NCBI GenBank assembly: GCA_031213475.1
Contig: JARUPZ010000005.1
Coordinates: 10,921,260 to 10,985,259 of the forward strand
Reading direction: 5' to 3'
DNA length: 64,000 nucleotides
DNA from: Nereocystis luetkeana
Lineage: Eukaryota; Sar; Phaeophyceae; Laminariales; Laminariaceae
This document shows positions 1 to 64,000 of this stretch, one piece after another. The translations under genes and the position numbers were made by a program. Under the pieces are notes generated by a model. It was not told the origin of the DNA, ran no database searches, and saw nothing but the letters and a program-made list of their open reading frames with translations. Numbering within the stretch: position 1 is the stretch's first letter; every line of letters starts with the position of its first letter.

Positions 1-100
1 AACAAAAATCGGGAAAAGGAAAGCCACACGTGTTTTCCCCTTTTTTTTCGCCACAGCGGCGGTACGATAATGAATATCTTCGGCCGTTTCTTGAGAGCAA
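1..100. repeat. Fragment of the 0.85-kb TIR element (family C)
   Basis: The CCACAGCGGCGGTACGA block followed by a CGGCCGTTT stretch matches the internal right arm of the copy at 22050-22875 and, inverted, the copy at about 6380-7230. Only one arm is inside the window. Confidence 0.5.
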
Positions 101-231
101 TATTAATATTGTACCTGGTATTATTTTTGGAAAAGAAGACTTATTAACTTCGCGCTCAGCAACAATAATACATCTTATAAAGAACACAGGGAGCAGATAC
201 TCTTTACGGGGAACGCTATTATTGCGGGGGA

Positions 232-347
232 CCATATTAAATAGGACCTCGGTACAGACAAACATCTACCTGGTATATATTTCCAGAAATTTCACTACTA
301 CCAGGTATTTACTAATATTTGATCCTATTTACTATGGCCCCAAGTAA
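232..347. mobile_element. MITE-A copy 1 (TA-inserting), carrying two micro-insertions
   Basis: Ends TTGCGGGGGACCATA...TGGCCCCAAGTAA flanked by TA. It differs from other copies by a CCTGGTA after the TA at 267-268 and a CCAGGTA after the TA at 299-300. Confidence 0.8.
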
Positions 348-2146
348 TACTAAAGGTTTGGAATGATAATCAGTAGCTCTTAGCGGCGGGAGTTACGCCG
401 AATGTCACCTCGCACCTGATAAACAATAAATAGCCTCTACTACAGCAGTTAGTTGTAGGTCCAGTTTTTTTCTGCGAGGAATGGTATAACAATAATAATA
501 AGGTTCTAAAGGCGTGTTCCTGTTACGTACCTGGTAGGCGTTTAGGTGGCGGGCCCATACAACTGTAACCAAGTAAGATGCCCCAGTCTGTCCTGAAACG
601 TAAGGACCTCAATGACCAAATGGTGGCACGAAAACGCCCCCTTACATAGAGGGGCAGAGTGGTAGGAAACCTAAACAGGTATCATAGTAGTTGGGAAATA
701 GACGAAACTGCGAGCTTCCTACGTTCACCGCATGTACCTCCAACACGCACACGCGGGATATCACACCCTCCCCCACCCAGTCGGAGCGGCTATTATTGAA
801 GGTGTTTTTTTTTCTGGTTTTCTCGGCAACGTGGGGGAGAGTGGACACGCCGAGCGTTGTGTCCGTGGAAAATATATCGACGAGTTCGTGCCGAGCCCAC
901 CACCGTGATTACCGAGCTGCGGTGTCCCCCTCGGGTTGGAGGGACTCGCCTCGAAAACTAGTACGAGAATGCACACACCGGGGGTTCTGATATCATGCCT
1001 TGATATGTGCTGCTTGCTGTGTATGAGAAATGGAATCGTAAGCTTTTTTTTACCCAGATCTCCAAGGACAAAAAATAAAAGAAAAAAAGCTACGTGAAAT
1101 ATGAGAAGGGAGGAGGAGGGAGGACTACTTCCCATGGCGTGGGGGTGGAATGCAGATGCGGAGTAGGAAGCATGGCGTATACATACATAGTAGGTAAAAT
1201 ATCTCGGTAAATGGTGGGGGTGCATATTCAAGTGAGTACACGAAGGGAAGGAGAATTGGTTCGATGAAGTTAGTGGTATTCGATGAATTATGTCAGCTTT
1301 TTCATTTTGAATGAATAACGCCCTGCACATTGTCAGAAGGCAAATAAAATAAACATAAAAATACACTACTTGTGCCAGGTGCGTGTTATATTGAGAAACG
1401 TACAAGTTTTAAAAACGAAAACTGCAGTGAGATCGAGAATTTCGTCGAAACTCCTATTCGCAGTGTGTGTTTGATACATACGTCGGTCGCATACATGTGC
1501 CAACAAAAAACAGTTTTCGACGCTGCTTTTTCATGGATTTAAAAAGGGAAAATGGCAAAAACAACTGTGAACTGAATTGCATATACATACGATGTGTGAA
1601 CTGCTGTACCGCACTACAGATACGTGCTGTGTATTGCTCTTATAAAGCGCACATCGATACACAAAGCGCATCGCGTAGCGGGCCGCGCTACGCTCGCTTG
1701 CAAGCAAGGATGAAACGCAACAGATAATGAGTACGTAGATGGTCCAAAGATTTAGGCCCAAACAGGCGCTTCTCAAAAGCCATACGCTCCATGCTCCAGG
1801 AAAACAATCCAGACGGTGCATGTATGCATGTACGTACATACTTATTCCGATATGTACGGACTTAAAAACACCGAACGGCACATTACCGTGCGGCGCTGCG
1901 CTGCGTTTCTGATTGGCTGGGTGTGATACTCTTGTGATTCTACTATATGTATTTGTTACTTCGTACTTCGTGTATGATGCCTGGTACGTACGAAAGCTAA
2001 CGCTGCGCTACGCCGCTCAGTTGAGCTGAGCTGAGCTGAGTTGGGTGTGACTTGTGGATCTTTAGTCGTATGATACATGATACCTTGAAGACTCGTAGTG
2101 TGAGGGACTCGTATCTCGCTCAGTGCTTTTTTTTACTGCTACGCAC
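348..2146. other. No gene seen; probable intron 4 of the P450-like gene
   Basis: Both strands were scanned for the expected I-helix, ExxR and haem-cysteine exons of the P450-like gene and nothing convincing was found. A 214-codon minus-strand frame (761-1405) is low-complexity in composition and is not taken as a gene. Several short CGTAC/GCTACG palindromes and a GAGCTGAGCTGAG run (about 2022-2040) are present. Confidence 0.5.
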
Positions 2147-2318
2147 ATTGCTCTCCTTCAGCATCTCCATGAATCTCGGCCACATCTTGGAGGTGCGGAT
2201 GGACTCCAGGAGCACCTCGACGGAAGCCTTCTCCTCCGATGATATCCCACCCGCCAACGTCTGAGCGACGACGGCCGCCGCGTTGGCTACGGGAGTGTCG
2301 ATCTCTAGCTTCAGCAGC
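2147..2318 (-). CDS. P450-like gene exon 4 (last exon found)
   Basis: The acceptor GGCAG precedes 2318. The first G completes a Val codon and the exon continues LLKLEIDTPVANAAAVVAQT to a charged helix ending MLKESN at the donor GTGCGT. The segment ends just before where the I-helix would be expected. No continuation was found to the left, so intron 4 is at least 2.1 kb. Confidence 0.58.
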
Positions 2319-5300
2319 CTGCCTCATTCGCCCACGCGTTAAATTAGTGAAAAATACCATGAGCACATGCGTCAAGGGGGGGAGAGGGGGAGGAAGGAAG
2401 GAAGGAAGGGGTTGAAGGAGGCGGACAAATTGATTCATTGACCGAGCCGTTTGGGTTGATTTGATTGGACGGGCGATGATTCTACAACAGGGGCATGATG
2501 TTCGGGGGCGGCAGCCTCAGGAGCGGACGGGGCCATGTTTTCTCGGCTGTTTCGATACGCGTCAATTCATTGGCCAGACAAGGAGACGAACACCACGTCT
2601 CCCTAGGTTCACCATGTTAAAGGCTAGTCTACGGTCTAAACCTCTACCCCCTATCTAGTGTTCAGTATGTGTAGGTTGTCGGTTAAGTTTGGCACTCGCG
2701 TGCACAACACCGAATACAGCGAGACCGGGGTGGGGAGCTGTGATATCGGGAGGGAGCCCGACCCGAAAGGCATGCGATACCGGGAGGGAAGCGAAGGCGC
2801 GCTTCGGCTAAAAAGCGAAACCTACTCAAACTGTGGGAAAGCCGAGAGGTGTGTGGATGGCAGTACACGAGATTTTCTTTTTCCGGGTCTTCAATTCTCA
2901 CTCTCTTAACTCTCTTTCTGTCACCCACCCTTCCCCTTTCTATCTGCCGGCATGTCTCTATTTGTCTTATCAATAGTCGCATGCCAACATTCATGAGCAT
3001 AGGGGACGGTGGACAGCGAATCCAGGTGGTAGTCCTACCCTAGACACTACTCGCAGGCGCCTGCTTTAGGCTCGGATAGGCACCGACAACATCAAAAGGT
3101 GCTCGCTCGGCTACTACTTGCCGTCGACGCCCAAGCTCCAGCAGCAGGGCCGCCGGGTCCCTGCGTTTTCCTGTACTAGTAGTTTTAATAGGATTGCCGC
3201 CTCTTTCTCTCCGCGTTTTACCCTTTCTACTGTCCATTACCCCCCGTATTCTCGTGTGTCTTTTTCCGTGTCCATCTTGAAAAAGTGCAAGACCCGAAAA
3301 CCAAAAGCTTTTTTTTATCTTGGCCTTCATTCCCCACTCTCTCTGAATGTCACCTCTTTTTCGTCTCTCTCTCCACCTTTTCATGCCTCTTATCTCAGAG
3401 TATTGGGAAGAAAAAGTCAGCAGGCGTGCAATACAACAAATTCACACCCGCGTTCATAAAGCACACAAAGAGTTTTCGCTACATACATACACCAACATGA
3501 AAATAGCAGCAGGAGCCGGGAGCCAGCAGCCGAGCAAGCCACTGCGGAAGCGGCACACCGAACAACACAACACAAACAAACACATCACAACCCAACCCAA
3601 CCCGAACCAACACAACACAACACAGCACCCCACGACCCCCGACACAGGGACACATATACGGCCACTCACACGCTGATGTCGCTAGGGTTGACGTTGACGA
3701 AGTCTTTGAAGGGAGGGAGGGGCTGGCCGCCCTCCTCCCCCGTCCCGAACACCCACTCAAGCATGAAGGCGTACGACTGCTGGAGGAAGGTGTCGTACAC
3801 GGTGGGATATTCTCCTAGGCCTGGCGTATGCGCGGTATGTCCGGTATGCACCAAGAGTGAGAAATATAGGGCGATACAAACAGATGTGCGTGAGATAGGG
3901 AAGTGAAGAGAGGGAGAGAAAAAGAGAGGAGCGGGGGGGGGGGGTCATGTGTTGCTTGCCTTTATCACTTGGCCATCGACCAAGCACACCTTTGGAGGCG
4001 AAGCACCCATTCCTACTGCTAGTAGAGGCATCGCCCAACAGAGCATGTACACACCCTACCCTTCCCTTCCTAATTGTAACACCCCCCTCTGACTACGGCC
4101 ATGCATGACGCGAATACACCCTCCTCCGCCCTGCCCCGCCTCGAAAGGGAGGAGTGGTTAATGGCCAGGAAACTAAGCCATGCAACAAATGAGTACCCCC
4201 CCCCCCGCCGTCTTCTTACGTTGTACCTCGAACACCAACCATAGCATGCCCCAACCGACCATTGGCGCTGCTCCGTAATTGTCATTTTTTTTTGTCCTCA
4301 CATGTTGTCCTCCTAAGCCCCCCAAAAAAAGTAAGCATGTCTACATACCAACCCTGGGTCTTCAAACATGGCCTGTTCTGCTTCTCCCTTTGCTGAACCT
4401 GACACTTTCATCCCCCCGACCAATCGATTAATTTGACGCTGCAAATCCGTGTGCATAAAAAGCCCGCCTCACAAGCGGTTCGAGCTATATGATGCGGCTC
4501 ACCCTTCATGTGCGACCCGCCGGACACCTCATGTTTCGCTTCGCGCTCGGTGACAGCAAATGTCTTGCTTGATCGGTGAAAGCCCGACGTGCTCCGTCTC
4601 GGAATCATAGGGATGCGAGGGTCTACAACCACACGACTACGGCTGGACATAACACTGAGTACAGCCCCCCCCCTCCCCCGCGCCCCGCCCCCGCCCCCCC
4701 CACCGCCCGCTCCCGTGCCTCCTGTTGCTCTCACCCTTCGCCCTGAGGTTCTTGTAGAAGTTGTCGGAGGCGTGCGTGAGCGCCGTCTGCGTGGCACCGA
4801 TCCTCTCCCTCAAGAAGGAGTTGGTGTACTCTCGCACAGCGGAGTGAGACTCCGGGATGTTGGTCACCAAGGCCGGGAGCGAGTCGCCCACGTACTCCTT
4901 CGTGCACTTGAGAGGCCCGAAGTACGGTCCATCCTATCGCACAAAACAACAACGAAACAAAAACATAATGCGGCGTTTTCGAGGGGGTGCGAAGCAGGGG
5001 AGCAGGGAAAGGCGGGCGGGGCAGCGGGGGTTCGGAGTGGGATGCAAATATAGGGGAAGAAGCGTTCTGAGCCTTCGTCCCTTCGGGACTTACGTAGGAC
5101 AGGTTGGCCGGGACCCCCCCCCCCCGCCGGTACACCCTTTCTCCTTCCCCCACCCCTGTACAAAGTGAGCGCGAAAACAGATCCTCGTGGTGGAGATTTT
5201 GAACAACCAACGTGGTACACCATTACGCGTACCGAATTGAGAGGCTGTCCGATACATTGTGGGGTTTGCTACATTGTTCATATCCTCACAAGGATGTGTT

Positions 5301-8300
5301 TACGCCCAAATTGTGGGGGGGGGGGGGAGTTCCGGCCATACATGTGAGAGGGTGAGAAGAACGGAAGAAAAAAAAATGAAAAAAATGACCGATTGCAGCA
5401 CATCGGCCGGCCACCACACGCGAAACGAAGCAGCCCGGGCTGCGAGCTTCGCTGGGGTAGACTACAAGGGGACGCGTCCGAACTGACCAGCTGTCAGCTA
5501 GGAGCTGTGTGACGACATACGCGCGCAGCATGGCGCAATTCGTAAATAGCATAACGTAGCTGCATGGTCTCCTGATGTTGGACTCAGCCCACGGTAGGTA
5601 GGGGTTACACTTTCAGCCCAGGGCGGCTGGTTGAGCTCCTCAGGTCAGAAACGACCGGTTACGAGTACTATTAACAATAACAAGTATGGTCCTCTTACAG
5701 CGCAGTACCTCCATATTTAGGATTGAGTAATTAATATTTTAGGACTGCAGTCCCGTTTTGGGGGCAAAGTGCTGACAATTATGAGTGTCTTGTCCCCATA
5801 ACGGGCCTGCAGTCCTCCTAAAAGCGTCAAGATCCTACCCTCGATGTTGACATCACACTAACTAAGTCGCGCGAGCCTCCACCAAAATAGGAGAGTATGA
5901 ACTGCTGTCGCCTTATTTCACCCTTTGACGGACGGCAACTTTGCCTAGACTTGCCTCTGCTACCGGTCGGTTCTGTTGTTACGGGGGACCATAGTTAATA
6001 GGACCTACGGTACACACAAAAACCTATATATTTAGCTTTTTTTGCAAACAATATTTGGTCCTATTAACTATGGTCCCCCGTAATAGTGTGGAACACTCGG
6101 CCTCGCACCCTTGAAAGCGCGCGTTTCGCGTTGTTTGACACATCCTCCTGACCGACGTAACTGACGGACATATTTGACAGCTGTAGTCAGGTACCGGTGC
6201 GGTACCACCTTACAGCTTGTTACGTTTCCCTCTGTCGTTTTTTCCTGTTGTCTCCGGGGAGATGGTCGTTGATTTAGCACGGAGTACGAATCCATTTTCA
6301 GAGCTCGTTTCTTACGGAACGGGAAGTTGCCAACAAAGAACCAAGGTTTCCTTCGCAAGTAGAAAATTTCGGGTTCGACTTGCAGAATTGGAAATGTGAA
6401 GCCGAAAGAAAATATTTCAAAAAACATTTTCTGTCAAAGAACAGCCGAAAAGACCCTCCTACCGCCGCTGTGGGAAAAAAGGGAAAAACATGGTTGACTT
6501 TCCCTTCTTCTCTTTTTTCTAAACGGCGGCAGGCGGCGCAAATTATTTTTCTCTTGTCTCAAATTGTCAACACGGTGATGAAAATCAGCTCGTGCGACGA
6601 TAGACGCTCGATCTCGAGATAGACTCGGCCCACGGCCAACCTGCTTGGTGACGGGTAAGGCCAACGAGTATGGATGACGACCTCGAAGATTTCAGGTGCA
6701 TCCATGGTCTAGGAGGCGAGAGCTTGGCGGCGGCATCCTACAGTCTTCTCCCAAACCTAAAAAAAAAAACCGTTTTATTCGAGACGGATCGAGAAATTTT
6801 GTCATCTGTTTTGCGCACACCAGCGGCAGTTTGTTTTTTTTCATCCTATGGCCAGCGCCCGCCACATCACCGGCCACCGCCCATTGTGTGAACACGGTGA
6901 CCTGCAGTATGGGTCGGAGCCCCTAACGAGCGCACTCCGTTCAGAATTCATGACGCAGTAGTTGGTTCGGTCGATCGATGTCTGTCGAAGACTCGGAATC
7001 TCGCCGCTTCGAACCAAACATCTGCATGAGTTTTTCTCAAGCTGATCTCGGTCCAACATCGGCCCCAGATTTGCTATTTTCGGGGTTTTTCAAAAGTATG
7101 GAACTTTCCGCTTGATCAAACGTGTCCATAGCAAGCTGTACCTTTAAAAAAATCTGACGGGTATCTTTGTTATTCAAACTTTTATTGGGAACTTTGCGTT
7201 TCCATTGGCATACGTAGATAGGTCTGAGATGGAGGATCTTATCGAAACTCATTTTTGCAAGTGGTGTATGTTTATTATATGATACGTACCTGCGAGAGAC
7301 GCAGGGCATATGTGCATTCGCACCACCTGCGCAAAAAACTGACGCGATTATCCCATCCATCATCCTTTACAGAATACAGATATGTGAATTATACATATGA
7401 TGCACGTACCCGGGACATGATTATTCCCGTAGGTCGCGTACACGTCATCTGCAAGGAGCAAGGAGTATCGACCAGATACCAGAAACGAAAAACATGTCAG
7501 ATTGTACCGGTACGAGCGCTGCAGTGCGACTACAAGTTGACGCCCGCACTTTAAAAATAATACATACCACCATTTACTTAAGGCTACGCAGCAACCCCAA
7601 GGAATGTATATGTGTCGGCAAGTAAGAACGAGTAGGCGTGTTACCAAAAAGCCCAAACGACTTGGAGATAGAGTACATATTTAAACTTTTAAATCCCTTG
7701 ACCTCGGAAATGAGATGCAGGTTCAGCTTCAAAACGTTTTCAAGCCGCTCGGCGGGGCCTATTCTTTGCCCCGAGGTTTTTATACGTGAGAGCCAGTACT
7801 AATCAAGTTGCCTGGTACGAGATAAATAGCAATCGAATCTCCGCCTAAAATGGTGTTGAGACTCTTGAAGATGATGTTCTCACTTTCTTACTATTTATTA
7901 CTGGGGACCGCAATAAACAGGACCCACGGTAACACACAAAAACCTACCAGTGGTACATGTGTTTACCTATTTTTACTATTACGGAGGACCATCGTTAACA
8001 GCAGGGATTGTCGCGGGTCATGACCCGACCCGCGGGTCGGGTCACTCGATGTTCAAAATGTCACGGGTCGGGTCGGGTCGGGTCGGGTCAGGAAGTGTTC
8101 AAAATCTCACGGGTCGGGTCGGGTCGGGTCAAGAATTTTTCAAAGCTCGCGGGTCGGGTCAGGTCGGGTCAAGAGTTTTTCAAATCTCACGGGTCGGGTC
8201 GGGTCGGGTCAAGGGGTGATGAAAAGCTTACGGGTCGGGTCAGGTCATGACCCGCGAGAAGCGGGTCACTCGCGGGTCGGGCCAGCATGACCCGCGAGTT

Positions 8301-11300
8301 GTTTTTTGCTGACCCGCGGGTCGGACCCGCGCATTCGGCTCGCGGACCCGACACTTGAATAACTTCCCGCTCTCTTACCCAAAGGCTTATCTCGTACCAA
8401 TACACTCCATAACACCCCTTCGGTATCATATTCAGACATTAAAACACCGCCAAATTCATACCTGGTATACGCATGCCCGCATCCATTCATACCCACTACA
8501 GCCTGGTCATATATCGCTTCGGGGCACTAAAATGAACACTAAATTGTTTTTGAAGTGCCCACGCACGGGCCAGATCCGCGCGTCGGGTCAAGATAAATGG
8601 TCTCGCGGGTCAAGGTGACCCGACCCGCATGAAACCCGTGTCTCACGGGTCAGTCAGAAAGTGGCGGGTCCGGTCGGGTCGGGTCAGGAGGTTTCGAAAT
8701 CTTGCGGGTCGGGTCGGGTCGGGTCAAGAGATTTTCAAGTCTCACGGGTCGGGTCGGGTCGGGTCAAGAGGCTTTCAAAATCTCGCGGGTCGGGTCGGTC
8801 AAGTCAACATACCTAAAAAAAATCGTGGGTCGGGTCGGGTCAGCTGACCCGACCCGACCCGACCCGACCCGACCCGACCCGTGAGGTTTGACCTGACCCA
8901 CGAAAAGCCCTGGTTAACAGGACCAAATATTGTTAGTAAAAATGGTGAAATATGTAGGTTTTTATGTATACCATGGGTCCTATTAACTATGGTCCCCCGT
9001 AATAACAACATTTGGTCCATACTTACTCAGGTCCCCCGTGATAGCTCACTTTCCTGAAATCCTGGCTGTGGTCACAGAACAGGGTGCAACAAATGCATAC
9101 CGATGGGAGAAAACAAACAAGTACGAAATAGTGCGCACGGCAGTATCATACCAGTCCGTAAAACGGGAAAGGAAATATTAATATGAACCCTTTGAGAATT
9201 GTCCCGTTTGGGGGACAAAGTACTTAGAATTTGAGAGTTTTGTCCCCGAAACGGGACTGCAGTTCTAAAAGGGTTACTAGCGAGCTGTGGTGCATCGTCC
9301 CGGATCACTTGCAACAAAATAACACCAAGAACATTTCCATGTCATTACTCCGGAGTATATATGTACACCCGAAAAAAAACACTCTTACCTGTGGTACTAT
9401 TTATCACCAGGTACCAGGTACCAGGTGTCAATTAGCAAAAAATTAGGTAGTTGTCCCCAAAACGGGACTGCAGTGCTAAAATGGTTGACAATACGTGAGA
9501 GCGACTATTAATAACAACAATTTGAACGAAATAATGACAGTAGAAATATAAAACACCGTACGATCAGCCAAATTGGCGGGCAAACTTTGGACACGAAACC
9601 GCACCAGGCCAGCTTCAACGCTAAACCAAGTACGACGTGAGGCTAGCCAGCTGGCCAGTGCCAGCAGGGCTCCTGGCGTGTGATCTGTACTGGTTTTCAG
9701 TGTGTAACTGATTTTGCCACAAAAGTGACAAGGTGTACGAACGTATGTATGAATACCTGATTTTTGCAGGAACCCAAAAAACAACTGGAATTTGAGTCAG
9801 GTCTAGTGTATACTCGTACGTAAAGGTTTCTGTACAAAGGGGTTAAAACGGTCTGTGTACGAAGTTCGCAAAACACGCACACCAAGTCCAGAACCGATTC
9901 TCCGAAAACCAGGGAGGGCGCGCGCACAGAACGAACAGATGTACTACAAGACTATTCAATAGCGGCTTTGGAAAGATCTCGTCGAGACCTCTCCGTAGAC
10001 GCGTCGCTCGACGTTTGCAATCTCCCGAAAACAGCTTTGGAATTGGTCGAGCAGCTGCTGCTGTGCTATCTTGCCTTGCTCTTGGACAGACGCAGTATAC
10101 TCCGTGCCCTTGGGTATACTCGGCTGGGTGTTCGTATCGAGTGCATGCCGTACTCCGAGTGGTACTGCGTAAGAGTATACTTATTGCAGTACTGGCGGCC
10201 TAAATACAGAACTGCGGGTGCAGGGAGTACGCGGAGTATTGGAGGCCCCAGAAACGCGAGTACAGGAATTATGAGCAGTACCGAAATAAATACCGAAGGG
10301 CGCGAGTGCGGGGAGTATGAGTAGTAGTACTGAAAGCCCAAAATAGCGCGAGTACTCGGAGTATCAGCAGCACAGACCATATGATACTACTACTGTACCG
10401 CGTACAAGCACCACCAGCAGCGCAACATCCGAAGGGCTTGTACTACTCAGAGTATCAAGAGTATTCAACCCGTCAATACTGCAGATACTCGGGAGCAAAT
10501 CATACGCACGAAATACTGCCAGTACTTCAAGTACTCCAGATGCCGCCCCCCCGCGCCCCCCCCGAAAGTATTTGCTCCAACTCCCACTCACCTGTGAGTG
10601 TGTCTACACGACAATGGGGATGGATTTAAATGGTAGGAACGGTGAACAGAATGTCGCAGTATGCCTCACATTCCGCGTGTACCGCGCATATTGCTTTGCT
10701 ACCGTAGCGAGTAGAGGAGTACCAGGGAGTACCGTAGTTTCCAAGTAAGTGGCGGTGTACTATCAATAGAGGTGCTACCCTTTTGCCAACTACTCGCGTA
10801 CTCGCGAGTATTACCCGACTTACCAATAATATCCGTCGCGGGTACGGGGAGCAAATCGTGCTCACCGAGTATTTGGGCCCCAAATTCTCGCGTGCCGGGT
10901 TTAATTAAACGAGCACCCGGGTGCCCGTCTGTTTTCCGTGGAGAATCACGGGGATGGCAACTTATCATCCCCTAAATCACGTGATCTGGTTATAGCATAC
11001 ATATTGCGATGATACCGCTGTGTTCCAGGAGACCCTTCCAAGATGAAAATGTTGTGTGTCATGCATGCCTCACATCTCACACTAAACTACAGCAGTATTA
11101 TTAATATTCATATTAAATACCGGTACCAGGTAGAGGGTTTACCCCTTCGCTATTAATAACTACCCGCGTACACGCGAGTAACACCCCGCTTGCAAATTCC
11201 TGTCACCGTTTCGGGTAGCACTTCATACTCGCCAAGTATTTACGCCCCAGGCGCTCGGGTACTCGGCTCTTATAGACGGGTACCCCGGGTGTTGAAACGG

Positions 11301-12606
11301 GTACCCAGCCAGCTAATAAACAGGCATCCGGGTATTATTTTTACTTCCCAGCGGCAGATTAGATATGTACTCGTTTAGGGAGGTCACTGGTCGGGTAAAA
11401 ACCCCACTCTTCTTCTAGTTGAAAAACTGCCTAAGTAAAAAAAGCCAGCTGTCGGTGTACTGCTGTTTGTTCATGTTGTGGAGATCGAAAGGCTTGGCAT
11501 TTCATCATTATTGCAAGGATGGATGATCTTGGAGCTTTATGCGACGTCTGATAAGTAGCTGAATGAACACATGCACACAACGCTGCTTGTTGTTCTGGAA
11601 GGCAGAGCGATCAACCGCAGATACATAGATCTGATGATATGTACATGCATGTATGAGCTACTGCGGACAAATGCCGAAGGTAAATCTCCGTCTCCACACG
11701 CGTCTGCCTTACTACGCACGCAGCCGGCTCCCTCTCGCTTTCCTCGCGGCAACTTGCAATTTGCAGTCGAGGCTGCGGGGGCGGGGGGGGGGGCGGGGTG
11801 GCAGGATGGAGATTTGACAGCTGGATCACGCGCCTATGCCGATTATATAGTCTTCTTGGACCGGGGACCCCCAGGGGTCGACAGAAAAAAATAACCAACA
11901 AAAAAACTCCCACCAAGAAATTAGACAGTTCAAAACGAGCGTTGTCGTTTGCCTTCCCGCGTCTATGCCTCATCATCATCATCATCATCATCATGATTCA
12001 GCTCGTCAACAACGCTGCTAGCGCTAAACCCAAAGCAGGGGAATCTCTTCTGGCCTCTTGTATGCCCATTGCGAAGCAGCAGTATCCACCCTTCCTCTGC
12101 TGTGTCTCCCTGCTTTTATAGGTATGCCTTCGAGGATAATAACTCACCTGCCGATCCAGCACGGTGTCGGGCTGTTCGAAAAACCATTTCCCGCCCGCAT
12201 GATCGGTGATGGCGATGCACGCCAGCCCGGGGTGCGCCTTGTAGACGGGAGCGCCGCCGTTGGCCTCCTTGAGCTTCTTGAAGTACGCACCGGGCGCGGC
12301 CGACCACTGCCCAGCCTCGGTGAGCGGCTTCAGCGAGTACCAGCCGTGGTGGTCGCCCTGCGGCTCCAGAATATTTCCCACGGCCGCCATCTTTATTTCC
12401 GTAGAAGAAGAACAACTACTACCGCCGTGTGCTGCCAGTGTCGCCGATGAAGCAACAGCAGGAGGAGAGTCGGGGCACCGGGATGGAGACCTTGCGGGAG
12501 AAAACAGGCTACGTGCCAACGCTGCGGGCGACGGCACAAAGAAACCAGTGGCCGATGGGGCCAGGGTCGCTGTTAGTAATGCCGTGCAGGAAAGTCTGGA
12601 GAGCAT
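2147..12606 (-). CDS. Plastid-targeted CYP74-clan-like cytochrome P450 (4 exons; C-terminus off window)
   Basis: Four minus-strand exons (12606-12148, 4933-4735, 3814-3670, 2318-2147) join to 975 nt, 325 codons, with GT-AG borders and compatible phases at all three junctions. The ATG at 12606 begins a hydrophobic signal peptide; the SATGFFVP stretch about 20 residues in resembles the ASAFAP cleavage motif of stramenopile plastid preproteins. From about residue 75 the protein has a P450-like N-terminal half: a GDHHGWYSLKPL segment, a PGAYFKKL helix, a beta-sheet VYKAHPG..ACIAITD, then DGPYFGPL and a long helical region. The order resembles CYP74-clan enzymes (allene oxide synthase, hydroperoxide lyase, algal CYP5164-like), which rearrange fatty-acid hydroperoxides. 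The I-helix, ExxR and haem-cysteine regions should follow exon 4 but are not in 1-2146, so the gene runs off the left edge. The P450 assignment is inference from recalled similarity; a different haem or membrane protein is possible. Confidence 0.6.
3670..3814 (-). CDS. P450-like gene exon 3
   Basis: The acceptor CCTAG precedes 3814. Its first two bases complete the Gly codon left open by exon 2. The encoded peptide starts EYPTVYDTFLQQSYAFMLEW and ends in DIS. The donor GTGAGT begins at 3669 and leaves phase 2 (GT), which exon 4 completes to Val. Confidence 0.6.
4089..4210 (+). repeat. Retroposon tails (SINE-II then LINE-C 3' end) with poly(C)
   Basis: GACTACGGCCATGCATGACG at 4091 is the SINE-II tail. 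CTCGAAAGGGAGGAGTGG... to AACAAATGAGTAC plus a C run (4140-4208) is the LINE-C 3' end. Both lie in intron 2 of the P450-like gene, antisense to it. Confidence 0.65.
4425..4680 (+). repeat. SINE-II copy (about 255 bp, poly(C) tail)
   Basis: Contains the family's blocks: CCTCACAAGCGGTTC, GATGCGGCTCACCCTTCATG, CGCTTCGCGCTCGG, GGTGAAAGCCCGACGTGCTC, GGGATGCGAGGGTCTA, and a terminal GAGTACAG plus C-rich tail. It is antisense to the P450-like gene and ends about 55 bases from exon 2. Confidence 0.7.
4735..4933 (-). CDS. P450-like gene exon 2
   Basis: The acceptor TAG precedes GAT at 4933 and the donor GTGAGA follows 4735 (phase 1). The exon encodes DGPYFGPLKCTKEYVGDSL and then a helix-rich stretch ending NLRAKG. 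The pattern 'GPLKCTKEYVGDSLP..VTN.PESHSAVREY' is what suggested the CYP74 clan, where a substrate-pocket segment precedes a conserved 'YLDPSEPxHxxLK' block. Codon use is GC-rich in third positions, unlike the flanking intron DNA. Confidence 0.62.
5736..5825. mobile_element. MITE-B copy (piggyBac-like, about 90 bp)
   Basis: Inverted repeat TTTTAGGACTGCAGTCCCGT...ACGGGCCTGCAGTCCTCCTA with internal GGGGCAAAG/TTGTCCCC. The ends are diverged from the consensus CCCTTTTAG. Confidence 0.65.
5979..6083. mobile_element. MITE-A copy 2 (105 bp)
   Basis: TTACGGGGGACCATAGTTAA...TTAACTATGGTCCCCCGTAA with no micro-insertion; a good reference copy. Confidence 0.85.
6380..7230. mobile_element. Family C TIR element, copy 1 (about 0.85 kb)
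   Basis: The interior is homologous, in inverse orientation, to 22050-22875: shared blocks include ACCGCCGCTGTGG, CGAGATAGACTCGGCCCACG, CTAGGAGGCGAGAGCTTG, GGAGCCCCTAACGAGCGC and GACTCGGAATCTCGCCGCTT. The right end CCATTGGCATAC...GGTCTGAG is conserved; the left end is diverged. It lacks a recognisable transposase, so it is non-autonomous. Confidence 0.6.
7240..7890. other. No feature recognised (intron 1 of the P450-like gene)
   Basis: No coding, RNA or repeat structure was supported here apart from scattered CGTAC and GGTAC motifs. Confidence 0.4.
7979..9002. mobile_element. MITE-A, inner copy, itself split by a hAT-like element
   Basis: Ends TTACGGAGGACCATC...TGGTCCCCCGTAA are flanked by TA (7977-7978 and 9003-9004). 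Subtracting the 911-bp insert and its 8-bp duplication leaves exactly 105 bp, the size of intact copies. Confidence 0.85.
8002..8912. mobile_element. hAT-like non-autonomous element with GGGTC arrays
   Basis: It is flanked by a perfect 8-bp duplication, GTTAACAG (7994-8001 and 8913-8920). The ends are inverted: CAGGGATTGTCGCGGGTCA at the left versus CAGGGCTTTTCGTGGGTCA read in from the right. An 8-bp duplication with CAGGG ends is typical of hAT transposons. The interior has two blocks (about 8058-8230 and 8643-8830) of roughly 40-bp units made of CACGGGTCGGGTCGGGTC plus AAGAGTTTTTCAAA, and a run of GACCC near the right end. No transposase is present. Confidence 0.82.
9188..9273. mobile_element. 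MITE-B copy
   Basis: CCCTTTGAGAATTGTCCCGT...GGGACTGCAGTTCTAAAAGGG inverted repeat around a short AAAGTACTTAGAATTTGAG core. Confidence 0.75.
9447..9486. mobile_element. MITE-B half copy
   Basis: Only the right arm, TTGTCCCCAAAACGGGACTG followed by CAGTGCTAAAATGG, is present. Confidence 0.6.
9958..10130 (-). CDS. Possible short terminal exon, unknown
   Basis: The minus strand reads TASVQEQGKIAQQQLLDQFQ, then SCFREIANVERRVYGEVSTR, then SFQSRY and a stop. This is a polar, coiled-coil-like stretch with exon-like codon use, inside intron 1 of the P450-like gene and on the same strand. The surroundings are rich in short TACTCGAGTA-like motifs, so a chance open frame is quite possible. No family was recognised. 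Confidence 0.18.
10780..11345. repeat. Diverged direct repeat (about 180 bp, twice)
   Basis: Segments near 10780-10960 and 11145-11330 share the order CTACTCGCGTAC..GCGAGTA, ACCCCGCTT/ACCCGACTT, GGG(T)A..AGCA, CGAGTATTTGGGCCCC/CAAGTATTTACGCCCC and (A/G)CCCGGGTG. They are too diverged for exact borders. The region lies in intron 1 of the P450-like gene. Confidence 0.4.
12148..12606 (-). CDS. P450-like gene exon 1 (signal peptide, plastid transit region)
   Basis: The start is the ATG at 12604-12606. An upstream in-frame extension exists but lacks a hydrophobic leader directly after its start, whereas this ATG is followed at once by a signal-peptide-like LSRLSCTALLTATLAPSATG. A Ser/Ala/Pro-rich transit-like region follows, then the mature domain. 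The exon ends in DRQ at a canonical donor, CAG|GTGAGT, in phase 0. Confidence 0.65.
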
Positions 12607-12609
12607 TGT

Positions 12610-13520
12610 GATCGAGACAGATTTTATTTCGTGAGGGCGCTCTCTGTGTGTTTGGGGTGGTGTGTGCCACAAAAGTTGCTCAAAATTGAGCACAAAAGGT
12701 CAAGTGTCGAGTGCCAAAATTCAAAAAAAGGTACGAAAGAAAGGCCAAAGGTCAAGCTCCAAATTCAACGAACAAATCTGAGGCTCGAAATCGGACCCCA
12801 GTGCAGCATACCTGGTACCAGGTACATCATAGGCACAGGCATAGGAAATTTACGGAAACAATCTCCCAGGACGGCGCGTCCGCTTGTTTTCTTCTGTTGT
12901 AGCTCCTTCATGTTTCACAGCAATTCGGGCGAAAATTCAAAATTTCACATACTTTCATACCGGTACGTATCATACCTGGCAGGTAAAATAATTTCTTGTT
13001 TCTCCCACCCACAACTTCTGTCTAGACTCTTGACCCTCTCCCCTGCTCTGGCAAATGATTTTGTTTGTCAGTCCTACCGCTCTGTCCGGAAATATAGGTA
13101 GTTGCACATCATCGTGTGCATAAGACTTGTCTATTACATTTACGGACGGGCAACGGAAGACACCGCACGACATGGTTGATACCCACATCATCTGCTCCAT
13201 TCCTCCATCTTGTATACCAGGTATATACTCGTATGTGCTTGAAGTGCTGTACCAGCTGTACCAGGTGTTGTATGCTCTGCTGCTGCTGCTGCTGTGTCAC
13301 GGTATATATGTCAGTGCCAAGGATGTGTGACAGACATGTTGTTGATACTGCTGTGTATGACACGGGCATAAGGGTATACCTGGTACCTGGTATTATTCGG
13401 ACACAAGCATGTACCTGGTACACACGGGCGTGCCTGGTATGCGGATGCACAAGAATGTACCTGATACATACGGGCGTGCCTGGTATGTACACCAGACACA
13501 ACAACCCGAATCGTAATCAC
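12610..13520. other. Upstream flank of the P450-like gene; no gene seen
   Basis: This would contain the promoter of the P450-like gene. No TATA box stands out. The stretch 13210-13500 is dense in TACCTGGTA/CCTGGTATG micro-motifs, at least six in 300 bases. Confidence 0.35.
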
Positions 13521-13522
13521 GA

Positions 13523-13727
13523 ATTCGGAAAATATGAAAATATATAAATTCCTTCATCAACAACAGATAAAAGAAGGGACCCCAGAGAGAGGAGAGAGAG
13601 CCTCCCAGAGCCCAGAGCAGCAAATAACCGAACATGAATGCGTCCATGCGAGTTAGTTGCGAGGTCGTCCCGGGCACACCATACTTCTTGGAGATCGAGA
13701 ACACGGTGGTTGGTCCTGGCCAAGCTA
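13523..13727 (-). CDS. Possible exon of an unknown membrane protein
   Basis: On the minus strand an open frame reads WPGPTTVFSISKKYGVPGTT, then SQLTRMDAF, then a hydrophobic helix MFGYLLLWALGG and another stretch WGPFFYLLL. Codon choice in the first 35 codons is exon-like (TCC, AAG, GTG, CCC, ACG), and AT-rich, intron-like DNA ending in AG lies just upstream. Possible donors include a GTGTGC after KKYG. I do not recognise the family and cannot fix the ends. It lies upstream of the P450-like gene on the same strand. Confidence 0.3.
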
Positions 13728-13739
13728 TGTATCGGCGAC

Positions 13740-14670
13740 AGCCGCGGTGTTTTTTTTTAATTGAGCTGATAATTTTATAATTTTTAACTTTTGATGTCTC
13801 TCCCAGCGAAGAGGTCCTCTCTCCCAGCCTCCGCCCCCCGAAGTCCCGTTCCCAGGGGGTCAGGTGCCATCAAGAAGATTCTTCGAATGTTCTGCAACTT
13901 TTGTCTCATCCTCTGTTGATCGTGCCCGAACCATAATCCCATCATTACCTATACGAAATCCAGGCTTTGGCTATCTTGTCATCTGTGGGTCTGTGGTCTG
14001 TGGGGGGGGGTGCAGGCGAAGGCTGGGGCAGCACTCGAGAATTCTCCCTGCTGGCGCACTGCTTGCCGCTGGCATAGTGCCTTGGAGAAAGAAAGCTGAG
14101 ATTGAAGCGTCAGAGTGTCCCCGTCACCCTCGCATCAAAGCAGTAAGCCATGTCGATGTTCAGAGAGGTGCTGTCTCGACAGTGCGGCGAGCTGCCGTCA
14201 GCAATTCAGGGTCACGTGAGTCCCGTTTTGCCTCGTACCTCTATTCTGCAGTCTGATCCCATCTGGGGTGTGCATAAGGTTACTTAAAGTAGATCAAGAT
14301 GTAAAATACTCGAAGTACCTGCGTTGTTACGTACCTGGTACGTACTTACGAAAAAAGCACGAGATTGAGAAATAATTGCACTCGTCTTCCGATGTACTGG
14401 TTGTAGGTATCGAGGTCAGCATGTTAGCCTTGTGTCCGCCGTATTGAGAAGGCTTTTTGACAGTACACTGAATCGTGGGCAACGGCGTGGCGCGCAGGCC
14501 TGCACGCGGATCTTAGTGACACCGGCACTGTTGGGTCTAGCTCTGCCGTGGAAATAAACAACTTACTCGTATTATGGTATTTAATAGCACAATGTGTCTC
14601 ACCGCCGCCGCCGAGACCTTGCCCAGTAAGGCACGAAGGCACGGGTCAGGATTAGAGGTGGGCACCTTCA
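13740..14670. other. No feature recognised
   Basis: No coherent coding frame or repeat border was found. A 130-codon plus frame at 13864-14256 has no recognisable features. Confidence 0.35.
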
Positions 14671-16132
14671 GGCTGTTTCCTATGCGGTTCGATTTCGAGC
14701 TTCAGATTTGTGTTTTTCGATCTCAAAAACGAATGACCCTGCTTATGCAGTCGAAATATGCAAAATCCGACCGGAAAAAAATCGATTTGAGAATCCGATG
14801 ACCCAAGTCGTCGGATTTTGGCCCAAAATCCGACGACCTGGGTCATCAGATTTTCAAATCGAAAAATGGAGATTTTCAAATCGAAAAATGGCATGCTCTC
14901 TAAATTCAAGATGTTATCTATGACAGCAAACAGCAGCAGCAGAACGATCGATGAGTTGGATGGTGACAAATCGGTATAGCTTCGAGCCCGACGCTCGGGT
15001 GGCGGGCGGCCCGTCCCTCCGTGGCCAGACTTCAGTCGCCTGGCGCCGGCTCGGGCCTAGAGACGAAGAGAAGCGCACTCGGCACGCACCTCTCCGTCGA
15101 TCCATACGAGTACTCGTAGACTACACTGCTGTACAGCAGCAGCAGCAGCAGTCAGTAGTCACAGATGGAACACAAAATACCAAGACAGGTTGGCTCTAGC
15201 GCACTTGCCACGACTCTTTGCCGCCAGACCAGAGGCAGCCAGCCTTGGCTCGCACACTTGGGTCCTACGCGCAGGGCAGCGCACCCAGGGCGTCTCTTCG
15301 CGGCGCCAAACCACAAAAACAGCAGTTGGTCTCGGCGTTTGCTCGAATTTCTACACACACAATAAATCTGATTATGCCTGTTTCCTATGCGGTTCGATTT
15401 CGAGCTCCAGATTTGTACTTTCCGATATCAAAAACGAATGACTCTGCTTATGCAGTTCGAACATGCAAAATCCGATCGGATTTTGTCCATTTCAGAATCC
15501 GATGACGCAAGTCGTCGGATTTTGGGTCATCAGATTTTCAAATCGAAAAATAGCATGCTCTCTAAATTCAGCATGTTATCCACGACAGCAAACACCAGCA
15601 GAACGAGCGATGAGTTGGATGGTGACACAGCTGTATAGTGACGTTGCTTCGCGCCCGACGCTCGGGCGGCGGGCGGCGCGTCCTTCCGTGGTCAGACTAC
15701 AGTCGCCTGGTGCGGGCTCCGGTCTAGAGACCAAGAGAAGCGCACTCGGCACGTACCTTTCCGTGGATACGTAGGAGTATACTCATAGACTTCACTGCTG
15801 TACAGCAGCAGCAGTCAGTCATAAAATGGAACCCAAAATACCAAGACAGGTTGGCTCTAGCGCACTCGGCACGTCTCTTCGCCGCCAGACTAGAGGCAGT
15901 CAGCCTTGGCTCGGATCCTTGGGTCCTACGCGCAGTGCACACCCAGCACGTCTTTTCGCGGCGCCAAACCACAAAAACAGCATTTGGTCTCGGCGTTTGC
16001 TCGAATCTCTACACACACAATAAATCTGATTTTCCCGCACAGGAAGACTGTTTCGATTTGCCAAGTTCACATCTGAAAATGCGACCGGGTCAAAATCTGA
16101 AGCCCAAAAATCGAACCGCATAGAAAACGGCC
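14671..16132. mobile_element. TIR element D with internal direct duplication (1.46 kb)
   Basis: The left end GGCTGTTTCCTATGCGGTTC and the right end (read inward) GGCCGTTTTCTATGCGGTTC form inverted repeats that continue about 40 bp (GATTT...GGCTTCAGATTTTG). The interior is a direct duplication of about 0.7 kb: 14671-15376 and 15377-16036. Both units contain the TCGGATTTTGG hairpin region, CAGCAG runs and a block ending CACACACAATAAATCTGATT. No target duplication is obvious and no transposase was seen. Confidence 0.65.
14793..14867. other. Long perfect-looking hairpin inside element D
   Basis: ATTTGAGAATCCGATGACCC...TCGTCGGATTTTGG is followed by its inverse CCAAAATCCGACGA...GGGTCATCAGATTTTCAAAT, giving arms of about 35 bases with a very short loop. 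The duplicate unit (15494-15543) keeps only a shortened version. Confidence 0.65.
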
Positions 16133-16499
16133 GTAGGGGAAAAAAAAAAAAAACGAAAACCGGATAACGAGGCGTTATTCTGCAAACGAAAACCGGATAA
16201 AACCGTTTTTTTTTGCACCGGGCCTAGCGATAGGGACAACTTTATGACTTACAAGCAAAAAACAACGTAAAAACAGACCAGGCCACCCCCAGAATGCACC
16301 AATCACAGCAGAGCTATGACTTACCGTACGACTTCCAAAATGGCCGTCATTGGCCAACAGGGCCGTTAAAGCTCCTGATGCGCACAAATATCGTATTGAG
16401 CGTGCTACGAGTACAACAAGCAGGCTGTTGCACATCGCTGCGATCATGCCGCCCAGCAGCAGCAGCAGCAGGCAAAACCATGCGCGGGAGGTGGCACAC

Positions 16500-17600
16500 C
16501 CACATTATGCCCTATGGCTTGATGAATGTATCGGGGCCTGCGATGCATCACGGGGGATGGATAGGTAGAGCTTGGGGTGTGGGCGCATGTATGTATCCCG
16601 ACTCCCGACCGCACCCACCACGACGACCAGCCACAACCGCCAGCTGCTGTTGCCCAGCAGCAGTAACAGGCCAAACCAGCGCGTGAGGTGGCACATCCGC
16701 GGTGTACTCTTGGCTACTGCACCTACCCTGTAGTTGCAAGTGTCGGAAACTATGACGCATCATCGAGGATAGATACCAGTAGATAGGTAGAAGTTGGTGT
16801 TGTGCGGGGGCATGTTTGTGTGTATCCCGACTCCCGAACACGCCCACCGATCAATAACCAACTGCCACCAGGCAAAACTGCGCGAAGAGGTGACACATCC
16901 GGGGTGTATGTACTCTTGGCTACTGCAGACTGTAGTTGTAATCGATGCATGTGTCGGAGCCTACGATGCGTCATCGAGGATAGATAGGCAGAGCTTGGGG
17001 TGCGGGCGATTGTATGTGTGTATGTATACTGTATGTATCCCTACTCCCGATACGGCCCACCACGACGATCAACAATCAACTGCCACCACCAGACATAACT
17101 GCGAGAGGTGGCACATCCGGGGTGTACTCTTCGCTACTGTGTGCACCTGTTGCAGTTGCAAGTGTCGGAGCCTGCGATGCATTTATCGAGGATAAATGGG
17201 CAGAGCTTGGGGTGCGGGCGCATATATGGATGTATCCATTTATGTATCCTGACTCCCGACCACGCCCCCCACAACGATCAACGACCAACTGCCACCGGAC
17301 AAAACTACCCCCCCCCCAGCAGCAGCAGGCGCCCAGCAGCAGCGGCAGCAGCTGGCAAAACCATGCGCGTAAGATGGCACATCCGGGGTGTGCTTTATGA
17401 CTAGGTACGTGTATCGGAGCCTACGATGCAGCACCGAGGATAGATAGTAGGCAGAGCTGGGGACGCGGGCGCACGTACAACATCCCGACTCCAAACGACA
17501 CCGACCACCACGATCAACAACCGCCACCGGAAAAAAACTGACGTACTCCTCTCCTGTTGTTCTGGGCAGCAGTTGTTCTGAGCAGCAGTGCAATTCTCAC
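16500..17600 (+). repeat. Tandem array of about 215-bp units (about 5 copies)
   Basis: The marker CGAGGATAGATA..GCAGAGCTTGGGGTGCGG recurs near 16549, 16764, 16975, 17187 and 17434, so periods are 215, 211, 212 and 247. Each unit also holds GTATCCCGACTCCCGACC, CCACGACGATCAACAACC, GAGGTGGCACATCCGGGGTG and TGTCGGAGCCTGCGATGC. Open frames across it are by-products of the repeat. Confidence 0.75.
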
Positions 17601-18002
17601 AGCCAGTCGAGAGGACAGCAGTACGCACGTGCCTGCTGTCACAACCGTTTGCCTGCACCACCACCACGCCCCCCCGTCTCTGCTGTTGTTCTAGCTGTGC
17701 GGTTGGTATTTTGGATCGACAAGCTCGTGTCGCAATTTCATTGACGTATATAGTGGACCCAAAAGCTGCAGCACAGCAGCAGGGCGTCCCCTGCTACCAC
17801 TCCAGAGCACAGCAGTAGTAGTAGCAGTAAAGTTCCTGTGATCGTCCTTTTGCCTCCTCACCACACACACACCGTCTATATCTTGCTGTGCATAAGTTGC
17901 TCGACCGGCATTTAGGCGGAGAAAATTCGACCGAAACGCCTAAAAACCTTTCAACTTACAAAAGTTGTCCCTATCCCTCGGAGGTGAGCCTTTTCTTTTA
18001 CC

Positions 18003-18042
18003 CGGTGTTAACCGGTTTTCCGAAAACCGGTTTAAACCGGAT
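18003..18042. repeat. Palindrome of CCGGTTTT/AAAACCGG
   Basis: GTTAACCGGTTTTCCGAAAA is followed by CCGGTTTAAACCGG, a near-perfect palindrome at the right end of putative element E. Confidence 0.6.
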
Positions 18043-18049
18043 GTTGAAG

Positions 18050-19680
18050 TAAAACGCCTCCATATCATCCAACCAAACGGTATTTTTGCGTCCAATACAT
18101 GCTGTTTATGTGGATTCCGAGCTACTGGTGGTGTGCGGCAATAAAGTATAGTGGTGTGGCACTCACTGCCTTAACAGCAGCACCTATTGGTGCGGGGTGA
18201 CGTGATTTCTTGGAATATAACAAGACCTTGCATATCTATTTATGCACTGAAGTATACGGCAGTAGCACGGCAGTAGCACGGCCGTACCGTACACCTGCCG
18301 CCTGGTGGTATATCATCTACTTGTGTAGAGCTTCACTTATTGCAGGCCTACAAGGCTAAAATACTGCTGTTCTGGTAATGTAGCAATCTCTAAAAGTAGC
18401 TGAGGCATGGAGGGCGTGCAGCAGACTCGGCGAGCCCAATTGTATACCTGATACTCGTACATATAAGGTGTTCCCGGCATATGATAGTGATACCCTCATT
18501 GGCAGGGTTTTACACGATACAACAAGTCGGCATGGACCGTGGTCATGTATCACAGGAGATGAAAAAAGGGTACAGGAAATTATACGGGTCTCGCGATGAT
18601 ATCAGATGCACTGCGTGGGACAAAAATAACAACTGCTGGTGAGTAATTTATCGCTTATTTTTCGTTTGACTTTGCATCGGTGCCCCCCCCCCCCCCCGAA
18701 GACTATCGAACACAGAGCAGCAGTCAGTTCGCGTGTAGTAGCAAAGCGAAACACCCACCTCTACAGTAGTTACTACAGGGCACCGACCTGGACATTATAT
18801 AACCTGTAAACGCCACCGGAACAAATGGGGGGGGGGGGAAGTTAACTATGGCAGCCCCCTAGCTGGCAGCGCCCACCCCCAACACCCCAACAAGCTACGC
18901 CATCTGAACCGGTAGCACCTACCAGTACATATTAACTTTCCTGACATCCAGGTAAAACAGCAGAGCTTTAGGGTCAGCGTGCAAATATGTCGAAAAATCA
19001 CATAACGGTAGTGTCACATTTTCACAATGAGCACAATTCCATCCAGCATGGTCTAATCCAAAAACAAGCTGACAACCAGCTTTTGTCAACCATCGCACCA
19101 AAAAAATGCACCATCCTTCTTACGTCACAAACTTGTTATCTGGGATATGGTGCGTTTTTTGGGATGTGATGTATCCTCTTGCATACCTGGTATACCATTT
19201 TTTTTATCCAAGATATAGTCGGAATTTGTAGGGCTGGGCCTTGGTAGGTCTAGCCAGTACACTACGTACTGGCTGCGTCATATGCCAGTACACTGGACCC
19301 CGACCAGTGCACTGGTGGTCGCGGCGAGCCGCGATACCTGCTCCCCCCCGGCTGGTTAGGGGGGGGCGCCGCAGGCGCCCCCGGAGGAACACTGGAGGCG
19401 CCCTGCCGGACGTACGTTTTACGCGTTTTGGCTTCACTGGAGCTAAAAATACTTCGTTTTTGGATCATTTCGAATGCGATTTCGTGGTAGAGTGACTAAG
19501 AAAAAATAAACAAAAAGAGCAAAAGCGAGCGAAGCGTATGATGGACAGGAGTGTGTGGAAGTACGGCACACTGACGCACGCAGCCTAGATACCGAACATA
19601 TGGGACACGGCTTCAATTACATGTTTGAAGCGTGCAACACCGAATCGCTACAGGTTGCGAAGCCGCGGCCTCAGAGACGT
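18050..19680. other. No gene recognised
   Basis: Contains a C run (18686-18699), a G run (18826-18838) and GC-rich inverted CCAGTAC/GTACTGG motifs near 19255-19315. No exon-like stretch was seen. Confidence 0.35.
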
Positions 19681-19871
19681 AAATGTCCACGCACATTTCC
19701 ATTTATAGTGTTCCAAACATGATGTGTACTCAGATTCTCCTTCGCGATGTCTTAAGCCTTGCGTGCTTCGCCTCCCGCTGTGACTGCTTTAGCCGGTCCC
19801 GACTCCCTTCTCGATTGGGAGCCGATACAACCTCCACACCACCACCACCAGCAGCAGCCGCAGCAGCAGCG

Positions 19872-19966
19872 ATGGCGGGTCTCGACTCCACCAAGGGCAC
19901 GGCTCCAGGTGCCCCGTCAGGATCCACACAGCCCAAGCCATCAGTGGGTGAGACGGCTTTGTCCAT
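19872..19966. other. Coding-like, CAG/GCA-rich segment open on both strands
   Basis: On the plus strand an ATG at 19872 starts MAGLDSTKGTAPGAPSGSTQ and runs to a good donor (GGTGAGA) near 19949. On the minus strand an ATG at 19966 starts MDKAVSPTDGLGCVDPDGAP and runs through a poly-Ala/Gly stretch to a stop near 19730. Both frames have good codon use; only one can be real. The plus version could be a 5' exon of a gene to the right, including the missing start of THOC3, but nothing links them. Confidence 0.22.
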
Positions 19967-20169
19967 CGTGCTCACGGTCTATCTCCCCGTCTCCCTCTCT
20001 TCCCTCTCTGGCTGTTCTGCGTGCCCTCTCTGCTCTTTACGCCGTGCATTTTGATTGCTAAGTACCCAATACCCACGCTGATCACCCCTTTCTACGGCGA
20101 GCTGTACCTACTTCCAACGGCGCTTGTGCAGAGGAGACGATCTCTCCCGCACACGAAAGCGATAGGAGC

Positions 20170-20320
20170 AGCACAACCTCAAAAATAGCAGCAACAACAG
20201 CAGCAGCAGGAGTAGTAGTAGTAGTAGTAGTAGTAGTTGCAGGCATCGCTGCTGCTGCGGTCGGTTGCGGTAGCTGCTGCTGTGCGGACCCCAGCCGCAA
20301 CAACAGCAGCAGCAGCGGTA
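20170..20320. repeat. (CAG)n/(TAG)n microsatellite region
   Basis: Interrupted GCAGCAACAACAGCAGCAGC and GTAGTAGTAGTAGTAG tracts. Confidence 0.7.
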
Positions 20321-20929
20321 CGTACGGCATCGCAGCAGACAACGACTTGCAGTACACGCCCCAATTACTGCGAGAACAGGACGCGTACTGTACGCGCGTT
20401 ATGCCACTCGATCCTGAGAACAGGCAGTAATCGAGATACTACGAGTATGAGCAGTATCGATCACCTGATACCTGATATCGATCGGCAATACAGAACAACC
20501 GCAAAGTACTACTGCTGACATGGGCAGTATGTCTCAGTGCGAGTCCCAAAATATTCACGGGCGAAAACAGAAGACGTGCCGAGTTATAAAAAGACCAACA
20601 CAGCAATCACCGGGATAATATACAACGATCTGGTACCAAGAACGGTGCGATACCCCGAGAAGGCGCGTGCAGTCGTCCGGCGAAGAGAGAGGGGCAAGGG
20701 AAGGCAGCCAACGAGTAAGAAGGCTAGGCCGAGGGGGTCGATTAGGCCGATGGTGGCCCGGGAAGCACGGGAGTCGGGAGAAGGCGGTAGCATCAGCAAG
20801 ACCGAGAGATCGAGCCTCGGAGAGAAAATGAGCTAAGATCAAGTCTGTCACGTATACGGTATAAATAATACCAGATACGCTCTTGTAGATCTGGCACCCA
20901 AGAATACATGAGACTGTCAATACGTAGGT

Positions 20930-21172
20930 CTCGCACACGAAAACGGGACCGTCAGTTTGTACCAATAAAATATCCTCCGAACAAAGAAATCAACGAACAC
21001 CTTCAATCGTACAGATTCTGAGTACACGACTGAGTGCAGTTCACGCGTGTGTATAGATCTCGCACACGAAAACGGGACTGTCAGCGCGTACGTACCGATT
21101 AAGACATCCTCCGAACAAATTATGAAAACCCTTCAATCGTTCAGACCCTGAGTACACGAATGACACGCGTGC
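20930..21172. repeat. Imperfect tandem duplication, about 115 bp twice
   Basis: TCTCGCACACGAAAACGGGA, ATCCTCCGAACAAA, CCTTCAATCGT.CAGA and CTGAGTACACGA recur in order at 20930-21045 and 21057-21172. Confidence 0.65.
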
Positions 21173-21245
21173 CACCCTTAAAGACCTTTTAGAACAACAA
21201 ACAGCAAAATAATTTTCCAGGACCACGAGAAAATAGAAGCTCCGT

Positions 21246-21456
21246 GTCTCCTCTTCGCAGCAAATATCCCTCGAGTTCGGGGTCGTCGCGCTCGTCGGCG
21301 GCGCGAGACTCCGAGACGCGCGCACGGGAGAACACCCGTCGGAGGCCGGCGCGGCGCGACCCTCGAGGGAAGCGGTCGAAAGAGCAAAAGCACGAAGGCA
21401 GGGAAGCGAAGGCGTCCGGAGTCCCAGACAAAGTCCAAGACGACATCGGAATTTTA
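21246..21456 (+). other. GC-rich, exon-like patch of unknown meaning
   Basis: After an acceptor-like CTTCGCAG, 200 bases of unusually high GC are open in several frames. One plus frame encodes a basic tail ending KAGKRRRPESQTKSKTTSEF before a stop, which would suit a nuclear protein C-terminus. The minus strand is also open for 181 codons across this patch. No family was recognised and strand is undecided. Confidence 0.2.
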
Positions 21457-21880
21457 GGTGTCGCTCACAGCGGCCGAGAAGGATAATATATACAAGGTAC
21501 AAGGTTCCCCTCCGGGAAGTGCCTAGGGGAGTGGCGCAAGAACGAAATACGAAGGATACAATACTTCTCGTATGAAATACCTGCACGCCTGTTTAGAACA
21601 TCCCACCCACCCATCATTATTAATTATGTGAGGAACACACACACAAATATTTATGAGGACAGAACTGCTGTGTGTGCTGCTGCTGCTGCAGTTGGTGGAA
21701 AATAGTGTCATTACTTATGAATACTCGTATCGATAGTTGAAGTTAATGAAAAAAAGGAGGGTACCGGTAGCACAGGTACAGCTATACCTGATACAGAAGT
21801 ATAGCCCCGCCAATAAGAAAGTGCCCCATAAGAACATACTATGCTCACTTTTTGGAGAACACTAAGAATATTGGGTTTAA

Positions 21881-21969
21881 CCCTTTTAGGACCGCAGTCC
21901 TGTTTTGGGGACAAACTACTTGGAATTTGACTGGTTTGTCCCCGAAACGGGACTGCGGTTCTAAAGGGG
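21881..21969. mobile_element. MITE-B copy
   Basis: CCCTTTTAGGACCGCAGTCC...GGGACTGCGGTTCTAAAGGGG, preceded by TTAA; the right flank TGAA is one change from TTAA. Confidence 0.8.
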
Positions 21970-22049
21970 TGAAGAAAAACGGCTCCGTGGCAATCTCTAC
22001 GCTAAATCCTATATAAAAACCTATGCTCAAGTTTCAAGATGGCGCCCCA

Positions 22050-22875
22050 CTAAGACCTATGCCAATGGTACAGCGAAGTTGCAATAAAAAGTTTGAACTT
22101 CAAAGATACCCGCCAAAAAAAGTCAGAACACGCTTCCTATGGGCCACCTAAAAAAAAAAAAGTTGGAAAAGCCCGAAAAAAGCAAATCTGGGGCCGATGT
22201 TGGGCGAACATCGGCTTGAGAAAAACTCAGGCCGATCTTTGGTTCGAAGCGGCGAGATTCCGAGTCCTCGACAGACATCGATCAACAAAACCAACGATTG
22301 CGTCATGAATTCTACACGGAGTGCGCTCGTTAGGGGCTCCGACCCACCCTAGGGTCACCGTCTTCACACCATGGCCGGTGTCATGTATCGGGAGCTGACC
22401 AGGCGTGTGATAAAAAAACATTTGGCCGCTGGTTTGCACAAAACAGAAGACAAAACTTCTCCATCCGTCTCGAATGGCAAAAAATCGAGTTTTTTTCAGG
22501 TTTGGGAGGATACCGTAGGACGCCGCCGGCAAGCTCTCGCCCCCTAGACCATGGATCCGCCTGATATCTTCGAGGCCGTCATCTATACTCGTTGGGCTTG
22601 CCAGATACCGAGTGGGTTGGCTGTGGGCTGAGTCTATGTCGAGATCGAGCGTCGATCGTCGCACGAGCTGGTTTCGATCACCGTGTTGACAATTTGCGAC
22701 CAGAAAAACACAAATTGCGCCGCCTGCAGCCGTTGGGGAAAAAAAAAGAAAAAATCAAACATTTTTCTCTTTTTTCTCCACAGCGGCGGTACGAGAAAAA
22801 ATTCGGCTGTTTTTTTAAAGCGATATATTTGAAAAAAAACTTTTGACTTCGCGTTTCCATTGGCATAGGTCTAAG
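22050..22875. mobile_element. Family C TIR element, copy 2
   Basis: Ends CTAAGACCTATGCCAATGG and CCATTGGCATAGGTCTAAG are inverted repeats. The interior is homologous to the inverted copy at 6380-7230. No transposase frame is seen. Confidence 0.7.
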
Positions 22876-23455
22876 AATCTCAGATTTACCCAAACTGTAC
22901 CCTTTCGGTTGACTGTAATAATCACACCGCTATTATGCTACTAATACTTTGTGCTCTCTGTAGGAAAAACCCGGTATTGATAGTGTACAGCAGCAACAGC
23001 AGCAGCAGTACGGTAAACAACAGTCAGTGCTTCGTCGTACGATAATTGTGCGAAATACGTAGGTAGTGCACATGTTGACATGATTTTATACCTGGTGGTA
23101 TGAGAGCTTTTTACTTACACCAAGAAAATGAAAAATAAAAAAATGCCTGCAGACTGCAGCAAGCTGAGCAAGTAGTTGTGTGACTGGTGCGTAACGGCCA
23201 ACACGACAACAGCAACGAGCAACAGGTCCTCGTAGGCACATAAATTGCTGACGGCTGGCCTCTCCGCTGCTGCAAGCATCGCACCACTGCTCCACTGGTG
23301 TTTACTGCTCTGCAGCTGTCTATCTATAGCAAAAAAAAACAGAAGAGCACGCCAGCAGCAGCAGCGGTAGAAAACAGTTTATGCCGTCACATACCAAAGA
23401 TGTCAGGAGACACGTCAATCAAGGCAAAACGTGAACTGTCACAAGGGTGTATGGC

Positions 23456-23808
23456 GGTCGCCCCGGTGGTTCAAGTGGTTAACCTCGAATTCTACTTGTT
23501 TGAGTCCTGGGTTCGAGCCCCAGGTGGGTCGGACTTTGACTTTATTTGCAAAAATAAAAAAAGGATTCAATTGTTGAGAGCGCCTTGCAGCGTGGGTAGG
23601 CACAATTCGATGCGTGTCGACGAGGGAAGAAAAGGCTGAAATCTTCTCGCGATAAAAATGAAGGCACGTACCGTAGCGGGAAGGGGGGAGAAGAGACTGC
23701 TATGTGACCCCGGATCTGAGTTACGAGTTGGAAGGAGAGAGAAGAAGATGTGCGAAGATAATGAATGGGATGAAAAAAAAAGAAAAAAAAGAAAAAAAAG
23801 AAAAAAAT
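23456..23808 (+). repeat. tRNA-derived SINE S1, copy 1
   Basis: The 5' part GGTCGCCCCGGTGGTTCAAG..TGGTTAACC has an A-box-like start and a GGGTTCGAGCCCC B box about 45 bases later, as in pol III tRNA promoters. The body has GATTCAATTGTTGAGAGCGC and GACCCCGGATCTGAGTTACG, and the 3' end is A-rich (AAAAAAAAAG repeats). About 350 bp, near full length compared with 47521-47884. Confidence 0.85.
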
Positions 23809-23809
23809 G

Positions 23810-24900
23810 GCCGAGTGTTCTCCACTAAAACCTAGTAGTATTTTGGGGTCAGTCGAGGCATGTCAAGGCAAACTTGCTTTCCGTCATGGGCTAAAAATTG
23901 TGTTTCCTGACATCTTTGTTACACAGCAAGCACAGGCAGTCTCCACCTACCGTACAGCGCGCGGCTCTGCCACACGTGCATGGTGTTGCCGACTGTTGAT
24001 ACTGCACTTAGGTGGCAGTCAGCACGCTCTCTGCGCTGCTGGTGTTGGTGTCCGTTGCCGGAGTCACACTGATGTGTGCAACATCCCCAACACGTTTTAC
24101 TATCGCACGATCGCGCACAGCAGTGTCAGAAAGAGAGGTGTGTTGTTGCGGGATGATCGATCTCGGGTCAGAAAAAAAGCAGATAGCCACAACAATACAG
24201 CAGCATGTAGCCCTGCCACACGTGCCCGTGGCTGACCACTGTGCTGCTGCTGCTGCTGCTGCTGCTGGACGGCAGAGTTGAAGTGCTGTATGCAGCCACG
24301 CCCTCTGTTCTGCTGCTGTTTTGGGCTGTCTGTTGTCTGTGTTGTGTGTTGTGCTCAGACGCAAAACAACGTACCGGTACGTACTACGAGTACATGAAAG
24401 ACCCAAAGGATTACCACATTTCAGAGGTACGTACGTACAAAGTAATGCCTCTCGTGCTGAAACCAGGGAAATCGTCTCATCTACTCCCTTGGGGAAAACA
24501 ACTTTGAGCGTCTGCCACGCACGCGCTCCAGAGTGTAAGGATCGCGCGCCGAGACCTCGGCCACTGTGTGCGGCCGGGCTTCATGTGCGCGAGTACGTGG
24601 TGTTTTGCCGAAAAGTGCTCGCACGAAGAGAAAAGTTGGCAAAAATACGAAAATTTGACAAACATACGTACACATGTTCTACTACTGTGGGTGTGCGAGC
24701 TTCCCCCTGGGGATGTCCTCGGGGCGTCGCAAGTTGAAAAGGGAGAAAAAGCACAGGCGGTCCTCTGGTATGCATTTGACCCTATGCGAGGTTCGCTGGT
24801 GTTTTGCCGCTGCTTCTGCCGCCGCTGCTGCTGCCGCTGCTGCTGCTGCTGCTGGTGCTGCTGCTGATGCTGGTGCTGGCGAGATGAGCTAAACAAAAGT
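23810..24900. other. No gene recognised; CTG/CAG-rich
   Basis: Contains (CTG)n at 24241-24268 and a (TGC/GCC)n tract at 24806-24872. A short frame ending at a strong GTACGT donor (24428) reads TYYEYMKDPKDYHISE and could be a chance exon; nothing supports it further. Confidence 0.3.
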
Positions 24901-24929
24901 ATGCCATATATGAAAACAACGTTATGAGC

Positions 24930-25062
24930 GCCCATATGTTGCAGGTGTGTCTGATAGGAGTAGGAACTGTGCTCCATCTCGTTATAGGGTTACGTGATGA
25001 AGAATCAAATGACCAAGACAAGCAACAAATCAGCACGCCCCCCCCCCCCCCCCCCCCCCCTC
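24930..25062 (+). repeat. LINE-C 3' end with poly(C)22 tail
   Basis: GCGCCCATATGTTGCAGGTG...AGGAACTGTGCTCCATCTCG...AACAAATCAGCACG plus a run of C. It matches the end of the LINE at 43.4 kb. Confidence 0.75.
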
Positions 25063-25299
25063 TTATGTATATGTACAGGTTGGGTTGGTGTCGGTTAGCA
25101 ATGGCACTGTTAAATATGTCGCTCCCTACGTCAGCTATTAACAGGGAGCATGCGTACCGTCTTTTCTTTTTTTCGGCTGCCGACACAACTGGCGGTTGAG
25201 CATCATTTGTGCGGGGAGAATCTTGAACTCCGCACAAGCGGAATGATCGTATCAGGCAGTGTTTATGGTAGGGCACCCACGAGGTAGTTACGTAGTATC

Positions 25300-25536
25300 C
25301 CCATTGCTGTCTCTGGAAGTAGCCACACCCGAAAACAAAACGATCCAATCGACGCTGTCACCCATACGCAAGAAAATCCGCCTCACGGGCGGTTCTTAGT
25401 AGGATGCAGCCCACCCTTCATGCGGCTCGCCGAGCACCTCACGTTCCGCTTCGCGCTTGGTGCAAGCAATGCGAGGGTCTATGGTCATACGATTACGATT
25501 ACGGCCATGCATGCTATGAGCGCACCCCCCCCACAC
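25300..25536 (+). repeat. SINE-II copy
   Basis: The head GCTGTCTCTGGAAGTAGCCA, the core GCGGTTCTTAGTAGGATGCA and CGCTTCGCGCTTGGTGCAAG, and the tail CGATTACGGCCATGCATGCT plus C run are present; about 50 core bases are deleted. Confidence 0.7.
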
Positions 25537-25619
25537 ACACCTGTGGAAATAATCTCACCCCTCACTCGCTCTGTGCTTCAACCCCCCCCCCCCCTAGATA
25601 GTAGCGGGAGAAAACCATC

Positions 25620-25818
25620 GCTATCCCAGGAGATGGATGGTGGCCACAGACGGCGAAACAGGAAGATGACAAAATTTGCAAAACACTTCTATGTAATGTA
25701 TGGAAACAACGTCATGAGCGCCCAGCTGTTGGAGGTTGTGCTCCATCTCGAAAGGGATGCGTGGTCCCTGGTCAAATGACCAAGGCAGGCAACAAATGAG
25801 TGCCCCCCCCCCCCCTTT
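25620..25818 (+). repeat. LINE-C 3' fragment
   Basis: ATCCCAGGAGATGGATGGTGG...AAACAACGTCATGAGCGCCC...GCAACAAATGAGTG plus C run; homologous to 43290-43515. Confidence 0.75.
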
Positions 25819-26094
25819 CCTCTCCTCCGCTCTCTCCCATATTGGGATTTGCAGGGAAATACGATAGGGTGGAGCTGCGAGGGGAGGCTGGCTTGCGGAT
25901 CTACGGACGGATGGGTGACCATTTCGGACGTCGACGCCCATGCGAATGCTAGGTGAGGGTAGCGGCGGCCGCCTCTATGTACTGTAGTGTATACCCCTTT
26001 CGGTGCTGATTTTGTTTTGCTGCTCACTTAACAGCAGTGGGCGCCCGAGACGAACGTGTAGTCGCTAAAGCTAAAAGAAGCCGCCGGTCGTGCA

Positions 26095-26930
26095 GTAGCC
26101 TCAGCCCCCACCGCGCGTGCAGCAGCAGCCGCCGCCGCCACCGCGCACACAACGACCGCCGCGCATGCGAAAACACCGCCGCGCGTACAGCAGCCTCCCC
26201 GGCGGCCTCGTGTACAAGTAGCCCCCGCCCCCAATCAATGCGCAAGCAATAGCCGACGCGCATACGATAGCCACCGCGCATACAATATCCACCGCGCATA
26301 CAATAGCCACAGCGCATACAATATCTACCGCGCATACAATATCCACCGCGTATACAATAGCCACCGTGCTTACAGTAGTCCTCACAGCCGCCGCGCAAAC
26401 AGTAGTCGCCGCCCCCCCCGCATATACAGTAGTGCCCCCTGTCCCTGCCGCGTGTGCAGTAGCCTCCCCCCCCCCACCGCGCATGCAATGTAGCCGCCGC
26501 GCATACAAAACAGCTGGCCGCCCCGCTAGCCACAGCGCATGCGGCAACCGCCGCGCATGCAACAGCCGCGGCGCTTACAAAAGCACCGCCGTACGTACCG
26601 TAGCCACCGCGCATACAGTTGACTCCACGGCTGGCGCGCATTCAGGAGCCCCCCACTCCTCCACCGCGCGTACAGTATAGCTGGTCGCACATACAACTAG
26701 TCACCGTGCGTACAGTGATCCCCACAGCCGAAGCGAGTACAGTATGTGGCCTCCGCACCCCAATGCGCGTTAGGTAGCCCCCGCCCCCACCGCGCATACT
26801 GTAGCCGCCGCTCTCACCGCGCATCCAGTGCCTCCCGCACGTGCAAACGCCGGCGCCCCACGGCGCATACAGTAGCAGGCACTGCCGCCCCCGGTGCGCA
26901 TGCATCAGCTACCGCCGCCGGTTTTGGTGA
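26095..26930. repeat. 18-bp minisatellite (CACCGCGCATACAATAGC)
   Basis: About 40 imperfect units, most in steps of 18 or nearby multiples of 3. Because the unit is a multiple of 3, the minus strand has a 205-codon frame of Gly/Cys/Met/Arg repeats (GGYCMRGGYCMR); this is more likely a product of the repeat than a protein. Confidence 0.75.
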
Positions 26931-26965
26931 TGCAGGACCGCAATTGGCTTTCCCTTCCCTGCCCG

Positions 26966-27130
26966 GCCGCCGAGCGGTGGTCCGACCAATCGGATCATCC
27001 GACCACTCGGATGGTCTGACCAATCGGGTGGTGTGACCAACCGGATGGTCTGGCCAATCAGAGGGTCGGACCAATCGAACGGTCCGGCCAATAGAATGGT
27101 CCGGCCAATCGAATGGTCCAACCCATCGAA
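26966..27130. repeat. 17-bp minisatellite containing CCAAT
   Basis: About nine units of GACCAATCGGATGGTCC type (GACCAATCGGATCATCC, GACCACTCGGATGGTCT, GACCAATCGGGTGGTGT, ...). Most units carry CCAAT. Confidence 0.8.
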
Positions 27131-27415
27131 CGATCCGAGCAATTGCCCTCCCCCCCCCTCTCCAATGAAAGCATAGATATCAGAAGATTGCTTTTGTGAT
27201 ACACACATAGCAAAAGTAATAGGAAAGGCTAAATATAATCCCTCGTAGATGGTTTCGATCTTAGCAGACTCGCACCTTGACACTAGGATCGAGAGGTGTA
27301 TCCTGATTAATGTGATAGTACCGAAGCTAAATGTGCAGGATAAGTATCGGAAGGGAACGCGAAGCTCGTAAAGCAGCTGAAAACAGCACAGATGGCAGCA
27401 TCTAAAAATATACTA

Positions 27416-27521
27416 TTACGGTGGACCATAGTAAATAGGACCGTACGGCACACACAAAAACCTATATATTTACCTATTTTTACCAACAATATTTGGTCGT
27501 ACTTACTATAGTCCACCGTAA
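27416..27521. mobile_element. MITE-A copy inside LINE-C
   Basis: TTACGGTGGACCATAGTAAA...ACTATAGTCCACCGTAA flanked by TA. A compensated G-to-T/C-to-A pair is seen in both arms. Confidence 0.85.
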
Positions 27522-28013
27522 TAAGATGCTAAATCAAGTACGGTGAGTAAAAAAGTATTGAAGGCAGAACTGGGAAAGGTACCCGCTGAAGCCAGATAGA
27601 GACGTGAGAAAGTTGTAACGGCAACATAAAGTAAGGAACATGCCAAAAAAGAGGTTTCCAGTCATGGATAGAGCGGTATGGGAGAAAGTTATACAAGGGT
27701 GAACTCGAATAAGGTGGGATAGCGTAGTTGAGAAAGTATGGAAGGACATAGGCGGAAACCAAGAAGAGATGATATCCGCAGAGAAGTTCGGGAGGTACAG
27801 GGCAGAAGTAGAAGAAATGATAGAATGAAGGGAAAGGCTAGCGCTGCGAAACAAGGTGGAATCGGAAAAACACGTGGAGATATACGGGGGGATTGAGAGA
27901 AGGAATAGGAATGAAAACGCATTTGCACGGCCCAATGGACTTCGCGAAAACGCTGAGACTGCGCTTTCGTGTAGGTGACCTGGACCTGCCAGAAAGAAGA
28001 AAGAGGTATACTA

Positions 28014-28118
28014 TTACGGGGGGCCATAGTTAACAGGACCAAATATTGTTAGTAAAAATGGTTAAACATATAGGTTTTTATGTATACCATAGGTCCTGTT
28101 AACTATGGTCCCCCGTAA
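28014..28118. mobile_element. MITE-A copy inside LINE-C with matching empty site
   Basis: The flanks are GAGGTATAC-TA and TA-GTAGCCGGGA. The related LINE at 43097-43116 has GAGGTATAC-TA-GTAGCCGGGA, the unoccupied site, proving a TA target duplication. Confidence 0.93.
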
Positions 28119-28545
28119 TAGTAGCCGGGAGGAGAAGGAAACAGATGCACAGATATGCCCCTGTGGTAAAGCAATATGAAGTAGAACTCACATAGGAAAA
28201 TGTTAAATGTACAAAAAGGAATGGGATGTGCTAGAAGAGCAGACGAGGGAAATAGACGAATGAGACATCGAGGAGTTAGGTACACTAGATAGCAGCGAGA
28301 AACGATGGCTATCCTAGGAGATAGATGGTGGCCACAGGCGGCCAAACAAGAAGGGGATGAGATCAACAAAAAGTTTCTATGTAGTATATGGAAACAACGT
28401 TATGAGCGTCCAAGTGTTGGTTGCGTCTCTGTTAGGAGTAGGAACGGTGCTCCGTCTCGAAGGGGATGCGTGGCCAACGGTCGAAATTACTACCAGGTAT
28501 TAATAAGGCAAGCAGCAAATGAGTACGCCCCCCCCCCCCCCTCCC

Positions 28546-29457
28546 CCCCGCCCAATAAGATTTCGCCTCGGTGCCGTGGAAGCTGGATGCGCTCCGACGG
28601 TCGTCTTAATGTACCGTGTATGTGCGGGGGGGGGGGGGGGGGGGGGGGGGCGGAGGGACGGTGCCCTGGTCTGGTGCTGGCTTTATCGCGGGGCAAAGTA
28701 TACTTTTTTGCGTTTTTGTATTCCTGGACGCCGTTAGGCGTGTCTTGTGTGGAAAAGCTGCGGATTCTGTTTTTTCGCGGGAGGGAAATTTGAGGATAGT
28801 TGGGTGCAGGTAATTACGGTGCTTTTCGCGAAATTAATTACGATGTTCTTCGCGAAAAAAAAATGGTTGTAACCAGTTTGGTTCGGTCTTCTCGCGGTCT
28901 GTGTCCTACACACAACAGACCCCAACCCATATAACCCTCCTAAGAGTTATAGCTCAACCCAAGATCAATTAGGGTAAGAAATATGCTTCCTGGCCACTTT
29001 ATGCCACAGCCTTAGTTTGGTGGAGGTCGTTTTTTTGTTTATACAAGAGACAGACCACAAGTGTCTTTAGATAATAAAAGCAGGGGACGACTGAAGGGTG
29101 TCCACGGGTACGGAAAAAGCCTACGAATTGCACAGAGCGAGCGAGCGAGTTGAGTGCCTCAGCCTCAGGACGATCCTATTTTTGTTGTCGGGTTGGGATT
29201 ATTTCTATACAGGAGACATGCCACGAGAAACCCGAACAAATCGGTGTAGGTCAAATTCTTCAAGAACACCCCCTGTTTGGACACTAGCGGTCGTTTTTAT
29301 TACCGACCAAAGAGAGGTTTCGAGGATGGTGGCGGTCGTAACGTCGGCGACGAGCACAACTATATATTTCACGCCTAAAATGGTGGTGGTGGTGCTGATG
29401 ATGAGGACAATTGTAACGACATAGGCGACGACATTGGCGGTAGTAATAGAATTGTAG
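28546..29457. other. No gene recognised; poly(G) run
   Basis: Contains a 24-base G run (28627-28650). No exon-like frame was supported. Confidence 0.35.
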
Positions 29458-29459
29458 TA

Positions 29460-29559
29460 TTACGGGGGACCATAGTTAATAGGACCAAATATTGTTAGTA
29501 AAAATGGTTAAAGATATAGGATACCATACGCAGGTCCTATTAACTATGGTCCCCCGTAA
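29460..29559. mobile_element. MITE-A copy
   Basis: TTACGGGGGACCATAGTTAA...TTAACTATGGTCCCCCGTAA flanked by TA, next to a (TAG)n microsatellite. Confidence 0.88.
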
Positions 29560-29572
29560 TAGTAGCAGCTGT

Positions 29573-29599
29573 AGTTGAAGTAGTAGTTGTACTTGTGTA

Positions 29600-29632
<33 letters not shown>

Positions 29633-29782
29633 ATGTAGTAGTAGCAGTAGCAGTAGCAGTAGCAGTAATTGTAGTAGTAGTAGCAGTAGCAGTAATAGTA
29701 GTAGTGGTAGTAGTAGTAGTAACAGCAGTAGTCAGTAGTAGTAGTAGTAGTAGTAGTAGTAGCAGTAGATGAGTAGTAGTAG
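29573..29782. repeat. (TAG)n/(CAG) microsatellite
   Basis: About 200 bases of GTA/GTAGCA triplets; poly-Ser and poly-Tyr frames here are by-products. Confidence 0.85.
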
Positions 29783-29799
29783 GGATGGTGTAGACTGGT

Positions 29800-30740
29800 C
29801 CACACCTCGGTCAGAGCATCGATTCCCTCCTACATTATCTCGGTATCTCAAAAGGCAATTACACTCCCGATATTGTGTATCTGACCTACAGTCTACAATA
29901 CAGCAGTAGCTCGTGCTTCCGGATGGGACCCGAGTGTTTTGCACGACCTACAAGCAGCACGCGTTCTCTGGGTTGGTTCTGTGTCAAGCAGATCCTGCGC
30001 AACCTCTCACAACGGGAAGGTGATGAACTGGATGATCCACTGCAGACAGATAGATCGGATAGATCAGATAGGTCATGATCTACCTGTGCGAGGTGTCGGT
30101 TGACTGCTCACAGTGACGGGTGCTGTTGTTATCGATGCTGTTGCCCCCACATCTCACATTACCTCATCGCACTGAAAACGAAAAACAGGTTGTCGGTTAC
30201 AGGCTCCCAATCTAACTCTGGAGCGGGAAAATACCTATCAGGAAAGAAGCAAAACATAGCACCAGGGTACCCTACAGCACTGCCTTCTAGGGGTGGTGGC
30301 TTACTGTTTTATTGGGAGCTCCTCGCGCGATACACGAGTCCGAAGAACTTTGTTCGCACATGTACACTTCCCTATGTGCTAACGTGCTACAGTCCTCAAA
30401 CATGCTGGTTTAGTAAAACTACCGCGCAAACCGTTAGGTGGTTGCTCCTCAAGTGAGCTGTTGTAGTGCCTTGCTTTCCGAGCTCTTCGCACGAGGTGCG
30501 CACCACGTGTCACCCAAAACCGTGACTTCGAAGGGCGTTTGTTCGCTTGCACGGAATAACGTTTCTAAGGGGGCTATGCGCTATTTATATATGCTTATTC
30601 CTTAAACAAGTATGTAGCCCAGCATCTACCACAGTAAAAGTACTATGCTACCCGGTACACTGCTGCAGTAGTTGCTCACTTGAGGAGCTCAACCAGTCAG
30701 AAAAAAACGCCTGAGAAGGCAAAAACGCCCCCCCCCCCCC
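29800..30740. other. No gene recognised; upstream of THOC3 exon A
   Basis: Searched for the missing THOC3 N-terminal blade (a VHSVAW-like segment) without success. Confidence 0.35.
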
Positions 30741-30747
30741 CCCCCCC

Positions 30748-30944
30748 CCTAGTAGGATGCAGCTCATCCTTCATGCGACTCGCCAGACACCTCACGGCGC
30801 TTCGCGCTTGGTGCAAGCAATGTCTGCCTGGTCGATGAAAACCCGACGTGGTCCGTCCCGGCATTGTAGGGATGCGAGGGTCTATGGTCATACGACTACG
30901 GCCATGCATGAGATCGAGTACATATTTCCTATCGAGTACCACCC

Positions 30945-30955
<11 letters not shown>
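30748..30955 (+). repeat. SINE-II copy just upstream of THOC3 exon A
   Basis: TAGTAGGATGCAGCTCATCC...GCGCTTCGCGCTTGGTGCAA...GGGATGCGAGGGTCTATGGT...ATCGAGTACC plus C run. It is 5' truncated. Confidence 0.75.
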
Positions 30956-30990
<35 letters not shown>

Positions 30991-31056
30991 CTCTCTCTCT
31001 CTCTCTCTTTCTCTCTCGCGACCCGACCCGGCCCGACCCGACCCGACCCGACCCCC
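30956..31056. repeat. (CT)n then (GACCC)n tract
   Basis: A CTCTCT run (30956-31017) is followed by seven GACCC/GGCCC pentamers (31019-31053), 25 bases upstream of the exon A acceptor. The pentamer is the same as in the hAT-like element at 8.0-8.9 kb. Confidence 0.75.
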
Positions 31057-31080
31057 CGCTGGCCTCTGCTCGTCGGTCAG

Positions 31081-31192
31081 GGTGAAATCGAGCTTTCTCG
31101 CGCACTCGGCGAAGGAGCAGGTGGACGGACTCGAGTGGCACCCCCTGGACAGGAACCAGCTCGCCACCTGCTCGGTGGATAAGACCATGAAG
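31081..31192 (+). CDS. THOC3: THOC3 exon A (first exon found)
   Basis: The acceptor GGTCAG ends at 31080. One base completes the previous codon, then the frame reads VKSSFLAHSAKEQVDGLEWH and continues to CSVDKTMK. The donor GTGCGC starts at 31193 (phase 0). A (CT)n tract and a GACCC-repeat tract lie directly upstream and may serve as the polypyrimidine tract. Confidence 0.85.
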
Positions 31193-34100
31193 GTGCGCTG
31201 CGCTGCGCGTACCGCCCCCGCCGCCCCCTTTTTTTTTTGTTTTTTTCTCCGCCCGGACGGGCCACCAGCGTTCCCAGAGGTGCGCAGCCGCAGCAACACC
31301 TGAGGCGAGGTTCCTCCGCCTAAAATACCTCCTATTTTCCGTTCTTAGGACTGCAGTAGCGCTCCGTTACAAACCAGTCAAATTCTAAGTAGTTTGTCCC
31401 CCAAAACGGGACCCCAGTTCTAAAAGGGTACTGCACGCACAGTAGTAATAGTACACTTCGTGTGCCTCTCACCCGAGAACTATAAATAACTGATTTGGAG
31501 AAAAGCTAAAAGTGCCAAATCTCGTGTGAAACCCTCCCCCCCCCCCCCCCCCCCCGCCCCCCTCCCCTCCCCCGAGATGGCGATGAGCGCATTTGTTTTT
31601 TCATCTTTGGTCTTATCCGTTGTCTGCAAGCAGCCGGTGCGCCCAGCTGGTACGGGTAGGGGTCGCCTTGCGCCCCGTGGCGGTGTGTCCGACCGACACC
31701 TTCCGTCGCATCTTGGTCGGACATTCGTTTTTTTTTCCATTTTTTTTAAATTTACATCGCCACCCCGATCACGCCGGTGGCCGTTGTTGCTGAAACCGTT
31801 TTTTTTTTCATAGCCGGTGTCCCCGGTGGCTTGGTAGGTGTGGTCCGCGTGCCTATCAAGATCAATTTTGTGGGTTCGAGTCTCACCTATGCTCGTAGTG
31901 AACTTTTCTTGCGTACATAGAGAGAAATGATTAGCGGAAAGCGCGAGAGAGCGTGAGGAGGTTAGCAACATTCGATGGAAATCGACGAGCAGTGCGAATG
32001 CTGAACCCTGTGCGCGATAAAAATCAAGGCATGTAACCGGGGGGGGGCGGGGGGGGAAGGGACACGACACCTGTGAACCCCGGCTTGTCCAGAAGGTCGA
32101 TGAGGGTAACACCTCCTACGAGCTAACCTGGAAGGCAAACGTGATGATGAACAAAATGTATACATATATTGTTTTATACCACGAAGAGTGTAGAATAAAA
32201 CTCGGTGTTGGGTTAAGGAGCTCGATTAGCCACTCTGAACGGGAATGTAAGCACCCACTTGGAGTCTGATATAAATATCAGACGTAGCTTGTATTTTCGG
32301 CCAGAGCGGCGTAAGGCAGTCCAAAGCGAAAACGACAGAAATCGGGAATAAAATATGCAACCCACTCTGCCCCAAAAATATAATAAACGTTTGTACATAA
32401 TATCCAATACGAACGACCCTTTTATGTTGGTGCATCGTGGTAGCACCAGGTATTCATATGGGTAGTACATGCAATTTATTGCAGATACTTTTTCTGCCTA
32501 CCCTTTCGGATGCTGCTGCCGCTGCCGCGAAAGGTTTGGGACGTGCGCACCCCCGGCAGGCCGGTGCAGGAGCACATCTCAGGCGGTGAAAACCTCAGCG
32601 TCACCTACAGCCCGGACGGGCACTACATCGCCATGGGGTGCGTGCAGTTTGCCGTCGGCAGTGGTGGTGGTGTTGGTGGTGTTGGTGTTGGTGTTGGTGT
32701 TGGTGTTGGTGATTCTGTTGGTGGCTGTGGTGGGGGTGGTGGTGTTAGTGGTTGTGTTAGCGGTGGCGGTGTTGGTGGTGTTGGTGTTGGTGGTGGTGTT
32801 AGTGGTTGTGTTAGTGGTTGTGTTAGCGGTGGTGGTGGTGGTTGTGTTAGTTGTGTTGGTGGCTGTGTTAGTGGTTGTGTTAGCGGTGTTGGTGGTGGTT
32901 GTGTTAGTGGTGGTGATGGTGGTGGCGGTGGTGGTGGCGGTGGGGGGGACGGCGGTGTTAGTGTTGGTGTTGTTGTGGCGTTGGCGGTGGTGGCGGGAGG
33001 TCGACACCTCCGAGAAACGGCTAAATACGGCTGTGGTCCGACCATTGACTACTGTAGTTGGGGACTCGAAGTTGTGCCGACTCCCAGCTCTAGCCGCCTC
33101 TCTTTCTATGTATATATGTGTGCTTACATTAGTATATCTCTATCTCTCCCTCTCTTCGTCATCGGCCATCAGGAGCACGCGCAGGGAGAAAAACATGGAC
33201 AATGACATCCTCGGAATCTACGACATCCGGACGAAAAAAAAACTCAAGTCGGTGAGAGATGGCGTTGAGGGAGCGTGCCGACAGATAGAAGGGGGGGAGG
33301 AGGGGTGTGCACTCTTGATCATGGATAGCCGTAGTCGTATGTCCATAGACCCTCGCATCCCTATAGCGCCGGGACGGAACACGTCGGGTTTTCACCGACC
33401 AGGTAGCCATTGCTTGTACCGAGCGCGAAGCGCCGTGAGGTGTTAGGCGAGTCGCTTGAAGGGTGAGCTGCATCCTACCAAGAACCGCTGATGAGGCGGA
33501 TTTTCTTGCTTACGGATGATAGCGTCAAACAATTTATTTATAGTTTGGCGTGGCCACTTTCAGAGGCAAGCATTTGGTTTGTTGTGTGCTTTGTCGCTGC
33601 ATCGTGGGTGCCTTACCATATACCAGGTACGCACTACGTGATACGATCATCCCCCTTGTGCTTAGTTAAATTTCCCCCCCTGCACACGAATGATCTATCT
33701 CGACCGCCAGCCGTAGTGACCACCCCCACCAACAAAAAATACTACTAAAAAGACGATGACGTGACTGTCTAGCTCACGCAGGAGGAGGCGTGTTTTACAG
33801 CATCATCGCCAACCCAACCTATACATACGCCAGGTATATAATATAGGGTGAGAGAGGGGGCGGGCTTCAGGTATGGGCTTCAAAAGGCAAGGGCGTGTTT
33901 GTTGCGTGTGCATAGGTAGTGTGTGCACTGTGGAGTGCCCCGTGTGTTCGCGGATGCCAAATGTGGTTCGTTTTTCACGCATGCACCTTATGTCTCGCCC
34001 GGCACCGGACTTGGGAGGAAACTCGTGGCCGTGCTCGATTCCGTTGGGCCTACATACTCGTAGATGTTTTTTTCTTGTTTTTTGTTTTTGTTTTTGTTTT

Positions 34101-34835
34101 TTTTTTCGTTCACCATCACTCTGGTTTCCCAGCTCTCTGTTTTATGCCGTGATCACAGATGGTCTTCTTTTCTCTCCCTCCGATAGTTTCCTTCGTTTTT
34201 ATGGCGCGGAAGATTCAGCGTTGCCATCCCCCCCCCCCCAGGGATGCGAGTGTCTATGATGATACGACTGCGGCCACGCATGGTATCGAGTACACCCCCT
34301 CCCCCATGGCTGTCTCTGGAAGTGGCGACACCGGAAAATATATTTGCTCATTGAAGCTGTCATCCACGTGCCAGTCGGCCTCACAAGCGGTTCCTAGTAG
34401 GATGCAGCTCACCCTTCATGCGACTCGCCGAACACCTCGCGGCGTTGCGCCTCATGCTTGCAAGCAATGCCTGTCTGGTCAGTGACGAGCGGACGTGCTC
34501 CGTCCCGGCATTGTGTGGATGCGAGGGTTTATACTCATACGACTACGGCCATGCATGTTATCGAGTATCGAGTCCCCCCCCCTCCCCCCGCTCGGTATAC
34601 GCAATGTCTGCCTGGTTGGTGAAAACCCGACATGCTCTGTCCCGGCATTGTAGGAATGCGAGGGAGGGTCTATGACCTACGGCCATGCATGAGATCGAGT
34701 GCATATCTCCTATCGAGTACCAGGTACACCCCCCCCCCCCCCCCCCCGCTTCCCGGCCTGCCCTCTGCCTCCTCCACTCCCCCACTCACACTCTCACACT
34801 CTTGCCCCCGGCGGGGCGGTGCATTGTTGGCACCT

Positions 34836-34874
<39 letters not shown>

Positions 34875-37800
34875 GCCTCAGGTAAAATTTCCGTTCGCAG
34901 TGCATGACTACAAGTGGTCGCCTAATGGGGAGTACATCATTAACTCTTCAGAGAAGGGAACGATCGACGTGAGCGGCTTTCTTTTATTTTTTTTAATATG
35001 TATCTTTTGTTTTTTCTCTTTTTTTGTTTTCTCTCTTTTTTCGTTTTTTTTCTTTGCTTTTGGGTGTGTTGTGTTTTTGTTTCGCAGTGTTTGTTTCGTA
35101 TGATGTGTTTGTTTTGTTTTCGCTTGTGGTTTGATCATTTTCCTGATTTTTGTTTTTTTTCGGAGCACGTGACTTTTTTGGTTGTCTTCTTCTGGGTTTT
35201 ATTTGTTTTTCTTGATTTACGGGGGGCCATAGTACATACCTGGTAGGACCAAATCTTGTTAGTAAAAATAGGGAAATACGTAGGTTTTTGTGTGTACCGT
35301 CGGTCCTATTTACTATGGTCCCCCGTAAATAGTGTGCCCTCCCGTGATGGTGGTCGGTTGATATAGCGCCGTAAGGATGCTCGTTTTTTTGCCTTGTCTT
35401 GTCTTGTCTTGTCCGTTCCGCTGCGCTTTGGCCCCCCTCCACCCGTCTACCTTTTCCCGTTCGGCGGTCCAGGTCATGGCGTTCGGGCCCGCGAAGGCTC
35501 TCGCGCGGGTCAAGTCCACGCCGGCCGCCCACACGGCTACGTGTCACGGGTTGGACATCGATCCCTTCAACAGGTGGGAGCGCTGTTTGCTTTGGTGTTG
35601 TTGCTGAGAGTTTGTTGTTGTTGGTGTTGTTGTTCTTGTTGTTGTTGTTGTTATTGGTGGTGGTATGTTCGTTTGTTTTTGGTTTTACTATAAATGGTGT
35701 TGCCATCTTTGTTGGTGTCGTGGGTGGGTGGGTGGGTGGTGGTGGTGTATTTTTGTGATATGGGATGGTGTTGGTTGGTGTTGTTGTCGATGGTGTGTGT
35801 GTGTGTGTTTTTTTTGTGTCGTTTCTCGGTGGTGCTCTTGTTGGCGTTCGTTTTAGGTTTGGGATGTCTTTGGGTCCCGCTGCTCCTGGTGTCGATGTTG
35901 GCGATAATGTTCTGTGTGGTGGCGTTCGTGTTGTCGATGTCGGTGATGCTGTTGAGGGTGGTGGTGCTAGTGTTGGCGATGCTGTTGATGTCGTTACGGT
36001 GTCAATGTTACAGTTGGTGGTGGCGATGGTTGTCGTGTTGTCCTTTTTCGTGTGGGTTGTTTTGTTGCTGTGGGTGATATTATATGGTTTTTTTTTAAGT
36101 TGATGCTGTCGGTGTTGTCGACGATTTTTTTTTTTTTTTTGTGTGCGATTTTTTTTTTTTTCTGTTGGCGGTGGTGGTGTTTTTGTTGCTGTTGCTGTTG
36201 CTGTTGTGAATCATTTCGTCGTCGTTGTTCATGGTGTTGGTGATGCTGCCGTTGGCGGTGGTGGTGTTGTCCGTGGCTATTGCTTCTTCGCGCGCTCCCC
36301 TCTTGTCTCTTTTATCGAAAAGCACACCAAACGATTTTGGTACCTAGATGCGGGCGGGATTTTTTATTTGTTTCCTCCTCCGGTCATGGGTTGAAGGACA
36401 CGACAGACGTTCTCGTCCTCATGCTTGCGAATGCACTGTAGAGCAAAGCCAACGATATACGTTGCTCTGCGGTTCCCTACATGTGGTTTTTATCCCTTTG
36501 CGGCCCCCCCTTTTAAGACCGCAGTCCCGTTCTGGGGACAAAACTACAGTAGTCAAATTCTGAGTGGTTTGCCCCCAAAACGGGACTGCAGTCCTACAAG
36601 GGACAAGGAAAAGCAACCCAAACATATGGCGTCTGCGCTAAAAAAAAAGGGTACGATTTTTTGCCTATTATTTATTTTTTCTGGCTGTGAGAACTTAGGA
36701 TCTGCATGCTGCTTCTTCCTCTTCTTCTTCTTCCTGTTCTTCTGCTGCTGGCCGCTGCAGGTAGGTACTATTGCTTGCACAACCTCTGCTCGTCCTGCAA
36801 GTAAGTGCTGCCGCTGCTGCAAGTGTTTTTATTTGTTCCAACAGTATGATCCAATATTTATTCAGCGTTTTTTCGTCTCCGATTATTATACGCATGCCGA
36901 AAGGTTTTAATTATGACTATTACGGGGGACCATAGTCAATAAATAGGATCTATGGTATACATGAAAACCTATGTATTTGACCAATTTTACTAACGATATT
37001 TGGTCCTATTAACTATGGTCCCCCGTAATAACTTCCCGACGGAAATCCTTGGTTCACGAAAACATTATGCGCAGACACCGTAATGATGAATATTGGTGCG
37101 CTATCAATCGTCTACGACCAGCATGCCCTGCCCAGCAGTACATGGGGTGCATCAACCCTGCCGCCGTGCCGTGCGACTCCTTGCGTTCAACCATCGTAGC
37201 TCGGACACCGATTTCCATCATCCCTCTACACACACGATGACCATTGCTGCAATCGACAGCTTTTACACAGTCGATTTTTCCCCTGTTTGAAGTAAGTCCG
37301 CAAGAGGTTATTACGATATACCGTGGTACGTGTGTGTATGGCGATCGGAGGTGGGGTCAACTTTTTTTTTTTAGTTTCGATTTTTTTTGTGGTGCTGTTT
37401 TTGTTTTATTTTCTCATTCCATTCATTATATTCACCTTCCCCCCCCCCCCCCCCTATCAAATACACCCCCCCCTCCCCTGCCTCCCAGTCGTTACAACCC
37501 AGATCCGGGGTCACATCGCAGGCTCTCCTGCCCCCCCCCCCCTCCCCGCTACATTTCGCAAGCTGATTTTCCTTTATCGCTAGAATCTTCTGTACCCGTT
37601 ACTCTCCTGAACTCGATTGGGAGCCGCCGATCTGAACATTATCCAGCATCAATCAACCTGTAAATGTTCTTTTTCGTGTGTGTATGAACTCGCCCCCCCC
37701 CCTCCCCCCCCCACCTGCCTATGCCTGGCCACACCGGAAAACAAATGAACTCGTTGAAGCTGTCACCTACCCATTGCAGCGGTCATGCTTGTGCAAGTCC

Positions 37801-40800
37801 GCCCCACAAGCGGTTCTTAGAAGGATGCAGCTCGCCCTCTACGCGACTCGCCGAACACCTCACGTTTCGCTTCGCGCTTGGTGCGAGCAATGCCTGCCTG
37901 GTCGGTGAAAACCCGACGTGCTCCGTCCAGGCATTAAAGCGAAAGGAGGGTCTATGGTCCTACGACTTCGACCATCCATTGTATCGAGTGCACCCCCCCC
38001 CCCCTCCCCCCCCCGCCCTGCCTGCGCCTCGGAATTTGCTGTGCGTGTGAGTGTGGTTTTAGAGGCTTTTCTCACTACCTGGTATTTTTTATCCTCCGGC
38101 GGGTTGGTAGATAATAAAATGTAACCCTGTTAGGACTGCCGTGCCCTTTTGGGGACAAACTACTTGGAATTTGGCTAGGTTTGCCCCCAAAAATGGGACC
38201 GCGGTTCTAAAAGGCTTATTGAGGGCACCACACTTGGCACGTTTAGCAGACTGTTTTCCTCCGGGTACCCCCGACACCTGTGAGGTACGAATGGAACCAC
38301 AACAACGCGACGAGCCTGCCGTGGCACAGCCCTCGGTGACTTACTCGACGATCGAAACGAAACGACCGATCGATGTTCTCGTCCTCGCGCTTGTTCACCG
38401 TTCGGGGCAACGGGTGCTGATCTCCGTAGTAGGTATTATTACGGGGAACCATATTAAGTAGGACCTACGGCACAGACAAATACCTATATATTTCGCTATT
38501 TTTACTTACAAAATTTGGCCCTATTTACCATGGTCCCCCGTAATAGCACCTACCAGGTACACGGTACACGGTACGGGTGTGAATCCGAGCCGATTCACCC
38601 AAAAAACCGTTCCCATCGGAATCGGCCATATCGGCAAAATCGGGGCGTTTTTTTTCTTTCTTTTTCTTTTCAATACCGGCGAAAAAACATCGGGATAACG
38701 TCGTCCCGATTTTCATGGCTTAAATTCATGTTCAAGTCGCATTTATCAGGGAAAATGTATGTATCAAGGATCCAACGGTAAGTATTCACTCACACAGCCG
38801 GACTCGCCGATACTTCGGATTATCGTCTGCGCGCCGAAAACCGATGTTGAAAAAATTCGGTAAACACCCCGGCTAACAGTTCTTGTGTTTTCGTGAAAAG
38901 TGGTGTATACTGTATAGGGTTACGAAACGGGTGAAACCAGTAGTTACAGTAAATATTAGTTTATTCCCAAGAGACGATACGTAAATGAGAGACGGCAATT
39001 GATAGGCCTGGCTGGAGTTCAAGCATCATGGTAGTGATAGCTCGCCCAAGGTAAGACACGTGACACAGTATTCATATATAGTACAACAGCCCATGCCCCT
39101 CCCCATCCACCTCCCCTGCTCCGTCTCGAGTGGGACGCGCGATCATTGGTCAAATTGACGATGAGGCAAGCAACGTATGAGTACGCACCCCTCCCCCCCT
39201 CCCCCCGTGCCCGACCCTCTCCCTCCGCCCCTTATCTCGCAGGTACCTGGCTTGCGGAGGGCTCGACGGGCTTGTGTCCCTCTGGGACATGGGGCATTTC
39301 GTGTGCGTGCGGACCATCGACTGCGAGTGAGTCTGCACAGCAGTACTGCTGTAGCACTTCCGTCGTGTTGTATCGGTGTGCATTGCCTGCACGCAGAGGC
39401 GTTTTTGTTGGCGGTCCTGTCCACGCCGATTGGCGTTAGATCACGGGCGAAAACACACAAAGCAGAAAATCAAATCGATACGGTACGATACGATACCGAC
39501 GAACGAAAACGACGGAATCGACACGATTCGGTCGATATACACATCGGAGGCCTTTCGACCGATATCTGCAGAAGGAAAGACGAGGCCACGGGGGATGATT
39601 GATGGAAAGGGGCAAAACATGGTCTCGATACGGTTTAAACATCGGGAATTCGATGTTTGATATTCATGTTTCGACACACATCGAAAGTTTCGATACGATA
39701 TCCAACACTAATGCTAATGCTGATATGTGTGTATCACCGGTGCATGAGTTTAGCCTGTTTGGCTGCGATTTTTTTTTTTTTTTTTCTAAATGCCACGTAT
39801 TTCATAGTTTTATAAAATGCCACGGAGCTGGAGTTTTTTTTTCTAAATGCCACGTATTTCATAATTTTATAAAATGCCTCGGGGAGCTGTTTTTTTTCTT
39901 CTTGGTGTTCGTGTTGTTTTTTTTGCTTTTATTTGTCGGAGATTTTTTTTTTTTCGTTTTCCTCATGTGCAGGCGTTTTTTATGCACTACCGACCTATCC
40001 GCCACTTTGTTCCGTTTCGTCTGCTGCTGGTGCTTCCCTTGAAACCTGGCATGCTGCTACAAGGCGCTGGCCTTACAAGGCACGCACGCCGCAGTGCAGG
40101 CGGCGATGGGCACGTAGGGATACGATAGTTGCGCCGAAGTGTGTGTGTGTTGTTTTTTTTTTTCAGATTTACTTTTAAGATACGAGGCACGATGAGTTAG
40201 AAATGCCTGAAACGTCAAAAGGTGCATAAGACCGTGCATGCCATGCGTATCTGTTTTGAGACAGATGCCTTGAAAAGTATGCCTCACGTAGGCATGCATG
40301 CCTGAAACCTTTCGAGCGCTCCCCCCCAGGGCACATCCCACACGGAACTGCCACGTCGCGTTCTGCTGCATGGGGTAAAAGGCCTATATATCGCGCAAGA
40401 CAGCACATGCCACGAACCACCCCGCCTCGCCTGCCCCTTGGTGCTGGAAGTTTTCCAGGCCATGCAGCGGCGTTATTCTCAGTCGCTTGAAAGGCCCCCC
40501 TCTTTTTGCCGCGATTAAAGATGGCGGCCGAGAGATGTAGGCACGAATGCAGTGCGCTATGCGCCAGGTACGCTCTTCCAGCAAGAGCAAGGGCGGTATG
40601 TCGGCGATTCTTTTTAACTCTTGATAGCCCCTTGCGACCGCCGACTTACCGACCAACACAATGGTTGATAATTTTGGTGTCATCAACCGCGTATGCGCAG
40701 CGTAATCCCCCCCCCCCCCCCCCCATTCCCTTCAGTAAGGATGGGGGCAATGCTGCGGCCGTACCATGCCGTGCGGGTCCTTGCATCAACCATTGCAAGC

Positions 40801-41130
40801 CGGGCACCACTTTGTAGAATACTATCCTCTCCCCCAATCCCGCAGCGCGCAGTGCGTGCGGTTGCTGTAAATTTAACCATCGCGCTTTTTGAGCGCTCTT
40901 TTTTTCTCTCCTCTCTCAAGTCCAGAGAGGGTCAAGGCATGTATATATACCTGGTATATATGTGATATATATGATATGTGTATGTGATGCCTTGCAGGCT
41001 AGCAAGCGCTTAGTTGTATCGTAGCGTATGGGTCCGATTCTCCGAGGCGTGGGGCCGCTCAGCGGGCGGTTGTTTGTACCAGTGGGGCTGCTCAAACTGC
41101 ATCAGTGGGGCTGCTCAAACTGAACATGCT

Positions 41131-41168
<38 letters not shown>

Positions 41169-44100
41169 CTCTCTCTCTCTCTCTCTCTCTCTGCTGCAGG
41201 GGGGGCGTCCGGTCCGTGAGCTTCAGTCCGGACGGGCAATTCCTGGCGATCAGCATGCTCGACGCATCCGTGCAAGTCGTGAGTCCAACTCCCCCAAAGC
41301 AGAGTCGCTCGCGGCCGCGGTGGCGTGGCATGGTGGCCGGCCTCCTCGCATTGTCTGACTGCTGAATAGCGTATGCTGATACAAAGTCGCCCTCCGGGAT
41401 GTGGTTGACTTGAAAACCCGAGAGTTTCGTACCGGTATACTGGTATAGCATGCGCAGCTTTGGTTTCGCACATAGGAGCACCCCCCCCTCTCCCCCCCCC
41501 CTACCTCAATACGCCTCCGTGGATCTGTTATCGATCATGTGTGCTGACGACCCCCCCCCCCCCCCCCCCTCCCTACATGCTCCGTCCCGGCATTATAGGG
41601 CTGCGAAGGTCTATGGTCATACGACTACGGCCATGCATGAGATCGAGTACATCTCTCCTATCGAGTACACCCCCCCCTCTCCCCCGACATACCTGAACCC
41701 CACCCCAAACGCCGCCGGTATTTTTTCAATCTGACATTAGTTTTGGTCTACCCCCTTTTCGGGCAAGCAGGGTTTAGGCCATACCGTAGCTGCGTAGACC
41801 ACGTCTACACCTTAGGCAAGATAATCCAAGGTAGGGAAGACGCGGGACTAACAACGCACTGTTTCTTCCTATTACGGGGGACCATAGTTAATAGGACCAA
41901 ATATTGTTAGTAAAAAGGGTCAAATGTATACCCTGGTAGGTTTTTATGTATACCATAGGTCCTATGAACTATGCCCCCCCGCAATAGATGTGCAGAAGGT
42001 CTACGACACAGTATGGATAAATGGATTGTTGGAAAAAACTACTGTATGGGAAATAGGGATAAGAGGAAAGAGGTGGAGAATGATGAAAAATATGACGGAA
42101 TGTGCGAGAAGTGCTGTGATGCTGGACGGGGAAATATCGAAGTATGTTGATATTTTTACGAGGAGTTGCACAGGGATGTACGTTGTCACCCAACCTATAT
42201 AAGATATATATATATATATTAAGTACCTGATAGTAGCAGTTGAAGCGGCAAGGCAGGGAGTCACGTCAGGGGAAGAAGCGGTATCGGGATCGATGTTTGC
42301 GGATGACTCCGTGGGGATATCAGAAACACCTGAAGGACTGCAGGAACAAATAGAGAAGGCGCTAGAACACACTAGGAAATGGAGGGTGACGGCGAACGTC
42401 AAGAAATGCGCGGAAGTTCTTTGTTACGAAAATAAGGTGAACCCGATGAATTTCAGTTGGAATGAGGGGAGAAGATGAATTGCCAATCGTAGACTAGTCC
42501 ACGTACCTTGGCGTAGAGATCTCAAAAGACTGCTCTTGGGATATGCATATGGCAAAAGTAATAGGAAAGGGTAAAGCACACGTAGGCATGATGGATGCGA
42601 TCCTAACAGACTCGCACCTTGGCACCAGGATTAAGGGATGTATCCTGATGAATGTGATAGCACCAAACACCCACGCAAGACAAATATAGATATAAGAAAG
42701 TTGAAATGGCAATATAAAGTAAGGAACATGCCAAAAAAGAGGTTGTCACCCATATAGTTGATAGAGCTGCATGGGAGAAAGTAACAAAACGGCGGGCTGG
42801 GATAAGGTCGGATAGCGTTATTGAGAAAGTATGGAAGGGTACAGGGGGAAACCAAGAAAAGGTGATGCCCACCGGGAAGTTCGGGAAGTACAAGGCAGAA
42901 GTAGAAGAAAGGATAGAAAGAAGGGAAAGGTTTGCGCTACGAAACAAGATGGGATCGGAAAAACACATGGAGATATACGGGGGATTGAGGGAAGGAATAG
43001 GAATGAAAACGTATCTGCACGGCCCAACGGACTTCGCGAAAACGCTGAAACTGCGCTTTCGTATAGGTGACCTGGACCTGCCAGAAAGAAGAAAGAGGTA
43101 TACTAGTAGCCGGGAGGGGGAGTAAATAGATGCACAGATGTGCCCGTGTGGCAAGGCAATAGAGTAGAACTCACATAGTAGGAGGTTGTGAAATGTAGAA
43201 GGAGGAACGGGATGTGCTAGAAGAGCAGACGAGGGAAATAGACGAATGAGACATGGAGGAGTTTGACACACTAGATAGCAGCGAGAAACGATGGCTATCC
43301 TAGGAGATAGATGGTGGCCATAGGCGGCCAAACAAGAAGGGGATGAGATTAGCAAAAAGTTTCTATGTAGTATATGGAAACAACGTAATGAGCGCCCAAT
43401 TGTTGGAGGTGTCTCTATTAGGAGTAGGAACGGTGCGCCGTCTCGGAAGGGATGCGTGGTCAATGGTCAAATGACGAAGGTAAGCAACAAGTGAGTACGC
43501 GCCCCCCCCCCAACCCTTCCCCACACATCCCTCCCCGTGCATCCCTCCCCTGCACCATCACTCCTCGGGTGATTAGTTGTACCTGGTATCCTCGGGTGAT
43601 TAGTTGTATACTAGTTTCTGACCCCCCCCCCTACTACAGCCATACGACTACGACCATGCATGATGTCGAGTACACCCCCCCCCCGTGCATCCCTCCCCTG
43701 CATCAACACGCCTCCGCTTATTAGTTCATCATTCTTAGTTCCTGACCCTCCCCCTCCTGCTCCGTCTCGAAAGGGATGCGTGGTCAATGGTCAATTCACT
43801 AAGGCAAGCAGCAAACGAGTATGCCTCCTCCCCTCCACGCTCATTCTCGAAAGGGATGCGTGGTCAATGGTCAAATGACTAAGGCAAGCAAAAAATGAGT
43901 ACCCCCCCCCCCCCCCCGCATGGTCACACGACTACGGCCATGCATGACACAAGTACCCCCCCCCCCCCCTCCTCTCACGGCACATCCCTCCCCTGCATCA
44001 AAACGCCTCCGGTGTTTTTTTTATCGATCCTACAGTAGTTTCTCACCTTCGTCTCGAAAATGGATGTGGTCTACGGTCAATGGCCTAAGGCAAACAACAA

Positions 44101-44458
44101 ATAGGTACCCCCCCAACCCCCTCCCCGCACACTGTGGTATTTCTATTGTACCTGATAAGTAGTAATGGTGCCCCGTCTCGAAAGGGATGCGTGGTCAATG
44201 GTCCAATCGACTAAGGCAAGAAACCACCAATGAGTATCCCCCCCCCCCCCCCTCCCCCCATTCCCCATACATGCCTCCCCTGCGTGTAAGGCCGAGGTGG
44301 AGACCGGGGCGAACGCCCACTCGATCGATTCGGTGGGCCTAGATTCGGCGGGCTTCACTTCCGTCAAGTTTCACCCCAAGCGACCGATCCTGGCAGCTTT
44401 AGCGTCAAGGTCGGGCCGCGGGGACTTCGGCCTGCGGTTGTGGTCGTTTATCTACTGA
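31081..44458 (+). CDS. THOC3: THO complex subunit 3 (TEX1), WD40 protein, 8 exons, N-terminus missing
   Basis: Eight exons (31081-31192, 32534-32637, 33185-33251, 34882-34968, 35473-35573, 39243-39326, 41200-41278, 44291-44458) join without a frame break to 266 residues plus TGA. The order of WD40 blades matches THOC3/TEX1: HSAKEQVDGLEWHP..CSVDKTMKVWDVR, then GGENLSVTYSPDG, then HDYKWSPNGEYI, then HTATCHGLDIDP, then ACGGLDGLVSLWDMGHFVCV, then VRSVSFSPDGQFLA, then AEVETG and HPKRPILAA. The AEVETG, SLWD..xxVCVR and HPKRP motifs are specific for this WD40 subfamily. THOC3 is a beta-propeller subunit of the nuclear THO/TREX complex, which couples transcription, splicing and mRNA export. The animal protein is about 350 residues, so roughly the first blade and the N-terminal tail are missing upstream of 31081; I could not find them. 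Introns are 0.5-3.7 kb and full of retroposons. Confidence 0.88.
31343..31428. mobile_element. MITE-B copy in a THOC3 intron
   Basis: TTAGGACTGCAG...GGACCCCAGTTCTAAAAGGG; the left arm is partly rearranged. Confidence 0.65.
31815..32160 (+). repeat. tRNA-derived SINE S2
   Basis: GTGTCCCCGGTGGCTTGGTAGG (A-box-like, TGGCTTGGTAGG) and GTGGGTTCGAGTCTCACC (B box) with a tRNA-like spacing, followed by an unrelated body containing GCGATAAAAATCAAGGCATG. The body shares short blocks with S1 (GCGATAAAAATGAAGGCACG), so S1 and S2 may be composite relatives. Confidence 0.65.
32534..32637 (+). CDS. THOC3: THOC3 exon B
   Basis: After acceptor AAAG the exon reads VWDVRTPGRPVQEHISGGEN, then LSVTYSPDGHYIAMG. 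It joins exon A to give the blade ending TMKVWDVR. The donor is at 32638 (GTGCGT), phase 2. A 0.34-kb GGT/GTT microsatellite begins about 15 bases into the following intron. Confidence 0.86.
32653..32996. repeat. GGT/GTT microsatellite in THOC3 intron B-C
   Basis: About 340 bases of GTTGGTGGT-type triplets starting 16 bases after exon B and filling most of a 547-bp intron. It is open in all frames, giving poly-Val/Gly and poly-Thr/Pro artefacts. Confidence 0.85.
33185..33251 (+). CDS. THOC3: THOC3 exon C
   Basis: The exon reads EKNMDNDILGIYDIRTKKKL and KS to a donor GTGAGA at 33252. Two acceptors are in frame: AG ending at 33184 (chosen, giving MG-EKNMDND, closest to the family's VG-NKDD) and AG ending at 33172, which would add four residues (STRR). 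Confidence 0.78.
33295..33575 (-). repeat. SINE-II copy, minus orientation
   Basis: Reads inverted: GTCGTATGTCCATAGACCCT, CGGGTTTTCACCGACCAGG, GCGAAGCGCCGTGAGGTG, GGGTGAGCTGCATCCTA, AACCGCTGATGAGGCGG, head GGCCACTTTCAGAGGCA. The tail is G-rich (poly(C) on the sense strand). Confidence 0.75.
34231..34747 (+). repeat. SINE-II cluster: tail, full copy, truncated copy
   Basis: A tail fragment (34231-34305), a full copy with head GGCTGTCTCTGGAAGTGGCG (34306-34583) and a truncated copy (34598-34747). The last has GAGTA-CCAGGTA-CACC at its tail where other copies have GAGTA-CACC, a clean 7-base micro-insertion. Confidence 0.8.
34882..34968 (+). CDS. THOC3: THOC3 exon D
   Basis: The acceptor CCTCAG follows a (TGCC)n tract. 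The exon reads VKFPFAVHDYKWSPNGEYII, then NSSEKGTID, and ends in phase 0 at GTGAGC (34969). Confidence 0.85.
35217..35328. mobile_element. MITE-A copy with a CCTGGTA micro-insertion
   Basis: Within the left arm the consensus ATA-GGACC reads ATA-CCTGGTA-GGACC (35237-35245). It lies in the THOC3 intron between exons D and E. Confidence 0.88.
35473..35573 (+). CDS. THOC3: THOC3 exon E
   Basis: The acceptor GTCCAG is followed by VMAFGPAKALARVKSTPAAH and then TATCHGLDIDPFN. The donor GTGGGA is at 35574, phase 2 (AG + G makes Arg). The HT..C.GLDIDP block corresponds to the family's HPSNCICIKFDP blade. Confidence 0.85.
35580..36280. repeat. GTT/GGT-rich degenerate microsatellite, THOC3 intron E-F
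   Basis: About 700 bases dominated by GTTG, GGTG and T runs on the plus strand; long Val/Cys/Phe frames are artefacts. Confidence 0.7.
36508..36602. mobile_element. MITE-B copy
   Basis: CCCCTTTTAAGACCGCAGTC...ACGGGACTGCAGTCCTACAAGGG. Confidence 0.7.
36920..37028. mobile_element. MITE-A copy
   Basis: TTACGGGGGACCATAGTCAA...TTAACTATGGTCCCCCGTAA flanked by TA. Confidence 0.88.
37370..37640 (-). repeat. S1-like SINE fragment, minus orientation
   Basis: T-rich start, CATTCATTATATTCACCTTC, GTCGTTACAACCCAGATCCG, GGGGTCACATCGCAGGCTCT match the inverted S1 body, interrupted by C runs. The tRNA-like head is missing. Confidence 0.55.
37728..38005 (+). repeat. SINE-II copy
   Basis: CACAAGCGGTTCTTAGAAGG, CTTCGCGCTTGGTGCGAGCA, GGTCGGTGAAAACCCGACGT, tail ATCGAGTGCACC plus C run. 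Confidence 0.75.
38125..38214. mobile_element. MITE-B copy
   Basis: CCCTGTTAGGACTGCCGTGC...GGGACCGCGGTTCTAAAAGG. Confidence 0.7.
38439..38543. mobile_element. MITE-A copy
   Basis: TTACGGGGAACCATATTAAG...TTACCATGGTCCCCCGTAA flanked by TA. Confidence 0.85.
39117..39212 (+). repeat. LINE-C 3' end next to THOC3 exon F
   Basis: CTCCGTCTCGAGTGGGACGC...GGCAAGCAACGTATGAGTACG plus a C-rich tail that continues into the pyrimidine tract before the exon F acceptor. Confidence 0.75.
39243..39326 (+). CDS. THOC3: THOC3 exon F
   Basis: The acceptor CTCGCAG follows a pyrimidine tract and a LINE 3' tail. The exon reads YLACGGLDGLVSLWDMGHFV and CVRTIDC. The SLWD..xxVCVR motif is the clearest THOC3 signature in the window. 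The donor GTGAGT is at 39327, phase 2. Confidence 0.88.
41131..41193. repeat. (CT)n microsatellite before THOC3 exon G
   Basis: CTCTCT run directly upstream of the CTGCAG acceptor, probably acting as polypyrimidine tract. Confidence 0.85.
41200..41278 (+). CDS. THOC3: THOC3 exon G
   Basis: The acceptor CTGCAG follows a (CT)n microsatellite. The exon reads GGVRSVSFSPDGQFLAISML and DASVQV, matching the family's WPVRTLSFSHDGKMLAS blade. The donor GTGAGT is at 41279, phase 0. Confidence 0.85.
41575..41690 (+). repeat. SINE-II 3' fragment
   Basis: CTCCGTCCCGGCATTATAGG...ACGACTACGGCCATGCATGA...ATCGAGTACACC plus C run. Confidence 0.7.
41746..43515 (+). mobile_element. LINE-C: non-LTR retrotransposon, RT-containing 3' part, decayed
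   Basis: Reverse-transcriptase motifs occur in order: QAGFRPYRSCVDHV (41764), FLDVQKVYDTVW around the MITE, a GxxLxP-like GMYVVTQPI (42175), and FADD (42296) with LEHTRKWRVTANVKKC, then YLGVEIS after a further break. These are the finger/palm motifs of LINE reverse transcriptases. The frame is broken by a TA-expansion stop at 42201 and others. The 3' part (42480-43480) is homologous to 27150-28545. The element ends GCAACAAGTGAGTACGCG plus a C run. The 5' end and any endonuclease domain were not found. It sits in the sense orientation inside the last intron of THOC3. Confidence 0.8.
41872..41984. mobile_element. MITE-A copy inside the RT frame of LINE-C
   Basis: Flanked by TA. Element plus one TA is 115 bases, and the RT frame differs by exactly that shift on its two sides, so its removal would rejoin FFL and DVQKV. 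Inside, TATA-CCCTGGTA-GG marks another micro-insertion. Confidence 0.9.
43618..44112 (+). repeat. Cluster of SINE-II and LINE-C tails with poly(C)
   Basis: SINE-II tails at 43633-43685 and 43920-43968; LINE-C tails (CGTCTCGAAAGGGATGCGTG...GAGTA plus C) at 43760-43825, 43843-43918 and 44048-44115. Such repeated nesting of short 3' ends fills the 0.8 kb before THOC3 exon H. Confidence 0.75.
44165..44258 (+). repeat. LINE-C 3' end directly upstream of THOC3 exon H
   Basis: GCCCCGTCTCGAAAGGGATG...CACCAATGAGTATC plus C run, 30 bases before the exon H acceptor region. Confidence 0.75.
44291..44458 (+). CDS. THOC3: THOC3 exon H (terminal exon)
   Basis: The acceptor GTAAG is followed by AEVETGANAHSIDSVGLDSA, then GFTSVKFHPKRPILAALA, then a short Arg/Gly-rich tail and LRLWSFIY before TGA at 44456-44458. 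AEVETG is shared exactly with animal THOC3. No clear polyadenylation signal was seen in the next 200 bases. Confidence 0.88.
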   Translation, partial: AEVETGANAHSIDSVGLDSAGFTSVKFHPKRPILAALASRSGRGDFGLRLWSFIY

Positions 44459-44459
44459 G

Positions 44460-45330
44460 CTGGGTCGTTACCAAACATGGGCCGATCATAGCCTGAGGAC
44501 TGGGGGAGTGGGGAGGGTTGAGGGAGGGGGGAAAGGGACGGAAAGGGGGGGATAAGGAATGGGGGAGGAGAGATGTACTTCGCGGGGAGGGGGAGGCTAT
44601 CGGTAAGTTCAGTGAGTGCATGGTCGGGTATTGCTCAATTTTGTTTACAAGTATTTTGACTGTGGAGGGGGGAGAGGAGGGGGGGGGGGGGGGGGAGATA
44701 TCGGTGACTTCGCGGCAGATTTAATTAGTACCTGTTCGGGTGTTGCTTATTCGATCTACTGTACGAGCTGTTAAAAATGCCGTGCTTGATTGGCTATTAA
44801 TAGTATCATTGGCTCTAAATTGAGTACCTGCTCTATACAGTACATAGGACCTGGTACCTGTTGGTATGGTACCTATCAATTTTGCCGCCGGGGGCAGTTG
44901 CTCACAGTTGTACCACTGGGCTGCGCTAGTGCAGTCGGGGCGCCTCGCGAGGGGTAGTGGGCATGAAGAGGGCATGGCCCACCTGTGGTCTACGCGGTAG
45001 CACGCATACCTGGTACAAAGCAACACATCAACAACCGGGTGTGTTGTACATACACTCGGTAGAATGCGGGTGGATGCGAGCAGCGCGAGAGGTCTGCCGT
45101 GATAACCTCCCGCAGTGGTTCGTTCTACTCGTACCCTATCGCTGTTGTTGTACCCCCCCCGCCCCCCCCACGTCACATCATGTTTTCTGGTGGAAAGTAT
45201 TATCGTGTTGTCCCACCTGTGCATCTGCTTCTATTATTTGTACCAACCGCGGCTGCAGAGCTTCGACACCATGCGGCATTCATCGGGCAGGGTCCGGCGG
45301 ACCCCATCTAGCGTGCCTCGTTGACGGAGT
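44460..45330. other. No gene recognised; G-rich 3' flank of THOC3
   Basis: Runs of G (44500-44600 and 44663-44696) with quadruplex potential follow the THOC3 stop. No coding frame was supported. Confidence 0.35.
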
Positions 45331-45344
45331 ATAGTGCTCACGCC

Positions 45345-45640
45345 GGAAACACAAATGCACGAAGGGGTGCACTCGATAGGAGAGGTGTACTCGATATCAT
45401 GCATGGCCGTAGTCGTATAACCTATAGACCCTCGCATCCCTGCAACGCCGGGACGGAGCATGTCGGGTTTTCACCGACCAGGCAGACATTTGCTTGCACC
45501 AAGCGCGAAGCGCCGTGAGGTGTCCGGCGAGTCGCATGAAGGGTGAGCTGCATCCTATTATACTAAGAACCGCTTGTGAGGCCGACTGGCATATGGATGG
45601 CAGCTTCAATGAGTTGATTTAATTGCGAGGGGGGGGGGCA
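45345..45640 (-). repeat. SINE-II copy, minus orientation
   Basis: Inverted order GGTGTACTCGATATCATGCA, CCCTCGCATCCCTGCAACGC, CGGGTTTTCACCGACCAGGC, AAGCGCCGTGAGGTGTCCGG, AAGAACCGCTTGTGAGGCCG, ending in the head region with CAGCTTCAATGAG. Confidence 0.75.
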
Positions 45641-45894
45641 TACTGTAGCAATCAGGACCATATAAGCTGAGTACAACACTGGATTATATATACATAAACC
45701 TGGTATATTTTTATTGATTTTCATGTACGGGTTTTGCGTATATGATGGATCGTGACACTACTACGGTGTGGTCTTCCGTTAAATTGTATTGAGAACCGAA
45801 TATCGTTTATTAACATGAGGGAGAGATGTGTGTGTTTTGGGTCCATCGTGGCGGTTGATTACTGCACCCCCCCCCCCGCCCCCACCCCTCCCCG

Positions 45895-46062
45895 CCTCCG
45901 TCTCTAGAGGGATGCGGGGTCAATGGTCAAATGACTTAAGCCAAGCAACAAACGAGTACGCCCCCCCCCCCCCCCCTCCGTTTCGAAAGGGATGCGTGGT
46001 CAATGATCAAACAACAAATGAGCACGCCCCCCCCCCCACCACCCCGCCCCCCCCCCGCAAGA
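45895..46062 (+). repeat. Two LINE-C 3' tails in tandem
   Basis: CTCTAGAGGGATGCGGGGTC...CAAACGAGTACG plus C, then TTTCGAAAGGGATGCGTGGT...CAAATGAGCACG plus C. Confidence 0.75.
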
Positions 46063-46128
46063 AGTGGTGTTGTATGACCGTACCGGGTACATATCATCAT
46101 CGAACCTACTTCACACAAAAATACTTTT

Positions 46129-46218
46129 CCCTCTTAGGGCCGCAGTCCCGTGTTGTGGAGACAAACTTCTTAGAAATTGAGTGGTTTGTCCCCAAAACGA
46201 GACTGCGGTCGTAAAAGG
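46129..46218. mobile_element. MITE-B copy
   Basis: CCCTCTTAGGGCCGCAGTCC...GAGACTGCGGTCGTAAAAGG. Confidence 0.7.
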
Positions 46219-46219
46219 A

Positions 46220-47518
46220 TTATAACCCGATGAACAATCCCATGGCTCGACAGCAGTAGGGGTATAACACACAGAGCGAATATACGTTGCACAACACAGA
46301 TGTCATGATGATGTATCAGCCAAAAGAGGGGCTCCGCAAGAATCGGAAAATTATCCGGCCAAGAAAGTGATGTGCACCATGCACCACCCCTCTGCCCGAG
46401 CCCGCGCCTGACATATTGTAAGTTCACGCCTCGGACCAATGAGTGGAACCTGTGATACGACAGCAGCGCCAAATCCTAGTAATGCTAGATATATTTGGAG
46501 GCGTTCTGCGGTAGACGTTCACCCTAATCTTTCTGAGGCTCCTCACTTAAGGAGCTCCATACCTCACCCGAAAACTGACTTCAGCAAACTTCAGATTCCG
46601 TCCCGATGAAAAATCCCATGGCCAAGCATACAAAAAAACGTCATTTTTCGAAACAAGATTGGCATTCCGACGATTGTGGGTTAAGGAACTCCGTCATTCA
46701 AAAACTATTTTTTTAAGCGGAAAGGTGCTACTTGTATCGTCGAGTTATTGTTGGTTCAGGTTAATTCTTATCGGAGAGCGTTTTTTCCATAATTTCCAAA
46801 TTTTGGAAGTAGTTGGAGATATGTATCAATATACGGAGGCGTTCTGTCACTATTCGTGAAATTCTCCTGAACCAAAAATATCAAGTTCGTTAACATTCCA
46901 ATATTTGGAAAAAAAAAAAGACAGGAAAATATGGAAGATTGAAAAATTGCGCGAAAAAAATGTCAAAAATTTGGACAAAAAGCTCTCCGATAAGAATGAT
47001 CCTTATTCACCGAGAGGTGGCGCGACAAAACGCCAGTACTGACACCTGACACCGCTGCCGACGAGAGAAGGAGGGAGATGGCAGACAGTGTGGCAGGCAA
47101 GGTCCCTCCCTGACTCGGCTTAAATTATACCAGGTATGTAGCAGAGATGCGAATAACCTTATCTTACGCTACTTGTTTTCGTCCCTTTCGAGCACGATTT
47201 TGTTCCCTATGTATGCCTTGATTGTGTCACTACTTTTTGTTTCCTTCTTTCCTTCCTCTCCACATCCATCCTTATTCCGGTGTCTTGCTCTTCTTCGTGC
47301 TGCTTCGTCCGTGCGGCAGGCATGTCTTCATCATCTTCACCGCGTGCCTGCTCCTCTCCCGCAGTTTTTGTTGTTGCTGTTTTTTTTCGTATTCTCAGCT
47401 TCTTTCGTAGATTCTGTATGATTTCATCATCATGTTTGTTTTTTACATGTATGTTGTCTTGATAGGGTACAAAAGTTAGTGATTTTACTATCTATCTTGG
47501 TTGGGCAGGTTGTAGCAG
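46220..47518. other. No gene recognised
   Basis: AT-rich around 46600-46980 with a 66-codon frame of no recognisable character; T/C-rich around 47180-47460. Confidence 0.35.
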
Positions 47519-47520
47519 CC

Positions 47521-47842
47521 GGTCGCCCCGGTGGTTCAAGTGGTTAACCTCGAATTCTACTTGTTTGAGTCCTGGGTTCGAGCCCCAGGAGGGTCGGACT
47601 TTGACTTTATTTGCAAAAATAAAAAAAGGGATTCAATTGTTGAGAGCGCCTTGCAGCGTGGGTAGGCACAATTCGATGCGAGTCGACGAGGGAAGAAAAT
47701 GCTGAAATCTTCTCGCGATAAAAAATGAAGGCACGTACCGTAGCGGGAAGGGGGGAGAAGAGCCTGCTATGTGACCCCGGATCTGAGTTACGAGTTGGAA
47801 GGAGAGAGAGTAGAAGATGTGCGAAGATAATGAATGGGATGG

Positions 47843-47884
<42 letters not shown>
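47521..47884 (+). repeat. tRNA-derived SINE S1, copy 2, with A45 tail
   Basis: Nearly identical to 23456-23808, including the GGGTTCGAGCCCC B box. It ends in an uninterrupted run of about 45 A (47839-47883), suggesting recent insertion. Confidence 0.9.
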
Positions 47885-47886
<2 letters not shown>

Positions 47887-48156
47887 GCTCTCGCGCCCCG
47901 TGCGTTGTGGCAATTCACGTGCCTACTTACAGATCCATCACAATCGGGATTATTTAGGTTCTCTTTGTAAGAGTGCCGTCTGCAACCACGCACGTACGTT
48001 GTATCTCTCTATCAATAGATAGGATAAACAACCAAGACGGACACTGGGCGAGGTCATATGATATGTCGTTTGTCGTTGTGTGTAAACAACGGGGTTTCAA
48101 GTGAAGACAACAACGGTTTCAAGTGAGGCCCGCCAGTTCCACGAACTTATATATGT

Positions 48157-48261
48157 TTACGGAGGAATATATTTAATAGGACCAAACATTGTTAGCTAAA
48201 CTGATTAAATATGTAGGTTTTTATGTACACCGTCGGTTCCATTAACTATGGTCCCCCGTAA
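48157..48261. mobile_element. MITE-A copy
   Basis: TTACGGAGGAATATATTTAA...TTAACTATGGTCCCCCGTAA. Confidence 0.82.
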
Positions 48262-48502
48262 TAGAGCACCAATCGAAGACGCGGCTCCTCAAAACCCACT
48301 CCCATCACATCCTCTGAACAGCGAGGCAAACGAAAAGCCGAGAAGAACCGCGAAGAGAAAACCGGAAAGAAAGGAGCAGGCCGATACTCGTACACGTAAG
48401 GGACAGAAAAAAAATGCCAATGAACACCACCGCCCTCTACCACCAGCTAGGGGGGAAGAATATATCGACGCAGACAAGAAAAAAAAACAACCCACAACCC
48501 GA

Positions 48503-48633
48503 GTACGGGGGACCATACCTGGTAGTAAATAGGACCCAATGTTGCTATTAATAGTACAAATGGGTAAATGCATACCAGGTACCTGGTATGTTTTGTATGT
48601 ACCGTAGACTATATTTAGTATGGTCCCCCGTAA
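48503..48633. mobile_element. MITE-A copy with four micro-insertions
   Basis: Relative to intact copies it carries CCTGGTA after ACCATA (48516), TTAATA after GCTA (48546), and CCAGGTA plus CCTGGTA back to back after GCATA (48573, 48580). Confidence 0.85.
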
Positions 48634-48776
48634 TAAATGCATACCAGGTACCTGATGGTATGTTTTGTATGTACCGTAGGCTATATTTAGTATGGTCCCC
48701 CGTAATAAATGCCTACCAGGTACTTGGTATGTTTTGTATGTACCGTAGGCTATATTTAGTATGGTCCCCCGTAATA
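48567..48776. repeat. Tandem triplication of the MITE-A right half
   Basis: Units of about 70 bases (AATGCATACCAGGTACCTG...TATGTACCGTAG...GGTCCCCCGTAAT) at 48567-48635, 48636-48706 and 48707-48775, differing by one to three bases. Confidence 0.82.
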
Positions 48777-48890
48777 GCAACGGGGGCGAGGCGAAACTTG
48801 ATGGAAGTTTATACCTGGGACTGCGGTGGCGTGTGCCCATTTCGATTCCACCCCGTGACAAACCCACACACAAATGTGGCCTTTTATCTC

Positions 48891-48893
48891 TAA

Positions 48894-48979
<86 letters not shown>

Positions 48980-49012
48980 GTATTATTAGTATTATCAGTA
49001 TTATTATCATTA
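48891..49012. repeat. (ATT)n microsatellite
   Basis: About 120 bases of ATT with a few GTA/ATC interruptions. Confidence 0.9.
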
Positions 49013-49033
49013 ATATGCTTTCGCCATCCGACA

Positions 49034-49402
49034 ATGTCTATTAATAGTGTAGTTATAAAAAATACTAAGGGATCTCCATTATTTTGGCACCTGGTATTAC
49101 ATACCAGGGTATTCCTCTATGATACGAACATGAAAAATGATCCCACGCTAACCCAACCATTTTTCTTTTTTCCTCGTGACAAGCCGATTGACGTACCCGT
49201 ACGTAAAGTCGCTTGCATTTTTATTGATAGTAGTATGCTCGCCATCCAACATGTACATTGTGCACATGAAATGATGTGGGAAATGGAAAAAAATAGGAAA
49301 CGGCTGGCAGAGAAGCGTGTGAGCGATACTGCAGATTTACGGAAGGATATTCGGTTTAGATCGGAACGGCATCTACGCTATATTGTCGTAAGGCAAGCAT
49401 AA
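49034..49402 (+). CDS. Unrecognised ORF, 122 codons
   Basis: ATG to TAA frame with a plausible, charged C-terminal half (VHCAHEMMWEMEKNRKRLAE, then KRVSDTADLRKDIRFRSER). It starts directly after the (ATT)n microsatellite. A 9-11-bp palindromic CCTGG/CCAGG motif pair lies inside it, suggesting the region is a degraded repeat. DNA just before (CGCCATCCGACAAT) and just after (AGCTTCAACGTTGATCA) recurs in inverted orientation at 63.82-63.91 kb, so this may be part of a dispersed element. No family was recognised. Confidence 0.25.
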   Translation: MSINSVVIKNTKGSPLFWHLVLHTRVFLYDTNMKNDPTLTQPFFFFPRDKPIDVPVRKVACIFIDSSMLAIQHVHCAHEMMWEMEKNRKRLAEKRVSDTADLRKDIRFRSERHLRYIVVRQA

Positions 49403-49565
49403 TAATAATGTGTACATAAGCTTCAACGTTGATCATTCAAAACATTCCTGAAAGAAGAAATCCCCAGAAACAATGGAAAACAGCAGTGTTATGTATGGCC
49501 TTGTAAGGGGACGCTACAATAGCACCCATAGGAATGCGTCGGCAAGTACGCGCGCGTAGGTAGGC

Positions 49566-49745
49566 ATGTCGGCAACATATACATACGACTTTGAGTTAGA
49601 GCAAGGAATCCGCATCGAAGATTCGGACTTCGAAGTTTTAGAATACATGAAGAAAATATTCAAGAATCCTGAGCTGTTCACCTTTTCGCCCTTTTTTGGG
49701 CCCAATAACTTACGAGGTACATACATGTCATCGGAGAGGACTTGA
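49566..49745 (+). pseudogene. Unrecognised 59-codon ORF continuing past one stop codon
   Basis: ATG at 49566 starts MSATYTYDFELEQGIRIEDS and continues DFEVLEYMKKIFKNPELFTF to a TGA at 49743. After the stop the same frame stays open about 55 codons with similar composition (FSWSIFDDDSKRDTSSSVRL...) until it runs into a minus-strand SINE at about 49.87 kb. This looks like an old coding region broken by one nonsense change and a SINE, or an exon of an unknown gene. No homologue was recognised. Confidence 0.3.
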
Positions 49746-49869
49746 TTCTCCTGGAGCATCTTTGACGACGACTCGAAAAGAGACACATCATCGTCCGTCC
49801 GCCTGGAGAACAGCAATATTTTACGTAGTGGAGGACATTTTTTTATCGGTGATGTGTCCATTGCGCTAT

Positions 49870-50225
49870 GTGAAGGTGTTAGTTACCTACTGAGCTACAC
49901 TGTACAGGGGTAAAAGACCGATCGAATACTCAGCCCAAGGTAATCCTTATAACATTCACCCCCCCTCTGAACGGCGGGGTCTTTGGGGCGTCGGAGCCGT
50001 ATACGTCCGTACGCTGACCTACCCGCTTCGTTTCATTACCTGGGGATCCAGGGAGATGTGTTATTTTAGGTGTGCGCGCGCAAGCGTTTCTGTAAAAGAA
50101 ACGTTCGAAGTGAGGTTCGAACCCGTGACCTGGACGACGTCAAATAAATGTGAAGGTGTTACCTACTGAGCTATAATAGGGGTAAAAGATCGATCGATTA
50201 CCCAGCCCAAGGTAATCCTTAAAAC
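49870..50225 (-). repeat. tRNA-derived SINE S3, copy 1 (one head plus part of another)
   Basis: On the minus strand: TAGCTCAGTAGGTAAC (A box) and CACGGGTTCGAACCTCAC (B box) in tRNA-like spacing, followed by AAACGCTTGCGCGC, AATGAAACGAAGCGGGTAGG, CAAAGACCCCGCCGTTCAGA. A second partial head is at 49870-49950. Confidence 0.8.
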
Positions 50226-50229
50226 AGCT

Positions 50230-51100
50230 ACAGCAGTGTGCTCACGCGCGTGAAATGAAACAGTTTTAATAAGCGTTTCGGCCAGCTTTTTTTCGTGCTA
50301 CGACTCGCTCGCAACTTCGAATGCACGAAAACGCCTCTTGAGTCGTTTCTGGCTGCCTACGACCGCCGTCTGGCGCACCCGACGCCCTCATACACCGCAT
50401 CAGGAGCATCTCTCGATTTCGCGGGCTGTAGTTTCCTGCGAGGGGGGCTGTAGCTGTCCGCACGTGACGTGCAAGCGCGCAGTTCAGGGTCGTTTTTTGT
50501 TTCGTTCAGTGCACTCCAAATTTCGACCAATTCGTTTCCTTCGAGCCCTTGTGCGCCCTGTCTGTTTTTTTTTGCGTTTTTATTTTTTCTCCTCCCGAAA
50601 AGTCGCTTGTTTTTCTAGAGAAGCGTCGAAGCCTCACTGCGAGGTGTGTGGGGCAGATGTATCACCTCATTTCTGCGTCGAATAGCCGCATCTTCGATCT
50701 CTCGTCCCGATTTTGGGATGATACGGTCATCGTCCTTTAATCGTCGTGTGATCAGCATCTACGACTATTCAGGGTGGGCTGATGTGATGGAGTAGCACAT
50801 CCATCGTATAGGAATGTATACATCCATTAGGCGAAACTTGTATGGTTATACGTAACGCTTTTTGAATATTCAGTGGAACCAGTCTAGAAACCCCTTCGTG
50901 AGCGGAACATTCTGTTACAGTTTGGGAATATTCTTTATGATAACGTCCCGGTAGGTAGACTGTTGTACCTGCGTATGTATACAGGTTAGTTTTGTTTAAC
51001 GTCTGGGCTGAGTTGCGTTCACGACAATCCCCCCTCGCTCACTCGAGTTCTCTCTCACTTCACTTTAGCAGCAACAACAACAAGAAGGTCGTGCTCCATA
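50230..51100. other. No gene recognised between the two S3 copies
   Basis: A 115-codon frame at 50338-50685 overlaps an open minus frame; neither has recognisable features. Confidence 0.3.
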
Positions 51101-51107
51101 AGCAGCG

Positions 51108-51455
51108 TGTGCGAAGGTGTTACCTACTGAGCTATAGGGGTAAAAGATCGATCAATTACCCAGCCCAAGGTAATCCCTATAACACTCTCCCCCCCTCTGA
51201 ACGGCGGGGTCTTTGGGGCGTCGGAACCGTATACGTCCGTACGCTGACCTACCCGCTTCGTTTCATTACCTGGGGAACCAGGGAGATGTGTTTTTTAGGT
51301 GTGCACGCGCAAGCGTTTCTGTAAAAGAAACGTTCGAAGTGAGGTTCGAACCCGTGACCTGGACGACGTCAAATAAATGTGAAGGTGTTACCTACGGAGC
51401 TATAGGGGTAAAAGACCGATCGATTACCCGGCCCAAGGTAATCCTTATAACACGT
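51108..51455 (-). repeat. tRNA-derived SINE S3, copy 2
   Basis: Nearly identical to 49870-50225, with the same two-head arrangement and the same B box. Confidence 0.82.
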
Positions 51456-51494
51456 GCCCTACCCAGCATCGACACATCCTTACCGGCGTATACC

Positions 51495-51825
51495 TCTTTT
51501 TTTCTTTTCTTTTTTTTTGTGCTCATCCCATTGATTATCTTCGCCCATGTTCTTCTCTCTCTCCTTCCAAGTCGTAACTCAGATCCGGGGTCACATAGCA
51601 GGCTCTTCTACCCCCTTCCCGCTACGGTACGTGCCTTCATTTTTATCGCGAGAAGATTTCAACCTTTTCTTCCCTCGTCGACTCGCATCGAATTGTGCCT
51701 ACCCACGCTGCAAGGCGCTCTCAACAATTGAATCCTTTTTTATTTTTATTTTTGCAAATAAAGTCAAAGTCCGACGCGCCTGGGGCTCGAAGCCAGGACT
51801 CAAACAAGTAGAATTCGAGGTTAAC
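51495..51825 (-). repeat. tRNA-derived SINE S1, copy 3, left part (split by LTR element)
   Basis: Inverted S1 body from its T-rich 3' tail to GAATTCGAGGTTAAC inside the tRNA-like head. The remaining head (TAACCACTTGAACCACCGGG..CGACC) is at 59943-59968. Confidence 0.9.
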
Positions 51826-52366
51826 TGTTGCAGCGCTACGGGCTTCAGGAGTCGCCCAGGTGGGCGACAGGGTATTCTGTGATGTACGTTGACTGACCTG
51901 ACCAGTGACGCACGGAGGGTGCATCGTGTAAGGCAGCGATAAAGCCGTAGGATGGCTCGCTGTCATATCGATGTAGGTATACAATGGAGTGTCCCCGGCG
52001 GGGGAGGCCATTGTCTGGGTCATGGAAACCCCGTATCGGCTGTAATGGTCGATACGGGTGCTCTCTGGCCCTACCTGGGGTTAGTCAATCCCACCAAAGA
52101 ACGAAAGAAACAAGTCAAACCATATCCTGTTCACACACCGTGCATGATTATCGCCTATCACGTGCCTGTCTGTTAACCACGCGTCGCACCTGCTGAGTAA
52201 TACCAACACTCAACCCGCGTGGCGTCTGGCCACCCCGTGGCCAGAGAGGATTCAGGACCGAGGAAAGGAGGAAATCCCCAGAAGGACTCTCTCAACGAAC
52301 GACAACAGCTGGCTATCGAGGTGAGACCGAACCGATAGCGGTACACAGGAGGAGGCAGCTGTAACA
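51826..52366 (+). repeat. 5' LTR (541 bp)
   Basis: TG...CA ends; by eye identical to the 3' LTR over its length, so the insertion is young. Confidence 0.9.
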
Positions 52367-52384
52367 TGGTGAACCCAGGGAGAT
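52367..52384 (+). other. Putative primer-binding site
   Basis: TGGTGAACCCAGGGAG begins immediately after the LTR, as expected for a site complementary to a tRNA 3' CCA end. The tRNA was not identified. Confidence 0.6.
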
Positions 52385-52469
52385 GACAGAGAGAGGGGGA
52401 GATTGGAGCGCAAGGTCATGAGCTCTGGCGGGGACACGAGAGATCGGTACCCAGGGAATTTGTTCGGCC

Positions 52470-52690
52470 CCGAGCAGCTGGGCCCGAGTTTTCTCCCGGG
52501 CGGAACGAGGGCCCGAATAACTGGGCCCGAGAGTCCTCCTGGGCGGAATGAGGCCCAAACATCGGGGCCCGAGTTTTCCCTGGGTAGGATCAGTGTCTCT
52601 GCCCGAGCTTTTCCGGGATGGAATCTGATGGGTGGCCAAGTATCGAGCCCCGAGTTCTGTCCGGGATGATGGAGTCTGATGGGTACCAGC
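52470..52690 (+). repeat. Imperfect tandem repeat of about 45 bp near the LTR element 5' end
   Basis: About five units of GGGCCCGAGTTTTC + (C/T)C(C/T)GGG(C/T)GGAA type. Confidence 0.65.
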
Positions 52691-53455
52691 GGCGAGGGAT
52701 ACACGTAGAAACTACGATAGAGTACATATATTCGGGTAGCACTACTACTACTGCTGTTTATTGCAGTGACCATGCATAACGTATCAGGAAACAGTAGTCA
52801 CGGCAGGTAGCCACCATCGCATACTCGCGATAAGGCAGCACCACAAAAAAAGGCCACAAATCTCTCCGTCCTGACCCTCGATTTGTTTTTTGTTCCCGCG
52901 CACGCCTTGACGATTGTTTGCGGCCGGCCTTCGCCTCAGGTGTAACTCTCGTTTTTTTGCGGCCGTTCTCCGCCTCAGGCGTCACTCCCGATTTTTTTCG
53001 TTTTCGGCCCCGCACATCTCGTCTGTGTTTTTTGGTGCGGCCGGTTTTTTTTCTTGCTGTGCGGTACTCCTCGAGGAAAAAAATGGGGGGGGTCGGCTGT
53101 ATTCATTTAGACTACCATGGCAATACGTTTGCGTACGACTCTACTAATCAGCCCAATCTGAGCGACAGCAGTATTTTCGTGGTCACATGTCACATGTAAC
53201 TGCTGTTTGTTGAAGTATACCTCGCTGCTGCTGCTGGTATCGAAACAGGGAGTACTTTTGAATATCGTTGCGGGAGGAGCGCTTTCCGTAGATGGTTCTA
53301 AGTTTGAAGTTGTACGCAGGAACCGATAACCTACCATGCCCCGAGCACTGAGCAATAGCTGCCTGGAGCAAAGGCGCCTCAACTTGAAAATTACACAGAA
53401 AAGCCGTATCCCCGTCTACAATACCATCAGTAGTCTATACCCAATCGGGTAATGC

Positions 53456-54800
53456 TCGGGACGATAGCTGGTGGGGAGAACCCGAGACCAGGCGGACAGT
53501 GTAAGACTTGGCATAGATGCATAGTCGAAGACCTTAGGGAGTTCCGAGCCACCGAAGGGTCAACGGAAGTTGCCCCCTTGGTGTTTGGAGTTGAGACCGC
53601 GTTGTGGTCCACAGCAGCCAAAAAGGCGGGGAAGTGGTACCGGGGGATCCTTGAAGCAGCCGAACGGTTCATGGTGAGGTGGCACGAGGCTGAGGCTGAG
53701 ATGAGTAGACAGCGCCGCGCATCCGCCGTGGATGGTGCCCAAAGGAACGGGGGGGGAGGGGGCAACAGGAGAAGTGGCATAAAGCCCGACCGAGTGAATG
53801 CGGAGAGGGGGGGGAACAGGAGGGGTAGAAGGGAAACGGCGGTAGACGAAAGTAGGAAGGAGATGGCAGACAGGGTAGCAAGGCACCAAGTCGACTAGGA
53901 AGTAGAATATGACCATACTACTAGTGCTACCAACTGGTGCAGCTGGCTCGAACGTGGTCTTCCCTTGTCTTCTCTTTTAGTTTTTTTTTTTTTTTTTTTT
54001 TTTTTTTGTTTTTTTTTCTCTCTTGCGCTGACTCTCCGTGATTTTCATTTCATTTTTTCTCTTCCTCTTCCTTTTCTGATTGATAAGCCGTACTCAAGGA
54101 GCCGTGTGGCGTGGTTGGAAGACGAACCTGCTCTGCTCGGCTCGTATTGTCTGACGCCAAGGGGCTGGGCATAGTTGACGAACGCAGGGCGGAGACGGCA
54201 GTCTGGGTAGCAAGGTACCAGGCGGATTAGCAGGGAGAACCTGGCTATACTACTCGTACCACAAGCTGCTGCCGCCACCTAGAAGGTGCTTTGGGCTTTG
54301 GTCTGCCTGTTATTTCCCCTTTGTTATTTTTCCTTGTTACTTTCTCCTTGGTTCTTTGTCTTACTCTGTTCACAAGCAGTGGTGTCTTTTGTTATTTCTT
54401 CTTTTTTCCAGCTCGTTCTTTTTCAAGTGTAGGCCACCTCGCCTGCGGGGGGGGGGGCACGACAGATTGTTTCTCTTAGATTTTGCTTTCATTTTTCTTC
54501 TTTTTCTTTTTCGACTTGTCTACCTTGTTTTGTTTTCTCTTTGATTGTTTCTTTTCGTTTCACTATTTCATAGATTGCGTATGTCGTGCCTGTCGTATCT
54601 AGTATGATGACATGGCTTTGCATTGCCCACTGCAGTTCACACTGCACACGTGGCAACGTAGTATCTCTGTGGCGTAGCTTTGTGACCACAGAACTTGTAT
54701 CTCTTCTAGGATGGAAGAATCGGCACGGACACTGGTTGTGCTGGATGTCGACGGGTAGAAAGAACGGTTTAATGTGAAGAACACACACACACACACTACC
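53456..54800 (+). mobile_element. LINE-AC copy 1 (5' truncated, (AC)n tail), inside the LTR element
   Basis: The frame 53452-53898 encodes a C-terminal piece (TEVAPLVFGVETALWSTAAK, WYRGILEAAERFMVRWHEAE) that resembles the post-RT tail of LINE ORF2 proteins, ending HQVD. A long 3' UTR follows, then GATGTCGACGGGTAGAAAGA..GTGAAGAACACACAC. A 27-base T run (about 53982-54007) distinguishes it from copy 2. LINE status is inferred from truncation, shared 3' end and tail. Confidence 0.65.
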
Positions 54801-54805
54801 TGGTA

Positions 54806-57720
54806 CGCAGTTTCACACGATGCTCAAAAAGATGGTATACCAGGGTAAATTATACGACGAGTTGCATTACCGTGCGTACACGACTAAGAATATGAATATT
54901 AACGATAGTACATGTAATGTGGAAAAAAGATAGGAAACCATACTCCTACTACTACTGCTCTACTCTGTACCTGCAGTCTTTTTTTTTTTTTTTTTTTTTC
55001 TACCCCAAACAGGGTAACCTCTCGATACACGGTTAAGCATACAGGGGGGGTGGCTCGCAGTATGTATGCTTTTGACAACATCAATACAGGGCGTTTAGGG
55101 GCTATATATATAATACTACACACTCCCGTAAAACTGTACCAGGTACCTGGTAGGCCGTATGGCAAAATCCGTAGGGACCATTTCGTACCTCTCTCTTCCC
55201 ATCTTTTCGAGTCATGATAACGCGTTGAAAAGCGACACATTATCAGGATGTACCACACACACCGTATGCACACGAGGACCAGGTATCTGGGATTCATACG
55301 GGGCATACTACGGTGAGGAAGCTGGGTAGAAATGACGAGTTTAGTCGAAGGCCACATATCATACGTGGAGGATGTATCCACAGTATAATATACAGTATTC
55401 ATACCACTATCAATATAACCGTTCATGGGACTGAAGGTCGCACGGCAAAAGCTCTCTAGATCCTTGGGTCCATCGCTCCTCTTGCTTTCACAAGCGTGGA
55501 GACGTTTAACTTTGGCCCCACACATCCCTACACACGTACGGGATGAGTGTCCCCTACTACCGGAGCAAAGTAATGTTGTTGGGAAGCCGTGCAGCTGTGC
55601 AGTGTACGGCATGTTACTCTTCGGGGGTAGATGAAAGCTATGTTGAAACAACTGAGGGCACACAACGAAAGTCATAGCGGGTTGTTATGGTCTCCAAGTA
55701 CCCGATACGCTGGAATTCCACTTGTTTCACCCGTTCGGGTCTTCTCACCCGGTACGTTGGCATTTCACTGGCTTTCCCTGGTCTTTTGACCCGGTACGTG
55801 GCCATAGGAAACAACCATCCTCATTAGCTTTCGCGCACATAATTAGTCCGTCAATTATAAGAAATAAAAACGGACAACCCAGGCGATGGGAATGTTTGCA
55901 AAACTGTGATATGAGGTGATCGTGTTCTTTCTATAATCCCACGTTCCATCTTGCATACTATGTTATGGGATACTCGTTATATGCATATATCCACATGTTT
56001 TCGGTGTTGCCTGCCTTGTAGGACGGTGATTCGTGTGATACGCTGTTGTTATGTATTCACGCTGCCGATGGTGCTCTGCCTGTTGTTTCGTAAGGCTTTG
56101 AAGATACTTGTCTGGTCAATGCATGCAGGCATACTCGTTGCTCGTGCTCGTGCTCGTATGTTCGCTCGTTTTTCATGATCGCACACACATGCATGTTCGT
56201 TAATAAATGTCTGCATGCGATAGACCACATAATGTCTTCAAGACGAAATGCAACCGACAGGTGTCGATACAAGCCATAGGTGCCGTACGTACTAATACAC
56301 GCATGCTCTCGTGGACCGTTTGCTCGGTTGAGTGATAACGGAAACTAACAATGTCGAGCCTTACGCTGTTTGGGCGTACATAACCACCCTTTAGAACGAT
56401 GAACCCCTGGACAACAACGTGCATTGTCGGCTGGCAAACATGGAACGTTCGAGAAATCCACGTATATTGTGATACCTGTGGTGTAGTTTGTGACCACAGG
56501 AAAAATCTCTCTCTAGGATCAAATAAAGGGCACGGACACTGGTTGTGCTGGATGTCGACGGGTAGAAAGAATGATTTAAGGCGAAGAACACATACACAAT
56601 ACGTGCAGAGTACGAGTCGAACACATACGGCCGCATTACCTTATTCATCCCGACTGCTGTAAAGTATGTATATTTTCTTCATTCAGCATACCGAGCTGGT
56701 ATCACATCACACTGGATACGGCAGGCACGACGCACGCATTCCGTCCAAGAGCAGAGAGAGATAGCAGTGCGACACCAACGAATAAATAAAACCTATCAAC
56801 CTAGTGGCACCGGGCATATTAGTACTGGTAGTTACAAACCACCCGGCACTAGATTATCGACTACCAGGATGTCGACAAAGCAGTTTGTGTCACAGAATCG
56901 GGGATCACACACATAAATAGTTGCAATCCCGTGATCACAGCGCCCGATTACTGGGGGATGCGTGAACAGTTACTTGATAGTATCATGCACGAATATTTGA
57001 AAACCGTGAAAACAGGCGTTTGTTTTACATTCGTGCTGAAAGGACCTCGGAGCGCTGGCCTCTATCCGGAGCGCTTTGCCTGTAGCAAGGGTGTCTGCTC
57101 TTCCAGAGCAAATACATGCATCCTAAGCAGTGGGCACGAGATACACAATGCAAATCAAACTGAGGAGAGAAAACCTGGTAGTTTCCGATAGGAAAACAAA
57201 GCCCCTCCCCAGCGCGCATACTCACGCGCCGTCTTAGCTGCTGACGCAGTGAACGGAGAATCAAACGAGCTTGACTTTGTTCAAGTATCTGACATGGTTC
57301 CCAATGACGATTGGGCATCTTCACCGTTTGAGTACTGCACTCCTGTACATGTACATAGGGTTGACCCTAATTTTCAAGTGCTTCGTCCCCGCATGGGGAG
57401 GGCAGTTCTATCTAGGCGAGGCCACATATGCCCAATGCCCAAACTAAAGGTTCCCCTCATTTGCGAACGCGATCGTGAAGTGGTTGCGCGTACCACGCAC
57501 CTGTTGTGTCGTCCGTCTCCAAGCATCGAGCGATCCGCCTGATCGGAGAAGAACGGTTGTAGGAATTCTAAATTGCATGACTAATGCTGGAAAACATGAT
57601 GTAGGCATGGTGTAACCGAGCAGGATACCTTCCTATTTGACTCTCCAAGGTTAGTGGCCCAGTGTTGGAGACACGAAGCGAAAGGTGGGATTGGGATGCC
57701 AATAAGCAGTAGGTAGTTTC
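54806..57720. other. LTR-element interior, no recognised gene
   Basis: A 258-codon minus frame (54899-55675) has no recognisable motif and ends in poly-Lys from a T run; it is not accepted as a gene. A third LINE-AC 3' fragment lies at 56470-56610 (GGCACGGACACTGGTTGTGC, GTCGACGGGTAGAAAGAATG). Confidence 0.4.
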
Positions 57721-57784
57721 CGTGCTGGGGGGGTGTTTGAGTTTTAGAACGAAAGGGTCTCACCAGTGGACACTGTTCGGACTG

Positions 57785-58355
57785 GGGGGGTGGCGTGAAG
57801 GTGGCGTGAACGTCAGTGCCTTCAAACGACTTACTTACTCGGAGTCATGTCAGTACCTTCAAACGTGGCGTGCACGTCAGTACCTTCAAACGACTTACTT
57901 ACTCGGAGTCACGTCAGTACTTTCAAACGTGGCGTGAATGTCAGTGCCTTCAAACGACTTACTTACTCGGAGGCACGTCAGTGAAGGTGGCGTGAACGTC
58001 AGTGCCCTCAAACGACTTACTTACTCGGAGTCATGTCAGTACCTTCAAACGTGGCGTGAACGTCAGTGCCTTCAAACGACTTACTTTCTCGGAGGCACGT
58101 CAGTGAAGGTGGCGTGAACGTCAGTGCCCTCAAACGACTTACTTACTCGGAGTCATGTCAGTACCTTCAAACGTGGCGTGAACGTCAGTGCCTTCCGACG
58201 ACTTACTTACTCGGAGTCACGTCCGTACCTTCTAACGTGGCGTGAATGTCAGGGCCCTCAAACGATCTGCTTACTCGGAGTCACGTCAGTACTTGAGGGG
58301 GTGGCGTGAACGTCTGAACCTTCAAACGACTTACTTTCTTGGAGTCAAACGTCAG
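57785..58355 (+). repeat. 64-bp satellite, about 9 units
   Basis: Unit: CGTGGCGTGAACGTCAGTGC + CTTCAAACGACTTACTTACT + CGGAGTCATGTCAGTACCTT + CAAA. Variants with GTGAAGG replacing part of the unit alternate, giving some higher-order structure. Confidence 0.85.
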
Positions 58356-58424
58356 TATCTTCAAAAGACCACACTAGGGGTTCACCAAACGTTCCCGAGC
58401 GAAGTTTCACACAGAGCTGCAAAG

Positions 58425-59400
58425 ATGAGTTTCGACGAAATCCTCGATTGCATAGCTGGTGTTGGGGTATTGGCAGCCAAACTCAAGATCTTCCATGAGC
58501 GGCCGAACCACATGAGGCTCGAATTCGTCCAATTTCGTGGCGCAGAGGCAGCAGATGTTCTGGAGGCTGAGAGGGATACTCAAGAGACAGCAGGGGAAAA
58601 AGAGCCCCAGAAGAGCGCGGGACGACGCGGCAACTCAGAGGAGTTCCTCGGGTGAGCAGACGCTGGGGGTTAACAGGGTCTTGATCAAGGAGGCGGCCAG
58701 CAAACGCGGAAGGGAAGGCATTCACGCGAATCGGACGCACGAGCATTGGACCGGGGGGTAGCGAAGCAATTCCGTCGAGCAGCCCGGTCTGAGCTATCAA
58801 GCGTCTATGAGAGGACGCCGGATCAGGGGTCGGGTAGGTTTGTGTGTACCCCGTTACATAAGCGGCAAAGGATGCTAAAGCATCGTACCATTTTCAAGTT
58901 AGATGCACGGAGCCGCAGTCGCAGTCGTGACCGCCGTAGCAGCCACCACCGCGGTAGCAGGAGTGCCACGCAGGAGCGCAACCGCAGTAGCAGCAACCGA
59001 GCACGGCAACGGGAACCGGCAGGACGGGGGGGGAATCAGGTCCACCACCTCCGCCACCGCGGAGGGAGCGCAAACAGCCGGCCCAGTAGGAGAAGGAGGA
59101 AGAGGTGGAACAGCATCAGGCGCAGCAACTGTGTCATCAGCAGCAGCAGCAACTGCAGCCGCCGCAGAAGCCGAAACAGCAACAGCGACCGTCAGAAGGA
59201 AAAGCGGAAGGCGTAGGAGCCGCGTCACGAGCATCGGGGATGTCCGTACGTGGCCGAAGCTCGTTAATCGTCGAATGGATAAGGAAGGACGCGGCAGCCG
59301 GTTCGTCGGGGATATGGAGGAGGAGTTGCCCACGCTGTTACCGGGTAGTGGCCGGGATACCCGCTGTGCACCGACGATAGTTATGCGTCGGGCAGGGGGG
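58425..59400 (+). other. Possible decayed gag-like coding region before the 3' LTR
   Basis: ATG at 58425 reads MSFDEILDCIAGVGVLAAKL and on to a stop after 76 codons. Downstream frames are Arg/Ser- and Gln-rich (RSRSRDRRSSHHRGSRSATQ) and open in all three plus frames because of GCA/CAG richness. A basic, low-complexity region would suit a nucleocapsid-type protein, but no zinc knuckle (CX2CX4HX4C) is visible. Confidence 0.3.
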
Positions 59401-59401
59401 G
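59388..59401 (+). other. Putative polypurine tract
   Basis: CGGGCAGGGGGGG lies directly 5' of the 3' LTR, the usual place for plus-strand priming. Confidence 0.6.
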
Positions 59402-59942
59402 TGTTGCAGCGCTACGGGCTTCAGGAGTCGCCCAGGTGGGCGACAGGGTATTCTGTGATGTACGTTGACTGACCTGACCAGTGACGCACGGAGGGTGCAT
59501 CGTGTAAGGCAGCGATAAAGCCGTAGGATGGCTCGCTGTCATATCGATGTAGGTATACAATGGAGTGTCCCCGGCGGGGGAGGCCATTGTCTGGGTCATG
59601 GAAACCCCGTATCGGCTGTAATGGTCGATACGGGTGCTCTCTGGCCCTACCTGGGGTTAGTCAATCCCACCAAAGAACGAAAGAAACAAGTCAAACCATA
59701 TCCTGTTCACACACCGTGCATGATTATCGCCTATCACGTGCCTGTCTGTTAACCACGCGTCGCACCTGCTGAGTAATACCAACACTCAACCCGCGTGGCG
59801 TCTGGCCACCCCGTGGCCAGAGAGGATTCAGGACCGAGGAAAGGAGGAAATCCCCAGAAGGACTCTCTCAACGAACGACAACAGCTGGCTATCGAGGTGA
59901 GACCGAACCGATAGCGGTACACAGGAGGAGGCAGCTGTAACA
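59402..59942 (+). repeat. 3' LTR (541 bp)
   Basis: Same length and, by eye, same sequence as the 5' LTR; followed by the TAAC target duplication. Confidence 0.9.
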
Positions 59943-59968
59943 TAACCACTTGAACCACCGGGGCGACC
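59943..59968 (-). repeat. Right remnant of split SINE S1 copy 3
   Basis: TAACCACTTGAACCACCGGG plus GCGACC is the inverted first 26 bases of S1. Confidence 0.88.
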
Positions 59969-60233
59969 GGCATACTAGGTACTACTAATATAGGGATGCC
60001 ACCTGTTACGGCACTATTAATAGTAGTCTCAGTATCATCTAATAATAGTCGCTGCTACATACCAGGTGACACACAGAATGAAACACCTGGAGAAACGCAT
60101 CTCGTACTACGGTCAGTATTAAGTAGCAGTGCAGTCTATACGTGCACCAGGTATAGGAGTAGTGGTCTGTTTGGTAGGAAGGTTTTCATGTGTGATAGAG
60201 CAGTGTACCACTACAGTAAACATACTATTAATA

Positions 60234-60346
60234 TTACGGGGGACCATAGTTGATAGGACCAAATCTTGCAAGTAAAAATGGTTAACTATATACCTGGTAG
60301 TTTTTTCATGTATACCATAGGCCCTATTAACTATGGTCCCCCGTAA
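60234..60346. mobile_element. MITE-A copy inserted next to a TATTAATA footprint
   Basis: TTACGGGGGACCATAGTTGA...TTAACTATGGTCCCCCGTAA flanked by TA. The left flank is TATTAATA (60226-60233) and an internal TATA-CCTGGTA-G micro-insertion lies at 60291. Confidence 0.88.
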
Positions 60347-60372
60347 TACGCAACATCACCTGGTCTTACACT

Positions 60373-61533
60373 AAAGGTGGGGAAGTGGTACCGGGGGATC
60401 CTTGAAGCAGCCGAACGGTTCATGGTGAGGTGGCACGAGGCTGAGGCTGAGATGAGTAGACAGCGCCGCGCATCCGCCGTGGCTGGTGCCCAAAGGAACG
60501 GGGGGGGAGGGGGCAACAGGAGAAGTGGCATAAAGCCCGACCGAGTGAATGCGGAGAGGGGGGGGAACAGGAGGGGTAGAAGGGAAACGGCGGTAGACGA
60601 AAGTAGGAAGGAGATGGCAGACAGGGTAGCAAGGCACCAAGTCGACTAGGAAGTAGAATATGACCATACTACTAGTGCTACCAACTGGTGCAGCTGGCTC
60701 GAACGTGGTCTTCCCTTGTCTTCTCTTTTAGTTTTGTTTTTTTTTCTTTCTTGCGCTGACTCTCCGTGATTTTCATTTCATTTTTTCTCTTCCTCTTCCT
60801 TTTCTGATTGATAAGCCGTACTCAAGGAGCCGTGTGGCGTGGTTGGAAGACGAACCTGCTCTGCTCGGCTCGTATTGTCTGACGCCAAGGGGCTGGGCAT
60901 AGTTGACGAACGCAGGGCGGAGACGGCAGTCTGGGTAGCAAGGTACCAGGCGGATTAGCAGGGAGAACCTGGCTATACTACTCGTACCACAAGCTGCTGC
61001 CGCCACCTAGAAGGTGCTTTGGGCTTTGGTCTGCCTGTTATTTCCCCTTTGTTATTTTTCCTTGTTACTTTCTCCTTGGTTCTTTGTCTTACTCTGTTCA
61101 CAAGCAGTGGTGTCTTTTGTTATTTCTTCTTTTTTCCAGCTCGTTCTTTTTCAAGTGTAGGCCACCTCGCCTGCGGGGGGGGGGGCACGACAGATTGTTT
61201 CTCTTAGATTTTGCTTTCATTTTTCTTCTTTTTCTTTTTCGACTTGTCTACCTTGTTTTTGTTTTCTCTTTGATTGTTTCTTTTCGTTTCACTATTTCAT
61301 AGATTGCGTATGTCGTGCCTGTCGTATCTAGTATGATGACATGGCTTTGCATTGCCCACTGCAGTTCACACTGCACACGTGGCAACGTAGTATCTCTGTG
61401 GCGTAGCTTTGTGACCACAGAACTTGTATCTCTTCTAGGATGGAAGAATCGGCACGGACACTGGTTGTGCTGGATGTCGACGGGTAGAAAGAACGGTTTA
61501 ATGTGAAGAACACACACACACACACACACACTC
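60373..61533 (+). mobile_element. LINE-AC copy 2 (5' truncated)
   Basis: Nearly identical to 53633-54800 except for a shorter T run and longer (AC)n tail (61508-61531). It starts abruptly at GGGGAAGTGGTACCGGGG. Confidence 0.75.
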
Positions 61534-61764
61534 TTCTTCGTGTGTGCATTCGTGCACATCACGAGTACCTTCTGGTACCGTAGCAAGCCTACATCACTAG
61601 TACTCAAATCGAGGATATGTACAGCAGCACCTGGCAGCAGGGGTAAGAGCACGTACGTACTGATGAGCAAGAAGAATACCCGATATACATTTAGTATCTA
61701 CCCGAGGTACAACAGTATTTACAGCAGCTCATGCCGTTCGTTGTTGAAAAGCAGTGCAGTACCG

Positions 61765-61884
61765 TAACGGGAACGGGGGTAGAAGAGCCTGCTATGTGAC
61801 CCCGGATCTGAGTTACGAGTTGGAAGGAGGGAGAGAAGAAAATGTGCGAAGATAATAAATGGGATGAGCAAAAAAAAAAAAAAG
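61765..61884 (+). repeat. SINE S1 3' fragment
   Basis: CCGTAACGGGAACGGGGGTA, GACCCCGGATCTGAGTTACG, GTGCGAAGATAATAAATGGG and an A run match the S1 3' half. Confidence 0.8.
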
Positions 61885-61889
61885 TACGT

Positions 61890-62320
61890 GGTAAATCATG
61901 GATAAGATATCTTCAGTATTATTCCTCCCAGACCGGTAGCATAGTGTTTCGAAGTTTCGGGGCTTTTTTCTTTTCCTTTTACGAGAAAACAAGTGTGGCA
62001 TGATAAGCAAGCACCCAAAGAAAAACCAAAGAACGCGAAGAAAGCAAAGACCCCGTAGAAGCGACGATGGAGGAGTGTTATGTTATCCCCTCTCCCCGGT
62101 TGCGGCATTATGGTTAGTAGCAATCGTCTCCTTCCTGATCATATATCGCCTGCCTTTCTGAGGAGCGCCTCGCCCCTTCGTTCAGAAGACATCTATCTTC
62201 TGTCGAGGCAAGCAGCAACTATAACATCTAACATCGCCAAGCACCTCGTGTGGTGAGTGAACAGGGCAGAGCCAAAATGCATCAACCTGTTGACAGTATA
62301 GTCGGTCCCTAGGTCCATGC
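61890..62320 (+). repeat. Dispersed repeat F, copy 1 (about 430 bp)
   Basis: Blocks shared with 63249-63685: TTCGAAGTTTCGGGG, ACGCGAAGAAAGCAAAGACC, CCCGTAGAAGCGA, TATCGCCTGCCTTTC, AGCGCCTCGCCCCTTCGTTC, AGCACCTCGTGTG, GTCGGTCCCTAGG. Function and borders are unknown. Confidence 0.65.
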
Positions 62321-63130
62321 CTGGGATAAAACTAGTAGTGGTCCGGTGTCTGTTGCGTGCCGTGCGAAAAAATGCGATATTTGCGCGAATATATGCCCGA
62401 ATGTCAAGTAACAAAGTGCGTTTAAACGCCTCCCGAACCTCAAAATGGCGTGTATCCGGATAATAATATAATTCCTTTTTTTGTTCTACTCCTCCAGGCG
62501 AAATAGAAAATATGCCTAAAACACACAATTAATTCGCCTACGTCGAGTTCAAAAATGGGGCTTAATTGTTTTGTCGCCAAAGACGAATTTGAAAAACACA
62601 GTCAGTTACAAAAAAAAACGCCTACGGCGAACAAGAAAGGCCTCAACAAACAGTTTTCGGGTCTGAGGTCAAAAACGTTGCGCGCCCAAAATCGCGTGTT
62701 GCGCTGTGCGCAACCCGGGCCCTCGGCGGCCGTTGCGGAAAATGGCAATTTTGACCAAACTGTTGCGCTACCACCGCAGCAATAGCGCAAGAGCAAATTA
62801 TATCCCTGGCCCGTACGGCTGCCTTATACTTAACACTAGCGTCGTTGGCAGGGCTACTGCCTCACAATACTACGCAACAGCACCACAGGCCTTAAACTTT
62901 TGTATGTGTGTGCACTCGTACACATATAATATATATCACGAGTACCTCCTGGTAGCGTGGCAAACCTATATCATCAGTAATACTCATATCGCGGATATAT
63001 ATGTAGATCAACATCTGGCAGCACATACATGTAATAATTCGTACTACGTACCAAGGAGGTACTGGTGAGCATGGAGAATAAAAAAATAGTATCTACAACA
63101 ACAACAGCAGCAGTATTTACTGCAGCGCAC
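62320..63130. other. No gene recognised between the two repeat F copies
   Basis: A 76-codon plus frame (62555-62785) and palindromic TTGCGC/GCGCAA motifs are present; neither could be assigned. Confidence 0.3.
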
Positions 63131-63136
63131 GTTTAA

Positions 63137-63225
63137 CCCTTTTAGAACTGCAGTCCCATTTTGGGGACAAACCAGTCAAATTTCAAGTAAGTTGTCCCCA
63201 AAACGGGACTGCAGTGCTAAAAGGG
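63137..63225. mobile_element. MITE-B copy with perfect TTAA duplication (89 bp)
   Basis: CCCTTTTAGAACTGCAGTCC...GGGACTGCAGTGCTAAAAGGG with TTAA on both sides (63133-63136, 63226-63229). TTAA target and CCCTTT ends are the hallmark of piggyBac-type elements. Confidence 0.88.
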
Positions 63226-63248
63226 TTAAACGCAGTGTAGTACGTGAT

Positions 63249-63685
63249 GAAAATCATGCAGAAGATATCTCCAGTATTCCTCCCGGACCGGTTCGAAGCA
63301 TAGTACGTATTACGAAGTTTCGGGGTTTTTTTTTCCCCTTTCCGAGAAAAAAAAGTGTGGCACGACAAGCAAGCACGTAGAGAAACCAAAGCACGCGAAG
63401 AAAGCAAAGACCCCGTAGAAGCGATGACGGAGGGGTGTTATGATATCCCTGTTGCGGCATTGTGGTTTGTAGCAATCGCCCCCTTATCATACCTGGCAGG
63501 CGTTATCGCCTGCCTTTCCGATGAGCGCCTCGCCCCTTCGTTCAGAGGGCATCCATCAATAAATAGCGAGGCAAGCAGCAAATATACCATCAACCATCGT
63601 CAAGCACCTCGTGTGAGTGACCAGAGCAGAGCCAAAGGCATCACACTCTGCCATTAATAGCAGTAGTCGGCCCCTAGGCCCTTAC
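63249..63685 (+). repeat. Dispersed repeat F, copy 2
   Basis: Homologous in order to 61890-62320, with several small insertions and deletions. Confidence 0.65.
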
Positions 63686-63814
63686 TGCCTTACACTTAAT
63701 AACAGGGAGCGAAGACAACACATTTTAAATGGAGTATCGTTGATAAAGCATAACACAGAGATAGCTATATTAAAATTTATAGAGACCTTTTTTGTGCAGA
63801 AGTTTGTTCCTTTG

Positions 63815-63930
63815 TACGGGGATTTCTTCGTTCAGGAATGCCTTGAGTGATCAACGTTGAAGCTCATGCTGCACATTTTATTGCCGGGTTTATTGTCGGA
63901 TGGCAAGCAAGCATGATAATAATGAATGAC
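63815..63930. repeat. Fragment shared (inverted) with 49.0-49.5 kb
   Basis: GGGGATTTCTTCGTTCAGGA, TGATCAACGTTGAAGCT and ATTGTCGGATGGC match, inverted, AGCTTCAACGTTGATCATTC..GAAGAAATCCCC (49421-49467) and GCCATCCGACAAT (49023-49035). The 49-kb copy has about 0.37 kb extra between them. Confidence 0.6.
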
Positions 63931-64000
63931 GACTATTATAATAAATAGTCGTCGTAGGCTCGCTGTGCGCGAGGCAAATGCCTTCATAATCGCGTGAAAA

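Follow-up and report, generated by a model that had tools for sequence, protein, structure and literature searches.

The 64-kb stretch of Nereocystis luetkeana DNA analysed here (the window) is scattered with two short motifs set between TA dinucleotides, CCWGG and TTAA. Are these chance occurrences, old parts of repeat families or insertions and, if they are insertions, what left them there?

Abundance of the two motifs and insertion at TA

Motif counting identified 34 copies of TACCWGGTA and 11 of TATTAATA in the window (Table 1), compared with order-3 Markov expectations of 0.41 + 0.29 for TACC[AT]GGTA and 1.31 for TATTAATA. These expectations increase to 0.92 + 0.57 and 3.2 at order 4, and to 4.8 + 3.4 and 6.8 at order 5. 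Markov orders above 3 absorb part of the motif and hence predict larger counts, so the TTAA excess is less marked in the window alone. Across the 465-Mb genome, TACCWGGTA occurs 182,395 times versus 1,744 for its reversed-pattern control, and TATTAATA occurs 93,112 times versus 10,689. A 264-kb sample, comprising the window and twenty 10-kb stretches, contains 95 CCWGG sites (2.4 expected) and 47 TTAA sites (94/2, versus 9.7/2 expected), which makes CCWGG twice as common. The excess over chance that had been claimed from the window is therefore confirmed both there and genome-wide.

Both motifs are dispersed: clustering the 95 CCWGG sites of the sample by their flanks gives 93 clusters, and 46 TTAA sites give 43. 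An all-against-all blastn of the sample, in which one insert may count more than once if the gap is placed differently, provided 36 unique places with 7-bp gaps, 52 with 6-bp gaps and 23 with 8-bp gaps. Ten of the 36 fit the form N5TA after TA, and seven of those are CCWGG; ten of the 52 fit the TA form (three TTAA), as do five of the 23 (four CCAGGG). Clean filled/empty pairs were obtained for TTAA at L024:8177, with three empty relatives, and in L021, for CCAGGG at L021:3787, and for CCWGG at L027:207, L009:5270 and window positions 34718 and 35237. At L021:3811 and window position 33621, among others, the gap length varies from 7 to 9 with the relative compared. As flank clusters are almost as numerous as sites, and as related repeat copies have empty sites, CCWGG and TTAA are short inserts between duplicated TAs that are missing in relatives, which confirms the insertion proposed in the sequence-only reading.

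Of the individual examples given in that reading, those at 35237, 60291, 34718 and 28491 also stand. Alignment to relatives bears out the insert at 35237 in MITE-A, and empty relatives bear out the one at 34718 in a SINE-II tail; the MITE-A insert at 60291 is ragged in blastn and clean in MAFFT. The double insert at 28491 in a LINE-C tail was recovered with some relatives aligning raggedly, the MITE-A insert at 267 was aligned to two relatives, and the flanks of that at 48516 were read by eye.

Table 1. Micro-insertions and selected MITE-A copies in the window
Feature	Position	Strand	Evidence
CCWGG micro-insertion (TACCWGGTA)	112..120	.	motif count
CCWGG in MITE-A copy (about 220-350)	267..275	.	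motif count + alignment
Second CCWGG of the same MITE-A copy	299..307	.	motif count + alignment
CCWGG	528..536	.	motif count
CCWGG	8459..8467	.	motif count
CCWGG, CCAGG half-units both sides	9412..9420	.	motif count + flanks
CCWGG adjoining TACCGGTA (11118)	11124..11132	.	motif count + flanks
Two stacked CCWGG, opposite orientation (12809, 12816)	12809..12824	.	motif count + flanks
CCWGG	13215..13223	.	motif count
Two stacked CCWGG (13377, 13384)	13377..13392	.	motif count
CCWGG	13412..13420	.	motif count
CCWGG	14332..14340	.	motif count
CCWGG	19184..19192	.	motif count
CCWGG (28491-28499) + TTAA (28498-28505) stacked at one TA, LINE-C tail	28491..28505	.	motif count + relatives
CCWGG in repeat copy; missing in relatives, gaps 7 to 9	33621..33629	.	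motif count + relatives
CCWGG in SINE-II tail; empty at window 30805, 41571 and in L025	34718..34726	.	relatives
CCWGG in MITE-A copy 35217-35333	35237..35245	.	alignment
CCWGG	38076..38084	.	motif count
CCWGG just beyond MITE-A copy 38436-38546	38551..38559	.	motif count + flanks
CCWGG	40948..40956	.	motif count
6-bp variant TACCCTGGTA (CCAGGG on - strand) in MITE-A copy 41870-41987	41929..41938	-	alignment
CCWGG	43580..43588	.	motif count
CCWGG	45007..45015	.	motif count
CCWGG	47128..47136	.	motif count
CCWGG in MITE-A end (TTTACTA-insert-TGGTCCCCC)	48516..48524	.	read by eye
Two stacked CCWGG (48573, 48580), local array of MITE-A ends	48573..48588	.	motif count + flanks
CCWGG duplicated along with array unit	48642..48650	.	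flanks
CCWGG duplicated along with array unit	48714..48722	.	flanks
6-bp variant TACCAGGGTA	49102..49111	+	flank clustering
CCWGG	54797..54805	.	motif count
6-bp variant TACCAGGGTA	54838..54847	+	flank clustering
Two stacked CCWGG (55137, 55144)	55137..55152	.	motif count
CCWGG in MITE-A copy 60232-60348, at hotspot TA	60291..60299	.	alignment
TTAA micro-insertion (TATTAATA)	101..108	.	motif count
TTAA	9176..9183	.	motif count
TTAA	9506..9513	.	motif count
TTAA	11099..11106	.	motif count
TTAA	11151..11158	.	motif count
TTAA	44795..44802	.	motif count
TTAA	48546..48553	.	motif count
TTAA	49039..49046	.	motif count
TTAA	60015..60022	.	motif count
TTAA motif adjoining MITE-A copy (60232)	60226..60233	.	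motif count
MITE-A copy, TA flanks, TIR TTACGGGGGACCATAG, proposed parent family of TTAA footprint	36916..37032	+	
TA-flanked MITE-A copy whose 16-bp TIRs match perfectly	29458..29563	-	

MITE-A and the TTAA motif

MITE-A has TA-flanked ends, TTACGG...CCGTAA, and is a Stowaway-like MITE in its short length, terminal inverted repeats (TIRs), TA target duplication and high copy number. The TTAA insert corresponds to the terminal bases of this TA-inserting family (TIR TTACGG). In addition, a target consensus with TAC before TA and A at -8 is common to the termini of MITE-A (n = 54) and the flanks of TATTAATA sites (n = 94) but is not seen in CCWGG flanks. Log-odds correlation of the flank logo with that of MITE-A is 0.77 for TTAA (p = 3e-18 versus random TA) and -0.39 for CCWGG. 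Since the MITE-A target preference is present in TTAA flanks and absent from those of CCWGG, TTAA is very probably the MITE-A excision footprint, and the sequence-only reading is well supported on this point. The overhang would be either 2 nt (TT + AA) or 3 nt, with 2 bp of pairing between TTA and TAA.

MITE-A copies also carry CCWGG-type inserts: five of the 27 rows in the MITE-A alignment have one, 21 have none, and the remaining row, a composite array at 48600-48777, includes the CCWGG motif as well. Four of the five inserts are at one TA and represent three kinds (CCTGG twice, CCAGG and CCAGGG); one of these four, at L025:94, has no clean second TA.

Stacks, length variants and a proposed parent of CCWGG

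CCWGG has a modest, symmetric target preference, WA.TATR-TA, which lies within 7 bp on each side once stacks are removed. Genome-wide, stacks of the form TACCWGGTACCWGGTA number 15,917 versus a random expectation of 1,326 (~12-fold), of which 9,539 are in the same orientation and 6,378 (40%) in opposite orientations. Neither this excess nor a same-orientation share above one half is expected from simple independent insertion, and both count against a footprint origin. Mutational decay amounts to ~8% per base, which indicates that the CCWGG sites are inherited, old events.

A 6-bp variant is skewed between strands, with 11,422 copies of TACCAGGGTA versus 1,578 of TACCCAGGTA (~7:1). The sample has 9 versus 1, in the same direction, and the flanks of the nine are unrelated. 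This skew of CCAGGG over CCCAGG agrees with annealed CCAG(G) overhangs, where length variants arise from shifted annealing of identical ends, and counts against slippage, which predicts equal numbers. The unannealed product expected from 4-nt overhangs at both ends, TACCAGCTGGTA, shows no excess (38 versus 39), which counts against the footprint reading.

A mariner-like family with CC ends had been suggested as the source of CCWGG, but neither the 264-kb sample nor ~65 kb around DDE_1 genes yielded an element with CC or CCAG ends, a result that counts against a footprint origin, even though CCWGG is the commoner motif. A search for mariner-type DDE_3 gave no match among 30 scored candidates, and a Transposase_1 search gave none in the genome but is uninformative, as its control was silent. 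DDE_1 gave 28 matches in the genome, and one DDE_1 protein of this genome (L030) has Ectocarpus relatives that reach 62% identity. The Tc1/mariner/pogo superfamily is represented by a pogo-like element of 2,184 bp (L038), which has TA flanks, 24-bp TIRs that differ at one base and a transposase match interrupted by one stop. Pogo-like DDE_1 elements of brown algae are present here too, but the ends of L038 are CAGTACCGGCC (CAG ends), not CCAG. TACWGTA, expected from these ends, occurs 97 times versus 38 in the sample, a comparison confounded by simple repeats. Of the earlier claim, footprint-like behaviour is seen in the target preference, insertion, mixed stacks and variant skew, while the family itself was not found in the DNA covered. 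A second TA-inserting element behind CCWGG is thus indirectly supported, and we infer a CCAG-ended parent.

An excision model and its alternatives

Collectively, we consider it probable (roughly 0.72) that both kinds of micro-insertion are footprints left when cut-and-paste transposons that insert at TA were excised, with TTAA derived from MITE-A and CCWGG from a second, CCAG-ended element. An element would enter at TA and duplicate it; transposase would later release the element by staggered cutting, and 3' overhangs consisting of a few of its terminal bases would stay behind. End joining would anneal these to give TA-x-TA, with a fresh TA for the next insertion. That sites multiply because each footprint adds a TA had been anticipated from the window, and this fits the excess of head-to-tail stacks. 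TTAA would come from the TTACGG...CCGTAA ends of MITE-A, and CCWGG from a distinct element whose ends start with CCAG, probably CCAGG. Such CCAGG overhangs would yield CCAGG/CCTGG if they paired in register, leaving a single A:A mismatch, and CCAGGG/CCCTGG if the pairing were shifted by one base. In this scheme the enzyme that cuts, the length of the overhangs and the route of repair are all putative.

Excision footprints as such are already known. The canonical Sleeping Beauty footprint, TAC(A/T)GTA, is like CCWGG an odd-length quasi-palindrome with a W centre that derives from annealed identical ends; unlike it, CCWGG has a length of 5 bp, which would require an element with a CCAG(G) end of 4-5 nt, and none was seen here. 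Mariner elements such as Mos1 have YYAGG ends, and CCAGG-starting ends inserting at TA would yield CCWGG, although this genome has no Transposase_1 match (weak, given the silent control). Published descriptions report 3-nt 3' overhangs after Sleeping Beauty excision (PMC7827188) and, for Stowaway, footprints in which 1-4 bp of TIR lie between TAs, with later insertion beside an existing footprint (PMC1925063). Stowaway MITEs and the plant mariner Osmar resemble the present case in their TA duplication and 1-4 bp of element end between TAs (PMC4561436), but their footprints are few and heterogeneous and come from single loci, whereas two near-uniform kinds occupy ~1.8 x 10^5 and up to ~8 x 10^4 sites here. 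Published footprints are also more mixed, which counts against the footprint reading: of 94 excisions in rice, just 8 were 'perfect', while deletions or filler marked all the others (PMC4423477).

Alternatively, CCWGG could be a direct micro-insertion that involves no larger element, where a TA-cutting enzyme opens a TA and either repair or the enzyme leaves a fixed 5-bp palindrome. This would suit ~180,000 near-uniform inserts whose parent is absent from the sample, as well as the strong stacking next to existing inserts, but the 7:1 skew fits two annealed CCAG(G) ends rather than a symmetric 5-bp insert, and the genome does contain a clear parent family for TTAA, so we regard this as unlikely. 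Slightly more doubtful is a parentless version in which an enzyme that targets TA, either free-standing or working on never-retained elements, would have written ~180,000 near-identical 5-bp palindromes with two TA targets each, and in which a neighbouring TA would be hit ~10x more readily, producing a self-seeding micro-repeat.

Replication slippage or tandem duplication would generate the heptamers as ordinary short tandem repeats, and arrays of the CCWGG heptamer unit do exist in some bacterial genomes (40 stretches). A head-to-tail series in one orientation is not what was observed: most sites are solitary (15,917 stacks for 182,395 sites), empty sites have no unit to duplicate, and 40% of stacks are opposite, compared with 36 of 40 bacterial triple arrays in one orientation, a rough contrast between triples and pairs. 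Slippage is therefore largely refuted at solitary sites and is very improbable overall, although it may account for the excess of stacks in the same orientation (9,539 versus 6,378). Even less probable is that the motifs are ancestral to repeat families and spread by copying. Local cases exist, as the motifs at window positions 48573-48722 were carried along with their array, a repeat enriched on contig C1 bears a triple unit (116 exact copies genome-wide) and a 528-bp array on C1 bears CCAGGG, but the flank clusters of both motifs and the 21 insert-free MITE-A rows refute this for the bulk of sites. Somatic scars of a programmed, regular excision, with parents in the germ line and missing from the assembly, would account for numerous uniform scars with no visible parent, but have the lowest probability, as MITE-A is abundant in the assembly, the CCWGG decay points to old, inherited sites and we know of no precedent for programmed excision of such elements in this lineage.

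The literature searched yielded no description of a near-uniform footprint dispersed in ~10^5 copies. If the excision model is true, few dispersed features of this genome would be more numerous than excision scars; ~182,000 CCWGG sites at 7 bp each represent roughly 1.3 Mb of added sequence. Excision history would then be readable when no transposon is present, and the ends (CCAG) of a not-yet-seen element would be predicted from its scars. Each scar would be a near-irreversible 6-8 bp marker, so that a pair of related genomes would show on a large scale how often excision occurs, how faithfully it is repaired and which targets are preferred.

Abundance and insertion of two TA-bounded motifs

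The window contains 34 copies of TACC[AT]GGTA (CCWGG sites) and 11 of TATTAATA (TTAA sites), where an order-3 Markov background predicts 0.7 and 1.3, respectively; higher-order backgrounds, which take up part of the motif itself, give 1.5 (order 4) and 8.1 (order 5) for the former and 3.2 and 6.8 for the latter. Across the source genome (465 Mb in 1,987 contigs), TACCWGGTA occurs 182,395 times, compared with 1,744 for the reversed pattern, and TATTAATA 93,112 times, compared with 10,689 for its control. These counts confirm the excess of both motifs noticed in a sequence-only reading of the window. A 264-kb sample, comprising the window and twenty 10-kb stretches of the same genome, holds 95 CCWGG sites (2.4 expected), at a patchy density of 0 to 9 per 10-kb stretch. 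TACGTA is also over-represented in this sample (124 sites, 60 expected), as is its stacked form TACGTACGTA (8 sites, 0.3 expected), and the two are possibly a third kind of footprint.

Inserts were sought by an all-against-all alignment of the 264-kb sample that was blind to the motifs, with gaps longer than 12 bp or with poor flanks left out. This revealed 7-bp gaps at 36 unique places, 10 of which had the form N5TA after TA, with CCWGG making up seven of these 10. The TA form was also seen at 10 of 52 places with 6-bp gaps (three of them TTAA) and at five of 23 with 8-bp gaps (four of them CCAGGG). Relatives with empty sites exist for example inserts and, with the gap alignments, bear out the earlier claim that the motifs are inserted after TA. 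Clustering by flank gave 93 groups for the 95 CCWGG sites and 43 for 46 TTAA sites (with one site near an end excluded), which indicates that very few sites were copied along with larger repeats.

MITE-A and the TTAA sites

The MITE-A family consists of elements roughly 100-115 bp long, flanked by TA, with TTACGGGGGACCATAG as their ends. Its 27-row alignment, which took matches of 70-190 bp and therefore lacks the window copy at 220-350, features one insert in five rows, none in 21 and a composite array with the motif in the remaining row. Four of the five insert-bearing rows share one TA, where three different inserts point to a hotspot struck repeatedly; one of these four (L025:94) is without a clean second TA.

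Upstream of TA, MITE-A termini (n = 54) favour T, A and C at positions -3, -2 and -1 and A at -8, and the flanks of TATTAATA (n = 94) show the same preference. TTAA flanks scored above random TA flanks on the MITE-A matrix (p 3e-18, only indicative as both flanks of a site are non-independent), whereas CCWGG flanks did not, and the matrix correlations with MITE-A were 0.77 and -0.39, respectively. Removal of sites near a MITE-A end left 91 of the 94 TTAA flanks and lowered the mean score from 0.79 to 0.74. The proposal that TTAA is the excision footprint of MITE-A is thus well supported by a common target preference. From their flanks, the CCWGG sites appear to belong to something else: after subtraction of 30 stack-like flanks from 190, W A. 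T A T R is modestly preferred upstream of TA in the other 160, an effect limited to 7 bp either side.

Stacked sites and heptamer arrays

CCWGG stacks (TACCWGGTACCWGGTA) number 15,917 genome-wide, against a random expectation of approximately 1,326 if about 25.1 million TAs are assumed. Tandem duplication could not produce the 6,378 stacks of mixed orientation (by subtraction), and in bacteria 36 of 40 triple arrays of this heptamer, TACCWGG, run in a single orientation (first array per locus), although this contrast is rough. The same-orientation share (4,800 + 4,739 stacks) is 60%, above one half, and this surplus may be real tandem duplication. A 23-mer was considered as the source of a quarter of the same-orientation stacks (15 of 57 on the first 4.3 Mb of contig C1), but it has just 116 copies genome-wide and accounts for almost no stacks.

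Contig C1 represents about 5% of the genome, yet holds a large share of the exact TATCAGGTACCAGGTACCAGGTA copies (see table), and may be an unusual chromosome. Of fifteen TATCAGGTACCAGGTACCAGGTA copies inspected, one (L055) belongs to a different repeat. The heptamer also occurs in head-to-tail arrays in 40 stretches of unrelated bacterial genome bins (loci L058-L097), several per genome in some; the bacterial triple units sit within ordinary tandem arrays, and a scan of viral contigs found no triple unit.

Predicted ends, putative parent and age of the CCWGG inserts

In the predicted parent element, both ends would start with CCAG(G), which excision would leave as 3' overhangs. Annealing of these in register, with one A:A mismatch, would give CCAGG or CCTGG, while annealing shifted by one would give CCAGGG or CCCTGG, but never CCCAGG or CCTGGG. 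The 264-kb sample contains nine CCAGGG and one CCCAGG. Genome-wide counts, run as a test of this skew, gave 11,422 CCAGGG (control 409), including some copied sites (seven of the first 100 places listed fall in a single C1 tandem array with a 528-bp period), versus 1,578 CCCAGG (control 362). Slippage within the CC or GG run would yield equal frequencies. Counting against the proposed ends, TACCAGCTGGTA, the product expected without annealing, does not rise above background (38 versus 39), so any joining would have to be by annealing alone. Forms one base shorter do not distinguish the ends (CCAG, 21 versus 11 expected; CCTG, 15 versus 8 expected). TCAGG/CCAGG ends were read from the TCAGG variant (14 versus 5 TCTGG in the sample; TATCAGGTA 10,524 genome-wide versus control 1,526, counted without its counterpart TATCTGGTA) and were dropped, since TATCAGG occurs in LINE tails and in a repeat enriched on C1.

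No TA-bounded inverted repeats with CC ends and no repeat boundaries at TA-CC were found in the 264-kb sample or in further loci of this genome. Pfam searches gave no match in three frames of the window, none to DDE_3 in the genome and none to Transposase_1, for which the control was likewise silent, while 28 matches to pogo-like DDE_1 genes were detected. No CC-ended element was found around DDE_1 loci in 11 neighbourhoods (L036 and L037 being identical in sequence) plus L040, whose inverted repeat may stem from misassembly or from a recent inverted duplication. The L038 element, with a single stop within its DDE_1 transposase match, shows that the right superfamily does have a TA-inserting member here, though its ends differ. 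Among the named relatives of a transposase-like protein of this genome, the nearest come from Ectocarpus (best-scoring match, 55% identity across 79% of the query), so the source is likely to be a brown alga other than Ectocarpus. A 29-bp candidate mini-element was observed in L007/L008.

Coordinates of repeats and elements in the window and elsewhere in the genome
Feature	Location	Details
Repeat with TATCAGGTACCAGGTACCAGGTA	L011:7363; L041-L057	>1.2 kb; 48/116 exact copies on C1
Pogo-like DDE_1 element	L038:1439-3622 (contig C33)	2,184 bp; TA flanks; 24-bp TIRs CAGTACCGGCC[A/C]GCTAGTAAGAAA, one mismatch
Inverted repeat	L040 (C34:4443800-4447200)	Arms near-perfect match over at least ~300 bp
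528-bp tandem array	C1:1305185-1308353	One insert per unit; TACCAGGGTA at 528-bp intervals, seven times
Little local array of MITE-A ends	Window 48500-48780	Inserts duplicated with unit; includes variant TACCTGATGGTA

The sequence-only reading had attributed CCWGG to a second TA-inserting family with CC ends. This footprint mechanism is plausible but incomplete: the target preference of its own and the CCAGGG skew favour it, and the parent was not found. No description of a dispersed footprint feature of this kind was found in the available portions of the literature covered (PMC12477816, PMC4561436, PMC7827188, PMC4423477, PMC7913693, PMC1925063), in which subscription journals are thinly represented, and the words 'footprint' and 'excision' are absent from the accessible part of a paper on Ectocarpus transposons (PMC12477816). 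This kind of event is already known; the novelty lies in its scale and uniformity and in the ends that the skew predicts.

One-base neighbours of TACCAGGTA exceed Markov expectation by approximately 74 per 95 exact sites, from which a mean change of about 8% per base was derived, a value that depends on the Markov background. Such a level suggests that the CCWGG insertions are mostly old and inherited. Slow build-up over a long time would require no large number of active elements, and could explain why scars are many and parents few.
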